Program-made: the position numbers and the translations under genes | In this document: piece after piece, positions 1 to 64,000 of the stretch | How the letters are laid out: every line of letters starts with the position of its first letter | Numbering within the stretch: the first letter of the stretch is position 1 | The notes under the pieces: generated by a model | The model's input: only the letters and a program-made list of their open reading frames with translations | Databases searched by the model: none | Told to the model about the DNA's origin: nothing | Assembly (NCBI RefSeq): GCF_029873635.1 | Contig: NC_080421.1 | Coordinates: 36,994,617 to 37,058,616, forward strand | DNA length: 64,000 nucleotides | Origin: Malania oleifera | Taxonomy: Eukaryota > Streptophyta > Magnoliopsida > Santalales > Ximeniaceae | Reading direction: 5' to 3'

Positions 1-1995
1 TTTTTCTTCATTTTCCCAATTTCGCCGTTAATATGTGGTTAAATCGATGAACAAACACCACCACGGGATCCTAGTCGTCGTCATCGTCATTTTGACGTAA
101 GTAATTTGTCAATTGGGATTTTCTAAACCTTACTCCAAAGTGAGAGTGGAATTTGGGAAATTTGGCAATTTTACTAAATTTAAGGGTATTATTATTTATT
201 TAAAAATTATGGCCCTAGTAAGTATTAAATTAATATTTTATTCAAGAATTATTTATTGGAACTAGGAATTTAATTTCAAGGTTCGGGTGAGCGCCGCAGG
301 TATTTTTTGGAGTCCCTGTTGGCGTAGTTCAAAAAACCAGGTAAAGGAAAAAATATATATTAAATCAGAATTTTTATGAATTTAATGAAAAAATAAATTG
401 TGTTATATGTACGTGTATATGTTTCGATATGGGTAAAATGCCAATTGTTTTAATTATATTTTTTTTTCCAAGTTTAGGGTTGTTTATTAGATATGTATAT
501 GCAAAAATGAACTGATGAAAGTATGAAATATTTTCAGGATAATTAAGTAAGAAATGAAAGGTATTTTTAGTATATAAACATTAAATGTTGGTTGGCTTAT
601 TTTACAGACAATGTATGAATTTTACTGTTAAATTGTGTGGCATGAGATTCTGTGCAAATATATGTTAAATGTATGAGATGCAAGTTAAGTAAGTAAAGCA
701 ATGAAAATAAAATATGATATGGACAATGTTGCCTGTGTATGTTAAATGCAACCATATAAATGTAAGACAGCTGAAAGAGAGCCATGTTAGCAGATCTAGC
801 ACACTTCTGTGTAGACTAACTAATGACAGCTAAAAGGAGCTGTGTTAGCAAATTTAGCACGTTTCTACGTAGTCTAACTGATGATGGCTAAAGATCAGCT
901 GTAGTACGAAGTAATGAAATGAAATGTTATGTAATGAAATGACTGATGAAATGGCAATGAAATGAAATGACAAAGGCAAATGATGTAAATGGGAAAAAGT
1001 CACTTAAAGTGAAACGAAATGCAAAGTTAAGTTATGAACATGAATGAATATGCATGAATGTATAATGACAGAACAAAATGATGTATTATGATATTAGAAG
1101 TATGTATGTACGTAGAACATGTTACGATTGGGCGAGGCGTACCTTTCGCCTGAGGGCTTGTTGAGTAAGGCGAGTGCACTAGTAGTTACAGATGTGGCAA
1201 TAGCCACATAACGTACTAGGGCAGAGGGAACCTACTTGTATGGGCGGGTAGAATTCCCTATCCTTAGGGGCTTTGCCGATAAACTATTGTTGAATGCGTG
1301 AGTACGAGATTAATTTATCACTTGAGGGTTTACTGAGTAAGGTGAGTGCCCTGGTATGCTTAAATTGTGACCTTCGGGTTGCCAAATGTGTCAGAGCAGA
1401 GGGGTGCTACTTGTATGGGCGGGTAATCACCCCTATCCTTGGGTAATCTTGTGGGTTAAACATTTGCATCTGTTTTATTAGTTCAGAGAATGGTTTCAGG
1501 AAATTATGTTAATGATTTATAACTATTATAAAATGATATGTATAATCTCATGTTGGCCACACACTGCTTTAATATATTGTTTATTCCCTTATGAGATGTG
1601 TCTCATCCGAATATAAATTTATCTTTTTATCAGGATTTCATCGAGATCGAGCTTAGAGAGCTCGAGGTTCTATAACATTGTTGGGGAATATAAAAAGTAA
1701 AGGGTATATTTCTATCTTAATTTTGAGATGTACAAAATTTATGTTTTACGTCCTTATATTTTAAGTCTGTGGAGAAAAGAAAGTTTGTGAACATACTGAA
1801 TTATTTTGGGAGTAATGTAGATTTATGAAAATGCAAGTGTTGGATGATTTAATATGGATTATAGTTAGAATTAGTAAACTCTGGTTTTATGTTATATGGA
1901 GATTATGATCATGTTTTCCACTGCGTATGTTATGTTAATTATGGATTATTAGGTATAACGCGCTGGACCCCGGTTTAAGGGTTCGGGGCGTTACA
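1..1995 (+). mobile_element. 5' LTR of gypsy element G1, truncated by window start
   Basis: This stretch is nearly identical to 3073-5069 over its whole length. It ends in GTTACA immediately before a tRNA-Met primer binding site, which makes it the right part of a 5' LTR rather than a segmental duplication. The first roughly 615 bp of the LTR lie outside the window. It contains two hairpin modules and no real gene; the short minus ORF at 597-785 is repeated in the other LTR and is LTR sequence. The high similarity of the two LTRs implies a fairly recent insertion. Confidence 0.9.
1225..1434 (+). repeat. Two 35-nt hairpin modules in the G1 5' LTR
   Basis: Module a (1225-1259) has arms AGGGAA and TTCCCT. 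Module b (1400-1434) has arms AGGGGTG and CACCCCT. Both enclose the same loop core, TACTTGTATGGGCGGGTA, and follow a shared lead-in resembling GAGGGCTTGCTGAGTAAGG. Spacing is exactly 35 nt in both. The stem bases differ but remain complementary. Confidence 0.75.
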
Positions 1996-2458
1996 GATGG
2001 TATCAGAGCCAATGTCCAGCCGGAAATGTGATTAATTTCACATCGCCTGGATATGAAAATGTTAGAATATTAGGTTAGAGATGATTTATACTAAAGTATA
2101 GGAAACAGTTAGGATAAGGATGCTAGATGGATAGGTTAGGTTAGGTGTTGAGAAGTAGGTATGGTATAGGAAAGTATAGGATTTTGTCTTATAACTTGGA
2201 GGCGGAAATCTCTTGGCAGACTTCTGTGATTTTCTGATTCATTCGAAAGTTTTAGAAAACCACGGTAAATCCATTGACGGTGATGTTTCTTAGCCGTGAG
2301 ACGGTTCCTTATATGGAGAACTTGGATGTGTATTAAATTTAAAGTATATAATTGTGTTGTTGAGATTATGGCGTGGTATATGATAAATCAAGGAATTATG
2401 GGAATGAAAGATCGGGTAACAAATTTCGAGGACGAAATTTTTTTTAAGGAGGGGAGAA
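1996..2458 (+). mobile_element. Internal remnant of G1 (gag-pol deleted)
   Basis: Only 463 bp separate the two LTRs. The right end still encodes the short terminal motif NFEDEIFF just before the polypurine tract AAGGAGGGGAGAA (2446-2458), which is typical of the C-terminus of gypsy/chromovirus polyproteins. The left end is the untranslated leader after the primer site. Gag, protease, RT, RNase H and integrase are absent, so the copy is non-autonomous through internal deletion. This is a structural reading from the sequence; the lineage is inferred. Confidence 0.85.
1998..2010 (+). other. Primer binding site of G1 (tRNA-iMet type)
   Basis: TGGTATCAGAGCC begins two bases after the end of the 5' LTR. 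It is complementary to the 3' end of plant initiator tRNA-Met, the usual minus-strand primer for these gypsy and copia elements. Confidence 0.9.
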
Positions 2459-2736
2459 TGTAAAGACCCGAAAATTTAAAAGAATTAAAATAATTTTAAA
2501 AAAGATAAAAAAAATAATAGATAAATAAATAAAAGGAATAACGTGGGAAAAGAAAAAAAAATTAAAATTAAAGAAATTAAAATTAAATTAAATTAAGATA
2601 AATTAAATAATTAGTTATTAAATTAAATATTTTTACATTGGATTTAAAAAAAAAACTAATTGAAATAAGAGAAATATATATATGGTTAATATAATATATA
2701 AATATATATATTTATATATATAATAAGTATATGATA

Positions 2737-2738
<2 letters not shown>

Positions 2739-2783
<45 letters not shown>
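2739..2783. repeat. (AT)n microsatellite with adjacent GAA-rich tract
   Basis: About 22 uninterrupted AT units lie inside the 3' LTR of G1, followed by a GAA/GGA-rich stretch to about 2860. The copy number is expected to be unstable. Confidence 0.9.
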
Positions 2784-2785
<2 letters not shown>

Positions 2786-4297
2786 TACTGACAGAAGAAA
2801 AGTAAAAGAAGAAGAAAGAAGAAGGAAGAAGAAGAAAGAAGAAGGAAGAAGCAGGAGAAGATGTCAGGCACGCCCCCCCCTGCAAACTTTCCTGCGTTCA
2901 GTACGCACAGCCACTCCTCTGTCTCCGCTTCTCTCCTTCTCTTAATTACTCGGCGAGTTTACGACGGATCGGGAAACGGAAGGTGCCGTTGGAATCCTGG
3001 TTCCGCTGCCGACATTTCTACTGGAGCAGATTTTTCATGGAAACGGCTTAGGCATTGCTCCTGGGGAAAGGTAATTTTTCCCCATTTTCTCAATTTCACC
3101 ATTAATATGTGGTTAAATCGACGAACGGACACCACCACGGGGTCCTAGTAGTCGTCATCGTCATTTTGACGTAGGTAATTTGTCAATTGGGATTTTCTAG
3201 GCCTTACTCCAAAGTGAGAGTGAGATTTGAGAAATTTGACAATTTGGCTAAATTTAAGGGTATTATTATTTATTTAGAAATTATGGCCTTAGGAAGTATT
3301 AAATTAATATTTTATTCAGGAATAATTTATTGGAACTAGGAATTTAATTTCAGGATCCGGGTGAGTGCCGCATGTATTTTTTGGAGTCCTTGTTGGCGTA
3401 GTTCAAGAAACCAGGTAAGGGGAAAAATATATATTAAATCAGAATTTTTATGAATTTAATGAAAAAATAAGTTGTGTTATATATACGTGTATATGTTTCG
3501 ATATGGGTAAAATGCCAACTGTTTAAATTATATTTTTTTTCCAAGTTTAGGGTTGTTTATTAGATATGTATATGCGAAAATGAACTAATGAAAGTGGGAA
3601 ATATTTTCAAGATAATTAAGTAAGAAATGAAATGTATTTTTAGTATATAAACATTAAATGTTGGTTAGCTTATTTTACAGGCAATGTATGAATTTTACTG
3701 TTAAATTGTGTGGTATGAGATTCTGTGCAAATATATGTTAAATGTATGAGATGCAAGTTAAGTAAGTAAAGCAATGAAAATAAAATATGATATGGACAAT
3801 GTTGCCTGTATATGTTAAATGCAACCATATAAATGTAAGACAGCTGAAAGAGAGCCATGTTAGCAGATCTAGCACACTTCTGTGTAGACTAACTGATGAC
3901 AGCTAAAAGGAGCTGTGTTAGCAAATTTAGCATGTTTCTACATAGTCTAACTGATGATGGCTAAAGACCAGCTGTAGTATGAAATAATGAAATGAAATGT
4001 TATGTAATGAAATGACTGATGAAATGGCAATGAAATGAAATGACAAAGGCAAATGATGTAAATGGGAAAAAGTCACTTAAAGTGAAACGAAATGCAAAGT
4101 TAAGTTATGAACATGAATGAATGTGCATGAATGTATAATGACAGAACAGAATGATGTATTATGATATTAGAAGTACATATGTACGTAGAACATATTATGA
4201 TTGGGCGAGGCGTACCTTTCGCCTGAGGGCTTGCTGAGTAAGGCGAGTGCACTAGTAGTTACAGATGTGGCAGTAGCCACATAACGTACTAGGGCAG

Positions 4298-4507
4298 AGG
4301 GAACCTACTTATATGGGCGGGTAGAATTCCCTATCCTTAGGGGCTTTGCCGATAAACTATTGTTGAATGCGTGAGTACGAGATTAATTTATCACTTGAGA
4401 GCTTACTGAGTAAGGTGAGTGCCCTGGTATGCTTAAATTGTGACCTTCGGGTTGCCAAATGTGTCAGAGCAGAGGGGTGCTACTTGTATGGGCGGGTAAT
4501 CACCCCT
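4298..4507 (+). repeat. Two 35-nt hairpin modules in the G1 3' LTR
   Basis: Modules at 4298-4332 and 4473-4507 duplicate those at 1225 and 1400. The arms are AGGGAA/TTCCCT and AGGGGTG/CACCCCT, again with 35-nt spacing. The first module has one loop change (TACTTATATG). Confidence 0.75.
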
Positions 4508-5069
4508 ATCCTTGGGTAATCTTGTGGGTTAAACATTTGCATATGTTTTATTAGTTCAGAGAATGGTTTCAGGAAATTATGTTAATGATTTATAACTATT
4601 ATAAAATGATATGTATAATCTCATGTTGGCCACACACTGCTTTAATATATGGTTTCTTCCCTTACTGAGATGTGTCTCACCCAAATATAAATTTATCTTT
4701 TTTCCAGGATTTCATCAAGATCGAGCTTAGAGAGCTCGAGGTTCTATAACATTGTTGGGGAATATAAAAAGTAAAGGGTATATTTCTATCTTAATTTTGA
4801 GATGTACAAAATTTATGTTTTACGTCCTTATATTTTAAGTCTGTGGAGAAAAGAAAGTTTGTGAACATACTGAATTATTTTGGGAGTTATGTAGATTTAT
4901 GAAAATGCAGGTGTTGGATGATTTAATATAGATTATAGTTAGAATTAGTAAACTCTGGTTTTATGTTATATGGAGATTGTGATCATGTTTTCCGCTGCGT
5001 ATGTTATGTTAATTATGGATTATTAGGTATAACGTGTTGGACCCGGGTTTAAGGGTTCAGGGTGTTACA

Positions 5070-6715
5070 TAACCAGACCAGGTCAATTAGTACAAGGCTG
5101 ACCCCAACCTTTACAACAATTCTTACCGGGCTAGATTACCGCCCCCTTAGGCCACGCCTAGAAACACTCTGATTTTACAATCAAATGGTACAGAAGTAGT
5201 GCTTTCACGTAAAGCATATTTGTACCCGAATACGCAAAATCATATACACATCAAAAGCATGGATATAGTGTAAGCTCAGTGATTCAAGATTTGTTCAATC
5301 AATACTCAACACAGTATAATCAATATGAAGCTCAAAAGTATTCAAGATAGTATAATCAGTATGATGCTCAAGAGTATTCAATACAAGCAAAGTCTTGGAA
5401 TCTAGACAATGTATTTTAGTAGCACCTCAATATTCCAAGTATACTAAACAGATAATCAAACTAGTTCCAAAATGGTTTTCCTCAATGAAATAAGCACAAT
5501 ACTAGTTTAAAAAAAAAATACTTGCTTGTTTGAAAAATTATTTGCACATCAAAAGCAAAACTATTGGACACTTGCAATGGAATGCAAATATCCTAAGCTT
5601 CCTTGGTTTAATCCCACACAAGATTTATAATGGAGAAATCAGTGGGATTAACCTAAGCTAAGCTCCCAAAAAGATAATCTCAAGCACACACACATGTGGG
5701 AGTATTAGCAAGACACAACAATCACATTAACACAAGAGAAGCTCTTACAATCTCACATTTTATCAAATGGATGCAAGTTTGAGAGTTATTTGGGCAAAAG
5801 GTGATTTTTCAGTAGAGAGAATTTTTGGCTTAATCACTTTTCTAATCTTTACGTAATCATGCAAATGAAGGCATATTTATAGTTAGGTGAAAAATTATAA
5901 CCATTTAGGACAAAATAGGTATTATTAAAAAAGTCCCAAATGATTAAAATCCAATTAGCCCTAGTTAATTTAATTTTAACCGGCTGGGGTTCAGGTGGTT
6001 GAACCTAGGTTCGGTCCCCCGACAAGACTCAGTTTAAAAAGTTTTTGAAATAAGTTCAGTTGCTCGTATTACCCTTCGGCATCTTGAATCAAAGTCAATA
6101 GCAAAGTTATGTAACTTCGGGTGCCCGGTCAAAAGTTCAGTGGCCCAAAACCATGTGTTCGGTCCCCGAGCGTCTTTTTGAACTGAAAGCTTTGGTCGCC
6201 TAAGTTGGTAAACAGTCCCTTTTGAGGGGTTCGGGCACTCGGAGAAGATATGTATATTTAAGGTCGAGTCACCCGAGGGCTGGTCAACATTTTGACTTGT
6301 CAAAGTTCGAGTGCCCGAGGAGTTTTGTACTCCAAGGGTTCGGTCGCCCGAGCCCACTTGACTTGCTTAGGTTTGTTCAATTTTGAGCACAATTATAACA
6401 CACTCATATATTTTATGCTATGTGTGTGAGTGTTGGAGCCTAGGGTCTTACTATAGTCTAATTGAGCTTACGCTATATCATGTATGCATGATGTGCAGGT
6501 AAAAACAAAACATACAAACCACATCCTAGGTTACTATTACAGACCCATATTGTAGACATTAAATTTACAATTACAAATTACAAGTCTTTGGGGTCTTCAT
6601 GTTTCTTCAAGTGTCATTCCTTGGGATATTTATTTGAGCCTACACAAGCACTTGACAATCATCAAATATCAGTATTTGTCATTATCAAAACCGGGTGCGA
6701 CCTATAAGGTCAACA
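5070..6715 (-). mobile_element. 3' LTR of Sirevirus A, left part displaced by G1
   Basis: This segment matches 12382-14044, the other LTR of the same element. It ends GGTCAACA, which on the minus strand is the canonical TGTTGACC start of a Sirevirus LTR. The G1 insertion at 5069/5070 separates it from the rest of the LTR, which lies left of the window. Positions 5985-6360 carry an array of short degenerate palindromes with core TCGCCCGA. The 107-aa ORF at 6034-6357 runs through this array and is not a gene. Confidence 0.88.
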
Positions 6716-7299
6716 TTCTCCCCCTTTTTTATGATGAAAAATACACCATGCAAAAATTGGGTATAGCCTTAAGGGGCTCCCCCTAACAATATGCATCATG
6801 TATTTAACCCAAATTTTTTGCTCTACATCTCCCCCTTTTGGTAACAATAAAAAGGGTCATAGAAGCTAACACTCTAGGTAATGGGTAAGTGTGACATTTA
6901 TACATTATGAATTTTGGAAAGATGTAAAAAAATTTCAGTAGAGTGCCGCTTGAAATTTGAACTTTCCAAAATAAATCATGTATAAGAAGCAACCTGTTTT
7001 AGTTTATATTTCCTAGTAGTTTATCCACAACTACTCAAACAGTTCAGTATGGTCCAACAATTAAGTAAAAGTTTCAATATCATCATTAAGTGAACAAAGG
7101 AGTTGTGCATCACAAGTAATGATCAATATCCATTATGTCCAATATTATCATGCTATAGATATAATACATGTGCACACAATCAATAATCAACTTTCACAAA
7201 GTCTAAAGTAAGAAGACAAGTCAACAATAATATTAGTTGCTAAGACTTAGAAATTTTCATTTGAGAGCTCCCCCTAAATTTATTCTAATTATGAAACAT
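6716..7299 (-). mobile_element. Sirevirus A non-coding 3' region with repeated polypurine tracts
   Basis: Between the end of pol and the 3' LTR there is no coding sequence. On the minus strand it carries repeated AGGGGGAG-type polypurine motifs, seen on the plus strand as CTCCCCCT-type blocks near 6718, 6777, 6828 and 7267. Multiple copies of the polypurine tract upstream of the 3' LTR are a known Sirevirus feature. The tract touching the LTR at 6716-6727 is the likely functional one. Confidence 0.75.
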
Positions 7300-8600
7300 C
7301 TAAGAAGCTTCTATACTATGCATTAAGCCTAATTCATGTCTAATTTGTATGAACCTATCCTCGGGAAGTGGTTTAGTAAATATATCTACCCATTGTTCAT
7401 TAGTGCATACAAATTCAAGAACCACATATCTTTTTTGCACATGATCACGAAGAAAGTGGTGTCTAATCTCAATGTGTTTAGTTCGTGAAGGTGAGATAGG
7501 ATTTTTAGAGATGTTGATTGCACTCGTATTGTCACATTTAATAGGTATTGTATCATAGTGCAATCCAAAATCCACATTTAATCGGTATTCTGCTTCAGTT
7601 GTGGATAAGGCAACTGAGTTTTCCAAGAAACAAGAGATTGTCCTACGTAATGACAAGTGCCACTGGTGCTTTTTCTATCAACTTTACTACTGACAAAGTC
7701 AGCATTAGTGTAACTAACAATCTTAAAAGTAGTATGCTTAGGGTACCACAAGCCTAATTTTATAGTCCCAACTAGATACCTAAGGATTAGTTTAGTAGCT
7801 TTTAGGTGAGATTCCGTAGGGGCATCCTGGAACCTCGCACACATACACACACTAAACATAATATTGGGCCTACTAGCAGTGAGATGTATGAGACTCCCAA
7901 TCATGCCACAATACGATTTCTCGTCAACAGGGATCCTTACTCATTTTTATCAAGCTTAATGGAAGAGTTCATAGGTGTGCCAAGAATTTTGCAGTCTTCC
8001 ATGTTAAATTTCTTTAGCAAGTCCCTAATATATTTAGATTAGCATATGAAAGTTCCATGATTAGCTTGTTTGATTTCCAGCCCTAAGAAGAAATTATGTT
8101 CACCCATCATGCTCACTTCAAATTCACTTTGCATGCATTTGGTAAACTCATTACACAACTCATCATTAGTCGCTCCAAAAATGATATTGTCCACATAAAT
8201 TTGAACAATCAACATATCATCATTTTTAGATTTGAAGAAGAGTGTAGTTTCAATCTTGCCACCGGTAAACCCATTTTCTAGTAGAAAACCACTAAGTCTC
8301 TCATACCAAGCTCTAGGAGCTTGTTTCAATCCATACAAGGCTTTAGACAACCGGTAAACATGATTGGGATATTTATGATTTTCAAAATCGAGTGGTTGTT
8401 CTACATATACTTCTTCATTAATAAAGCCATTTAGAAAAGCCCTTTTAACGACCATTTGAAATAGTTTAAAATTTTTAAAAGCGGCAAAGGCAAGTAGCAT
8501 ACGAATGGCTTCTAACCTAGCTACTGGAGCATATGTCTCATCAAAGTCAATCCCTTCCTACTAGTTATACCCTTGGGCAACTAGCCTAACCTTATTCTTA
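7300..8600 (-). pseudogene. Sirevirus A reverse transcriptase and RNase H
   Basis: This is the C-terminal half of a copia polyprotein. Reading right to left, 8039-8500 encodes RT with the conserved stretches VKRAFLNGFINEEVYVEQP and [15 protein letters not shown]. The catalytic box reads YVDN instead of the usual YVDD, so one catalytic aspartate is replaced. RNase H follows at 7578-7904 and 7300-7656, with ALSTTEAEY, KCDNTSAINISKNP and the terminal DIFTKPLPEDRF motif. The frames are broken between 8038 and 7905 and upstream of 8500. The long EDRFIQIRHELG tail and the Sirevirus-style gag place it in the Sirevirus lineage. It would copy element RNA into cDNA if intact, but it is not functional here. 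Confidence 0.9.
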
Positions 8601-10399
8601 GTTACTACCCCATTCTCATCTTTCTTATTTCTATATACCCATTAAGTTCTAATGATGGTGTGCTTATTAGGCTTAGGAACTAGAGTCCATACTTTGCTTC
8701 TTTCAAATTGGTTAAGTTCTTCTTGCATGGATATCACCCAAGACTCATCCTCTATGGTTTCTTTAATATTTTTAGGTGCTTCTTGGGATAAGAAAGCGGA
8801 ATGATTCACTAGATTTCTTAAGGAGGATCTTGTGGCTACACCATGGGATGGTTCACCTATGATTTGATCTATGTGATGATTCCTAATGAATTTCTAATCT
8901 CTAGGCAACTCCTGATTTTCATTTTCATTATCTTCAGATGATTTTTCATTTGCTTCAGGGTTTTCACTTGTATTGTTTTCAATAGATAATTTTTCCAAGC
9001 ATTTTTAATGTCAATATCATATTCATCATATTTCTTAGAAAATTGACTAAATTCATCAAACACAACATGAATAGATTCAATTACAGTCAATGTTCTTTTG
9101 TTGAAAACCCTATATGCTTTACTATTCAGCGCATAACCTAGGAAAATACCTTCATCAGATTTAGAGTCAAATTTTCCTAAGTGTTCATTATCCCTAAGCA
9201 CAAAGCATTTACAACGAAACATGTGAAAGTAAGAAATGTTAGGTCTATGGTTGTTCCACAGTTCATAAGGGGTTTTATTTATTGATGGTCTAATTAACAC
9301 CCTATTTATAACATAGCATGTAGTATTTATGGCCTCAGCCCAAAAATATTTAGGTAATTTATGTTCATTCAACATAGTTCTACCCATATCTTGCAGTGAC
9401 CTATTCTTTCTTTCTACCACATCATTTTGTTGAGGCATCCTAGGTGCAAAAAAGTTATGTGATATGCCCTCTAAGTCACAATATTTTTCTATGCTTTCAT
9501 TTTTTAATTCGGTGCCTCTATCATTTCTTATATGACTTATCTTATATCTCTTTTAATTCTGAATTCTCCTACAAAGTTTGGTGAACTATTCACATGATTC
9601 ATTTTTATGTGAAAGAAACAACACCTATGTGAATCTAGAAAAGTCATCCACAATTACAAAAGCATAAGATTTACCACCAAGACTTTGCACAGAATTAAGT
9701 CCAAAAAAATCTAAGTGAAGCATCTCAAGTGGTCTAGTGGTAGATATGAATTTCTTCAAAACTAGATTTTGTTTGCTTACCTATTTGATATGCATCACAA
9801 ATTTTATCCTTTACAAAAAACATCTTAGGCAAGTCTTTAACTAATTCTTTTCTAACAAGTTTAGACAATAAATCCATGCTAGCATATCCTTAGCGCCTAT
9901 GTCATAACCAACTAGCTTCATTTACAGCAGAAATGCATGTCACTTTTTGTGAAGCTAAGTTATCAAGAGAAGTAGTATAAACATTTTCATGATGATCGGC
10001 AGTAAAAAGCACTTTGTGATTAGATTTATTTTCAACTATGCATTTGTCATTTTCAAAAGATAATTTATATCCTATGTCACACAACTGACTTATGCTAAGT
10101 AGGTTATGTTCCAGCCCATCAACCAGTAAAACATTATCAATAGTAAGGGAGGAATCCTTACCAACCTTACCTACCCCTATGATGCGTCCTTTTGCATTGT
10201 CACCAAATGTTACATAGCCTCCATCCTTGGAAACAATTGAAGTGAATTTTCCCTTGTCGCCAGTCATGTGCCAAGAGCACCCGCTATCCAAGTACCATCG
10301 GTCCTTGGAAGAGGACGATCATAGGCATATCTGCAAATAAGCTAAGTAACTGATGCTGGTCCCCAAATTTTGTTGGGTCCACGGGGGTCAGTGGCAGGA
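8601..10399 (-). pseudogene. Sirevirus A protease and integrase
   Basis: The protease segment (9902-10291) has the aspartic protease motif DSGCSWHMTGD and the following GGYVTFGDNAKGRIIGVG block typical of Sireviruses. Integrase follows: GKSYAFVIVDDFSRFT near 9640-9700, then MPQQNDVVERKNRSLQ and YFWAEAINTTCYVINR in the ORF at 8869-9438. In-frame stops interrupt the zinc-binding and core domains between 9440 and 9900. The linker from 8601 to 8868 joins integrase to RT and is also frame-broken. This is family assignment by motif; activity is excluded by the stops. Confidence 0.88.
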
Positions 10400-12020
10400 T
10401 CTCCCTTAACTACCCATACTTTCCTAATTCTAACATGCTTATTCCTGAGTGGACAATCAAATTGAATGTGACTAATTTGTTTACATTTAAAACATCTTAT
10501 TCTACACTTAAGTTCTTAGGAGGAATATGGGACTTTGACTCACGAGTAAAATGTCCTAAGTAAAGATCATGTCGTCTAACATTTTCAATACCATTAAAAC
10601 CAAGACCCTCTTTACTTAAGGAGTTTTTTTGGGCATTAAGTAGTTTTTCAAAGTTGCATTTGCCCTTAGTGATTTTGAAAATAATTTTGGAGCTATCCTC
10701 CAATTTTTTCTTAAGCTCGACAATTTTAGCATCTTTTTCTTTTAAAATGGAAGCATGAGAGGTTTTTGCGATATTAAACAATTTTGACCAATTTTCACAT
10801 TTTTTTTTCAAATCATTATTTTCTTTGGTCATTTTGCCTAACAGTTTAGATACACGAATATATTCAAATTGCAACTCTCTAAATGTAGGCATACAATCAA
10901 AATCACAATTATCAGATGAATAATAAGAAGACAATGAGCTAGAAGAAGATACCTTATTCTTGTGTGCCATCAAGCACAAATTAGTGACCTCTGAGTCGTT
11001 GTGGTTTGATTCTGAGTCACTGTTGCTAAGTTAGTCCCATGATGTTCCGGCCTTCATGGTTTTCTTCTTTTTCTTAGTCTCCTTTTTCAACAATGGGCAG
11101 TCTGGTTTGATGTGCCTGACCCTACTGCAGTTATAGCACGTAGGAGCATTTGATTTTTATTTTCTTTTGCTAGGCTCTCCCTCTTCAGTTGTAGACTCCC
11201 TATATTTTTTATAAGGCTTCCTATTCTTCCTAAAAAATATGCTAAATTTTCTTGTTAGCATGGCCATATCCTCATCAGTGTCAGAATCACTACATTCACT
11301 AGATGTGTTCGTGGAAATTTTTAATGCAGTCACTTTCTCAGCCCTATTATGCTCACAAAGTCTCTCATTTATAGCTAATTTATAAATGATCAGGGAACCT
11401 ATCAATTCATCTAGAGTCATGGCCTGAAGGTCTCTACCTTCAGCAATGGTCGTAGCCTTGACTTCCTAAATAGGAGGTAAGCCTCTAAGGATCTTCCTAA
11501 TCATCTCATGTGTGGGATAGGTCTTTCCTAATGCATGCAGTGATTTTATGATGTGTGTGAATCTAGTGTACATGCTCTGAATGGACTCACCTACATTCAT
11601 CATAAAGGCCTCATACTCACTGATCTACATATCTATCCTACTGTCTTTCACGTCCCTAGTACCCTCATATGTGACTTCTAACTTATCCCATATTTCTTTA
11701 GTAGTAGAGCATGACATAATTCTGTTAAAGTCATTTACATCAAGACTATAGTACAAAATATTCATGGCAGTAGCATTTAAACTAATAGCTTTCATATTAT
11801 CTTCATTATATTCTTCTTCAGTCTTAGGAACTCTAGTAGTGCCCTCAGTTTTCATAGAGACATAATTTCCCTTAGAGACAATCCTCCATACCTTCCTATC
11901 AGTATTTTGAAGGTAGATGCGCATCCTATATTTTCAGAAGGTATAATTAACACCACTGAAAATAGGAGGTCGTGTGGAAGATGGTTCCTTAAGGAAAGGG
12001 GTCACGGAGTTGTGAGCCAT
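10400..12020 (-). pseudogene. Sirevirus A gag
   Basis: The reading starts at an ATG complementing 12018-12020, 56 bases inside the 5' LTR boundary. An in-frame stop follows after about 30 codons. It then reads the Sirevirus gag blocks at 11625-11924, 11157-11420 (acidic DSDTDEDMAML) and 10497-10979 (a coiled-coil-like KENNDLKKKCENW region). The zinc knuckle near 11100-11140 is intact (CYNCSRVRHIKPDC), and a second, CFKCKQISHIQFDC, lies near 10450-10500. Several single stops and small frame changes split one ancestral frame. Gag would form the cytoplasmic particle that packages element RNA. Confidence 0.87.
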
Positions 12021-12060
12021 ATTTGCTCTTTTGCAAATTAAAAGCTAGTCTATGCTATGT

Positions 12061-12073
12061 AGCCCTGATACCA
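12061..12073 (-). other. Primer binding site of Sirevirus A
   Basis: On the minus strand this reads TGGTATCAGGGCT, one base from the standard initiator tRNA-Met complement, and it sits two bases from the 5' LTR end (GTTAACA). It fixes the minus-strand orientation of element A. Confidence 0.88.
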
Positions 12074-12075
12074 AT

Positions 12076-14044
12076 TGTTAACTTTACCGTGATCCCAAGA
12101 GGGGGGGATGAATTGATATTTTTAAAATTTAAGCCCTAGGTCAATCTCCTAATACTGTATATTCACAACCTTATGGTCAATCTAGTGCAAGTAATGTAAA
12201 TGTATACTAGAAAGTAAATGAAACAAATTAATCAAATATGCATGCACCAGAAAGAAGTAAAGTAGAGTCGACACACAGAAATGTTATCGAGGTTCGGCCA
12301 ATTGCCTATGTCCCCGCCTTAGCTAACAAGCACAAGGATTACCACTATAATTTGCTCACTTAAACGGGTGGAGCGGTACCTAACCAAACTAGGTCAATTA
12401 GCACAAGGCTGACCTCAACCTTTACAACAATCCTTACCAAGTTGGATTACCGCCCCCTTAGGTCATGCCTGGAAACACTCAGATTTTACAATCAAATTGT
12501 ATAGAAGTAGTGCTTTCACGTAAAGCAGATTTGTACCCGAATATGCACAATCACATACACATCAAAAGCATGGATATAGTGTAAGCTCGGTGATGCAAGA
12601 TTTGTTCAATCAATACTCAACACAGTATAATCAATATGAAGCTCAAGAATATTCAACATAGTATAATCAGTATAATGCTCAAGAGTATTCAATACAAGCA
12701 AAGTCTTGGAATCTAGACAAAGCATTTCAGTAGCACATCAATATTCCAAGTATACTAAACAGATAATCAAACTAGCTCCAAAATGGTTTTCCTCAATGAA
12801 ATAAGCACAATACTAGTTTAAAAAAAATACTTGCTTGTTTGAAAAATTATTTGCACATCAAAAGCAAAGCTAATGGAAACTTGCTATGGAATGCAAATAT
12901 CCCAAGCTTCCTTGGTTTAATCCCACACAAGATTTATAATGGAGAAATCAATGGGATAAACCTAAGCTAAGCTCCCAAAAAGATAATCTCAAGTACACAC
13001 ACAAGTGGGAGTATTAGCAAGAGACAACAATCACGTTAACACAAGAGAAGCTCTTACAATCTCAGTTTTTGTCAAATGGATGCAAGTTTGAGAGTATTTG
13101 GGCAAAAAGTGATTTTTCAGTAGACAGAATTTTTGGCTTAATCACTTTGCTAATCTTGCCCTAATCATGCAAATGAAGGCATATTTATAGTCAGGTGAAA
13201 AATTATAACCATTCGGGATAAAATGGGTATTATTAAAAAAGTCTCAAATGATTAAAATCCAATTAGACCTAGTTAACCCAGTTTTACCACAATTAATTTA
13301 ATTTTAACAGGCTAGGGTTTGGGTGGCTGAACCTAGGTTCGGTCGCCCGACAAGACTCAATTTAAAAAGTTTTTCAAATAAGTTCGGTCGCCCATATTAC
13401 CCTTCAGCAGCGCAAATCAAAGTCAGTAGCAAAGCTACGTAACTTCGGGTGCCCAATCAAACATCTAGTGGCCCGAAACCATGTGTTCAGTCGCCCGGGG
13501 GTCTTATTGAACTGAAAGCATCGGTCACCTAAGTTGGTGAACAGTCCCTTTCGAGGGGTTCGGACGCTCGGAGAAGATATGTATATTTAAGGTTCGGTCA
13601 CCCGAGGTCTGGTCAACATTTTGACTTGTCAACGTTCGAGCACCCAAGGAGTTTTGTACTCCAAGGGTTTGGTCGCCCGAGCCCTCTTGACTTGCTTAGG
13701 TTTGTTCAATTTTGAGCATAATTATAACACACGCATATATTTTATGCTATGTGTGTGAGTATTGGAGCCTAAGGTCTTGCTATGGTCTAATTGAGCTTAC
13801 GCTATATCCTGTATGCATGATGTGCAGGTAAAAACAAAACACACAAACCACATCCTAGGTTACTATTACAGACCCATATTACAGACATTAAATTTACAAT
13901 TACAAATTACAAGTCTTCGGGGTCTTCATGTTTCTTCTAATGTCATTCCTTGGGATATTTATTTGAGCTTGCACAAGCACTTGACAATCATCAAATATCA
14001 TTATTTGTCATTATCAAAACCGGGTGCAACCTATAAGGTCAACA
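12076..14044 (-). mobile_element. 5' LTR of Sirevirus A (1969 bp)
   Basis: The plus strand reads TGTTAAC to GGTCAACA. It is homologous to 5070-6715 over its right part. Near the primer-site end is the block CCCAAGAGGGGGGG then ATGAATTG, which recurs in all Sirevirus LTRs of the window. Positions 13310-13690 contain the array of near-palindromes with core TCGCCCGA. The next base outside, 14045, is inside the RT of copia D, so A inserted into D. Confidence 0.9.
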
Positions 14045-15467
14045 TACCAGTAGAAAAGACCCCCATTGGATGTAAGTGGGTTTATAAAGTGAAGCATAAA
14101 ACTGATGGTAGCATTGAGCGCTATAAGGCTTGTTTGGTTGCAAAGGGTTATACGCAATGTGAAGAAATTGATTATCAAGACACTTTTTCACCAGTTGTCA
14201 AGATGAGCATTGTAAGATCAATTTTGGCTTTTGCAACCATTCATAATTTGTATTTGCATCAACTAGATGTAAATAATGCTTCTTTACATGGGGACCTTGA
14301 AGAAGAAGTATACATGACTCTTCCTCCAAGCTATCATACTTCCTCAAAGTCACAAGTTTTGCGTTTAAACAAATCTCTTTATGGTTTAAAATAGGCACCG
14401 AGGCAATGGTTCTCCAAACTCTCTAATACTTTGATTTCTTATGGTTTTATTCAATCTGAAGCATATCAATCTCTGTTCATCAAGAAAACTAGCACTTTTT
14501 TCATTGCTCTATTGGTTTATGTGGATGATATTATGCTTGTTTCTAATGCCGCATCACCTATTGTACAATTCACATCATTCTTAAATGCCCAGTTCAAATT
14601 GAAGGATTTAGGTTCTCTAAAATATTTTCTTGGCTTGGAAATTTCTCGAGCAAAATAAGGTATTTCTTTGTGTCAACGAAAATATGCATTAGATTTGCTA
14701 AAAAATGTTGGCATGTTGGCAGCAAAGCCAGCAAACTTCCCAATGGATCCTCATTTAAAACTCTCTCGATATGAAGGTGATTTATTGACTAATATTACCC
14801 ATTATAGAAGATTAATTGGTAGATTACTTTATCTCATAGTTACAAGACCTAATATTTCTTATTCAGTACAAGTTCTTAGTCAATTCTTGAATGAACCAAG
14901 AAAACCTCATCTTGATGTTGCCTTAAGGGTTTTAAGGTATATTAAAGGTGCACCATCACAAGGGTTGTTCTACTCCAGCTCTTCTTTAACACATCTGTAA
15001 GTTTTTTCAAATTCTAATTGGGCTGGTTGTGTTGACACTAGACGTTCAGTAACAGGGATTTGTGTTTTAATAGGCAATCCCTTATGACTTGGAAATCTAA
15101 GAAACAGACAATACTGTAGAGTCAAAATATAGAGCTATGGGTATTGCATGTTCTGAAACTGTTTGGATGCTGCAACTCTTTCGTGGGCTTGACATTCCTC
15201 ATTCACAAGCTGCTTCCTTGTTTTGCAACAACAAAGTAGCCATCCACATCGCTGCTAACCTAGTATATCATGAGAGAACAAAACATATCTAAGTGGATTG
15301 CCATTTTATTCAACAACTCATTTAACGAGGTGTTATCAAAACCGACCATGTCAAAACAACTTGCCAATTGGCTGATATTTTTACAAAAGCACTGGGTTCT
15401 CAACCTTTCAACAACATTTTATCCAAGATGGGTATTCATAATATCCATACTCCATCTTGAGGGGGCG
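14045..15467 (+). pseudogene. Copia D pol (RT and RNase H), older degenerate copy
   Basis: This is a plus-strand copia polyprotein fragment, beginning at [10 protein letters not shown] in the RT domain because element A cut away everything upstream. It keeps [25 protein letters not shown] (catalytic YVDD present) and KDLGSLKYFLGLEIS. RNase H remnants include HERTKHI near 15268 and QLADIFTKALGSQPF near 15360. Stops occur in LYGLK*APRQW (about 14392), after LGLEISRAK (14656), after 14998 and after HERTKHI. The motif style and short LTR resemble the Ale/Retrofit lineage rather than Sirevirus. A polypurine tract (GAGGGGGCG, about 15459-15467) abuts the 3' LTR. Confidence 0.88.
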
Positions 15468-15760
15468 TGTCAAAATACATTCTGTTATTAATTGTTGTTG
15501 CTAAATGTTATCAGTTGCTGCAGTAGTTGTTTTTCACATGCTGTTGCTACTCTGATGCAACTAACCATTTCTTGTTTATGTTTAGTTATTCAGTTGTTGT
15601 TTAGTTTTTTCTGTTTTTGGTTATTTAGTTATTTTGTTTCGTGTGTATATATATACCCTTCTGGTACAATGAGAATAATAAGAGAAGAAGAAGATTTCTC
15701 GCAGCTCTATCTGTATGTTTTGGTTTCTTCTTCATTCTTTCATTCTTCACTGTAATCCTT
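15468..15760 (+). mobile_element. 3' LTR of copia D (right end approximate)
   Basis: The LTR begins TGTCAAAATAC right after the polypurine tract. A TATA-like run (TATATATATA, near 15646-15656) followed by CCCTTCTGG marks the promoter part of the LTR. The right end is not defined because no second LTR is in the window; about 290 bp fits short copia LTRs. The ORFs at 15270-15491 and 15492-15755 are shadows of this region. Confidence 0.7.
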
Positions 15761-16433
15761 TGTTTTTTTTGTAAAAATATAAAAGAAAAAATATGATTAG
15801 TATATTTTTAAAAAATTTTATTAATGTTGGTATCTCTGATGTGTCATATTTTCATTTATTTAAAATTGTTGTATTATCATGCTGCTAAGGGGAAGAGGAC
15901 TGCAAGTAACACAGCCATTTTATACCGGGTCTGCAAAAAGCCATTTTATGCCTAGGACTGCAAAAACTCGTTTTGGACGAGTACATTATGCTAACTAGTT
16001 TGCCAAAAGAAAATTTTCAGCTTCTTTTTACTCTCACTTTCTTTTCAATCCCTCTTGACTTTCTATCACTTCACTTTTTTTCTGTCATTCATACCAATGA
16101 TTTTCCCCACTTTCCAACAGTCTCCATAAATTTGCACACAAGATCAAAATTCTTTAGAAAACCAAGCAAAACAAATTCAACACGGCCGCACCAACTGTGC
16201 TGCAGGCATGAACACACACACCATACTGAAATTTTATCATTATTCAGTTCACTTGATTTTTTTCTGCACAGCAAAGCACCAGAGAATGAATAAAAAAACA
16301 AAAACAAAAGCCTAAAACTACTCTAATATTCTTCAAACCCAGAGAGAAATGCAGAAGACACTTGAACAAACTAGGCAGGTACTACTAAGCCGGAAAAAAG
16401 AAAAGAAACAATAGAGCCTTTTATTAACCAAAC
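15761..16433. other. Intergenic flank downstream of the PHT1 copy
   Basis: This AT-rich sequence has no convincing gene. It includes a pair of similar phrases near 15910-15965 (CCATTTTATACCGGGTCTGC and CCATTTTATGCCTAGGACTG). On the minus strand an AATAAA at 16418-16423 lies just after the ancestral stop of the transporter and could serve as a polyadenylation signal. The 106-aa ORF at 15973-16293 shows no recognised domain and no compositional sign of coding. Confidence 0.55.
16418..16423 (-). terminator. Possible polyadenylation signal of the PHT1 copy
   Basis: AATAAA on the minus strand lies about 10 bases after the ancestral TAA stop. The motif is common in AT-rich DNA, so its position is the only support. 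Confidence 0.3.
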
Positions 16434-18066
16434 TTAAAAGACACCGGCTGTCCTGTTCTGGGAAGAAGCAGCCTCCAAATCCACCGCACCACCTTCGTCA
16501 TTCTCTTGCTCACGGCTCACCTGAAATCTCCTCCAAGGATCTTCCATTGGGCTCTGGAACCAAGAAAGTGAATAGCATGCCCAAGAAGTTGATCACTCCC
16601 AACACAATTAGTGAGTTCTTCATCCCAATTCCTGCAGGGTACCCTGCATCCGCCTTGGTCTTGTCCTGATTCTGAGCCAAATACAAGAACCCAAATGCAC
16701 CCACTATCGCCCCAGCCTTCCCCGACGCCGCCGATATCCCGTGGCAAGTGGACCGCAGCCTCGCCGGGAAAATCTCCGCCGGCACCACAAATGTTGTGGC
16801 ATTGGGCCCAAAGTTCACGAAGAAGAAGGTCAGCGAATACATGATCACAAACCCAATTCTGTTGTCCTTGTGCGTCCAGTGATCATAAGGAATTGCTAAT
16901 GCAAACTTGAACGCTGTCATGAAGAAGAATCCCATCAGCTGGATGACAAACCTTCCGATTTTGTCGATCAAAGCAACCGTAAACCAGTAACCAGGGACAG
17001 CACCGCACAGAGCGATAAGGGTCTGTGCCCTTGCAATTCTATAAACCTCCTCGAGGGCATTCATGGTCTTCGCCGGAGGGATCCATCCGACTGCGCTGAA
17101 AATGTCTTTCTGGAACAGATTTTGACTGTAGAACGCAACGTCCAGAAAGAACCAGGTGCTTGCAGTTCCCAGCAAGTGCAGGCCGTGTCGGCGAAGAAAC
17201 TTCTTGGAGAACAATCCGAAGGAATTGGCTTGCTTCACTGCCGCGTTCTCCACTTTCTGGGGCTCTGCCTCGATGTCCGCTTGCAAAACCTTCGACATAT
17301 CCGCTGCAGCCTGTTTCGTGTTCTTGGCGACGAGTGCCGTGTACCGAGCAGTTTCGGGCATCTTCAACCGCCACTAGTAAGTGAGCGCAGCCGGGATGGC
17401 TCCCACCATCAAAATGATGCGCCAAACATAGTCCGCCTGGGAGACGGTGGAGGCACCCGCATCGACCTGATACGCCGGGGCAGGGAACCCGGCGTTGAAC
17501 GCAGCCGAGATCGCAATGCCGAAAATCCCGCCGGCCAAAATCCCAAAGCCTTGCATCGCAAAGACCGCTGCGATGAACGCCCCGCGAGTCTTCTTGTTGG
17601 CGTACTCCGACATAATTGTGGCGGAAAGCGGGTAGTCGCCTCCAATGCCAAACCCGAGCCAGAAGCGGAAGAAGCAGAGGGTAGCCATCACTGCTTTTGG
17701 GTCCATCCCCATTGAAAGACCAGAGGCTATGGAGCCAATCACCATGAGCATAAGGGTAATCCCGTAAACCTTCTTCCGCCCCAGTTTGTCACCGAGCCAG
17801 CCGAAGAAGAGCTGCCCCGCCAGAGTGCCGCACAGGGCGACGCCGTTGACGGCGGTGGATACATTGGGAGGCAGAGTCCCGGGCTTCTTCGCCCCGTCCA
17901 CATGGTAGTAGATTCGGCCCAGCAGTTTTGTGACGAGGGAAATGCAGAAAAGATCGTAAGCATCGGTGAAGAAGCCCATTCCGGCGATCACGATTGCCGT
18001 AAAGTGATACCATTGAGTTTTCGCGATGTCGAGCGCATTCAGCACCTGCAATTGTTCCTTGGCCAT
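16434..18066 (-). pseudogene. PHT1: PHT1-family high-affinity phosphate transporter, interrupted by a nonsense codon and a frameshift
   Basis: The family is a plasma-membrane proton/phosphate symporter of the major facilitator superfamily (12 membrane segments, usually 520-545 residues), normally used for root Pi uptake or Pi redistribution. The start ATG is at 18064-18066 in good context (ACCATGG). Residues 1-230 are continuous, with FFTDAYDLF (about 32-40), [11 protein letters not shown] (92-102) and the PHT1 signature [13 protein letters not shown] (142-154). Codon 231 (17374-17376) is TAG where the family has a tyrosine before [10 protein letters not shown]. The same frame then runs intact to SLEEISGEP and TGA at 16510-16512, including [20 protein letters not shown]. 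One base frame shift later, an acidic tail ending SSQNRTAGVF and TAA at 16434-16436 looks like the original C-terminus, giving about 543 residues. No introns. GC content is clearly higher than the flanks. Most likely a recent pseudogene; assembly error is the alternative. Confidence 0.93.
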
Positions 18067-18150
18067 GGTCTTCTTCTTCTTTTTCTTCTTCTTCCTCTTC
18101 GTCTTCCTCTGTGACTTTCCTCCTGGAATAACCCCCCTGTGATCTTATAT
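18067..18150 (-). promoter_or_regulatory. Purine-rich 5' leader of the PHT1 copy
   Basis: Immediately upstream of the ATG the minus strand is a GAAGAA-rich tract of about 45 bases, followed further upstream by CAGGAGGAAAG. Purine-rich leaders are common in plant transporter mRNAs. No intron boundary or TATA box could be fixed with confidence. Confidence 0.4.
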
Positions 18151-18624
18151 CTGCAACAAGATAAATGGAGGGGAGCGATTACACCGTGATTCGTGACGAA
18201 ATCGTGTGAAAAAAAGGTATAATATCAGTATCCCAAAAGCATAAAATGTATAGTGAAAATAGCATTAAATTTTGGCAAATGATTAACATTGACACATGAC
18301 AAGTAAAGATTTAAAAAAAAAAAAAAATCTACACATAAGAAGTGACGTGAGAAAAAAAAAAATCCTAAAGATGACTAAGGAAAAAAATAATCAAAACGAA
18401 AGAATGAAAAGAGCACTGAATTTAAAATTTGTAAAAATAGAGATTTCAATTTTTGTAGAAAAGGGTTCCTTTATATTTGGTTTCTTCCTTGATTTCAATA
18501 TTTTCAATCAAATATAAGAGAAAGATAAAGTCTATAATCTCATTATTATTAGTTTTTTTTTACATTTAATATGATTAAAAAAATAAGAATTAGAATGTAA
18601 CTATGCTCCTATATATGTGTGTAT

Positions 18625-18628
18625 TCTC

Positions 18629-18680
<52 letters not shown>
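18625..18680. repeat. Compound (GT)n(GA)n microsatellite
   Basis: A run of GT units is followed directly by about 13 GA units with one AAA interruption. It lies about 570-610 bp upstream of the transporter start. Confidence 0.9.
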
Positions 18681-18686
<6 letters not shown>

Positions 18687-18888
18687 ATGTTATAAGAACA
18701 AAAATATACATAAGAAAATTTTGATACTGACCATTTTCTATCTATCTCAACAATGTGTGTGAAAAAGAAAGAGGAGAGAGTGAGTAAAGAAGAAAAAAGG
18801 AAGAGGAAGAAGTTGATGCAAAATGGAAGGCGTAAGGATATGAATTTATATGCACTAGACTCTTTGCAACAAATTAGAATCTCTACTA

Positions 18889-18896
18889 GTATATTC
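18889..18896 (-). promoter_or_regulatory. Candidate P1BS (PHR1-binding) site upstream of PHT1
   Basis: GTATATTC fits the palindromic P1BS consensus GNATATNC bound by PHR1-type factors in phosphate starvation. It lies about 820 bp upstream of the ATG, within the usual range for PHT1 promoters. One match in 1-2 kb of AT-rich DNA can arise by chance. Confidence 0.4.
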
Positions 18897-20156
18897 CTTT
18901 ATATTTTCGCTTCTTTTAACTAGGACAACTCATTCTTTTTGTTGTGAGCCCCTTCATTCGCTGCTTGGGCCTACCACGCCTTATATATGCAATCATTTAT
19001 ATTTTAAAATTATCAAAGGTCCTTTTTTTTTTTTAGTAAAGAAAAATTCTATAGCATGCAAATACCTTATTATTGATTGTTTGATTGATATATTATATAC
19101 ATCCATTTGGATGTTTGGTGTACATGCTCTATGATTTTTTTTTTATTTTTTATTTTTTACTTTTGATAAAAGAGGGCGGCACCTCCTTTGTTTATTAGAA
19201 AACTCTTCACTTATGACGGAGGAAAATTGTAGCTTCAACAAAACAAACTACAAATAGATAACCACTAAACAACTCTAAACAAGTTTAGAAAAAATCAAAA
19301 CCTTAAAACAAACCTAAACCCACCAAACAAAAAACGAGAGATTGAACTAATGACGAAAGGAAAATAGCAATTATTATCAATTATAAATTTTAAAATCAAT
19401 AGTAATTATTTTTTATTATTTTAAGGGAATAATAGGCATGACCATTAAATGTTGCCTAAGAATTATAACCTTAGAAATTTTTAAATGTTTCTCAATTTTA
19501 CCTTACTCATTTTTATTTGATTTTCTTACCATAATTTTATTTTTAGAATTAGAAACTATATTTTTCTAAATCAAGTTGATTTCAACACATGCTTACACGG
19601 TGTGACGCAACATTTTACAAGGGTAATTAGTCATTTAGCACTTATCATAAAGAAAGATGGCTATCAAATGTGTGAATAGAGTGTCACTCACTCCAATTGA
19701 TTTTTTTTAAGGGAATGCTTTAATTAAGAAAATATTAATTAATTAAATTATAATCATAATTATTGCTTGATATAAATACATGTGTGAAAAGAAAATTAAA
19801 TTTTTGTATAAAAGACATTTACTTCTAATATTGAAAAGATTCGAACCTTTATGATTTTTTATAAACTTCATAAATCTCTCATAGCATTTGATTTTTGGGA
19901 TAATGAATTCTTACATTAGGAGCTCAAGTACAAAAAATTTTAAACTATTATTTACTCTTTTTTTTTCTATTCTTGACATACTTGAAATTACATTAATATG
20001 GTTCAAAATTTAGAGTACTTAAAAAAATATGTAAAAAGTGCAAAATCCAATTATTATGGTGAATTTCTTTCAAATGCAAAATCTATTTATTATGTACATT
20101 AGGAGGTTTATTGGATTTTAAAATGTTCTTAGAGGTAATCTGCAACTTTTTGCTAC

Positions 20157-20524
20157 GTGCTCATGTTGCCATTAAATAGGTGGGATTTTTTTGTAGATAA
20201 ATTTCTAGGAAAAGCTACCCTCAACCTAATTATTGAATCTTGGCACGCAAAGATTGAAGTTTTCCACCATGTGAGTGGTTGGATTATCTTTAAATTTTGT
20301 AGTGAAAAAGACATGTTTCAAGTGCTTACCCTTACCTTGCATTTGGCCGTCCTCTGTTGCTTAAAAGGATGTCAGACTTGTTTCAATTTGATATGAAGAG
20401 TCTAAGCACTCTCCTAGTTTGGATTTAGTTGAGAAATCTCCCCCTTGAACTCTGGTCTTTGAAGGCTTTGGGGAAAATTTGCTCTTTTTTGGGTAAACCT
20501 GTGTATGCAGATAAACTTATCACT
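20157..20524 (+). pseudogene. LINE ORF1, N-terminal DUF4283 part (first half)
   Basis: The translation begins with a DUF4283-type sequence (HVSGWIIFKFCSEKDMFQVL), changes frame, then continues YLAFGRPLLLKRMSDLFQFD, LRNLPLELWSLKALGKICSF and LGKPVYADKLIT. DUF4283 followed by a zinc knuckle is the ORF1 architecture of plant L1-type LINEs, an RNA-binding protein. A stop interrupts VWI*LRNLP. At 20524 the reading frame stops abruptly inside the protein, and it resumes at 38830 in the same frame (next residues NREMPSYARVLVEI). The gap is the inserted Tat-like LTR and its nested elements. Confidence 0.85.
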
Positions 20525-22321
20525 TGTAGATACCCTAATTTTAGCTAGACCCTCCTAAGAAGACCCGATATTGTAAGAATTGACGTTAAGTCCTGGACAA
20601 AATCCCATTTTTAAAAGTAAGACCCTGAATTCCGTTTAAATAATTCAAGACTCGTTAGTGTCAATTTTATATCCCCGCTTGTATAGTCTTAGCATAGTTT
20701 TTCTTAGTTCATAAAGAACTTTCTCAAAATTAAACCCTTTGAGTCCTAAGTTCTTAAAATTGAGTCCTGATACAGTTGTCTTAGTTGTTTTTTTTTAAGT
20801 TCCTTAATTTAGTCTTTCAGTTCTGCTCACTGGCTAAAATGTGTGAGTTTTTCTAAACTCGGGTTCCTTTTAGGAGTCATCATAATCAAGTTCCTCAAAT
20901 CTTCAGATTTAGTTTCTTCTTTTGAGTCCTACAATTTTAATCAAGTATGTATGAATTTCTTTTGAATTTTTAGTTTAAGTCCGAAAAAGTCTTTCAAAAT
21001 TATAAGGTTGAGTCCCGTAATTTCAAAATCGAGTTTGTTTAAGTCTTAAGGTTATACTTTCTGATGAGTCACTAAAATATATGATTTTAGACCGTCATTT
21101 ACCTTTTTTAATCCTCATTTTAATATGTATTTACCCAAAGTTGTCATTGTTCAGAGTTATGCAAGGTTTGTTTGTCTTTTTAGGAAAAATAGGTCAAAAC
21201 CATAGAGTTAGGCATCACAAGAAGCCAAGGAAGATTTGGAGGATTCAAAGCTTGAATTCAAACATTCATCCAAGCTCTAAAAGCTTCAGATCATAAATAG
21301 ACAAGAAGATGACACTCGACCATGTGGCGTGACCAGCAAACCACAGGGGCGACTTAGTCTTCCACTACAAACTCCAATGTTCAGACTAAGATCAAAATGT
21401 TGTAAGGTTCAACCAAATGCGCGACCAAGTGACACCCTGGAGCGACCACGTCGAGATACTGAGATAGAACTAAAATTCAGAAATACCGAGAGTCTTGACA
21501 AAGTGTTCAACCAAGAGACCATCCGGGGCGACTGTGTCTAGATACTGAGATTTCCTAAAGATTGAGATACTTCAATTCTCGACGATCAACTCGACCATCA
21601 GGACCCTAAGGCGTGACAAAGTCGAAGTCATTAAAGATTTGAATCCCTGACTGCCCACGAGATCCAATTAGGGCGCGCACAAGAATGCTAGAGGAGCGAC
21701 TTGGTCGATAGTGACGATCTGCTACGCGAGATTTGCTACAAACTTTCCTAACTTGTAAAACAACCCTTGTAAACCCTAGAGCCTATAAGTATTCACTACG
21801 AACACAAGCTCTAGGTTCCTCTTTGGCCTCTCTTAGGTTAGTAACAAACCTAGGAAGTTATTAAGAGCCAAGTTAGAATAGGGGTAGAGTAGTTTCGGTT
21901 CGTGTATAGTGTGTTCGACAGCCTGTGACAGCCGGCGGCAGTCATACAACAGTCGTGTATATTAGATGATCTCCTCTTGTACTTTTGGCGCTAGTGACAT
22001 ACATTTTGAATGCTAAAGGGATGATTTTTTACTTATGCTTTCATTTACTATTTTCAATTTACTGCTTCCCATTTACTTGTTGTGTGTTTGATGAAAGATT
22101 ACAGATAAAGATAAGCACTGCTACGTATCAGTCAGAGGGAAATAGTTGGCCACGGAACCGCAGAGGTGTTCGTTATCATTAAGACAGGGTATACTCCAGT
22201 TCCCAACTATACTCCGGATGGTTGGTGCACCTTTGCTACCTTGTGCCCTCGATCGCCCCTCTCCCGCTTTGGCCTGCTCGGGTTAGTACTTCTATGAAAT
22301 CTGGATGAGCGTAGTTAGAAG
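20525..22321 (+). mobile_element. Tat/Ogre-like LTR, left part
   Basis: It starts TGTAGATACCCTAATTTT right after the 5-bp flank TCACT (20520-20524). Its continuation across Sirevirus B is at 35134-38824, which ends GTCGCGACA followed by CCACT. The combined length, about 5.5 kb, and these ends match Tat/Ogre LTRs. No second LTR or internal domain is present, so it is best read as a solo LTR. Positions 21300-21730 contain repeated GGGGCGACTTGGTCG-like phrases. The ORFs at 21081, 21329 and 21985 are not genes. Confidence 0.65.
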
Positions 22322-25300
22322 TGAAAATAGGATATAGTTCCTAGGAGTAGGGTGAATTGGGTTTTAAGAAATTTATGTTCTCTTTTTTTTTAAAGTTCTT
22401 GTATTATAATAATAAAAAAAACCCAAACACAATCACAGAGTACGTGTAAAATAATCAATCCAAATCAACCACAATCAATACAAAATAACCAAGCACTTGA
22501 TTCTTGTGACAATAGCCCTGTAGTAATATGCAATGCTTGTTGGATTTGTATAAGCCCTGTGTTGAAATTCATGATCACACTTCTTCCCAAGGTTCGATTT
22601 TTAAATAAACCTTTGGTTTAATAAGTTTAGGATGGTCAACCAACATAGTCCCTTTCAATTTTAGCAATCAATGTTAATTAAACCAAAACAAACTATCTTC
22701 CAATCTATTTAATAACCAAACACTCAGAATTCAGAAATTATAAAGCATCCACGCAATTTGTAAAATATGTTGAAAAGTAAAGAGTAGGGAAGAGATAGAG
22801 GAACACAAGGTTTTACGAGATTCAACTTATACCCAGCTTACGTCCTCCCTTTTGGAAAACCACCAAAGGATTCATTAGGTCAGTTCTTTTGCCAGGCGGA
22901 ACAACACCATTTACAACACTCCTTCGATTTGGCTAGAGCCCGCCTTTCCAAACGATATCCCCTCACTTGGCACAATGATCCAACAACCTTGAATTGTCTA
23001 GAAACAATAAACAAGTAGAGAAAATTTTGTGTACTAGAGACACTCTTACAACAAAGCTGGTTAGTGTAATATTTAGCACAAATATACTTCAATGTAAATC
23101 AATATAAAGAGATTGAAGCTCAATTTAATTTAGATCACCAAATTTATCTTCCGTGTATTGAAATATTTAGACTTTGAAGACTCAAATTCGGAGTTGGGAT
23201 CAGCAGTAATTATATAATGATCGTAGGATGAGCGCAAAAGAGATTGAGAGCTTTGAGAGAACTTTGTTTGCTAGAAAATTTCTTGGCGTAAAAACTCATT
23301 GTAGTTAGGGTTATTTATAGATGTTTAAAAGATAACTCCTTGCCCCCCAAGTTTGCTTGGACTAAACATCAAGTTTTCAAAACGAGTAGAGCCCAAGAAA
23401 TCTGAAATTATGAATAGCTTCCCAAGAATGGGGGGGGGGGGTGGGGGTGAATTGACTTTTAAAAATTTCTTTTAATTCCTTTTTAGAATTCTTAAACTTA
23501 TTTTATTTCTTTTAACCAATTTGTGACTGATTTGTTTAATTTGTTAAGCACTCAAAAACTTAGTTTCTTTACTTAATCCTTAACTATACAAACATCCAAT
23601 CATTCAATCAAACCAATCAACTATAATTAGAAAGCAAACAAACAAGTCAATACACAACACTTATGCAATATAAAAACTCAAAATGGTTGTTTGTTGATAA
23701 TAGCTAAATTTGAACCAAGCCCTGTAGTGAATGAGAATTTATGTTTGTTGATGTAAAGTCCTATATAAATGAATTCAATCACTCTTTCCAAATATTTAGA
23801 ACTCAAATAAACTCTTGGTAAATTTATCTTTGGGATGTTAACCAAGAAACGTACTTTCGTATGGTTCCGCAAGATATGGTGTAACCAACGTACTCCCTTT
23901 CGATTTCCGCAACCCAAATCAAAATTAAACCTTAAGTTTGTTTGATTTCCAAATATACGTAGTTTATATGATTTTCAAATTTAAACCATCCACGCAATTT
24001 AAATATGCACTGAAAATAAAGAATAGGGAAAGAGAGAGTGAGACAGGGATTTTTACGAGGTGGAACAAAACCTGATTACAAGCGATACCCCACGCTCAAG
24101 AAATCCTTCACTTAGGCTAGAGTCGGCCTCTCCAAACGATGTCCCCTTGTTCGGTCACTCCTTTAGGCTAGAGCCTGCCTCTCTAAGCAATATCCTCTTG
24201 CTTAGCCAACGATCCAAATAATATTGGAACGTCAAAGAACTACAAGAAAACAAGATATAATTTGCGTACAAGTATACTCTCTTAAAGAGCAAGTTAGTAC
24301 AATTTCAGAACTATATACTTCAATGTAAAATATCAATAGGAAGTAGAATGAAACTCAAGTGTAGAATTCACCAATATCCTTCTTAGATGAGGATTAATAG
24401 TAGGAATTCAAGGAGGAAGGATTAGCTCTTCAGAATATCTCAGCAAAAGAGTTTTGCAATAAGTGAGCAAGATAACTTGTAAGAACAAGAGTGCTTTCAG
24501 CTTCTCAAAACAGAATTTTCAATTCTTGGATGTATTTTGATTTGCAAAACCATGTATATATAGGCTTTCAAACTTTTTTCCATGTTGCAAAAGTTTCCTT
24601 CAAGTGTTTCCCAAAATTTTAAAAAGTTTGGAGCTCAAACGACTATTTTTTAAAATATTAGATTTTAAAAAATTTTCCCATTGAACAGTGTTTAGATGTC
24701 TGAAGGTTCGAGTTCAGTCATCTAAAGTTCCTGAAACCCCTTTAAAAATGTACTGGACACAGGGTTAGATGTTTGAAGAGAGGGTTCAGATGTCTGAGGT
24801 GTAGGGTTCAGATGTCTGAAGTGCCGGGTTCAGATGTTTGAACAGCTACTGCCTCTTTCAATTCTGTCTCAAAAATCTTTAGACGTCTGAAGTGACGAGT
24901 TCAAACATCTGAGGTGGTTCTGTGTGCTGTTCAGACAGCTGAAGTCCCTCCCGTGAACAGTGTTCAGATGTCTGACAGTAGTGACCCCACTTCAGTGGTT
25001 TGGCCATAACTTTTTTTGTATAACTCCAAATTAGGTGTTCTTGGTGTCAAAAGAAAGATAAGAGAAAATACTAAAATGTTAATGTTGAACACGTTTTAAA
25101 ATAATTAGTTTTTGATAGAGAAAAATTTACCTCAATGCGGATATATAAAAATTGACAGCATTTGGAAAAACTCTTTTTGGTGCTTTTCATTCCAAAAATG
25201 ATTCTAACTTTTTTAAAATAATTTTTTACCTTATAAAAATATTTTCCAGGTATTTTAAAAAGTATCTAGGTCTAAAAAGTTAAACTAAGAGCTTCAAAAT

Positions 25301-26407
25301 ATTTCAAACGATATTTTAAACATTAAAGCACTTACATGAGACTTCTAAAATATTAACATTCTAAGTTCTTGAGTCTTCATGCTTTGTCCTTGGATTGAGT
25401 CCATCTTTTCTTCAAACTTCCATATTCTTTGAGCTTTCTCACTTTGCCTTTCTTTTGCTCTTTGGACTTTAATTTGTATTGGCTTTCAACAACTCATTCA
25501 TGTCCTCATATTCTTCAAGGTTTCATATATCATCTTTAAATCCATGCTTTGACTCATTTAAGCTTCATTTGATCCTTGTGAGCACTTTCACCTTACTTTT
25601 TCATATATGAGCCCTGAAATAACATTACTCACACAAATATATTATATTCCATTTGTTTGTTAGCATCAAAATAAGATAACAAGATTTTAAGCCTTGTAAG
25701 GCCAACAAAATCCATTTAAAAAATTTTCCCGTTGAGTTTTTAAAAATTCTATTCGAGTGGCAGTCGCCTGCCATGACTTGGTAGTTGCTTGTCATAGTGA
25801 AAACTAAACAACCAGAAGACTGGCAGTCACCTACCAAGACACAGGCAATCGCCTGACTTGACCACCTAGGCACCTGAGAGGGCTCAGGCAGTCGCTTGGG
25901 ACCCTACTGCCTCCTAAGTTAATTCCTTTAATTTTTGCAGTCTACTGCCTATATTGGGAAGTCGTCTGGCTCTCAGAAAATCTCTTCTTTCACTTTGAAA
26001 ACTTTCTTCCTTTCTTGAGACTTTTATCATTTTGATTTAAAATGTATTTTAAGGTCTTTTAAAAATTTGTTTCTTAGATTCTTTTTTTTTATAAGAGCGT
26101 CAATTCAATTTATATTGAGGTTTACATGAAGTACTTACAAGGGGACATCCTTAAAACTCGAAACTTCTTATTTTCATGTAAATCCTTGCTTTTCCATGAT
26201 CATATATCATCTTTGAGCTTTCAATCAATTTTCATTCTTCAACCTTTTATAAAGTATGTCCATCATGAGCTTTATTGACCTTTGAGTTTGGCTTTGAAAT
26301 ACTTGAGCTTTGTCTGCTTCCTAAAATAGTTTAACTTAAAAACCATATCAAAGTTATCTTGATTTGTTCTCATCAAAATAAGAATTGTAAGTCTTGTTAG
26401 GCCAAAA
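22322..26407 (-). mobile_element. 3' LTR of Sirevirus B, interrupted by solo LTR C
   Basis: The LTR starts TGAAAATAGG after the target duplication AGAAG (22317-22321) and ends GCCAAAA, where the partner LTR has GCCAACA. The parts 22322-23402 and 25713-26407 align with 33341-35128. The interruption at 23403-25707 is a separate solo LTR. An array of near-palindromes with core GTCGCCTG lies at 25755-25975. The small minus ORFs at 22880, 23678 and 25625 are LTR sequence. Confidence 0.88.
23403..25707 (-). mobile_element. Solo Sirevirus-type LTR C (2305 bp)
   Basis: TGAAATTATG to GGCCAACA, flanked by a perfect 5-bp duplication AAATC (23398-23402 and 25708-25712). The empty site is visible in the partner LTR of element B near 34430. 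Just inside the left end is a run of 13 G, then T, then 5 G, followed by TGAATTGAC, the same block as in the other Sirevirus LTRs. Positions 24690-25000 contain about ten copies of a motif like TTCAGATGTCTGAA. No internal domain remains, consistent with LTR-LTR recombination. Confidence 0.9.
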
Positions 26408-26858
26408 ATCTCCCCCTTTTTGATGGTGACAAATCTAGAGCAAAAAGGAGAAAATACTCCTTAAAGTACTCCCCTTTTACAATAGTCATGGCTCCCCCTT
26501 TCAATAACCATGAATGAAAAATGTTTTTAAGCATAAAGTACATTCATATTTCTCAAGTATCAAGCATCAAACATATGCATTAAGTATCATCAAGTATCAA
26601 AACATAATCAAGCATAAAAACATATGCATCAAGTATGAAAACATCAAGTAGTCAATCATAGTCAATCATATGTGTCTTTTTGCTCTCTCTCAAATACTCT
26701 CCCCCTTTGGACATCAATCAAAAAGGAAAAGAGGGTGATCCATCATAAAAAATAGTTAATTTTTGAACTACAAAGTACTTAAGGTCTTCCATAATATAAT
26801 ACAATAAAAAAAATTGGACGATGAAATACATAGAAATACTAATACATAAGATAAGATA
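26408..26858 (-). mobile_element. Sirevirus B non-coding 3' region with polypurine repeats
   Basis: No gene. On the plus strand CTCCCCCT-type blocks occur near 26410, 26469, 26491 and 26698, the minus-strand polypurine tract in several copies upstream of the 3' LTR. Between them are CAAGTATCAAGCAT-like repeats (about 26555-26640). Confidence 0.7.
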
Positions 26859-28265
26859 TCAAAGCAACACAAGCACGTCACTCTGAATCATCCTTGGATC
26901 CACTCCCTTCATCTTCTTCTTCTTATTTTTCAAAATTTTTAGCAGATGCATCATCACTAGATGGAACTGAACTGATGTCCATTGGTGTTGTACCTTTAGA
27001 AGAGCTAGCCAAATGCTTCTCAATTTTATCAACCCGCTGAGCAAGAGTGGAGTTGTGAGTTTCCACAGTGGAAACCTTCTCCTGAAGTGTACCAATACCA
27101 GATTGCATCCCATGGCCGAAGTTCATATAGTGAGTGAAAAATGGTAGAAACCAGGAGGGAGTATCTAGGTATGTCTGTGCTGAAGTAGCTGGCATAGAAG
27201 GTTGAGGTCGAGGCTCAGATGTAAGGTGTCAACGACCCTTGTGAAACCAGACTTGAGTGGTTTTCTTATAACTCATGTGCTAAAGAGTTGTGTTAGAAAA
27301 TACTTCGTAATGGATTTTTCTAATGAAATTGAAAGATGGTGTGAGGATGTTAAAATTTGCAAACACCATATTCAATATCCCAACATATGGTAGAATAATG
27401 TAAGAAGCGTTAACTTTCATATTAATCCATTTGATGAGAAGACTAGAAAGATCCAGCTTTTTCCCTTTCAAAATACACCACATGATGAAACAATCTAGAA
27501 AGGAAATATGATCATGTGATTCGGATCGAGGTAAGATATTATAAGTAATCAATTTATGCAAAATTATGGCTTGAAGGTTTCAGCTGTTTATAGATCGGTG
27601 GATTTCCAAGTGGGCGTATCAGTCATTACAAGAGGTAAGAATGCCTCTGGGGTGAATCCTTGTGCCATTATCCATTATTTTTCAACAATTTAAACTTCAA
27701 AATCTCTCGGTTTAACACGAAGGATTTTTCCCAGAGATATGGGAGTGAGGTGAATACTCTGCCTAAGAGGTTCATTTTTAACCCATTTTCTTGTTTCTCC
27801 ATGTTTGCATAAAAGATCCTTATCAAGTTTGGATAATACCCTTTGGCTTGATAGGTGATAAATCTTTCCAATCCAATTTCTTTAAAAAGCTCTAAGATTT
27901 CAGGAAAATTAGAATTGAAAGGCAACATCGATTACTTTGCCTATAATTGGTTCTGATGAAGCGATTTGATTTCGATAAATATTTTTGGCTTAAGGAGTTA
28001 CTAACCATTTCTCTACTTCATCATTGTTGGTGCATGTGGAGGAGGAAGCACCCTTGTTTGCAACCAAATTTGTTCGTGGTATGTTTGCTTTAAGATTTGA
28101 ATATGAGAACCCTAGAAATTTGGTTAGGGTGAATGTAGGTTTTGAGTTTGGATTATGATTTTGGATGGATTTGGAGGGGAAATAAGCTTGAATAAGAGTA
28201 GGAATGAAAGGATTTCGAGTAAGAGGAGAAGTGGCAGACGCCTGAGGGCTGTTAAAATGAGACAT
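26859..28265 (-). pseudogene. Env-like ORF remnant of Sirevirus B
   Basis: Four minus-strand frame pieces lie between pol and the 3' LTR, exactly where some Sireviruses carry an extra env-like ORF. The order is 27990-28265 (Ser/Pro/Thr-rich N-terminus), 27668-27928 (with KEIGLERFITYQAKGYYPN and IRIFYANME), 27280-27561, and 26923-27195 (a heptad-like LQEKVSTVETHNSTLAQRV segment). The YYPNLIRIFYANM block resembles the plant-transposon protein domain I recall as PF20167. I see no clear signal peptide or membrane anchor, so a true envelope role is unsupported. The pieces are in different frames, so the ORF is dead. Confidence 0.55.
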
Positions 28266-28289
28266 AATATGGTTTTAAACCCTTACCCA

Positions 28290-28405
28290 CCGTGAAGCAG
28301 TCGCCTGCACGAAGAGGTAGGCGCCTGGCAACTCAAAAGACACCAAGTCAATAGCATGGTAGTCGCCTATCACCTAGGTGGTAGTCGCCTGCCAAGTAGA
28401 TTTAA
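28290..28405. repeat. Internal copy of the B-type palindrome array
   Basis: Between pol and the env-like ORF, the sequence repeats GCAGTCGCCTGC, TAGGCGCCTGGC, GTAGTCGCCTATC and GTAGTCGCCTGCC. These are the same motifs as in the LTRs of element B (25755-25975 and 34476-34690). A poly(A) run of 17 follows at 28403. This is the only internal occurrence in the window. Confidence 0.7.
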
Positions 28406-28439
28406 AAAAAAAAAAAAAAATTTCTTCAAACAACTTCTC

Positions 28440-29800
28440 AAACATGCATCATTCCTAATTCTCATCTAATGAATATAAAACAATCCTCAGACAGTGGTTT
28501 TGTGAATATGTCCGCTAATTGATCATTTTTATTAACAAATTCTAGAATTATTTTCTCGTTTTGTACGTGATCTCTCAAGAAGTGATATCTTATGTCAATA
28601 TGTTTTGTTCTTAAGTGAGATACCAGATTTTTTGAAATATTTATGGCACTTGTGTTGTCACACTTTATTGGAATTGTTTGATATTGATATTTGAAATCTC
28701 TTAATTGTTGTTTCATATATAACGTTTGGGCGCAACAACTCCCAGCTGCTATGTATTCTGCTTCAGCTATGGATAATGCCAAGAAATTTTGTTTCTTTGA
28801 AAACCAAGAGACTAGTGAGTGTCCTAGAAAGTGACAAGTCCCACTAGTGCTCTTTCTATCTATTTTACACCCAGCATAATCTGCATCTGAATAGCTTATT
28901 ATTTCAAAATCATTTCCCTTTGGATACTACAAGCCTAGATCAAGTGTGCCTAGTAAGTACCTAAGTATTTGTTTAATTGCTATTTGATGTGATTCCTTAG
29001 GTGTTTATTGAAACCTAGCACACATGCATACACTAAACATGATGTTGGGTCTACTTGTTATCAGATATAATAGACTTGCTATCATTCTTCAGTAATGTTT
29101 TGTGTCTACTTGTTTTCTTTTTTCATCTTTGTCAAGGCTTGTTGAGGTGCTCATGAGGGTTCCTATGGGTTTGCTTTCTTCCATATCAAACTTTTTCAAC
29201 ATATCCTTAATATATTTAGTTTAATTTATGAATGTTCCATTCTTAGCTTGTTTAATTTGTAACCCTAGGAAGTAATTCAACTCACCTATCATACTCATTT
29301 CAAATTCTCTTTGCATAGATGCAGCAAATTCTTTACATAATTCTTCATGTGTTGCACCGAATATGATATCATCAACATAGATTTGTACTATTAGCATATC
29401 TTTATTTTTAGTTTTTATGAATAGAGTGCTATCTACCTTTCCTCTTGAAAAATCATTTTTGAGTAAGAATTTGCTTAGTCTTTCATACCAAGCTCTAGGC
29501 GCTTGTTTCAATCCATACAAAGCTTTTGTTAACTTGAATACATAATTGGGATTTTTTGTGTCTTCAAAACTTGGAGGTTGTTTAACATAAACTTTTTCAT
29601 TTATATATCCGTTTAAGAATGCACTTTTTACATCCATTTGATGTAGTTTAAAATCCTTATGGGCTGCATAAGCTAAGAGCATCCTTATTGCTTCCATTCT
29701 TGCTACGGGTGCAAAGGTTTCTTCATAGTCGATACCTTCTTCTTGATTATAACCTTGTGCTACTAACCTAGTTTTGTTTCTACAATTAGCCCATTTTCAT
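28440..29800 (-). pseudogene. Sirevirus B reverse transcriptase and RNase H
   Basis: RT at 29221-29697 reads [33 protein letters not shown] and the intact catalytic box IYVDDIIFG. RNase H at 28462-28782 has ALSIAEAEYIAAGS, KCDNTSAINISKN and ADIFTKPLSEDCF. Stops separate the two domains (about 28783-29220) and close the protein early near 28460. It is less decayed than element A and keeps both catalytic aspartates of RT. Confidence 0.9.
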
Positions 29801-31498
29801 CCTTCTTATTTCTAAAGACCCATTTAGTTCCTATGATTGAATGTTCTTTGGTTTTAGGTACTAGTTGTCATACTTGACTTCTTTCAAACTGATTTAGTTC
29901 TTCTTGCATAGCCATAATCCAAGAATCATCTTTTACAACTTCTTCAATGCTCTTGGGTTCATCTTGGGATAAAATTGCATAATAATTGCATATATTTTTC
30001 AATGATGCTCTAGTAGTTACTCCTTTTGATGGTTCTCCAAGAATTTGGTCTTTTGGATGACTTTTAACATATTTCCACTCTTTTGGTATTTCTTGGTTTT
30101 CTATGGGGTTTTCATTTGAAGTTTCATCATTTTTTTCTTCTTTTATTTCAAGATTTTCTTCTTTTTGTTAGATATCTTCTCTTTCATCATTTTTAATTTC
30201 TTTTGCAAAGTGATTTGATTCATCAAAAGTTATATGCATGGATTCAACGATAGTAAGTGTTCTTTTATTATAAACCCTATAGGCTTTACTATTTGTAGAG
30301 TATCCTAAGAAAATGTCTTCATCTAATTTTGCATCAAATTTACCTAAATCATCTTTATAATTGAGAACAAAGCATTTGCATCCAAATACATGGAAGTAAG
30401 CTATGTTGGGTCTTCTACCTTTCTATAGTTCATAAGGTGTTTTGTCTAGACTTGATCAAATAGACACCTTATTTATAACATACAAGTTGTATTTACAGCT
30501 TCAGCCCAAAAGTACTTAGGTGAATTATTTTCATTTAACATGGTTCTTGCCATTTTGTTAAAGAGTTCTATTTTTCCTCTCAACAACTCCATTTTTTTGT
30601 GGAGTCCTAGATGTTGAGAAGTTATGGTTTATACCATGATCATCACAAAATTTGTCAAGATCTTTGTTTTTGAACTCTCTGCCTTGATCACTCCTAAAGT
30701 TCATTATGTTATAGCCTTTTTCATTTTGCAGTTGCTTACATAGAGTTATTAACATGTTACACGCTTCATCTTTATTTGCTAAGAACAATACCCAAGTATA
30801 TCTTGAATAATCATCTAAAATCACAAAGGCATATTGTTTGCCTCCTAAGCTTTGTGTTCTAGTAGGACCAAATAAGTTTAGGTGCAAGAGTTCTAAGGGT
30901 CTACTTGTTGATATGTACTTCTTTTTGAAATTTGTCTTGACTTGTTTTCCTTTTTGGCATGCATCACAAATCTTATTTTTTATAAATTTTGTATCTGGTA
31001 ATCCTTTTTCTAATTTTTTCTTGGATAGTTTAGATAATAGGTCCATGCTTGCATGTCCTAGTTTCCTATGCCAAAGCCAACTAGTTTCATTCATGGCAGC
31101 CAAACATGTCACATTTTGATTAACTAGATTATCAAGATTCATACAATATACGTTATTTACCCTATGAGCTGTGAATAAGGTTTCATCATTCTTAGGATTT
31201 TGAATAATGCATTTGTCTTTCTTAAAAATTATTTCAAAACCTTTGTCGCTTAATTGACTAATACTCAAAAGATTATGTTTTAAATCTTCTACAACAACAC
31301 ATCATCAATTGTAAGAGAGGGTTCGTTATCTATTTTACCAATGCCAACAATTTTACCTTTGGCATTGTCACCGAAGATCACGTATCCCCCATCTTTTTGT
31401 TTTAGTGTGGTGAACTTGGTCCTATCTCCAGTCATATGTCTTGAACACCCGCTGTCCAAGTACCACTTTTCCCTTGACGGTGTTGTCCTAAAACACAC
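29801..31498 (-). pseudogene. Sirevirus B protease and integrase
   Basis: Protease at 31289-31498 shows LDSGCSRHMTGD and GGYVIFGDNAKGKIVGIG. Integrase at 30558-31268 is a 236-residue continuous stretch with the zinc-binding HRKLGHASMDLLSKL and CDACQKGKQ, then the DDE core pieces VILDDYSRYTWV, RSDQGREFKN and TPQKNGVVERKNRTL. The linker to RT (29801-30557) is broken by stops. It would integrate element cDNA if whole. Confidence 0.88.
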
Positions 31499-33285
31499 CT
31501 ACAATGAAGGATTCATGGTGTTAGTTTTTGGAACCCAAATTTTCTTAACTTTCTCTGAATTATTTCTAGTTCCATTGTTTACTTTCCATTCACCTTGAAC
31601 TTTAACATATTTCCTTTTAAGTGGGTAGTTAAACATCATATGTACTTTATTCTTGCACATGTAGCAAGTAGTATGTCCATGTATATTGGTTGAGGAAGTA
31701 CTAGCATAGTACTTTGCTTCTTTAACAAAATATCCCATGAATAACTTCTTACTTTTTTTATTTATTTTTCCATTATATCTGATTCCTTCTCTATTTCCAT
31801 GCAATCTTTATTGTCCAATCATCTTTTCAAAATTTTCTTTACCTTTGGTAAAGTTATAAATGATTTTCTCTTTTATCTTCTATTGACTTCTTAAGTTCAA
31901 TTATTTCTAAATCCTTCTTATTTTGATAATCTACTTGTATTTTGACTATTTCTTGAGTCATATCTTCTATTTTCTCTTCTAACTTTTCAATATGATATTC
32001 TTTCTCATTTTCAATGGATTTAGAAAATTCAAGTTGTTTCATTAGTTTTTCATTTTGTTCTTTTAAGTTTATGTTTCTTTTGGAGACTTTGATAAACCTT
32101 TTATGTAAGGCAAATAACGCAACTTGTAGTTCTTTATAGGAGGGCATGCTATCGCAAGATTCATCATAAGATTCGTTACTAGATTCCGTTGATGAGGAGT
32201 AGTAAGAATTTACCTCTTCATCATTTGCCATGAAGCACATATTTTCTAACTCTTTTCCGCTTCACTTGTTCTCCGTTTCGCTTGAGCTTGAATCATTCCA
32301 TGTAGCTTTCATGACTTCTTCTTCTTTTTATCCTTCTTGAGTAAAGGGCAGTCCAGCTTGATGTGTCCTGATTTCTTGCAATGATAACATGCAGGATGGT
32401 CATTTTTACTTTTGTTTTCTTTCCTACTAGTTTCCCCTTTTTCAGATTTCTTTTTACTAAACTTTCTAGGGAATTTTTTATTTCTCCTACAGAACTTGCC
32501 AAGTCTTTTAGTGATGAACGCTAATCCATCTTGGTCTAGATCACTAGATTCACTTTCATCTTGACTTGAGCTTTCACTAGCTACTTTTAAGGCAATGGAA
32601 TTCTAATGCTAAGGTTCAGGGTTTCTTTCTTTTAATGTCATTTCATAAGTGAGTAGTGAACCTATAAGTTCATCTAGTGAGGTAGTCTTAAGGTTCCTAC
32701 CTTCAATTATTGCAGTGGCCTTTGGTTCCTATATGGAGGGAAGGCCTCTTAGTATTTTCCGAATAATTTCTTAGGTAGTGTAGGTCTTTCTTAAGGCACT
32801 TAGAGAATTTATTATGTGAGTAAATCTAGTATACATACTCGTGATTGTTTAATTTGGACTCATCTTGAAAGCTCCATACTCATTGGCTAGCATGTCAATC
32901 CTATTGTCTCTAACATCTACTGTTCCTTCATAAGTTACTTCTAACTTGTCCCAAATTTCTTTGGCTATTTTTCAGGCTATGATTCTATTGAATTCATTAG
33001 CATCTAAAGCACAATACAAGGCATTTATGGCACTTGAATTTATTTGTAGCATTTTTGTAATCTATATCGGTCAAGTCCTTTTTTTCTTTAGGAATTTGTT
33101 TTCCATCCACTATTTTGATAGGAATTAGATCTCCATCTATGACAACTTCCTAAGCTTTCCAATCCATATGTTGAAGATAGATTTACATTCGTTTTTTTCC
33201 AAAAAGTGTAGTTATGTCCACAAAAGATAGGTGGTCGGGTTGAGGATTGACCCTCTCCGAAGGGAGCTACTCCTATGTGTGTCAT
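31499..33285 (-). pseudogene. Sirevirus B gag
   Basis: The start ATG complements 33283-33285. The N-terminus reads THIGVAPFGEGQSSTRPPIF, the common Sirevirus gag start. A zinc knuckle CYHCKKSGHIKLDC lies near 32340-32400. The acidic, Ser/Tyr-rich block at 31854-32240 (ESYDESCDSMPS) leads into a coiled-coil-like segment. A second knuckle (CYMCKNKVHMMFNY, last Cys lost) is near 31630-31675. Several stops and frameshifts occur between 32500 and 33250. Confidence 0.85.
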
Positions 33286-33340
33286 TCAATCTTTTTATAG
33301 CTTCTTGTTAAATTTACTATAACGAGGCTCTAATACAAAT

Positions 33341-35128
33341 TAAAAATATGATATAGTTCCCAAGAGGGGGGTGAAATGGGTTTTAAGAAATTTATGTTCT
33401 TTTTTTTGAAAAAAAAAAACTCTTCTATTATAACAATAAACACAACACAAACACAATCAAAAAGTACATGTAAAATAATCAATCCAAATCAACTACAATC
33501 AATACAAAATAACCAAGCACTTGATTCTTGTGACAATAGCCCTGTAGTAATATCCAATGCTTGTTGGATTTGTATAAACCCTATGTTGAAATTCAAAGTC
33601 ACACTTCTTCCTAAGGTTCAGTTTTTAAATAAACCTTCAATTTAATAAGTTTAGGATGATCAACCAACGTAATCCATTTCGGTTTTCGCAATCAATGATT
33701 ATTAAATCGAAACATATTATCTTCCAGTCTATTTAATAACCAAACACTCAGAATTCATAAATTATAAAGCATCCACGCAATTTGTAAAATATGCTGAAAA
33801 GTAAAGAGTAGGGAAGAGAGAGAGGAACACAAGGTTTTACGAGGTTCAGCTTATACCCAGCCTATGTCCTCGCCTTTGGTAAACCACCAAAGGATTCATT
33901 AGGTCAGTTCCTTTGCCAGGCGGAACAACATTTTTTACAACACTCCTTCAATTAGGCTAGAGCCCACCTCTCCAAACGATATCCCCTCACTTGGCACAAC
34001 GATCCAACAACCTTGAATCATCTAGAAACAAGAAACAAGTAGAGATAATTTTGTGTACAAGAGACACTCTCACAACAAAGCTGGTTAGTACAATATTTAG
34101 CACAAATATACTTCAATGTAAATCAATATAAAGAGATTGAAGCTCAATTTAATTTAGATCACCGAATTTATCTTTTGTGTATTGAAATATTTAGACTTTG
34201 AAGACTCAAATTCAAAGTTGGGATCAACAATAATTTAGTAGTGAAAGTAGGATGAGCGCAAGAGAGATTGAGAGCTTTGAGAGTACATTGATTGCTGGAA
34301 AATTTCTTGGTGTATAAAATCATTGTATGGGCTATTTATAAATGTTTAAAATATAATTCCTTGCCCCCCCCCCCCCCAAAGTTTGCTTGGAGTAAACATC
34401 AATTTTTCAAAAAGAGTATAGCCCAAAAAATCCATTTAAAAAATTTTCCCGTTGAGTTTTTAAAAATTTTGTTCGAGTGGTAGTCGCTTGCCACGACCTG
34501 GCATTCGTCTGCCATAGTGAAAACTAAACAACTAGAAGACGGGCAGTCGCATACCAATACACAAGCAGTCACCTAACTTGACCACCTAGGTGCCTGACAG
34601 GGCTCAGGCAGTCGCCTGCGACCCTACTGCCTCCCAAGTTTAATTCCTTTAATTTTGGCAGTCTACTACCTATATTGAGCAGTTGCCTGGCTCTCAGAAA
34701 ATCCTTTTTTTCACTTTTAAAACTTTCTTCCTTTCTTTAGACCTTTATCATTTTGATTTAAAACATATTTTAAGGTCTTTTAAAATTTTTTTTCTTAAAT
34801 TCTTTTTATTTGTAAGTGCTTCAATTCAATTTATATTGAAGTTTACATAAAGTACTTACATATAGACATTTTTAAAACTCTAAACTTCTGATCTTCATGT
34901 AAATCCTTGCTTTTCCATGATCATATATCATCTTTGAGCTTTCAATCAATTTTCATTCTTCAAGCTTTTATAAAGTATGTCCATCATGAGCTTTATTGAC
35001 CTTCGAGTTTGGCTTTGAAATACTTGAGTTTTGCCTGCTTCCTGAAATAGTTTAACTTGAAAATCATATCAAACTTATCTTGATTTGTTATCTTCAAAAT
35101 AAGAATTGTAAGCCTTGTTAGGCCAACA
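33341..35128 (-). mobile_element. 5' LTR of Sirevirus B (1788 bp)
   Basis: Starts TAAAAATATG (first bases mutated from TG) and ends GGCCAACA, followed by AGAAG (35129-35133), identical to the left flank. To its left, a decayed primer site reads TTGTATTAGAGCC on the minus strand. The near-palindrome array (core GTCGCCTG) is at 34476-34690. A run of 14 C at 34364 lies mid-LTR and is an A/T-flanked homopolymer. Confidence 0.9.
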
Positions 35129-36379
35129 AGAAGCATGGCATCTAGCGTCTGATTCGGACCATAGTATCGCTTTGTAGGAGTAGGGTAACTTAGAAATTTA
35201 CTTGCTTTCTAGTAGTGTAGGTTTACTTGCTTTTAGTTACATGCTTTCCAGTAGTTAGTTAAATTCAATCTATTGAAACTTTTACTTCTTTTTCATAGCA
35301 ATGCCATAATAAACTATTTTGGAAGAGGTTTAATAATTGTGCTTCAAGTTCCTGAGGATCGACACCCAGCTTACCCACTTTCTACTGAACTTGGGATAGT
35401 TAGGTTTTATAAATATTATTTTTTGTAGTTAAGGACCCAAGCCTTGGTGAGCCTACCACTTTCTTAACTGAGTTCTTGGAAGGCATAGTTGGTCAAACTG
35501 ATTTTGGGTTAAAATCATATATGAGGTCATACACATTGTTAACAGGGAGCACACATGAGAGTTACAACAGAAAACACAAGGGAAAGAAAGTTACAGCAAA
35601 AAGTGTACAAATAGTGGTTGCGGGAAAAGCAACCCGGGGGTACATACAAATTACATGCAGACAATGATAAATACAAAAAACAAATACAATAAAACACAAA
35701 AGAAGTTCCAAGCTCTCCAATCTCTAGTTGCTAGTTGGAAGCACCACCCCTGTTCACTTACACACAAAAGGAAGATATAGCATAGTCAGCTAAAAATGGA
35801 AATAAAAAAAATAAAAGAAAACTGGAATAGAGGGACACACAAGAGGGCATAGAAATACTCTGCAAAAATTAGGAGAAATAAAAAAAACCAAAGAGAAAGA
35901 AAAGAGAGCTAAGAAAAATTTGTAGAGATATTAAGAGAGGGAGAGAAATTAGAATGGGAGGGGAACTCTACACCACCAATAACAACCAGACAAAGAGAAT
36001 TTTGTAGGAGCAGAATTCAGAAGCAAAAATTCAAAGGCACAAGCAGGAAACTCTGCAGCAGTACAGAGAAGTAGAGAAGGAAGGGCAAAGCCGAGGGGCT
36101 GATCTAGACAACCCATATCAAACACACAAAGAGGGGAGTAAAAGATCGGAGGAGGGAGAGAAAAGGGGTAAAAATCTAAGTCTTACTTCTTAGTTTGTTA
36201 AATTTATTTAGTGGTTGTATGTGAGTATGTAGGAATAATTGTTCTTAGGATCCAGGTTCATACTTGAACCTGAATTGGGGCTGGACTGAGATCAGACTCA
36301 AACCCACTTCCTGAAACCCGAGTCCAAAGTTTGAGTTCAAACCAAATCACCTGAGCCCCAGAACCATCATCTATTTAAA

Positions 36380-36790
36380 AAGGAAGGAAAGTCTGTTTGG
36401 TAAAATCAGGCCCGGGTTTGCGTTCACAATAAAAGCCCAATCTATTAAAAGAACTTGGGCCCGTGTTTTTAAAATAATCCCAAAGCCCAAGTTCCCTAAG
36501 AGCCCAAAGCCCAAGTTCACTAAGAGCCCAAAGCCTAACTCCTTGTCCTAACAAAACCAGGCCCAACTCCCTGTTTTAACAAAACCAAGCCCAACTGCAT
36601 TTGAAATGAGCCTTGAGCCCATTTGTCAAGTTTGAAACCAAAGCCCAAATTTCAATATCCTACGGCTTGTAGCCCTTTGTTTGTTTTTTTTTTTTTAAAT
36701 CCTAACTCCAACCATCCCATTTTTAAAGCCCAACTTAAAGCCCATTTTAAAAAACATACCCCAGGCCCATTTCTGAGGATGCCCAAAGCC
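36380..36790. repeat. GCCCAA-rich degenerate repeat block
   Basis: Words such as AAAGCCCAAGTTC and GAGCCCAAAGCC recur at irregular spacing over about 400 bp. It is low-complexity sequence inside the Tat-like LTR. Confidence 0.6.
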
Positions 36791-37671
36791 AAAATTAATT
36801 CCAACTTAAGACCCACGTGCCAGACCACACATGTAACTCAACTCACTCGGGGTCACTCGAGTCCACAACCAATTGGCTTGACTCAAGTGAGTCAAACCCC
36901 CTCACTCGGTGGGTTCGAGACATGTCGACTTGTCTTCAACCTGTCCCTTGACTCTCAGAACCCTAGCGGAGCCCAATACCATCAACCACAATCAGCATTC
37001 AACATTTCGAATCACACTCATCACATACACACAAAAAATAAAATAAAATAATCAAAGGAAAAAATAACAAAAAACCAAAGAAGGAAAGGGTACTTAACTC
37101 TTCTGCAAGTCTTTGTTAACTTTCAGCATGAAATTCTTCAAACACCCTCGGTTATCATTTTGCTTATCACCTCCCAACCGAGCCTTGCAAGGTTGTGGAC
37201 CCATTCGTGGGTTCGAATAGCTAACGGACAAATGAGGGATAGTGATTCTGAGGCTCTCACAAATATGAGCAAGGGATGAAACCTCATGGTTCCAAGGATT
37301 TCTAGTTGAGGGAAGGTTTAGGGGTATTGGGGAGTTCTCTTCTTTGATGAAAGAAATCAAGAAGGGCTAAAGAGAGTGGGGCATCAAGGACTTAAGATTC
37401 AAACCCCGATTCAGATCATTCTGAATTCGAAAAGGAAGTCGTAGAAAGAATGAAGGGTGAGCTATCATAAACGGAGCTTAGGTTCTCGGCTAAGAAGGTT
37501 CCAGACTGAGTAGGGCATAACGGGTGAGAGTTAGGACTAGGTTTTGGATTGCAAGTTACACAAACCAGAAAAAGAATAGAAGGAATGAGAGGGAAAGGAG
37601 AGAAGGTGAGAATCTAGGGTTTCAGGGTCTATTCATAAGGAAGAACAGAAGAAAGAAGAGGATGAGAGTTC

Positions 37672-37672
<1 letters not shown>

Positions 37673-37709
<37 letters not shown>
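37673..37709. repeat. (GA)n microsatellite
   Basis: About 17 uninterrupted GA units. The plus ORF at 37524-37721 ends in an RERERE tract because of it and is not a gene. Confidence 0.92.
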
Positions 37710-38824
37710 CTGCGAGAATGAGGCGTGGAAAAATGAGAGAAGAGGAAAAAAAATGATTTTTATATGTTCTGTTTAGAAATTGCAGGATGTCAAGACATGG
37801 AGCACCCATGACCCTAGGATCAAACTTATGCACACCCAGATATGGACCGTTCATCTGGTTTCAATGCTAAACACCTCGGATGAAGACATGTGGGTGACCC
37901 GCATGCTCGTCACAACAACCATTGGATCACTACAGCATCAACGGTTGAGATTGCTTCGTGTCTGAAGCATTAACTGCTGCCAGCCTCCTTTAGTCATGGG
38001 TGCTTGCCTCCTTCACCCGCCACACAACATGTGGCCATCCTATTCCTTGCCATCACTGCTTGAAGCAGCCCTCTATGGATGCCTAGGATTGTACTAGCTC
38101 ACATATCTCCACCCGTATGCACCCTCCGTTCGCAAGTAGCCACGTGGCGTAGATGGTCCTAAACCAGACCTTAAACTGGTCTTCCCCCATGTGTTGACTG
38201 GTTCTCGTGAACCGTTGACTTCGGACCAGGTTCCTCTTTGACCCGGATCTTAAATCGGTCTTCCTTTTAGACCAATCAACGTTTGACCGGTCCACCCCTT
38301 GAACCGGTTTACACCGATTTTCCTTTTTTATTTTTAAACACCTCAATAATTCATTTAAAATTCAAAAATAAAAATTCTATGACAATTTCAAAAAAAATCC
38401 CAAGAGTGTATTTTCTCAAACTATTTTCTCAATTTTTCGATCCCGGCGATTTAAAAGGGATGCATGGGTTCTTCGGAGCATGATATGCCCTGGTTCTGAG
38501 GTGATACTTATATACTATATTTGTTTTGTGCATTTTCATATATTTTTTATAGGGAGTAATTTTCTAAGGCTTATTGAATTTATTTTGGATAATTTTCAAT
38601 TAATTAGGTACCTTCCCCTCGCATAACCAAACTCTCGAGCCCGACTCTAGTAATGCAAACTGATTCTACCCTTAATTGGGTAGTAATCAAGTGTTCTAAC
38701 CACACTTCAAAAGGTTAGTGGTGACTTCATACACTTTATTTTCCATGAAAATCATATTTTCAAAATTCGCACACTTCATTTCATTTTTAGTCGTCCCAAG
38801 TTCACGTCCGGGAACGTCGCGACA

Positions 38825-39453
38825 CCACTAACAGGGAAATGCCTTCTTACGCGAGGGTTTTGGTTGAGATTGATGTTTTAAAGGACCCGGAGAAGAGTAT
38901 CAAGGTTAGACTCTCTAATGATCATTCATTCACCCAAGATATTGTTTAAGAAAATGTTCCTAAGTTCTGTTGTTAGTGTAAAACCCTTGTCCATGCTGAA
39001 AGAAATTGTAAAACCAAGAAAGAGAAGGAATAGTTGGAAGCTAGGAAAGATTGCCTAGGTGATGACCAAGGAAAGAAGACCATTGAACCTGTTGTCACTG
39101 AGCATGCTATAGTTATGGGTATACAATCAGGCAGTGATGCAGGCAACCCTGGTACTTCTAAGGTAGATGCCAAAGCACCAGCAAAGGACACAAGTTTGCA
39201 TTTGAAAGCCAAGGAAAGTTGCACTGCAGGTGGTTCCAAAAGTAAGTGTTCTACTAGGTGCACTACTGCAAACTCTACCATAGATTCTTCCTCTAAGCAA
39301 GGTAAAGGTGAAATTGGAAAGATTAAGGATAAAGGAGAAGCTCCCCTTCTGACTATGATTAGTGGCATAAATCAAGGGGTTGATAAGGCACAAGGTTGGA
39401 CTGTTCATCCTGTGAAAAGTAAGAAAAGGAATAAGGGGTCTAGGCCTCCTTGA
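38825..39453 (+). pseudogene. LINE ORF1, second half with zinc knuckle
   Basis: It resumes the frame broken at 20524: NREMPSYARVLVEIDV, then VRLSNDHSFTQDIV, a stop, and a CCHC zinc knuckle spanning about 38970-39010 (C-C-stop-C-KTLV-H-AERN-C), with spacing intact but one residue replaced by a stop. A hydrophilic tail follows, ending near GSRPP and TGA at 39451-39453. No ORF2 (endonuclease/RT) follows. The protein would bind LINE RNA. The first five bases are the right copy of the LTR target duplication. Confidence 0.85.
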
Positions 39454-39711
39454 GGTCAGTTGATCTTGCGTTCCTTTTGTTCTCTAGGTATGCCTAGATT
39501 TGATTGTACTTGTTACTAGGTTTCTCTGAATTTTGATGCTACTTGTTTTTTAAGCCTTTGTGCCCTGGGTATGCCCACGTTTGATTGTACTTGCTTCTAT
39601 GTTTTTCCTAGTTTTGTTTGGGAGTTTTGGCCTTCTTGTGCAGTGCATGTTCGGAGTTTTCTGTACATATTCCATTTGATCAATACAATTTACCCTTTAC
39701 TGAAAAAAAAA
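39454..39711 (+). mobile_element. LINE 3' untranslated region and poly(A)
   Basis: The UTR contains two similar segments (about 39477-39545 and 39560-39620) sharing GGTATGCC then TTTGATTGTACTTG, so it carries a short tandem duplication. It ends TTGATCAATACAATTTACCC and a short A run (39703-39711), a typical plant LINE tail. Only about 250 bp separate the ORF1 stop from poly(A). Confidence 0.75.
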
Positions 39712-39908
39712 GGAAGAAGAAAAACTTAAATATATTAATGATCTTAAACCAATTCCTTCTTATCTATTACGTCTAAAACCTATGGTTAAATTCTTAAACA
39801 TCTATAATTTTAAAAATAATAAAAAATACACGTAAGCATCATTAAAGTAGCTAGATATGATGGATTGTGCATGCGCTATTTTCTGTTTCATTTTATATAT
39901 CTTTTTGT
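39712..39908. other. Short AT-rich spacer
   Basis: No gene, repeat or regulatory signal that I can support. Confidence 0.5.
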
Positions 39909-41238
39909 AGGGGTGGCAAAATGGGTTAACGGACTGGGTTCGGGCGGGTCAAAAACAGGTTTGGGTTAAATGAGTTCGAGATCAGGTTGACTCGTTTATT
40001 AATGGGTGACTACTATGTAAATTCAAACCCATCTGTTTAATAAACGGATCACCAATTTAAAAATATTATAATTTATTTATTTTAAAAAATTTTTAAATGA
40101 CAATTTTTTATTTTATTTTAAAAAGCACTCCATTTTTTTTCTTTAAATAGGTCATAAACGGGTCACTCGCTGACCCGAACCTGCCTAACCCATTTAATAA
40201 ACGGGTCATGTAATAACCTGAACCTAGAAAATATAAAATAAATAAATAAAAGGAAAAGGATAAAAAAATAAAGAGAATAGAAACTTAAAAAGGGCATCAA
40301 GCAGGGACTCATCGATGAATTTGTTTTCCTTGTCAATGAACGTCCTTCTTGGCCTTGTCGACGAATACATGTGTCTTGTCAACGAGGAATTACCATGAGC
40401 AGGGAAAATTCAGGTTTTTAACCGCTTCATCAATGAACACAATGTTCTCATCGACGAATGTTCTTCTTGACTTCGTCAACGAACCTTTTAGACTTGTTGA
40501 CGAAGGCCAGATTATAAAGTGACCCTAAATCATTTTCTTCTGCAAAAATATCTCTCCTCTCGTTTTCTCTCTCTAGGGTTTCATTCTCCTGCCTTCTTTC
40601 TTTGAATCTGACCCGGATTTAGCCCAATTCGACGATCAGAAACCACTAAGAGGTTCCCAGGGTGTTTTTCTCCAAGTTAACCGGAGTAGAAACTTGATTT
40701 GGAGTTCTTGGGTACCACTCCAAAACTAGGGTAAGTAAGATATTTTTTTAATATTAAATTAATTATTGGGAATGTGTGGGCCTAGGAGATGTTAAATGAT
40801 AAATATTTTGGGGTTAAACTAATTAAATTAGGGAGTTTCGGAATACAAGGTTAGGTTTCCCATTCGTTTTACGTTGAACTTTGAGGATCAGGTAAGGGAA
40901 AATAAAATTATACCAGGTTTTTATTTAAATTTGAATCGGTTATTTTCAAGTATAGGAACCATATAATTATAGTATGATTTTCCAAACGATTCAGCCAATT
41001 TAAAATAATGATTTGGTTATAATTTTTAATTTGGAAAAAACTGTGTGGCATGAGAATAATCCTTTAAAAGTAATTGATTAAGTTTACTATTTTCTTGAGA
41101 ATACTGGCTGCTTGCAAAATCTGATCAGTTGTGTATACTGTCTGGTTATGAGTACTGCTTGGCTGTGAACATTGCTTGATAGTGAATATGGGTTGATTGT
41201 AAATACTATCTATTGTGAGTGTAAATGTGCAATGAAAT

Positions 41239-41490
41239 ACGTAGCTGCCCTACGTGGACCACCTACATTGTGAGTACGTAGCTGCTCTATGTTGGCCACG
41301 TACAATGGAGTATGCAGTTGCTCTACGTGAGCCACATACATTTAAGTACGTAGCTGCCTTATGTGGGCCATGTGCAGTGAGATACATAGCTACGCTACGT
41401 GGGCCATGTACAGTGAGGTACGTAGCTGCCCTACGTGGGCCACGTACTAGTAGGTATGTAGTTGCCCTAGGTGGGTCACGAACTGAGTTC
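41239..41490 (+). repeat. 36-bp minisatellite, seven copies
   Basis: Units start ACGTAGCTGCCCTACGTGGG or variants at 41239, 41276, 41312, 41348, 41384, 41420 and 41456. The first is 37 bp, the rest 36. Each unit contains up to three ACGT cores, able to pair within the unit (ACGTA, TACGT, CACGTAC). Because 36 is divisible by three, an 88-aa repetitive ORF (41254-41520) appears; it is a by-product. Confidence 0.9.
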
Positions 41491-41665
41491 AGTGGATTGT
41501 ATTGTATCCTGTGTGAATGAAATGTGGTTTATATGGTCGTTGACTTTGTCAGATAATTGATGTGAACTTAAATGCATAAATAATTATAACAAAGTAAATC
41601 TCTCCGCTCGAGGGCTTGCTAAGAAAGGCGAGTGCCCTGGTAATTATAGTCTGGTACTAGGGCAA

Positions 41666-41822
41666 AGAGAAGTTACTTGTATGGGTGTATAAACTTCCCT
41701 ATTCTCGGAGACTTTGCTTATAAACATAGCCCCGAGAGCTTACTGAGTAAGGTGAGTGCCCTAGTAGTTGTAATGGTATTAGAGCAGAGGGAAGATACAT
41801 GTATAGACGTGTAATCTTCCCA
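41666..41822 (+). repeat. Two 35-nt hairpin modules in the gypsy solo LTR
   Basis: Module a (41666-41700) has arms AGAGAAG and CTTCCCT. Module b (41788-41822) has inner arms GGGAAGA and TCTTCCC. Length and loop position match the modules in G1, but the stem bases differ with complementary changes. Confidence 0.7.
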
Positions 41823-41912
41823 ATCCTTGGGAACTTTCACTATAAATATAGGTTTTGTTTGTGTGACTACAATTTGAAAGTACCTTGCTAGTTGTTGTTT
41901 AATTGATGAGTT

Positions 41913-41958
<46 letters not shown>

Positions 41959-42381
41959 AATCTCTTCTGCCGCACGCTGCTATAGTTTATTTCTTCCTTA
42001 TTGAGAGGTGTCTCACCCCGAGGAATTATTATGTTTTCAGGTCCTTCTGGTGATCAAGCTTAGAAAACTCCAAGGCAAGGTTTGGAATTTTGGAGATTTG
42101 TGAGTGGTAGTAGAACTGAAATATGTATAATAATGTTTTAGAATTTCTGGTTATGTAATATATGTGGATGGATACTCCTTTTGGGTTGTATATAGTACTC
42201 TGGTTTTTTATTTGAGTTTGTTCTTTATTTTTCCACTGGGTGTATGTTAAATACTGTATCGGAGACGACGATTGGTCTCATCACATCCCGGGCCCCACCT
42301 AGCGGGTTTCGGGGCGTAATAGGTCATATCCAGGTTAACTCGCTTATAAACGGTTTAACTTGTATTAAACCTAAACACGGT

Positions 42382-44040
42382 CGTAGGCACCCTAATTTTT
42401 ACCTGAGGGCTCCCAAGTAGGCTCGGTGTAATGAAATTGACCTTAAGTCCAAGCACTGGTCATTGGAAGCCCCGGTTTGTTTTCAATTGAGTTCTTTTCG
42501 GAATTTGAGTCTTGTTTAGAGTCCTAGACATTTCAAAATAGTTTTCAAGATGCCTCTTGATATTCTAGGGTCTTATAAAAATTTCTTTAGCTGCAAAATT
42601 AATTCCTCTTCTTAAACGTTTACACAATAAACCATGTTTTTCAAAGTCAAGTCCAGAGTCATCCTTAATCCACCCCTTTAATTTCAAAACTTGTTTTATT
42701 TTTTCAAAGTAAGTCTCGATACGTTGAATCGAGTCCCTATTTTCTAAAAAAAAAAAAATTGAGTCCTTTCTAATTTTAATTTTAATTTTAAAGCTTGATT
42801 TTTTTGACTTTGAATTTCAAAATTAAGTCTTGTTTTGTTTAAAAAATGAGTTTTCAATATTTAATTTGTGAAATTGTTTCTTTCAAATTTTTAATTGAGT
42901 GGGTCCTTTAATTTTAGAACTGGGTGCTTTAGCCGAAGTCTTAAGGTAATTTTAATTACTAGGTCTCTTAGGAGAAAAAACTGTCTATTTTTGACATGGG
43001 GAATTGCAGTTAGAATATAAAAGTGCATGAGGTCACATTGTAGGGGGAAGTAACACTCCCCAAATGAAAGAATACATGGAAATAAGATACATTATACGTG
43101 AGCAGGTACAAGCAATGAATGCAAAAAAAAAAAAAAAACAGGGTACATACAAAAGGAGAGATGCCAACTGGCCTATAAAAAGGCTTGCATTGGCGCACAA
43201 GGGTGGATCACACACGTAGGGGGGGTCCTTATTTCATTTTTCACTGTCCATGCACAAGAGGAGGCACTATTCATTCATCACCTTCATGCAATCACTCCAC
43301 CCTCATATTCAATCTCCCACTCTCCCTGATCTCCTTTCGCCATCCACTGCACTCTCAAGCTCCCATCTCTTTAAGGTTCTCTCCTCGCAGAGGTCCTTCG
43401 ATCACACACAAAGCATTGCTCTCCCTTCCTGGCCTCACAACCCTCACTCATAGGCGAAGACACCCTCATTCTATCCCATTTTTCTCACTCCCCTTTTAGT
43501 TCTTGCAACCTTGATCCATTACATTTTGAGCACGAGTAGATTCAAATCAAATTGTCGTTCGGTGCATGCACGACCAGCCGATCTGTCCAGTGATTGACGC
43601 ATGAATTCAAGCATTACCACTGAGGTCTCCCACATGCATTTCCGGTAACAATCTTTAGTTACATAGGTAGGCGAAGGAAATTTTGTCAAAGCTGATGCTC
43701 AGGTTAGGCTTCACGATCTCCTCTCTTCTTCTCATGCTTTGTATTTAGATTTGCTTTTGTGTGAGCTTTTGCATTTCTCTTTCTAATCTGGGGCTGCTTT
43801 AGCGTTTGATCATGTAGATCCTAATTATATGCGTTTTTCTGTTTCTTTTGTTGGGAACCCAATTTTCTCTTTACCTTACTCCCATTCTTGTTCTCGCAAC
43901 AACCACCCCCTTTGCTCTCCCCCTATTTTTTCTTCTCAAATTTTGTCTTCATTAAACCAAAAAAATAATAATAATAGAGAAGGAGGAGGAGGATGAGGAG
44001 ATATTAGATACATAATCTGCAGGGGTTGGCAACACGTTAC
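42382..44040 (+). mobile_element. Second Tat-like LTR fragment (right end uncertain)
   Basis: It begins CGTAGGCACCCTAATTTT, close to the start of the LTR at 20525, and the likeness continues (AATTGACCTTAAGTCC against AATTGACGTTAAGTCC). Repeated GAGTCC phrases follow in both. The right end cannot be defined. The Pro/His/Ser-rich ORF at 43185-43499 has no recognised domain. Confidence 0.45.
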
Positions 44041-44047
44041 TATTTGA

Positions 44048-44076
44048 TTATATATATATATATATATATATATATT
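44048..44076. repeat. (TA)n microsatellite
   Basis: About 14 TA units just upstream of the LRR gene fragment. Confidence 0.85.
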
Positions 44077-44130
44077 ATCATATAGGGGTTCGAGTTTGGT
44101 CGTTTTGGGTGTTTGTGTGCTCGCTAGTAC

Positions 44131-44416
44131 TTGACGAACAACCCCCCAAATTGGACAAAAGCTACCTTTGCCAACCTCTACAATAGATTCACCTCTTACC
44201 TCTAGGGCGCCACTTGCAACAATGGCTGAATCTACAAGCTCTCCGTGACCAATCTCAATCTCAAGGGTTCCATTTCGCTATTCCTGTCAAACTATACCAA
44301 CCTTCAGGCCCTCGACCTCTCCTGTAACATCTTCGCCATAACCATTCCCTGGAAATCCAGTTTCTAGTCAACCTCATCGTCTTCAACCTGTCCTTCAACC
44401 ACTTCGCAGAACAAAT
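44131..44416 (+). pseudogene. Leucine-rich-repeat gene fragment, RLP44-like
   Basis: One frame from 44131 to 44367 reads NNPPNWTKATFANLYNRF, then a stop, GATCNNG, a stop, [15 protein letters not shown], and [11 protein letters not shown], an N-terminal LRR cap followed by plant-type repeats (LxxLxxLxLSxNxxxxxIP). A frameshift at about 44362 brings in [20 protein letters not shown], the next repeat. The cap wording, with FTSYL, GATCNNG and IYKLS, recalls RLP44, a cell-surface receptor-like protein linked to wall and brassinosteroid signalling. Only about 95 codons remain, with at least three stops or shifts. The gene assignment rests on memory of the family and is less certain than the LRR call. 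Confidence 0.7.
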
Positions 44417-44499
44417 CTCGTCGCTGCTTTTTTTCCTACACACCTGCTGCACGCACCGTCGCGAGACTAGCTCAGAAAACCACCACACGCTGCACACAT

Positions 44500-46625
44500 T
44501 GTAATGCCCCGAACTCGTAAACTCAGTCTGGTGTGTTATACCTGATTAACTATGCTTTATGGCACCCTGAACCCACCTTGTAGGACTCGGGTGCCACGTC
44601 ATTGATTTTCCTATACCAGTTATTCCATTAATAATTACGTGGTGAAAAACATAACTACAGTCCTTTATCAATAATATACCAGAGTTTTCTACTTCTATCT
44701 ACATTCTATAATAATCCATTCAACCATCTGCATCCATATATATACATATCTTCAAAAACATAACCAACAACTTCTAGTATTCACAACTCAGAAAACTTAA
44801 AACATAAAACATAAATCCTAAAATATTTATATCCCAAAAATATCATCAAAATTATACCCTTTCCCTTTTATATAACCCAAAAATGTTGTAATAACCTCGA
44901 GCTCTCTAAGCTCGATCTCATGGAGATCCTGAAAAAGATAAATTTGTATTCAAGTGAGACACATAACAGTAAGAGAAGAAACAATATATTAAATTAGCTT
45001 ATGGCCAACATGAAATTATAATCAACTTAATATTCAACTTTTGCAGATCTTTAACATAATTTTTGAAATCATTTTCGGAACCTAATCAACCACGTGCAAG
45101 ATATTTTACCTACGAGAAAAATCTAAGGATAGGGGTGATTACCCGCTCATACAAGTAGCACCCCTCTGCTCTGATACATTAGGCAACCCGATGGTTAACA
45201 CTGAAGCATACCAGGGCACTCATCTTACTCAGTAAGCCCTTAGGTGAAGAAGTAATCTCGTACTCACACAGTTCATCTAAAGGTTTACTAGTGAAGGCTC
45301 TCAAGAATAGGAAAATCTACCCACCCACACAAGTAGTTTCCCTCTACCTTAGTACGTTATGCAGCTTACTGCTACACCTGATACTAACCAGAGCACTCGC
45401 CTTTCTCAGCAAGCCCTCAGGAGAAAAGTTTGCCCCGCCTAAACGTAACATGTTCTACAAGTATAAATAATGATACTACCATAATACATTACTTTTTCTG
45501 TCATTATTCTGTAATTCTCATTTATTCATGTTCTCAGCTTTGACATTTCATAACATTTCACTTTACATGGCTCTTTCCTATTTCACATCATTCACATTTC
45601 ACATTTCATTTCCATTTTATTCATTTCCATTTCATTCTCATTTTCATTTCATTTCATAATATACCCAGCATCTTTCAGTTGTTTTTTGTGTTAGTCCCAT
45701 AATCTTTCAGCTGTTTTTGTGTTAGTCTATATAGAAATGCGCTAGTCTTCTACCCAGCATCTTTCAGCTGTTTTTGTCCAACATCTTTCAACTATTTTTG
45801 TTTCCATGGTTGCATTAACACTCACATGTAGCATATTTCATATATCGTTTTCATTCTTAATTCATTTCCTGTATATCCTGCATCTTACACATATAACACA
45901 ATTCCACACAAAATTCTATTTTACTCAGGTCACACTATTTAGCAGTAAAATTCATATATATATTTCCTGTAAAATAAGCCAACCTACATCTAACATTTAT
46001 ATACTAAAAATATACCTTTCTTTTTTACGTTGTTATCCTGAAAATATCATTCACTTACATCAGTTCATTTTCACATATATGTATCTAAATAAATAGCTCT
46101 AGGCTCAGAAAACGTAATTTAAACGGGTGACATTTTAAACCCATACAAAAACATATACACATATATTCATAACATATTTCATTTTCCAATTAATTCATAA
46201 AAATCAGATTTAATATATATTCCCCCTTACTTGGTTTCTTGAACTACACCAATAGGGATCCCGAAAAGATACCTGCGGCACTCACCCGAATCCTGAATCA
46301 AAAATCCTAGTTCCATTAAATCAATCCTAAATAAAATACTATTTTAACATTTTCTAGGCCCATAAATTCCAAATAAATTATTATACTCTCAAATATAACC
46401 AATTTACTTAGTTCCCTAAATCTCACTCTCCCTTTGGAGTGGTGCCTAGGAAACCCAAATTGAAAATTTACTTCAGAAAAAATGATGATGATCATGACTA
46501 GGACCCTGTGGTAGCGTCCGATCATCGATTTAGCTGAATATCTAAGGAGAAATTAAGTAAAAAGTGAGGGTTTACCTTACTCCTAGGAGTGGTGCCTATG
46601 CCGCTCCCACGAAAAATCTGCTTCG
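44500..46625 (-). mobile_element. Gypsy LTR of the G1 family, minus orientation (G3), cut by element E
   Basis: It starts TGTAATGCCCCGAACTCG, the reverse complement of the G1 LTR end. It aligns in reverse with G1 through the AGCTCTCTAAGCTCGATCTC block (44902) to the AAAAATCTGC block (46607). At 46625 the alignment stops because element E begins. The missing LTR end must lie beyond the window. It keeps both hairpin modules (45131-45165 and 45309-45343). The ORFs at 44261, 45806 and 46316 are LTR sequence. Confidence 0.85.
45131..45343 (-). repeat. Two 35-nt hairpin modules in LTR G3
   Basis: Module at 45131-45165 has arms AGGGGTG and CACCCCT. Module at 45309-45343 has arms AGGAAAA and TTTCCCT with one mismatch. 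Both have 35-nt spacing and a loop resembling the reverse of TACTTGTATGGGCGGGTA. Confidence 0.7.
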
Positions 46626-48876
46626 TGTTGACCTTATAAGTCATATTCCTATTTTGATTATGACAAATACTCAGATATTTAATGTCTGCCAAGTTGATGT
46701 GCAGGTATTCTAATTGGCAAATCATAGTGATAGCACAAAGAGGAACTGAAGCTGAAGACCCAATTTACGATTATATTGTATTTCATTTCTATGCAAAGGG
46801 TCTGCAATAGTAAATAGGGATTGGTTTATAATAAGCTCACACACATCATATGCATGATCTAATAGGTAAGCTCAAACCAACCGTAAACTAAAAATGACCT
46901 TAGAAAGACCTTAGGGAATACCCTTCGATCGATCGACACCGGATTTTTTTGGTGTCTTCAAAAAGACCTAAAAAGGACCTTAGAACACTCACCATTGCAC
47001 TTGTATGTGTTAGACATTTGAATAAGGTGATTGTGGAATAAAAAAGGATCGAACTGCACAAGTTATGCACTTTCGGTCGACTGAATACCCTTGAAGTCAA
47101 TAGTTTGACTTCCTGGTCGACCGAGCGAAATTTTTATTACACCAACCTGGTCGACCGGGGGTCCTCAGGAGTTGTCCCAATGGTTTGGTCGACCGACCAA
47201 CTTAGTTCATTCTAGCCCTAGTCTACTGAACCGCGCTGATTTTGAAAAATGACCTCAGATATGCCATTCTGGTCGGCCGACCAGTTAGTTCATTTTCACC
47301 CCGATCGACCAAATCTTGTTGATTTGGAAAAAATCACCCTGGACATACTTGTCTGGTTGACTGACCTAGGCAGTTCATTTCTAGCCCGGTCGACCGAACC
47401 ATATGAGCTTAGGTCAACTGAAAGTATTCTGGTCCACCAAAGCTCTCGGTTTGCCCTGCATTTTTACCATGGTTAAATATTTTTAAACAAGGTTAATTAG
47501 GGTTAAAATGATTTTCAATAATACTAATAATACCCTACATGTCCCAACGGCTATAATTCTTCCAACATCTATATATAACCCATCATTTTCAAATATTAGA
47601 AGAGGATTAGCAATCTTGATTAGGAGGAATCCTTGAAAATCCCAAAATCCATACTACTCATTTTCTCACCCCATTCACTCATACTTACCTTCTACTATTG
47701 CCTAAACTCTTTGTAAGTTGATTGAGTGTTTGTTTGGAAAGGTATGCTCTCCCTGTTCTTCTTGGTTGATACGATTTTATTGAGAGACAAACCTAAGTGT
47801 TCTTAGGGGACTTTGTTAATAAGTCTCTCCTAAGAAGACTTATATTAAACTTCCGAGTATTGCACATTCATTGCAATATCTTGGGAAGTTTGCATTTTTT
47901 TTTTGAATTGCAAAAACTCTTTCAAAACATTTTCAAATATCTATTGCGCTCTATCTTGAAAAATATTTGAAGAGACATTTTTTTATGTGATATTGATCTT
48001 TGTGGCAATATTCATTGAGTTATCTATTTTGCTGCATACAAAGATTAAATCTCTCTTAGCAAACCAAACATATACACTACTTGAGCATCATGCGATTGAG
48101 AAAATCTGCTGATTGTTTGGATGATATCTTTGTGTGAACACGTTGATTGAATATCTTAAGATACAAAGATTGCTTGTTGACACTCTCACGCACTAATTAC
48201 ATTGATAGCAAATATTTTATTGAGAGTTGACATATTGTAAACCACAATGAGCTTACTTATTATATCTTATTGGTGGTGTATGCGATTGCACATAATTGGG
48301 TACACCTCTGATTTACTTGAAAGCATAATCACTGTACCTTTTCATTGATGGAGCAAATCTGATGTATTTCCAAGCATGGGCCTGAAGAAGGAGAGTAGCC
48401 CTTTGAAATAGTACTGGATTGGCTTAGACCCGGTTAAAAAAGCTAGGTATGCCATCCTGGTAAGGCGTGTTGGTTAAAGTTAGCCCCTTTAATTCACCTG
48501 GTTGTAAAGGTTGAGGTCAGCCCTGTGCTAATTGACCTGATTGTAATAGGTGCCGTTCTACCCTTTAAGTGAGCCTTTAGTGGAATCCTCGGACTTGTGA
48601 GCTAGAGGCAGGGATGCAGGCACAGTTGGCCGAACCCCAATAACATATCGTGTGTTTGTTTATATTTCCGCACACTATAAATACCACACGTGTATGTTAT
48701 GGTGTGAATAATGCATATGATTTAAATTTTCGTACATTATGTCTACTTGTGCATTTGGGATTGTATAGAAAGACCCTAGGTAGCTAAATCATATTGATTT
48801 CTGATTTAACCTAGGAGAAAAGTTTAAAATTCCAATTCACCCCCCCCCCCCTCTTGAGAATACACCAATTCTAACA
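46626..48876 (+). mobile_element. 5' LTR of gag-only Sirevirus E (2251 bp)
   Basis: TGTTGACCTTATAAGTC to ATTCTAACA, followed by a primer site. The first 400 bp are repeated at 60731-61134. Near the right end is AATTCA, a run of about 12 C, then CTCTTGAGAA, the Sirevirus end block. Positions 46925-47460 carry about ten GGTCGACCGA-like near-palindromes. The ORFs at 46522, 46900 and 47249 are LTR sequence. Confidence 0.9.
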
Positions 48877-48878
48877 AT

Positions 48879-48890
48879 TGGTATCAGAGC
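48879..48890 (+). other. Primer binding site of element E
   Basis: TGGTATCAGAGC, two bases after the LTR end, matches the initiator tRNA-Met complement exactly. Confidence 0.92.
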
Positions 48891-48931
48891 CTCGTTGCAC
48901 TAGACTCAAACGTTTTTGCAAAAAGATCGCA

Positions 48932-50041
48932 ATGGCTCGATTTGGTGTATCCCCATTCGGTGATGGATAGTCAACTTCCAGTCCTCCTTTGTTTTGTGGT
49001 GTAAATTACACCCATTGGAAAATTCAAATGAGCATACTTGTAAAATCTATGAATTGGAGGGCTTGGTAGGTGATTGATAAGGGAATTTGTATGCTAGTAA
49101 AAAATGATATAAATTTAATGCATGCAAATTCACATGCCATGGATTTATTGTACTGTGCTTTAGATACTAATATTCTTCATGAAATTGTCGTATGTAGTGG
49201 TGCACAGGACATCTGGGTTGAGCTGGATGAGAGATATGGAGGGACCCAGGAAAATGAGGTAAATCATGAGCTAGTAATCAGCGATGAGGTATATGATTCT
49301 CACCCTAGCTCGATTGATGATTCTTATGTTGAATGTTGTGTTTTGTCTCACGTTGAATCATCTGTTGATAATATTGTTAATGATGTATATGATGATTCCT
49401 ATGAAAAGCATTGCAGCATATCATACGATGAATCATCTAAGAATATTTGTGATAGTCCTGTTGAACATGCATGCAATGATTCATATGAAAACTATTGTGT
49501 TAATTCTTATGATGAATCATGTGCTGAATTGAATAATAAAAGCATGTTGTCATTTGAAAAACTAGAAAATACTTTATTGAAAATGAATAAATTTCTAGTT
49601 AAGATATCTAAGTAGAAATAATTTTTGAAAATTGAGGATAAGGGGATTGCTATACAATTAAAAGAATTAAAATATTATCATGCTATCCTTGAGAAGAGAA
49701 AGATTAAGAAGATATTGAAAATTATCTGCTTAGAAAAGGAAATAGATGATTATTCTATAGTTGCACCCAAAGTAGAATATAAAAAGAATAATCATAATGA
49801 ACCCTTAGGAGCCAAAAGAAATAAATTTTTCAAAAAGGGTTTATATTATAAGTCCCATAGTCATCCGTCGTCAAATAAAAATAAAACAAGTAAGCATAAG
49901 CTGTCACATGCATATAAATTTCACTTATCTTGTAAAATGAAAGGGTGTATCCGACTTAGAAATGCTAGAAGTATGGACAAAGAAATGATATGGGTTATTA
50001 TGAAAGCAAACCTCGTAGGTCCTAAGGAAAATTGGATTTAA
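48932..50041 (+). pseudogene. Gag of element E
   Basis: A single frame of 370 codons from ATG at 48932 to TAA at 50039-50041. It is interrupted by stops near 48968, 49067, 49613 and 49619 but shows no frameshift. The N-terminus (ARFGVSPFGDG) and the PPLFCGVNYTHWKIQM block are Sirevirus gag. The middle has repeated acidic units ending in DES (for example NDSYENYCVNSYDES). The terminal region has a decayed zinc knuckle and ends MDKEMIWVIMKAN and GPKENWI. No pol follows. Such an element would depend on enzymes from a full Sirevirus. Confidence 0.85.
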
Positions 50042-52239
50042 CTTAATATCACTTAATTATTTAATGTTTCCTTAGTTCCTAGGCTTAGGTTTAGGGGGTT
50101 GTGATGACTGTAGGTTGGGGAAGTGGTTGTTGCTTATAATGAAAATCTTAGTATACGCACTCACCTATCTTGTTATACTAAGAATCTTTATCAACTTCCA
50201 TATGGACATGACATGTATGCCTGGTATTTAATTCAAAATGCTTAACCCATGCTAACATGAAAATCACAAGTTTAAGCATACTTTTGTCCATTGCACAGAA
50301 TTGAGCTTTAGGGATCTCGTCTTGCATTATATCTTTTTACCCTAATCTCATTAGTCAAGACCTGGTCATTACTCTAAGTATAAGTAATGATAATAAATTC
50401 CATATCTATCATGTGCTAATAAATAAGACTTCCCTCACACAATCAAAATTAGAGGCATCCATTTGGGAATTCGTATTTTATTGTTAAATCAAATAATTCC
50501 CTTTGAGCTTAATATTTAAATCCTCTAATCTTGATTCACCTATCCCCTTCTTAAGAAATCCTTACCAAACCATGATCATATTCGATAAGGTTTCACCTAT
50601 CTACTTGTATCCTTGCTTTAGATTGTAATTATATTTATAGGATACTTTCCATTCTCCAAAGAGCATTGTTCACAACATTCACATATCCTATATGCTCTTT
50701 GCCCAAGCATGGACATGATTACTAAGTACGAAAACATTTTTGAAAATGTTCACTCATTCTAAATACTCTTATGAACTAAATGATAATTTGATTGTCAAGA
50801 GTATTTACTCATTGCCACTTCACAAGCTCTCAAATTATTAAGTCATATCCTTTAGAGCTTTATATACTTAGAGATGAGTTGAATGACTAACTTGATTGCC
50901 TACATCTCAATCTAGATGAATGCATAAAGTAGACCTATGCATGTGTACTTTTAAATTGAAAGTCTAACTTGTGCCTCTCACACATATCGAAATTCATATC
51001 AATAAAGGCAATACTGGCTTAGCTCACTTAAAGAAATATATATTGTGACTGTTTGGTCCTCTATGCCTATTCATCCAAAGCCAAGCATATATCATCAAAA
51101 ATCTTAAAACACTTGGCTAAAGAACTAGAAAATGAAAAAGGCATAAATTGAATAAGTGCATAACTTAGGGGGAGCATTTCTCTTCATGAATATATATACA
51201 CATTAAATACTCTCATGAATTTTTGTCTTTCATGCCCATATGCCTTCATATGAAAAGCACTGAATTCCTATTATTCATTATCCGTTAAATGAGTATATCT
51301 TATAATGGATAGTTTATCTTTTGTATCATCTGTTGATTATATTATTAGATTGCATGCCTGTGTTGAAAGCCTCTTGCATGGCCGATGCAGTTGATGAGAA
51401 TTGCATCCTGGTAGTGGATTATAGGTTCTTGCATGCTCAAATTACTATTTTGAATTGATTGCTTGAATCTATTAGGTTTTGGTGCATGAAAATTTGGGAA
51501 ATGTCCAATTTACAAACGACATGCTACTGAAATTTCGATAGGATTTTTCCCAAACCAAAACCTTGTGTTAAAGATGATTATGATAAAATTAACTTTTAAA
51601 TATTTTTGAAAGGATAAGTGAAAACTCAAGTAGATAATTAATCTTCATCCTAGCATAATCATCAATTGTTTAGAAAGGCTCAGATCCATCCCTATAGGAA
51701 GCGCATAAATGATCCATATGCATCACTTTCATTTATTGAATATCGAGGCTCTTAAGAATACCCAAAACATTATATCTAGTGCTTAAAGGCTTATGTTTTG
51801 ATATGAAATGTTCTTGAGTCATGAATATTATTGCATGCCTTAATATATATCTTCTAATGCATCCATGGTCTATAAGGACAACTATACTAATCAAATGATA
51901 ACATGTAATTGACAAATACTCAGTATAGTTGATTTTAAAGATTTGGATTGATGGCTTATACTACTAAGCATAATGAAATTAATCATTGGTTAGTATAAGT
52001 AGTTAAAGAATCTAAGCACATATTCAAATTGATAAGGGAAGCATCTAAAATTAAATTACTTCCCTGTTTTGCTTACCCATATGTTTAGCTTAGATCTTGA
52101 ATGAATTCATTGTGGCATGTACTTGAATGAAAAGATTTTATTGAAAATCATAATCTGAAGCATGTTTATATTGCCACAACTGTTTGTACTTGCCATATGA
52201 TCTTGCATGTGATTGTTGAACTTTTAGGATCATTATGGT
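50042..52239 (+). mobile_element. Non-coding internal region of element E
   Basis: No coding potential was recognised over 2.2 kb. The start matches the reverse strand of element H near 57230-57420, sharing CCTAGGCTTAGGTTTAGGGG and GTGATGACTGTAGG, so it belongs to the family and is not random flank. A polypurine motif AGGGGGAGCATTT lies at 51169. It is interrupted at 52239 by element H and continues at 59801. Confidence 0.75.
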
Positions 52240-54279
52240 TGTTAGCTTTGGTATATTCCCAAGAAGGGGGGGGGGGGATGAATTAGGTATTTAAAAATTA
52301 ATCCTCTAGGTTTAGCTAATATAGCAGTATTTCACAACCTAGGGTCTTCCTATATACACACACCCAAATGCGCAGATAATATGCAAAAATTAAATCATTC
52401 GCTATAACATACACGTGCTGCAATGTAAAGTGCGGAAAGTATAAAGTATATACACGATATGTTATCGGGGTTCAGCCAACTGTGCCTACGTCCCCGCCTC
52501 TAGCTCGCAAGTCCGAGGATTCCACTAAAGGCTTACTTAAAGGGTGGAGCCGCACCGATTACAACCAAGTCAATTCAAGGGGCTGACCTTAATAGACACG
52601 CCTTAACAGGATGACACACCTAGCTTTCCTAACCGGGTCTAAGCCAATCTGAGACTATTCAAAAGGACTAGTCTCCCTTTTCAGGCCCACGCCTGGAATA
52701 CAACCAATGTGTATAAAATTTGCGTACACGGAAATATGCTTCTCACATTAAGCAGATATGTACTACAATATGCACATGTAATAATCAATCCACACCAAAC
52801 ACGTAGGAACTATAAGCACAATGGTGTATATGTGCAATCAACAATCAATGTTATGTCTATAAACGATCAAGCACAAGAATGTTCTAACAAGCTATTTCTT
52901 TGAAAATAGATATAACAAATCTCAATACTAGATTAGGGTTTCAAAGATGCTGATCAAGTATTCAAACTAACTCAAAATATTTTCTTTTAGTGAAATAAGA
53001 ACAAGAGTAGTTTGAAGTATATAGCTTGCAAAAATTATTTGTCACACAAAAATAAAGCTATAGGAATCTTCACAATGGCAATACAAAGATGCTTAAGCTA
53101 ACGAGATTTTCCCAACACTAGATTTATCATATAAAAATATGTGGGAAAACTCTTGCTTAACTCCCCAAAATCAATGACAATCAATCAAGCAAAATAGTGG
53201 GAGTATCTAGCAATATCAAGCAATAAATAAACACTCACAAAGTAAGATTTCTCAAGGGAATGAAGGTGTTTGAGTGTTATAGGGTTGGAATGAATAACTA
53301 GGCTTTAGGAAATTGAGAGAATTTTTGGCTAATCCAATTTGCTAATCCCCACTAATTTTTGCAAATGAACCCCTATATATAGAGAATGGGTAAATTATGA
53401 CCGTTGGGGGACACATAGGGTATTCTTAAATTTGTTAAAAAAGTTTAGCAAAAATTAACACAGTTTAACCCTTTAACCTCGGTAAAAATATTAATCAACC
53501 CGAAAGAATTCAGGTGGCTGAACTTAAGTTCAGTCGCCCCAATAGACTCATCTTAAAAATTCATATAAAATAGTTTGGGTGCCCGAATTGTCATTCACTT
53601 GGCTGAACAAAAGTCAGAGAGTTAAGTCTGAGGTTCGGGTGCCCGGTCATATGTTCGGTAGCCCGAACTCATATGTTTGGTCACTCGGGGCTTAATTTGA
53701 ACTAAGTCATTTGGTAGCCCGAGTTGGTGAAAAGTCCTTTTCAGGTGGTCTGGGCACCCGAGGGCAATGTGTTCATTCTAGTTCGGTAGCCTGAACTAAG
53801 GTCAAACTGTTGACTTCTCAATAGTTCGAGTGCCTAAGGTGATTTGTTCACCTGAGGTTCGGTCGCCCGACCTCACCCATTTTATGTCTATTAAGTTCAT
53901 TTTCATTTCAGTTAATTCCCTTTATATGTTAAGTGATTATAGGACTTTGTGCACAATGTGTAGGGACCTAGGGTCTTTTCAGTTACGCCTAAAAACCTGG
54001 CGTCAGTCGACCATCCTAAGGTCAATCTATGGCATTTTTGAACTTATAGAAACCTATATGCATGACATGCAAAGTTTATTACAGACCATATCCTAATAAT
54101 TACAAACCCAAATAATATAAATTACAACAATAAAATAGATCTTCTGGGTCTTCAGTCTTCAAGTAATCACGTGCTCTCAAATGATCAAGCTAATATGAAC
54201 CTGCACACAAACTTGATAGCCATCAAATACAACAAGTATTTGTCATTATCAAAATTGGGTATGACCTATCAGGTCAACA
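52240..54279 (-). mobile_element. 3' LTR of gag-only Sirevirus H (2040 bp)
   Basis: TGTTAGCTTTGG to GGTCAACA, preceded by ATGGT (52235-52239); the same ATGGT follows the other LTR at 59801. A run of about 12 G with ATGAATTAGG lies near the start. Positions 53510-53880 contain about ten near-palindromes with core TCGCCCGA/TAGCCCGA. The ORFs at 52709 and 53830 are LTR sequence. Confidence 0.9.
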
Positions 54280-57200
54280 ATCTTCCCCTTTTTGATGATG
54301 ACAAATACTTTATGCAAAAGTGGGTACAGCCAAGAAAGGCTCCCCCTGACTTTATGCATAAAGATAATTTAAGCTCAAATTAAATGATTTATCAGTAGGT
54401 AATTAAATTTAGATTTTAGCAAAGTACCCAATTTTGCCTTTTCTCCCCCTTTTGGCAATAGCAAAAAGGGCTATAAATATAAAGCATGTAAGTAAGGCAA
54501 TTAAGTATGAATCATTTAAATACACGATAAGGTTGGGAAAAATTTTAGAAATTTCGACAGCATGCTATTTAAAAATAGAGCATTTTCCCAAAAATACTTG
54601 TATAGAAATGACCTGATTGAGTTTTAAATTTACAATATATCCACAAAAATCAGCTCAAATAGTTCAGTATTCTCAATTCATAAATATAACTATCAACATG
54701 CACGAGATATGATAGTTATGCGTTTCATATCATAAACAAATTCATAGAGTATAAAGTCATGAAAGGTTTAACAATTAAGCACACAAACTCTATAACTGGT
54801 CATTTAAAAATTTAAATAACATGAAAACTAAATTAAACCATAAATATGCACAAACCATGACAATTAAAACATATCATAAGACCCGTGAAAGATTTGAGTT
54901 AAAACACACGGTATATGATACCAAGTAGAAGGTTTGAGCATAAAACAGTCTAACTAGTTCGCATGCATTTTTATGTGAAGTTGTTGAACTAGTTATGCGA
55001 CTTGAAAACCATATATGTATATAATAACAATAATATTAAGGCAAGAAAAAAAATGGTTTTGAAATTAGTTATTGCCATAAAGTATTACAATAAATATATA
55101 TATATATATATGTTTATGTATAAATATATATCCCCCTTATGATGTTTACTTAAAGTACTGGGGGTTGCTTGCCAAAAACAAATTTGAAGATCATGCAAGC
55201 AAGCAACATTTTTGTGGTTTGTTAATTAAGCACACAAACTGAAATATAACCAGAAAACTACAACCATGATGATCCTAATGATTTAACAATCGCATGCAAG
55301 ATCATATGGCAAATCAAATTATTCAACAACATTTGATTCAATAATATGCCACATTTGATTCAACAACACATCTAAGCTAAAAGTTTCGTGAGCATGACAT
55401 GGTAGGCATTTTAATTTTAGATGCTCCCCCTATCAATTTGAATTCTTACTTAGATACTTTAACTACTTATACTAACTAAATATTAATTTCATTTAGCTCA
55501 ATAGTATAAGCCATTCATTTTGACACTTTAAAATCAACTATACTGAATATTAATCAATTCTATTTACCCCTATCAGTATAGTTGTCCCTATAGACCATAG
55601 ATACATCATAAAAGTGTATATTAAGGCATGCAATAGAGTTTATGACCAACGAACATTCCACATCAAAACATAAGCCTTTAAGCACAGGATATACTACTCA
55701 GGGATTTTCAGAAGAGCCTCAATATTTCAAAAAGTGAAGTGATGCATATAAGTCATTTATGAGCTTTCTATAGGGATGGAGCTGAGCTCCCCTAAGTATG
55801 TGATGATTATGCGAGGATGAAAGTTTGATATTTCTATTTAAGTTTTCACTCATCCTTTCAAAAACATTTTAACATTTTTATTATCATGATCATCTTTGCC
55901 ACATGGTTTTATATGGGAAAATCCTGGCGAAATTTCGGCATCATGTTGTTTGTATATAGGACAATTTCCCATAAAAACCAGTACCTGATAGTGGGTTGTT
56001 TTTAATAGATAAACCATGTAAAGTAGGCAGCAACCTAATATCCACAACTAGCATGCAATTCAGTAGGATAATTTACTCAAGATATTCAGTATAGCTCAAT
56101 AGTAGAGATATAGACTATCCATCAAAGAAATTTTAGCCATTAATCAAATCATGGATAGTATGTTGCAATGCTATGCACATATAGGCATAAAGGCATAAAC
56201 GATATAAGAATATGAGAGCATTCAAATATATATATAGATATGAATGATAAATGCTCCCCCTGAGTTATGCACTTAACTCATTTAATGCCTTTTTCAATTT
56301 CTAATTTCTTTAGCCAAGAGTTATAAGATTTTCAATGGTTTATCTTGGTATGTATACTTTAGGCTTATTTGATCAAAAGGTCACAACGTATATTTGTTTA
56401 AGTGTGATAAGCCTATGTCTACCTCTTTTCTAATAATATTTCAATACGTGAGAGAGGCACAAGTTAGAATGACTTTCAATTTAAAAATGCACATGCACAA
56501 GTCTACTTGAATTTTATGCATTCATCTAGATTTAGACCTAGGCGATAATATTAGTTATTCAACTCATCTCTAAGTATATAAAGCTCTAAAGGATATGGCT
56601 TAACATTTTGAGATCTATGCGTGTGAAGTAGATTAAATACTCTCAAGGATTAAAATTTATGTTAAGTTCTAAGAGTATTCACTATGAGTGGACATTTTCA
56701 AAAATGTTTTCGTGCTTAGTAATGATGTCTAGGTATGTGCAAAGAGTGTCTAGGAGGGTACGAATTTTGAAAACAGCACTTTGAATAGTGGAATGTATCC
56801 TTTAGATATAAGTATAATTATGAAGTAAGGATACAATTGGTGAGAGAAGGGACCTCACCGAATATGAACGTGATTTGGTAAGGATTTCCTATGAAGGGGA
56901 TAGGTGAATCAAGATTAGAGGATTTAAATCTTAAACTCAAAGGGAATAATTTGATTTAACAATAAAATATGAATTCCCTAGTGGATGCCTCTAATTTTGA
57001 TTCTGAGAGGATATCTTATAATAAGAACTTATCGGATTACGAATTTCTAATAACTAGTGCTTACACTTAAAGTGATGACTGCTGCTTGTTCAAGGCTATA
57101 AAGTTCAAGGATGGGTTTAGGATTACATGATATATAGTGTGAGATGGATTCCCTAAACCACAAGCTTGTGCAATGGACAATGTGTGCCTAACAAAAGATT

Positions 57201-57417
57201 TTCATATTTGCGTGGGTTAAACATTTAGAATTAAGTACTAAGCATAGATGCCATGTCCATTTGGAACTGGATAAAGATTCTTAGTATAACAAGATAGGTG
57301 AGTGCATATACTAAGATTTTCATTTTTAGCAATAACCACTTCCTAACCCTACAGTCATCACAACCCCCTAAACCTAAGCCTAGGAACTAAGGAAACATTT
57401 ACTAAAGTAATATTAAT
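54280..57417 (-). mobile_element. Non-coding internal region of element H
   Basis: This is 3.1 kb without a recognisable gene between gag and the 3' LTR. It contains six polypurine-type blocks, seen on the plus strand at about 54282, 54339, 54442, 55131, 55423 and 56253. Several stretches match element E internal sequence in reverse, including both its start and its end portions. An (AT)n tract lies at about 55091-55110. Confidence 0.75.
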
Positions 57418-58603
57418 TTAAATCCATTTTTCCTTAGGACCTACAGGGTTTGCTTTCATGATCATCCGTATCATTTCTTTGTCTAGGCCTTGGGCACTTC
57501 TAAATGGACAATTAAAATTGACGTGCCCTTTCATTCTATGGTGCAAGCAAGTTTTGAATAAATGAGATTGTGCTTGCATACCCAATTTTTACTAAATGTG
57601 GCATGGAAAGATTTATGACAATGGGATTTACAAAGTGAACCCTTTTTGAAAACATTTCTCTTCTTAACTCTAAAGGTTTTATTTGAACTGTACTTCTTAG
57701 ATTTGAAAATTATTTCAAAATAATTGTCAATTTTTCTTTCTAAGCAGATGATTTCCAAAACCTTCTCCATTTTTATCCTTTCTAGAGTGGCTTGATATTC
57801 TTTCAAATCATTTAAGTGCTTTGCCACCTTTTCATTTTCATTTTTTAAAAATGTTTCCTTCTTTGATATCTGAAATAGAATTCTACGCATTTTAAATGAG
57901 GTCTTTTCTAGTTCTACGAAGGAAGGCATGCTTTCAACAATAAATTCAATATATGATTCATCAGAAGATATATCATAATTATTAGATGAATCATTGCATG
58001 CTTTGTCAACAGGATTATCATAAGGAATATCAAATGATTCATCAAACGAATTAATACAATAACTTTCACATGAATCATTGCATGCAATAACAGCAGTATT
58101 TTCCCCAAGAACCAAAGATGATTCTCCACATTATATTTTGCAACAATCAACATAAGAATCATCAACTGCATAACAAACTAAAACAGAAGGTGAATCATAT
58201 ACCTCCTCGTCGGTTATTGTTGTATGCTCATGATATGCCACTACCTGATCATTAAGATTTGGAGCATTTGGAGTGGAAATCTCATTTTCCTGTGATTCTC
58301 CATATTTCTTTTCAAGTTCATCCCAGATTTCCTGTGCACTATGACATGCCACAAACTCAACAAAAATATTAGACTCTAAAGCACAGTATAATATATCCAT
58401 GGCATTAGAATTATCATGTTAAAATCATTTTCATTTATTTGTGCACATCTTCCTTTAACAGTCACAAGTCAGACCCTCCAGTCCATAGATTTTAAAAATA
58501 TGGTCATTTTAATTTTCCAGGTGGTGTAATCGACACCACAAAATAATGGAGGACTAGTGTGTGACTGTCCCTCTCTGAATGGGGATACACCAATATAAGT
58601 CAT
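57418..58603 (-). pseudogene. Gag of element H
   Basis: The start ATG complements 58601-58603, and the ancestral stop complements 57418-57420. The order matches element E gag: PPLFCGVDYTTWKIKM start, DILYCALESN and EIWDELEKKYGESQEN (58131-58400), and acidic repeats CNDSCESYCINSFDES and SSNNYDISSDES (57531-58115). A Lys-rich segment and an ending DKEMIRMIMKAN and GPKEKWI follow. There are stops in the N-terminal third and at least two frame changes. No pol follows. Confidence 0.85.
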
Positions 58604-58642
58604 CTCGATCTTTTAGCAAAAACGTTTAGGTCAATGCCACGA

Positions 58643-58655
58643 GACTCTGATACCA
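58643..58655 (-). other. Primer binding site of element H
   Basis: On the minus strand this reads TGGTATCAGAGTC, two bases from the 5' LTR, matching the initiator tRNA-Met complement except for one base. Confidence 0.88.
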
Positions 58656-58657
58656 AT

Positions 58658-59800
58658 TATTAGCTTTGGTGTATTCCCAAGAGGGGGGTGAATTGGGTAT
58701 TTAAAAATTAATCCTCCGGGTTTAGCTAATCTAGTTGTATTTCACAACTTAGGGTCTTCCTATATACACACACCCAAATGCGTAGATAATATGCGAAAAT
58801 TAAATCATTCGCTATAACATACATGTGCTGAAATGTAAAGTGCAGAACGTATAAAGTACACGCATGATATGTTATCGGGGTTTGGCTAATCTTATTTTCT
58901 AATCACCACTAATTTTTGAACATGAACCCCTATATAAAGAGAATGGGTAAATTTGTTAAAAAAGTTTAGCAAAAATTTACCCCATTTAACCCTTTAACGT
59001 CGGTAAAAATATTAATCAACCGAAGGAATTTGAGTGTCTGAACTTAAGTTCGGTCGCCCGAATAGACTCATCTTGAAAATTCATATAAAATAGTTTAGGT
59101 GCCCGAATTGTCATTTGGTTGGCTGAACAAAAGTCAGAGAGTTAAGTCCAAGGTTCGGGTGCCCGGTCATATGTTCGGTAGCCCAAACTCGTATGTTCGG
59201 TCGCCCGGGGCTTAATTTGAACTAAATCGTTCGGTAGCCCGAGTTGATGAAAAGTCCTTTTTAGGTGGTCCAGGAGCCCGAGGGCAATGCGTTCATTCTG
59301 GTTTGGCAGCTTGAACCAAGGTCAAACTGTTGACTTCTCAACAGTTCAAGCGCCTGAGGTGATTTGTTCACGTGGGGTTCGGTCGCCCAACCTCACTCAT
59401 TTTATGCCTATTAAGTTCATTTTCATTTCAATTAATTCCCATGATATGTTAAGTGATTATGGGGACTTTATGCACAATGTGTAGGGACCTAGGGTCTTTT
59501 CAATTACGCCTAAAAACCTAGCGTCGATCGACCACCCTAAGGTCAATCTATGGCATTTCTGAGCTTACAGAAGCCTATATGCATGACATGCCGAGATTAT
59601 TACAGACCATACCCTAATTATTACATACCCAAATAATATAAATTACAACAATAAAATATATCTTATGGGTTTTCAATCTTCAAGTTTTCACGTTCCCTCA
59701 AATGATCAAACTAATATGAACCTGCACACAAACTTGATAATCATCAAATACAACAAGTATTTGTCATTATCAAAACCGAGTATGACCTATCAGGTCAACA
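58658..59800 (-). mobile_element. 5' LTR of element H with an internal deletion
   Basis: It matches 52240-54279 at both ends but is only 1143 bp. After GTTATCGGGGTTTGG near 58885 it jumps to sequence matching about 53330, a loss of about 850 bp. TGG/GGCTAAT-type microhomology is visible at the join. It ends GGTCAACA, then ATGGT. The TCGCCCGA near-palindrome array (59030-59400) is retained. Confidence 0.88.
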
Positions 59801-59960
59801 ATGGTTTTTGTTTTCTGGTTATTTTTAGTATGTGCTTTTTTGACAAACTAGAAAATTTGTTGCTTGCTTGCATGAGTTTTTAAATTAAAGTTTCTGTTTC
59901 TGCAAGCACCCCCAGTACCATTTTTCAAATATCAAAGGGGGATATATATTTATTATATAC

Positions 59961-59996
<36 letters not shown>

Positions 59997-60730
59997 ATTT
60001 ATAAAAGCAAGAATTGAACTTATATAGAATATATTTTATGTCTTGCTTATGTGCTTAAATGCTTTCATGACTTGTGCTATCTTTGTTTTAAAATTTTAAG
60101 TCATGAAGATTTTTTTTAAAAAAATTTACAAAGAATGCTGCATAACTGGTTCATGGATCTTACATGAAAATGCATGCAAACTTGTTAGATCATTCTTATG
60201 CTCAAACCTACTATTTTGGTATCATATGTCATGTGCCCTTTAACTCAAATCTTCCACGAGTCTTATGATATATTTCATTGGCAATGGTTTGTGTATATTT
60301 TTTGTTTAACTACGTTTTCATGTCACTTGAATATTTTAATGACCAGTTATACAATTTGTGTGCTTAAATTACTGAAGTTATCTTTGTCATTCATTTTGCA
60401 TTGTATGACTATTATATTTCTTGAATGACTAAAAGTTATACTTCTATTTTACATTTTTTAGAAAACTGGACTAATTAAGTAGTTGTAGATATATTGTCAA
60501 TATATTACTCAACAGGTCATTTCTATACAGACATGTTTTTGGGAAATGTCCTATTTTCTAATGGCGTGCTGTCAAATTTTCTTAAAAATCTCCCAAACCA
60601 TATCATGTATATGAATAATATTTTCCTCTTATTTGCCTATATATACTTAAATGTTTATCTAGGGTCTTTTTGCTGTTGCTAAAAGAGGGAGAAGTAGGCA
60701 AGTATTTGTCATCATCAAAAAGGGGGAGAT
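59801..60730 (+). mobile_element. Element E internal region, part right of H
   Basis: It resumes E after the ATGGT duplication. Non-coding; it contains a (TA)n tract (about 59967-59994) and polypurine motifs at 59935, 60686 and finally AAAAAGGGGGAGAT touching the 3' LTR at 60731. The ORFs at 60198 and 60494 show no domain. Confidence 0.8.
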
Positions 60731-61134
60731 TGTTGACCTTATAGGTCATATCCCTATTTTGATTATGACAAATACTCAGGTATTTAATGTATGCCGAGTT
60801 GATGTGCAGGTTTTCTAATTAGCAGATCATAGTGATAGCACAAAGAGGAACTGAAGCTAAAGACCCAATTTACGATTGTATTGTATTTCATTTCTATGCA
60901 AAGGGTCTGTAATAGTAAATAGGGATTGGTTTGTAATAAGCACACACACATCATATGCATGATCTAATAGGTAACCTCAAACCAACCGTAAACTAAAAAT
61001 GACCTTAGAAAGATTTTAGGGAATACCTTTCGGTCGACCGACACCAGATTTTTTCGATGTCTTCAAAAAGACCTAGAAAGGACCTTAGGACACTCACCAT
61101 TGCACTTGTATGTGTTAGGCACTTGAATAGGGTG
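60731..61134 (+). mobile_element. 3' LTR of element E, cut by gypsy G2
   Basis: TGTTGACCTTATAGGTC onwards matches 46626-47030 and breaks off after CTTGAATAGGGTG, where the gypsy LTR begins. The remainder lies beyond the window. Confidence 0.9.
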
Positions 61135-62965
61135 TGTAAGAACCTAAAACGTGATAAGTGGTTTTAAATATTTAAAGAGACGGGCATTTTGGTAAAAGAG
61201 CAGGCCTCATCGACAAAGCTAGATTTCGTCGACGAAGTCTTTGTCCTTCTCGTCAATGAAATTCAGAGACTCGTCGACTAGGAGAAGCCGAGGAGTTTCG
61301 AGAAACTGGGAATAACAAGATTCGTCGACGAATCTATCATCTTGTCGACGAGAGGACTATAGGGCCTCATCGACGAGGGCACCATTTCTTCGACAAGTTT
61401 GCCCTGGTCAAAGGTGTTATAAATAGAATTTTCATTACTTCTTCACTAAGAAACTTCAAATATCTCTCTCTCTATCTCTAGAACTCTCCCTACACTTCCT
61501 CTCTCTAGATTTCTTCGCTAATCGTCTTTAGAATCGTGAATCTGAAGTTACCACGAGGATCATGGAAGGATTCTCTACAAGTTCTACGGATTGGAATCCC
61601 GTTTCGGAGATTTTCGGGCTTTGGCGTAAAATTGAGGTAAGGCTCGGTTTTCAATTATGATCCTGTAGTTTTTTAGGAAACACTCTTGTGAGTATATTCT
61701 ATACTGTGATTTATAGGTTTTGAAACTCGGTTCGCTGTTTAAGGACCTTGGAGTTTGCGATTTGCTATTCAGGGAAAAGGTAAGGGGAATTGTGTTTATA
61801 TTGGTTATTTTTGAAATCGGACTCAGTAGAACTATGGTTCACGATCTTGTGTGTGTTTTGGCTACTCATTTGGGGGGATCTAATGGGGAAAACTATGGGT
61901 TTTTCATGATTACAGTTTTGGGAAAAAGGGGGCGACGGGCTGCATCCCTGGTTTTGTTGAAAACCAAACGTATATGTTGATTTATATTGTGCTATAGGGA
62001 TGGTTATTCCGTGACTTGTTTAAACTGTATGTGTTTGGAAAATTGTGATTTTAGATTACCAAATGGGTGTGGTTTGTTTGGTTATATGAGCATGCATGTG
62101 TTGTATCTTGGTGAAATAGGAATAGGGTTCCAAATTGTTCCAATTTTGAAAATTTGGCTTTTACCGAAGAGTGCGCAATACCACTAGATTGGCCAGCTTA
62201 CGAGCTGAAGGGTGTACGAACACCAGATCTACACCGGTTCAATGCTGATGCTATGCGAGGTTACCGGCAGCACCGACGTTTGCCGAAGGGTGTAAAATAT
62301 CACCAAACTGCCGGTATTTGCCGAAGGGTGTGAAATATCACCAGACTGCCGGTGTTTGCTGAAGGGTGTGAAATACCACCAGACAGTTCAGCTTCAAGCT
62401 GAAAGGTGTGACTACACCAGATTATATTGCTTGTTTTGTGAAAAATACTGGAATTGGTTTTGATTGTTTTGACTATTGAACTATGCATGTTAGTATGTCA
62501 TGATAACACTTATATGCCACACACCGATATAACCTGTGTTCCTCCTTACTAAAAGGTGTCTCACCCCTGCTGCACGTACATTTTTACAGGTCATTCAAGT
62601 AATCGAAACTAGCGTCTTGGTGTAGGGAGTGTAGTGGCCGATGTACTATGGTTATTGGGTAAGTGCTAGGACTATATTTTTAGTGGGTTGCCATTTTAAG
62701 GTGTGTTGTGGCACCAGTTTGTATGTTTTGATAGAGCCTGTTCTACTCTTGTATAGACTCTGCTATGGTACTGCATATGTATATATATAATGCCCTTTTT
62801 CTGCTGCGTATATGATTGTGTTTGGATGTGTTTAGGGTGCCTGGGAACCCCACAGGGTCGGACCCTCATCCTTTGTACTGTATCTTTGGATGTTTTATCA
62901 GATACAGGGATAGGTTAGATTAGATTTTCACCCTTGGGTCCCATTTCGGGGTTTGGGGTGTGACA
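61135..62965 (+). mobile_element. 5' LTR of gypsy element G2 (1831 bp)
   Basis: TGTAAGAACCTAAAACG to GGGGTGTGACA, followed by a primer site. It is related in style to the solo LTR at 40209. Positions 61200-61400 carry CGTCGACGA-like near-palindromes, and 62166-62420 a tandem repeat of about 38 bp. The ORFs at 61720 and 61987 are LTR sequence. Confidence 0.88.
62166..62420 (+). repeat. About 38-bp tandem repeat with GGTG/CACC hairpins
   Basis: Units start GAAGGGTGT at 62207, 62285, 62323 and 62361, with weaker copies at 62166 and 62401. Each contains GGTGT or GGTG followed 4-8 bases later by ACACC or CACC. CCGGTGTTTGCC joins the middle units. Confidence 0.8.
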
Positions 62966-62968
62966 ACT

Positions 62969-62980
62969 TGGTATCAGAGC
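62969..62980 (+). other. Primer binding site of G2
   Basis: TGGTATCAGAGC lies three bases after the LTR end and matches the initiator tRNA-Met complement. Confidence 0.9.
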
Positions 62981-63291
62981 TAACCAGATTGTTAAGTCTT
63001 GTAGACTTGGTTAGGAGTATTGATGTGTACATAACAGAGTATAGGATGTTGGATATGGGTAGAGTTGGTTGAGGGTTGTTTGGTTGCTAGACCGGGATTT
63101 GTCGATGGTATTCCGTGTTTTTCCTGGGATGACAATTCTAGTAAAAGCAGGGCAAATCATTGATGACTTTCGTGTCGGTGTATCGGACAGACCTGGACCT
63201 AGCAGGGAGAAGTTAACACGATTAGTGTAGATAATTGTGTTAGCTGTATGTGTTGTAGGGATGCTGATAGATTCCTATTGTGTTACAGAAT

Positions 63292-64000
63292 GGAGCCCAA
63301 GGATAATGACTTGGGAAGTGGTTCCGAGGAGATTGCGAGTGATGAGTCCCCTTATGTGCCTCGAGGTTTGATGAGGTAAGTGTTACGGGAGATCAGGCGG
63401 AGTGTGAGGAGATGTGAGCACTCTCCTATTACTGTGGGGTGCACCACTAAGAGGTTCACATGCATGCATCCTCCGACATTCTCTGGAGGACCTGACCCAA
63501 CGATAGAAGAGGATTGGGTGGAGAAGACAGAGAGGATCTTGGAGGTCCTACACTACACGGATAGGCAGCGAGTCCTTTATGCCACCTTCCAGCTATCTGG
63601 GGAGGCGGGTTGATGGTGGACTACAGTGAATCTACTGAGAAGTAGAGAGGTGGTCCTGAGGAGATGACATGGAGCCATTTTAAGGAGGTGTTCTACGACA
63701 GATACTTCCTGGCTTCTGTACGTGATGCGAAGGCAGATGAGTTTTCTGCTCTAACTCAGGGGAGTTTGACGGTGCAGGGGTATGCGGCTTGGTACATAGA
63801 GCTATCTCTCTTGGCACCATGTTTGATCTCAAGCGAGTATGAGAAGACTCGGAGGTTCGAGAAGGGTTTGAGGAAGGATATCCGCAGACTGGTGAGTATG
63901 CTTCAGATCCGTGAGTTCTCGGTGTTGGTGGATAAAGCCACGGTGATTGAGACCGGTATTCGAGAGGACAAGGTGGATTAGGAATCAAGGAAGAGGACAT
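63292..64000 (+). pseudogene. Gypsy G2 gag, runs off the window
   Basis: ATG at 63292 opens an acidic N-terminus (MEPKDNDLGSGSEEIASDES). A stop follows at about 63377, then the gag capsid block HPPTFSGGPDPTIEEDWVEK and YATFQLSGEA, a stop at 63611, and a frameshift into MTWSHFKEVFYDRYFLASVR, ALTQGSLTVQGYAAWYIEL and FEKGLRKDIRRLVS. A further TAG lies at 63979. These are hallmarks of the plant gypsy retrotransposon gag domain (PF03732 type). Pol, if present, lies to the right. The minus ORF at 63680-64000 is a shadow. Confidence 0.88.

Follow-up and report, generated by a model that had tools for sequence, protein, structure and literature searches.

Arrays of short palindromes upstream of the TATA box in Sirevirus-type and Ty3/gypsy LTRs of Malania oleifera

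Long terminal repeats (LTRs) from several retrotransposon families in a 64,000-nucleotide stretch of the Malania oleifera genome (the window) carry clusters of short near-palindromes, or dyads. They raise the question of whether such arrays are more than chance, how copia and gypsy elements both came to bear them, and what they may do. A first-pass annotation had treated them as family-specific arrays of 8-12 copies, always within the LTR, in unrelated families whose common layout suggested convergent selection or a shared generating process.

Detection and recurrence of the arrays

The window was scanned blind in 400-bp segments with a step of 100, each scored by the gapped palindromic word in greatest excess (arms of 4 bp, loop of 0-5, at most one mismatch, local base composition as background). 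The best -log10 P was 13.6 for the family C array (TCAGN4CTGA, nine copies), 10.6 for E (GGTCGACC, seven), 9.2 and 8.9 for the two H arrays, 8.1 for the gypsy array at 61200 (family gy2; TCGTN2ACGA, six), 7.5 for A1 (five), 7.3 for B2 (GCAGN4CTGC, four), 6.9 for a Tat-like array (CGACN3GTCG, five), 6.7 for the gypsy array at 40300 (family gy1; five) and 6.4 for B1, with a different word from that of B2; A2 (13310-13690) was absent among the best 45 segments listed. The presence of short-palindrome arrays in LTRs was thus borne out, as they ranked with the top palindrome clusters in the window and 320 dinucleotide shuffles (99% at 4.6, maximum 5.3) never reached them. Random non-palindromic word pairs provided a stricter control (1,600 tests; 99% at 6.9, maximum 13.2), so the scores of A, B, gy1 and the Tat-like array lie near the control. 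By a looser motif count, A, H, B, C, E, gy1 and gy2 exceeded all of 200 mononucleotide shuffles, and the Tat-like array and a cluster in the B linker (six each) equalled the shuffle maximum of six. Equally high segments were also seen beyond the claimed arrays, at 41201 (11.3), 28201 (8.4, B linker), 57901 (7.1) and 2701 (6.8).

The weakest array is the Tat-like one, whose loose count is reached by shuffles; its real dyads number about five, the remainder being CGACCA half-sites. Six pieces of L070, searched against Pfam for gypsy or Tat coding domains, matched nothing at E 0.001, four of them nothing even at E 5.

21348..21709, plus strand: Tat-like array, about five CGAC-N3-GTCG dyads and CGACCA half-sites, upstream of CCTATAAGTATT

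The first-pass annotation had named absence from other family members as grounds for abandoning its claim. Genome copies were located via flanking sequence, independently of the array, and represent those most like the copies in the window rather than a random sample. At least four dyads were present in 122 of the 128 copies read from six families (E, 13/15; C, 15/16; B, 15/16; gy1, 21/21; gy2, 29/30; Tat-like, 29/30 by a loose criterion). Median dyads per copy were 11 for E, 9.5 for A, 9 for C, 8 for H, 7.5 for gy2 and 6 for both B and gy1, so that the figure of 8-12 is too high for B and the gypsy families. Two E copies, L093 and L096, were omitted from the alignment designated A2 because their arrays differ, and both were retained among the 15 E copies for dyad counts; L096 looks chimeric.

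Sirevirus-type features of the copia families

The arrays of families A, B, C, E and H, with their surroundings, are as follows.

5990..6352, minus strand: family A array, copy A1, CGG-N4-CCG dyads; LTR about 5066-6716; TATA-like box about 5876-5881, downstream in sense
13318..13681, minus strand: family A array, copy A2, from sequence comparison and motif count; LTR about 12377-14045
about 23402-25701: family C element, apparently a solo LTR inserted in B1
24691..24976, minus strand: family C array, TTCAGAC[G/A]TCTGAA dyads; TATA-like box about 24557-24562
25759..25970, minus strand: family B array, copy B1; LTR 22324-26408, interrupted by C
28233..28393, minus strand: second B dyad cluster, not in the LTR but flanked by the RNase H region and the putative env-like region
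34479..34691, minus strand: family B array, copy B2, [G]CAG-N4-CTG[C] dyads; LTR 33343-35129; TATA-like box about 34335-34340
46924..47443, plus strand: family E array, copy E1, YGGTCGACCR dyads, final site assigned by eye; LTR start about 46626; TATA-like box about 47570
53509..53871, minus strand: family H array, copy H1, TTCGG-N4-CCGAA dyads with hairpin-forming spacers
59029..59391, minus strand: family H array, copy H2
60719..60738, plus strand: Sirevirus-type polypurine tract and LTR start of copy E2 (AAAGGGGGAG..TGTTGACC), the LTR being cut by a gypsy insertion at about 61135

The view that these families are unrelated was not supported for the copia types. A and B are 67.6% alike in pol over 3,056 bp. 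In the LTR, similarity is 66% between A and H over 974 bp, 71-75% among A, E and H at the LTR start, and 71-82% between B and the matching pieces of C. A copia-type reverse transcriptase (RVT_2, Pfam) was found in A and B open reading frames (E 5e-49 and 9e-62); the one piece of H searched gave no RVT_2 match. The primer site TATCAGAGCC, which we take to be of the Met-tRNA type, occurs within one mismatch in B and H, and none was found at the LTR edge assumed for A. Further Sirevirus features considered were multiple polypurine tracts before the 3' LTR and repeated-motif (RM) boxes starting 200-400 bp into the LTR. The exact tract AAAGGGGGAG occurs twice in A, three times in B and once each in H and E, which also have near copies, and with the LTR limits used the arrays start at 364 bp in A, 298 or 446 in E, 410 in H, 438 in B and 725 in C.

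According to Bousios 2010 (PMC2829016), Sirevirus LTRs carry palindromic boxes in a cluster that precedes the TATA box, with eight or more in each RM-bearing element and a CpG-rich CGG-CCG core (one named exception, Tnd-1); env-bearing members have further boxes ahead of the env gene. The arrays here resemble this description in the CpG-rich CGG-CCG cores of A, H and E and in their place upstream of the TATA box, the last dyad lying roughly 90-150 bp from it in the Sirevirus LTRs of the window. A, H and E fit the core and number of these boxes; C reaches the number with a CAG-CTG core instead, and B has CAG-CTG and a median of six per LTR copy. The ideal E dyad, CGGTCGACCG, is the Vitis box of Table 3 in that paper and is perfect in 9 of 143 sites. 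The B linker cluster, which contradicts the claim that arrays lie always within the LTR, also recalls env-bearing Sireviruses: its five dyads precede two pieces with sub-threshold Pfam matches to Transposase_32 (E 6e-4 and 4e-7), which we read as a candidate env-like region. The differences from the boxes described in the accessible parts of PMC2829016, a comparison of copia elements, are the CAG-CTG cores of B and C, the compensatory spacer hairpins of H-like copies and the presence of a similar array in gypsy.

Despite their differences, the cores of A, B, E and H can be fitted to one scaffold, C[G/A]G-N4-C[C/T]G, as can that of C, and the CAG..CTG dyads of B and C are what a CGG..CCG dyad would become if both its CpGs underwent transition. 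Since the copia types are related in pol or LTR sequence and A, B, E and H carry Sirevirus-type polypurine tracts, the arrays of the five families would most simply be inherited rather than convergent. The earlier reading of unrelated families with a convergent layout is mostly wrong, given the Sirevirus-type features of A, B, E and H, the resemblance of C to B and the pre-TATA boxes already described for Sireviruses. An excess of C-to-T over G-to-A in E (149/79) and the reverse in C (112/52) are read as fixed unit variants rather than strand-biased decay.

A fixed dyad layout in two gypsy families

40308..40504, plus strand: gy1 array, YTCGTCGACGAR dyads; TATAAA at 40513
61206..61397, plus strand: gy2 array, eight YTCGTCGACGAR-type dyads; Ty3/gypsy LTR start about 61135
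61418..61423, plus strand: gy2 TATAAA box, 20-21 bp past the last dyad
63646..63981, plus strand: gy2 gag piece (Retrotrans_gag, Pfam match)

Pfam matches in the order RVP_2, RVT_1 and RT_RNaseH in L069, with gag in the window, indicate that gy2 is a true Ty3/gypsy family; gy1, read in LTR stretches, can be placed as its relative through the layout and through a polypurine/LTR edge outside the array that the two have in common (up to 87% over 53 bp in gy1 copy L079, E 2e-11). At least four dyads are kept in 50 of 51 copies. The last dyad lies 9 bp ahead of TATAAA in 18 of 21 gy1 copies (one at 30, two without) and 20-21 bp ahead in 27 of 30 gy2 copies (two at 41, one without), and an eight-slot layout is common to both (gy1, 21/25/21/51/21/25/21; gy2, 19/24/21/51/20/25/20). 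Array spacers, when gy1 is compared with gy2, are almost unrecognisable (11 matches at E<=1 in 630 pairs; best 8e-4, next 0.12). Genome-wide, exact neighbouring dyad pairs number 20,207, against none for the reversed pattern. Among the 83 listed, which all lie within the initial 3 Mb of contig 1, 58 are spaced at 19-21 bp and 25 at 24-26 bp, with none at 18, 22 or 23, and they contain 70 distinct spacers with a mean identity of 44-52% (better strand). The spacing rule could be partly inherited rather than selected.

The suggestion that copies differ through CpG decay was supported: with sites called at <=2 mismatches and every C and G of the dyad in a CpG, CpG transitions account for 326 of 375 departures in gypsy dyads, and C-to-T and G-to-A changes are similar (68/74 and 82/102). 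Covariation was considered as support and set aside, since an association of the outer Y..R pair was seen only in gy2 (p=1e-11; gy1, p=0.15) and arose mainly between slots; half-site changes within single dyads are unlinked, in B even slightly negatively associated (p=0.02). Strict helical phasing was likewise rejected. A 10.5-bp period gave p=6.5e-6 over 40 spacings, and many spacings near 21, 32-34 and 51 fit, but a period of 10 was better and 13-14 nearly as good, and 24-25, 38-40 and 45 do not fit; phasing is therefore not claimed. For gypsy spacings alone p=0.085. Slots are not independent in any of these phasing values.

Sirevirus arrays are an already known feature, and the gypsy arrays with their strikingly fixed spacing appear to be the new part: no earlier account of such arrays in plant gypsy LTRs was found among the open-licence literature matches listed, and the portions of PMC11302176, PMC3485330 and PMC3601003 checked for palindromes describe none. 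A layout shared by copia and gypsy is seen in at least one true Ty3/gypsy family, and may have come about by convergence or by module exchange. The available text of PMC11302176 supplies a precedent for a gypsy LTR gaining a piece found in a copia LTR, the 162-bp QuinCent motif of wheat RLG_Quinta, tied to nucleosome placing and with a proposed Copia LTR origin; unlike the present case, no dyad array is described there. The claim that copia and gypsy do not share a core was too strong, as E GGTCGACC and gypsy CGTCGACG both contain GTCGAC, perhaps by chance. We raise only tentatively the idea that a very large Ty3/gypsy group built its own YTCGTCGACGAR array, with a strict 20/24-bp rule and free spacers, independently of Sireviruses (or by module swap), the two superfamilies having converged, perhaps on the same host dimeric factor via GTCGAC.

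A proposed promoter module and its alternatives

The arrays are probably promoter-proximal modules for a putative dimeric DNA-binding protein. Each would be a regulatory unit within U3, corresponding in Sireviruses to the known repeated-motif region. A dyad of roughly 10-12 bp has the size expected of a site for a two-fold symmetric (homodimeric) protein, and the dyads stand immediately ahead of the TATA box at favoured distances; a protein dimer may read them on double-stranded DNA and so drive or protect transcription, with arrays presumably growing and shrinking by dyad-plus-spacer units, as the extra units of L094 and L104 and the roughly five missing slots of L010 would suggest. A/T columns are identical more often in dyads (96.1%, n=137) than in spacers (87.9%, n=395; p=4e-13), a comparison mildly biased by picking dyad columns for resemblance to the motif; by family, the constraint appears in E, C, gy1 and gy2 (each p<0.02) and not in B (p=0.67). 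Repeated U3 cis elements also drive LTR transcription in Tnt1 and Tto1, and these differ in having few copies, other sequences and another copia lineage. The symmetry of Tnt1 box I is mentioned in the part of PMC2829016 seen. If the gypsy array is truly a binding array, its exact grammar would be a 12-bp dyad with neighbours spaced by about 20 or 24 bp, lying 9 or 20-21 bp from TATA. It would describe how some of the most abundant elements in a plant genome drive their promoters, and would supply a marker at >20,000 sites with possible effects on neighbouring genes. The reason for palindrome arrays in plant retrotransposons would then be open to direct promoter test.

Alternatively, the arrays may work as RNA, dyads and spacers of the transcribed 3' LTR folding into hairpins that serve as input to small-RNA silencing or to some stage of the element's RNA life cycle. 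We consider this unlikely. In the H-like set (20 rows; structure predicted from a single window copy), two-sided changes were counted in 58 cells, against 30.2 when shuffled (0/500) and <=27 when slid, counts inflated by kinship among the copies; two other measures of the five were unremarkable (double-change pairs, 22/500 shuffles; pair types, 59/500). Watson-Crick pairing was kept in 282 of 669 differing cases in two spacer hairpins, chosen by eye from the same alignment (slid controls, <=24/240), and in 98/670 versus 30/376 in dyad stems, where about equal G-T (43) and A-C (48) mismatches indicate that no sense-strand wobble is favoured. Local folding energy is low in H1 (z -4.9), H2 (-2.8) and E (-3.0), but the A, B, C, gypsy and Tat-like arrays, with sense values from 0.7 to -2.1, do not stand out clearly from array-free controls, several of which reach -1.9. 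The compensatory analysis was uninformative for E, C, B, gy1, gy2 and Tat-like, the copies being too alike or the stems few, and Rfam gave no RNA family match in the window. An excess of small RNAs on maize Sirevirus palindromes (Bousios 2016, as told in the available portions of PMC10760457 and PMC5311732) favours an RNA role, and those palindromes, which cluster in the LTR cis-region and are predicted to be structured, resemble the arrays here; the gypsy dyads differ in being loop-free. Loop-free dyads, no excess of C-to-T over G-to-A and sense z of -0.1 and -1.7 were counted against an RNA role in gypsy; the fairly low gy2 antisense folding (z -3.1) speaks instead against the promoter module. 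Spacer hairpins with compensatory changes are unexplained by dyad binding alone, and since H-like spacers add hairpins, binding in these copies is likely to be accompanied by a structural role or by template-guided mutation.

Mutation without selection, in which strand-switching during reverse transcription perfects imperfect hairpins and slippage multiplies units, seems improbable. One templated step could yield the compensatory H-like stems, and units have visibly been gained in L094 and L104 and lost in L010 (about five slots), but such a process predicts neither the fixed pre-TATA place, nor two discrete spacings over 70 spacers, nor dyad A/T conservation. A still less probable proposal is that a TE-encoded or host protein demethylates the arrays as anti-silencing targets, as VANC does on VANDAL motifs. 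In the sections seen of PMC5735166 and PMC10398659, those targets are likewise short non-coding motif arrays that differ among related elements with repeat gain and loss, and PMC5735166 reports similar behaviour of VANC targets; VANDALs, however, are DNA transposons with their own VANC protein, and their motifs are not described there as pre-TATA dyads. The many family-specific motifs here are CpG-rich in A, H, E and gypsy (observed/expected 0.71-1.35), but the ratio is low in C (0.31) and B (0.57) and reaches 1.10 in one array-free control stretch, and the dyads bear CpG-transition scars. Integration into palindromes, as treated in the available part of PMC6911290, was set aside, as it offers no explanation for arrays at a fixed pre-TATA place. 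Chance or base composition is hardly credible for the arrays as a whole: despite the near-control scores of Tat-like, gy1, A and B and the shuffles that match the Tat-like and B-linker counts, it would have to account for arrays above every dinucleotide shuffle, for their recurrence across six families and for a gypsy dyad pair whose reversed pattern never occurs.

Dyad arrays and their genome copies

LTR retrotransposons are nested in one another across the window, which lies in a plant-sized genome of 1.494 Gb (510 contigs). The first-pass annotation had proposed that LTR families here each hold an array of family-specific near-palindromes (dyads), and these arrays proved real. A blind scan, run without the annotated motifs, looked in each 400-bp window for gapped palindromic words in excess of expectation; the claimed arrays scored 6.7-13.6, among the top of the scan, against a maximum of 5.3 in 320 dinucleotide shuffles. 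One copy of family A (A2) was absent from the best 45 windows, one copy of B (B1) scored 6.4 through a different word, and some windows beyond the claimed arrays scored equally high. With random non-palindromic word pairs as a stricter control, the 99% point was 6.9 and the maximum 13.2; thus, genome copies were needed to assess the weaker arrays (Tat-like, the gypsy-type gy1, B, and A). A looser count gave shuffle values that equalled those of the Tat-like array and the B linker cluster and did not reach those of the other arrays.

Genome copies were located through flanking LTR sequence rather than the arrays, and since the best ~40 of 2,158-8,861 candidates were scored per search, the copies read are those closest to the window's. 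Short stretches were read for E (14), C (15), B (14), gy1 (20), and H-like (18) copies, and 30 each, window copy counted in, for the second gypsy-type family (gy2) and the Tat-like LTR. In this set of copies most like the window's, with the window copies counted in, at least four dyads occurred in 13/15 E, 15/16 C, 15/16 B, 21/21 gy1, and 29/30 gy2 copies, and by a loose criterion in 29/30 Tat-like copies, the Tat-like array having about five good dyads. Two E-family copies (L094 and L104) carry additional dyad-plus-spacer units, as in array growth by units.

In A/T-majority columns, dyads were 96.1% identical versus 87.9% for spacers (pooled p=4e-13), an excess significant separately in E, C, gy1, and gy2; B showed no significant A/T-column difference between dyads and spacers. 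At C/G columns, dyad conservation was about at spacer level, and lower than spacers in gy1 and B. Consistent with the CpG decay (C-to-T or G-to-A) originally suggested, CpG transitions accounted for 326 of 375 departures in gypsy dyads, with C>T about equal to G>A, and gypsy dyad copies appear to decay under CpG methylation on both strands.

Sirevirus features of the copia families

The description of these families as unrelated did not hold for A, B, C, E, and H, which we assign to one group based on common pol or LTR sequence. Copia RT is present in A and B, which have pol in common; LTR sequence is common to A, E, and H, and LTR pieces to C and B. AAAGGGGGAG tracts occur in A, B, E, and H (as exact repeats in A and B), and the LTRs start with TGTTG(A/G)CC. 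B has a second dyad cluster:

28233-28393: second dyad cluster of B, between RNase H and Transposase_32-like pieces (sub-threshold matches)

As described by Bousios et al. (2010, PMC2829016), Sireviruses have palindromic boxes with a CGG-CCG core clustered upstream of the TATA box, and the tracts, LTR starts, second cluster, and box clusters before TATA are as in the families here; the E ideal dyad, perfect in 9/143 sites, is the Vitis box of a table in that paper. Because these features and box clusters match described Sireviruses, what was observed in the copia families is already known, with two core variants; the probable Sirevirus assignment is drawn from shared features. In B and C the core is CAG-CTG, the form expected if both CpGs of CGG-CCG underwent transitions.

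Layout of the gypsy arrays

The domains of gy2 identify it as a Ty3/gypsy element: gag lies inside the window, and the adjoining locus encodes RVP_2, RVT_1, and RT_RNaseH. The gy2 LTR carries YTCGTCGACGAR dyads in eight slots. For gy1, LTRs alone are known; its array shares the layout of gy2 and the polypurine/LTR edge of one copy (L079) resembles that of gy2 (87% over 53 bp), making gy1 a relative of gy2. The gy1 array spacers are nevertheless barely recognisable against those of gy2, with 11 matches at E<=1 in 630 pairs (best 8e-4, second 0.12). TATAAA lies 9 bp past the last dyad in 18/21 gy1 copies and 20-21 bp past it in 27/30 gy2 copies.

Genome-wide, exact TCGTCGACGA pairs at 18-26 bp numbered 20,207, versus 0 for a backward-read control pattern, which contains no CpG. 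Among the matches listed, all within the first 3 Mb of contig 1, the 83 distinct pairs were 19-21 or 24-26 bp apart (none at 18, 22, or 23) and contained 70 different spacers. In the gypsy arrays, spacing is held and spacer letters are free. Among the matches listed from the open-licence literature searched, no such arrays were described in plant gypsy LTRs.

Repeats near the gypsy LTRs include the following:

41225-41479: ~7 units of a 36-bp tandem repeat downstream of gy1, rich in TACGTAG and GTGGGCCAC palindromes, among the top blind-scan regions
62278-62384: tandem repeat of a 38-bp unit (2.8 copies), located after the gy2 promoter and before gag
C5:37061959 (L010): gy2 LTR located 6 kb downstream from the copy in the window; it follows a polypurine tract and lacks ~5 array slots

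Possible function and origin

In the gypsy arrays, loop-free dyads, no strand bias, and sense-strand folding inside the range of control stretches are signs pointing to action as DNA; the gy2 antisense strand (folding z -3.1) was the exception to that range. H-like Sireviruses appear to have a second, structural layer. Between the boxes, their spacers hold hairpins such as AGGTGA..TCACCT, replaced in other copies by AGGAGT..ACTCCT or GCGTTT..AAACGC. Pairing was kept with both-side changes in 58 cells, versus 30.2 for shuffles and no more than 27 for slid controls, a count for which the structure was folded from one window copy and which kinship among copies inflates. Two further covariation measures were unremarkable, being reached by 22/500 and 59/500 shuffles. 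At columns 57/67 and 59/65, transversions were compensated by transversions, changes hard to obtain through CpG decay. Both selection on structure and template-guided mutation fit the spacer hairpins. Within the H-like dyad stems, sense-strand wobble was not preferred (G-T 43 versus A-C 48). Our reading is that the array would be a promoter-proximal row of sites for a putative dimeric DNA-binding protein, to which H-like Sireviruses may have added the structural layer.

Convergence, deep inheritance, and module exchange are all candidates for the origin of the gypsy array. That array modules can move is suggested by one chimeric-looking LTR, a sign that Sirevirus families may swap promoter modules:

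C2:29554100-29554675 (L096): apparently chimeric LTR that opens as E-type with a single E-type dyad and continues with boxes and a TATA region of A/H type

In wheat RLG_Quinta, a gypsy LTR is proposed to have acquired a motif from a copia LTR (PMC11302176), a case that likewise suggests that such exchange can occur.

Elsewhere in the window, the following were observed:

1-5069: pair of direct repeats of 2 kb each (95.8% identity), separated by 3,074 bp, with AT-rich palindromic words alone among the blind-scan words listed
44678-46554: inverted relative of these repeats
16510-18144, minus strand: pair of long, adjoining ORFs in the window's most GC-rich part, presumably resembling a Pht1-type phosphate transporter
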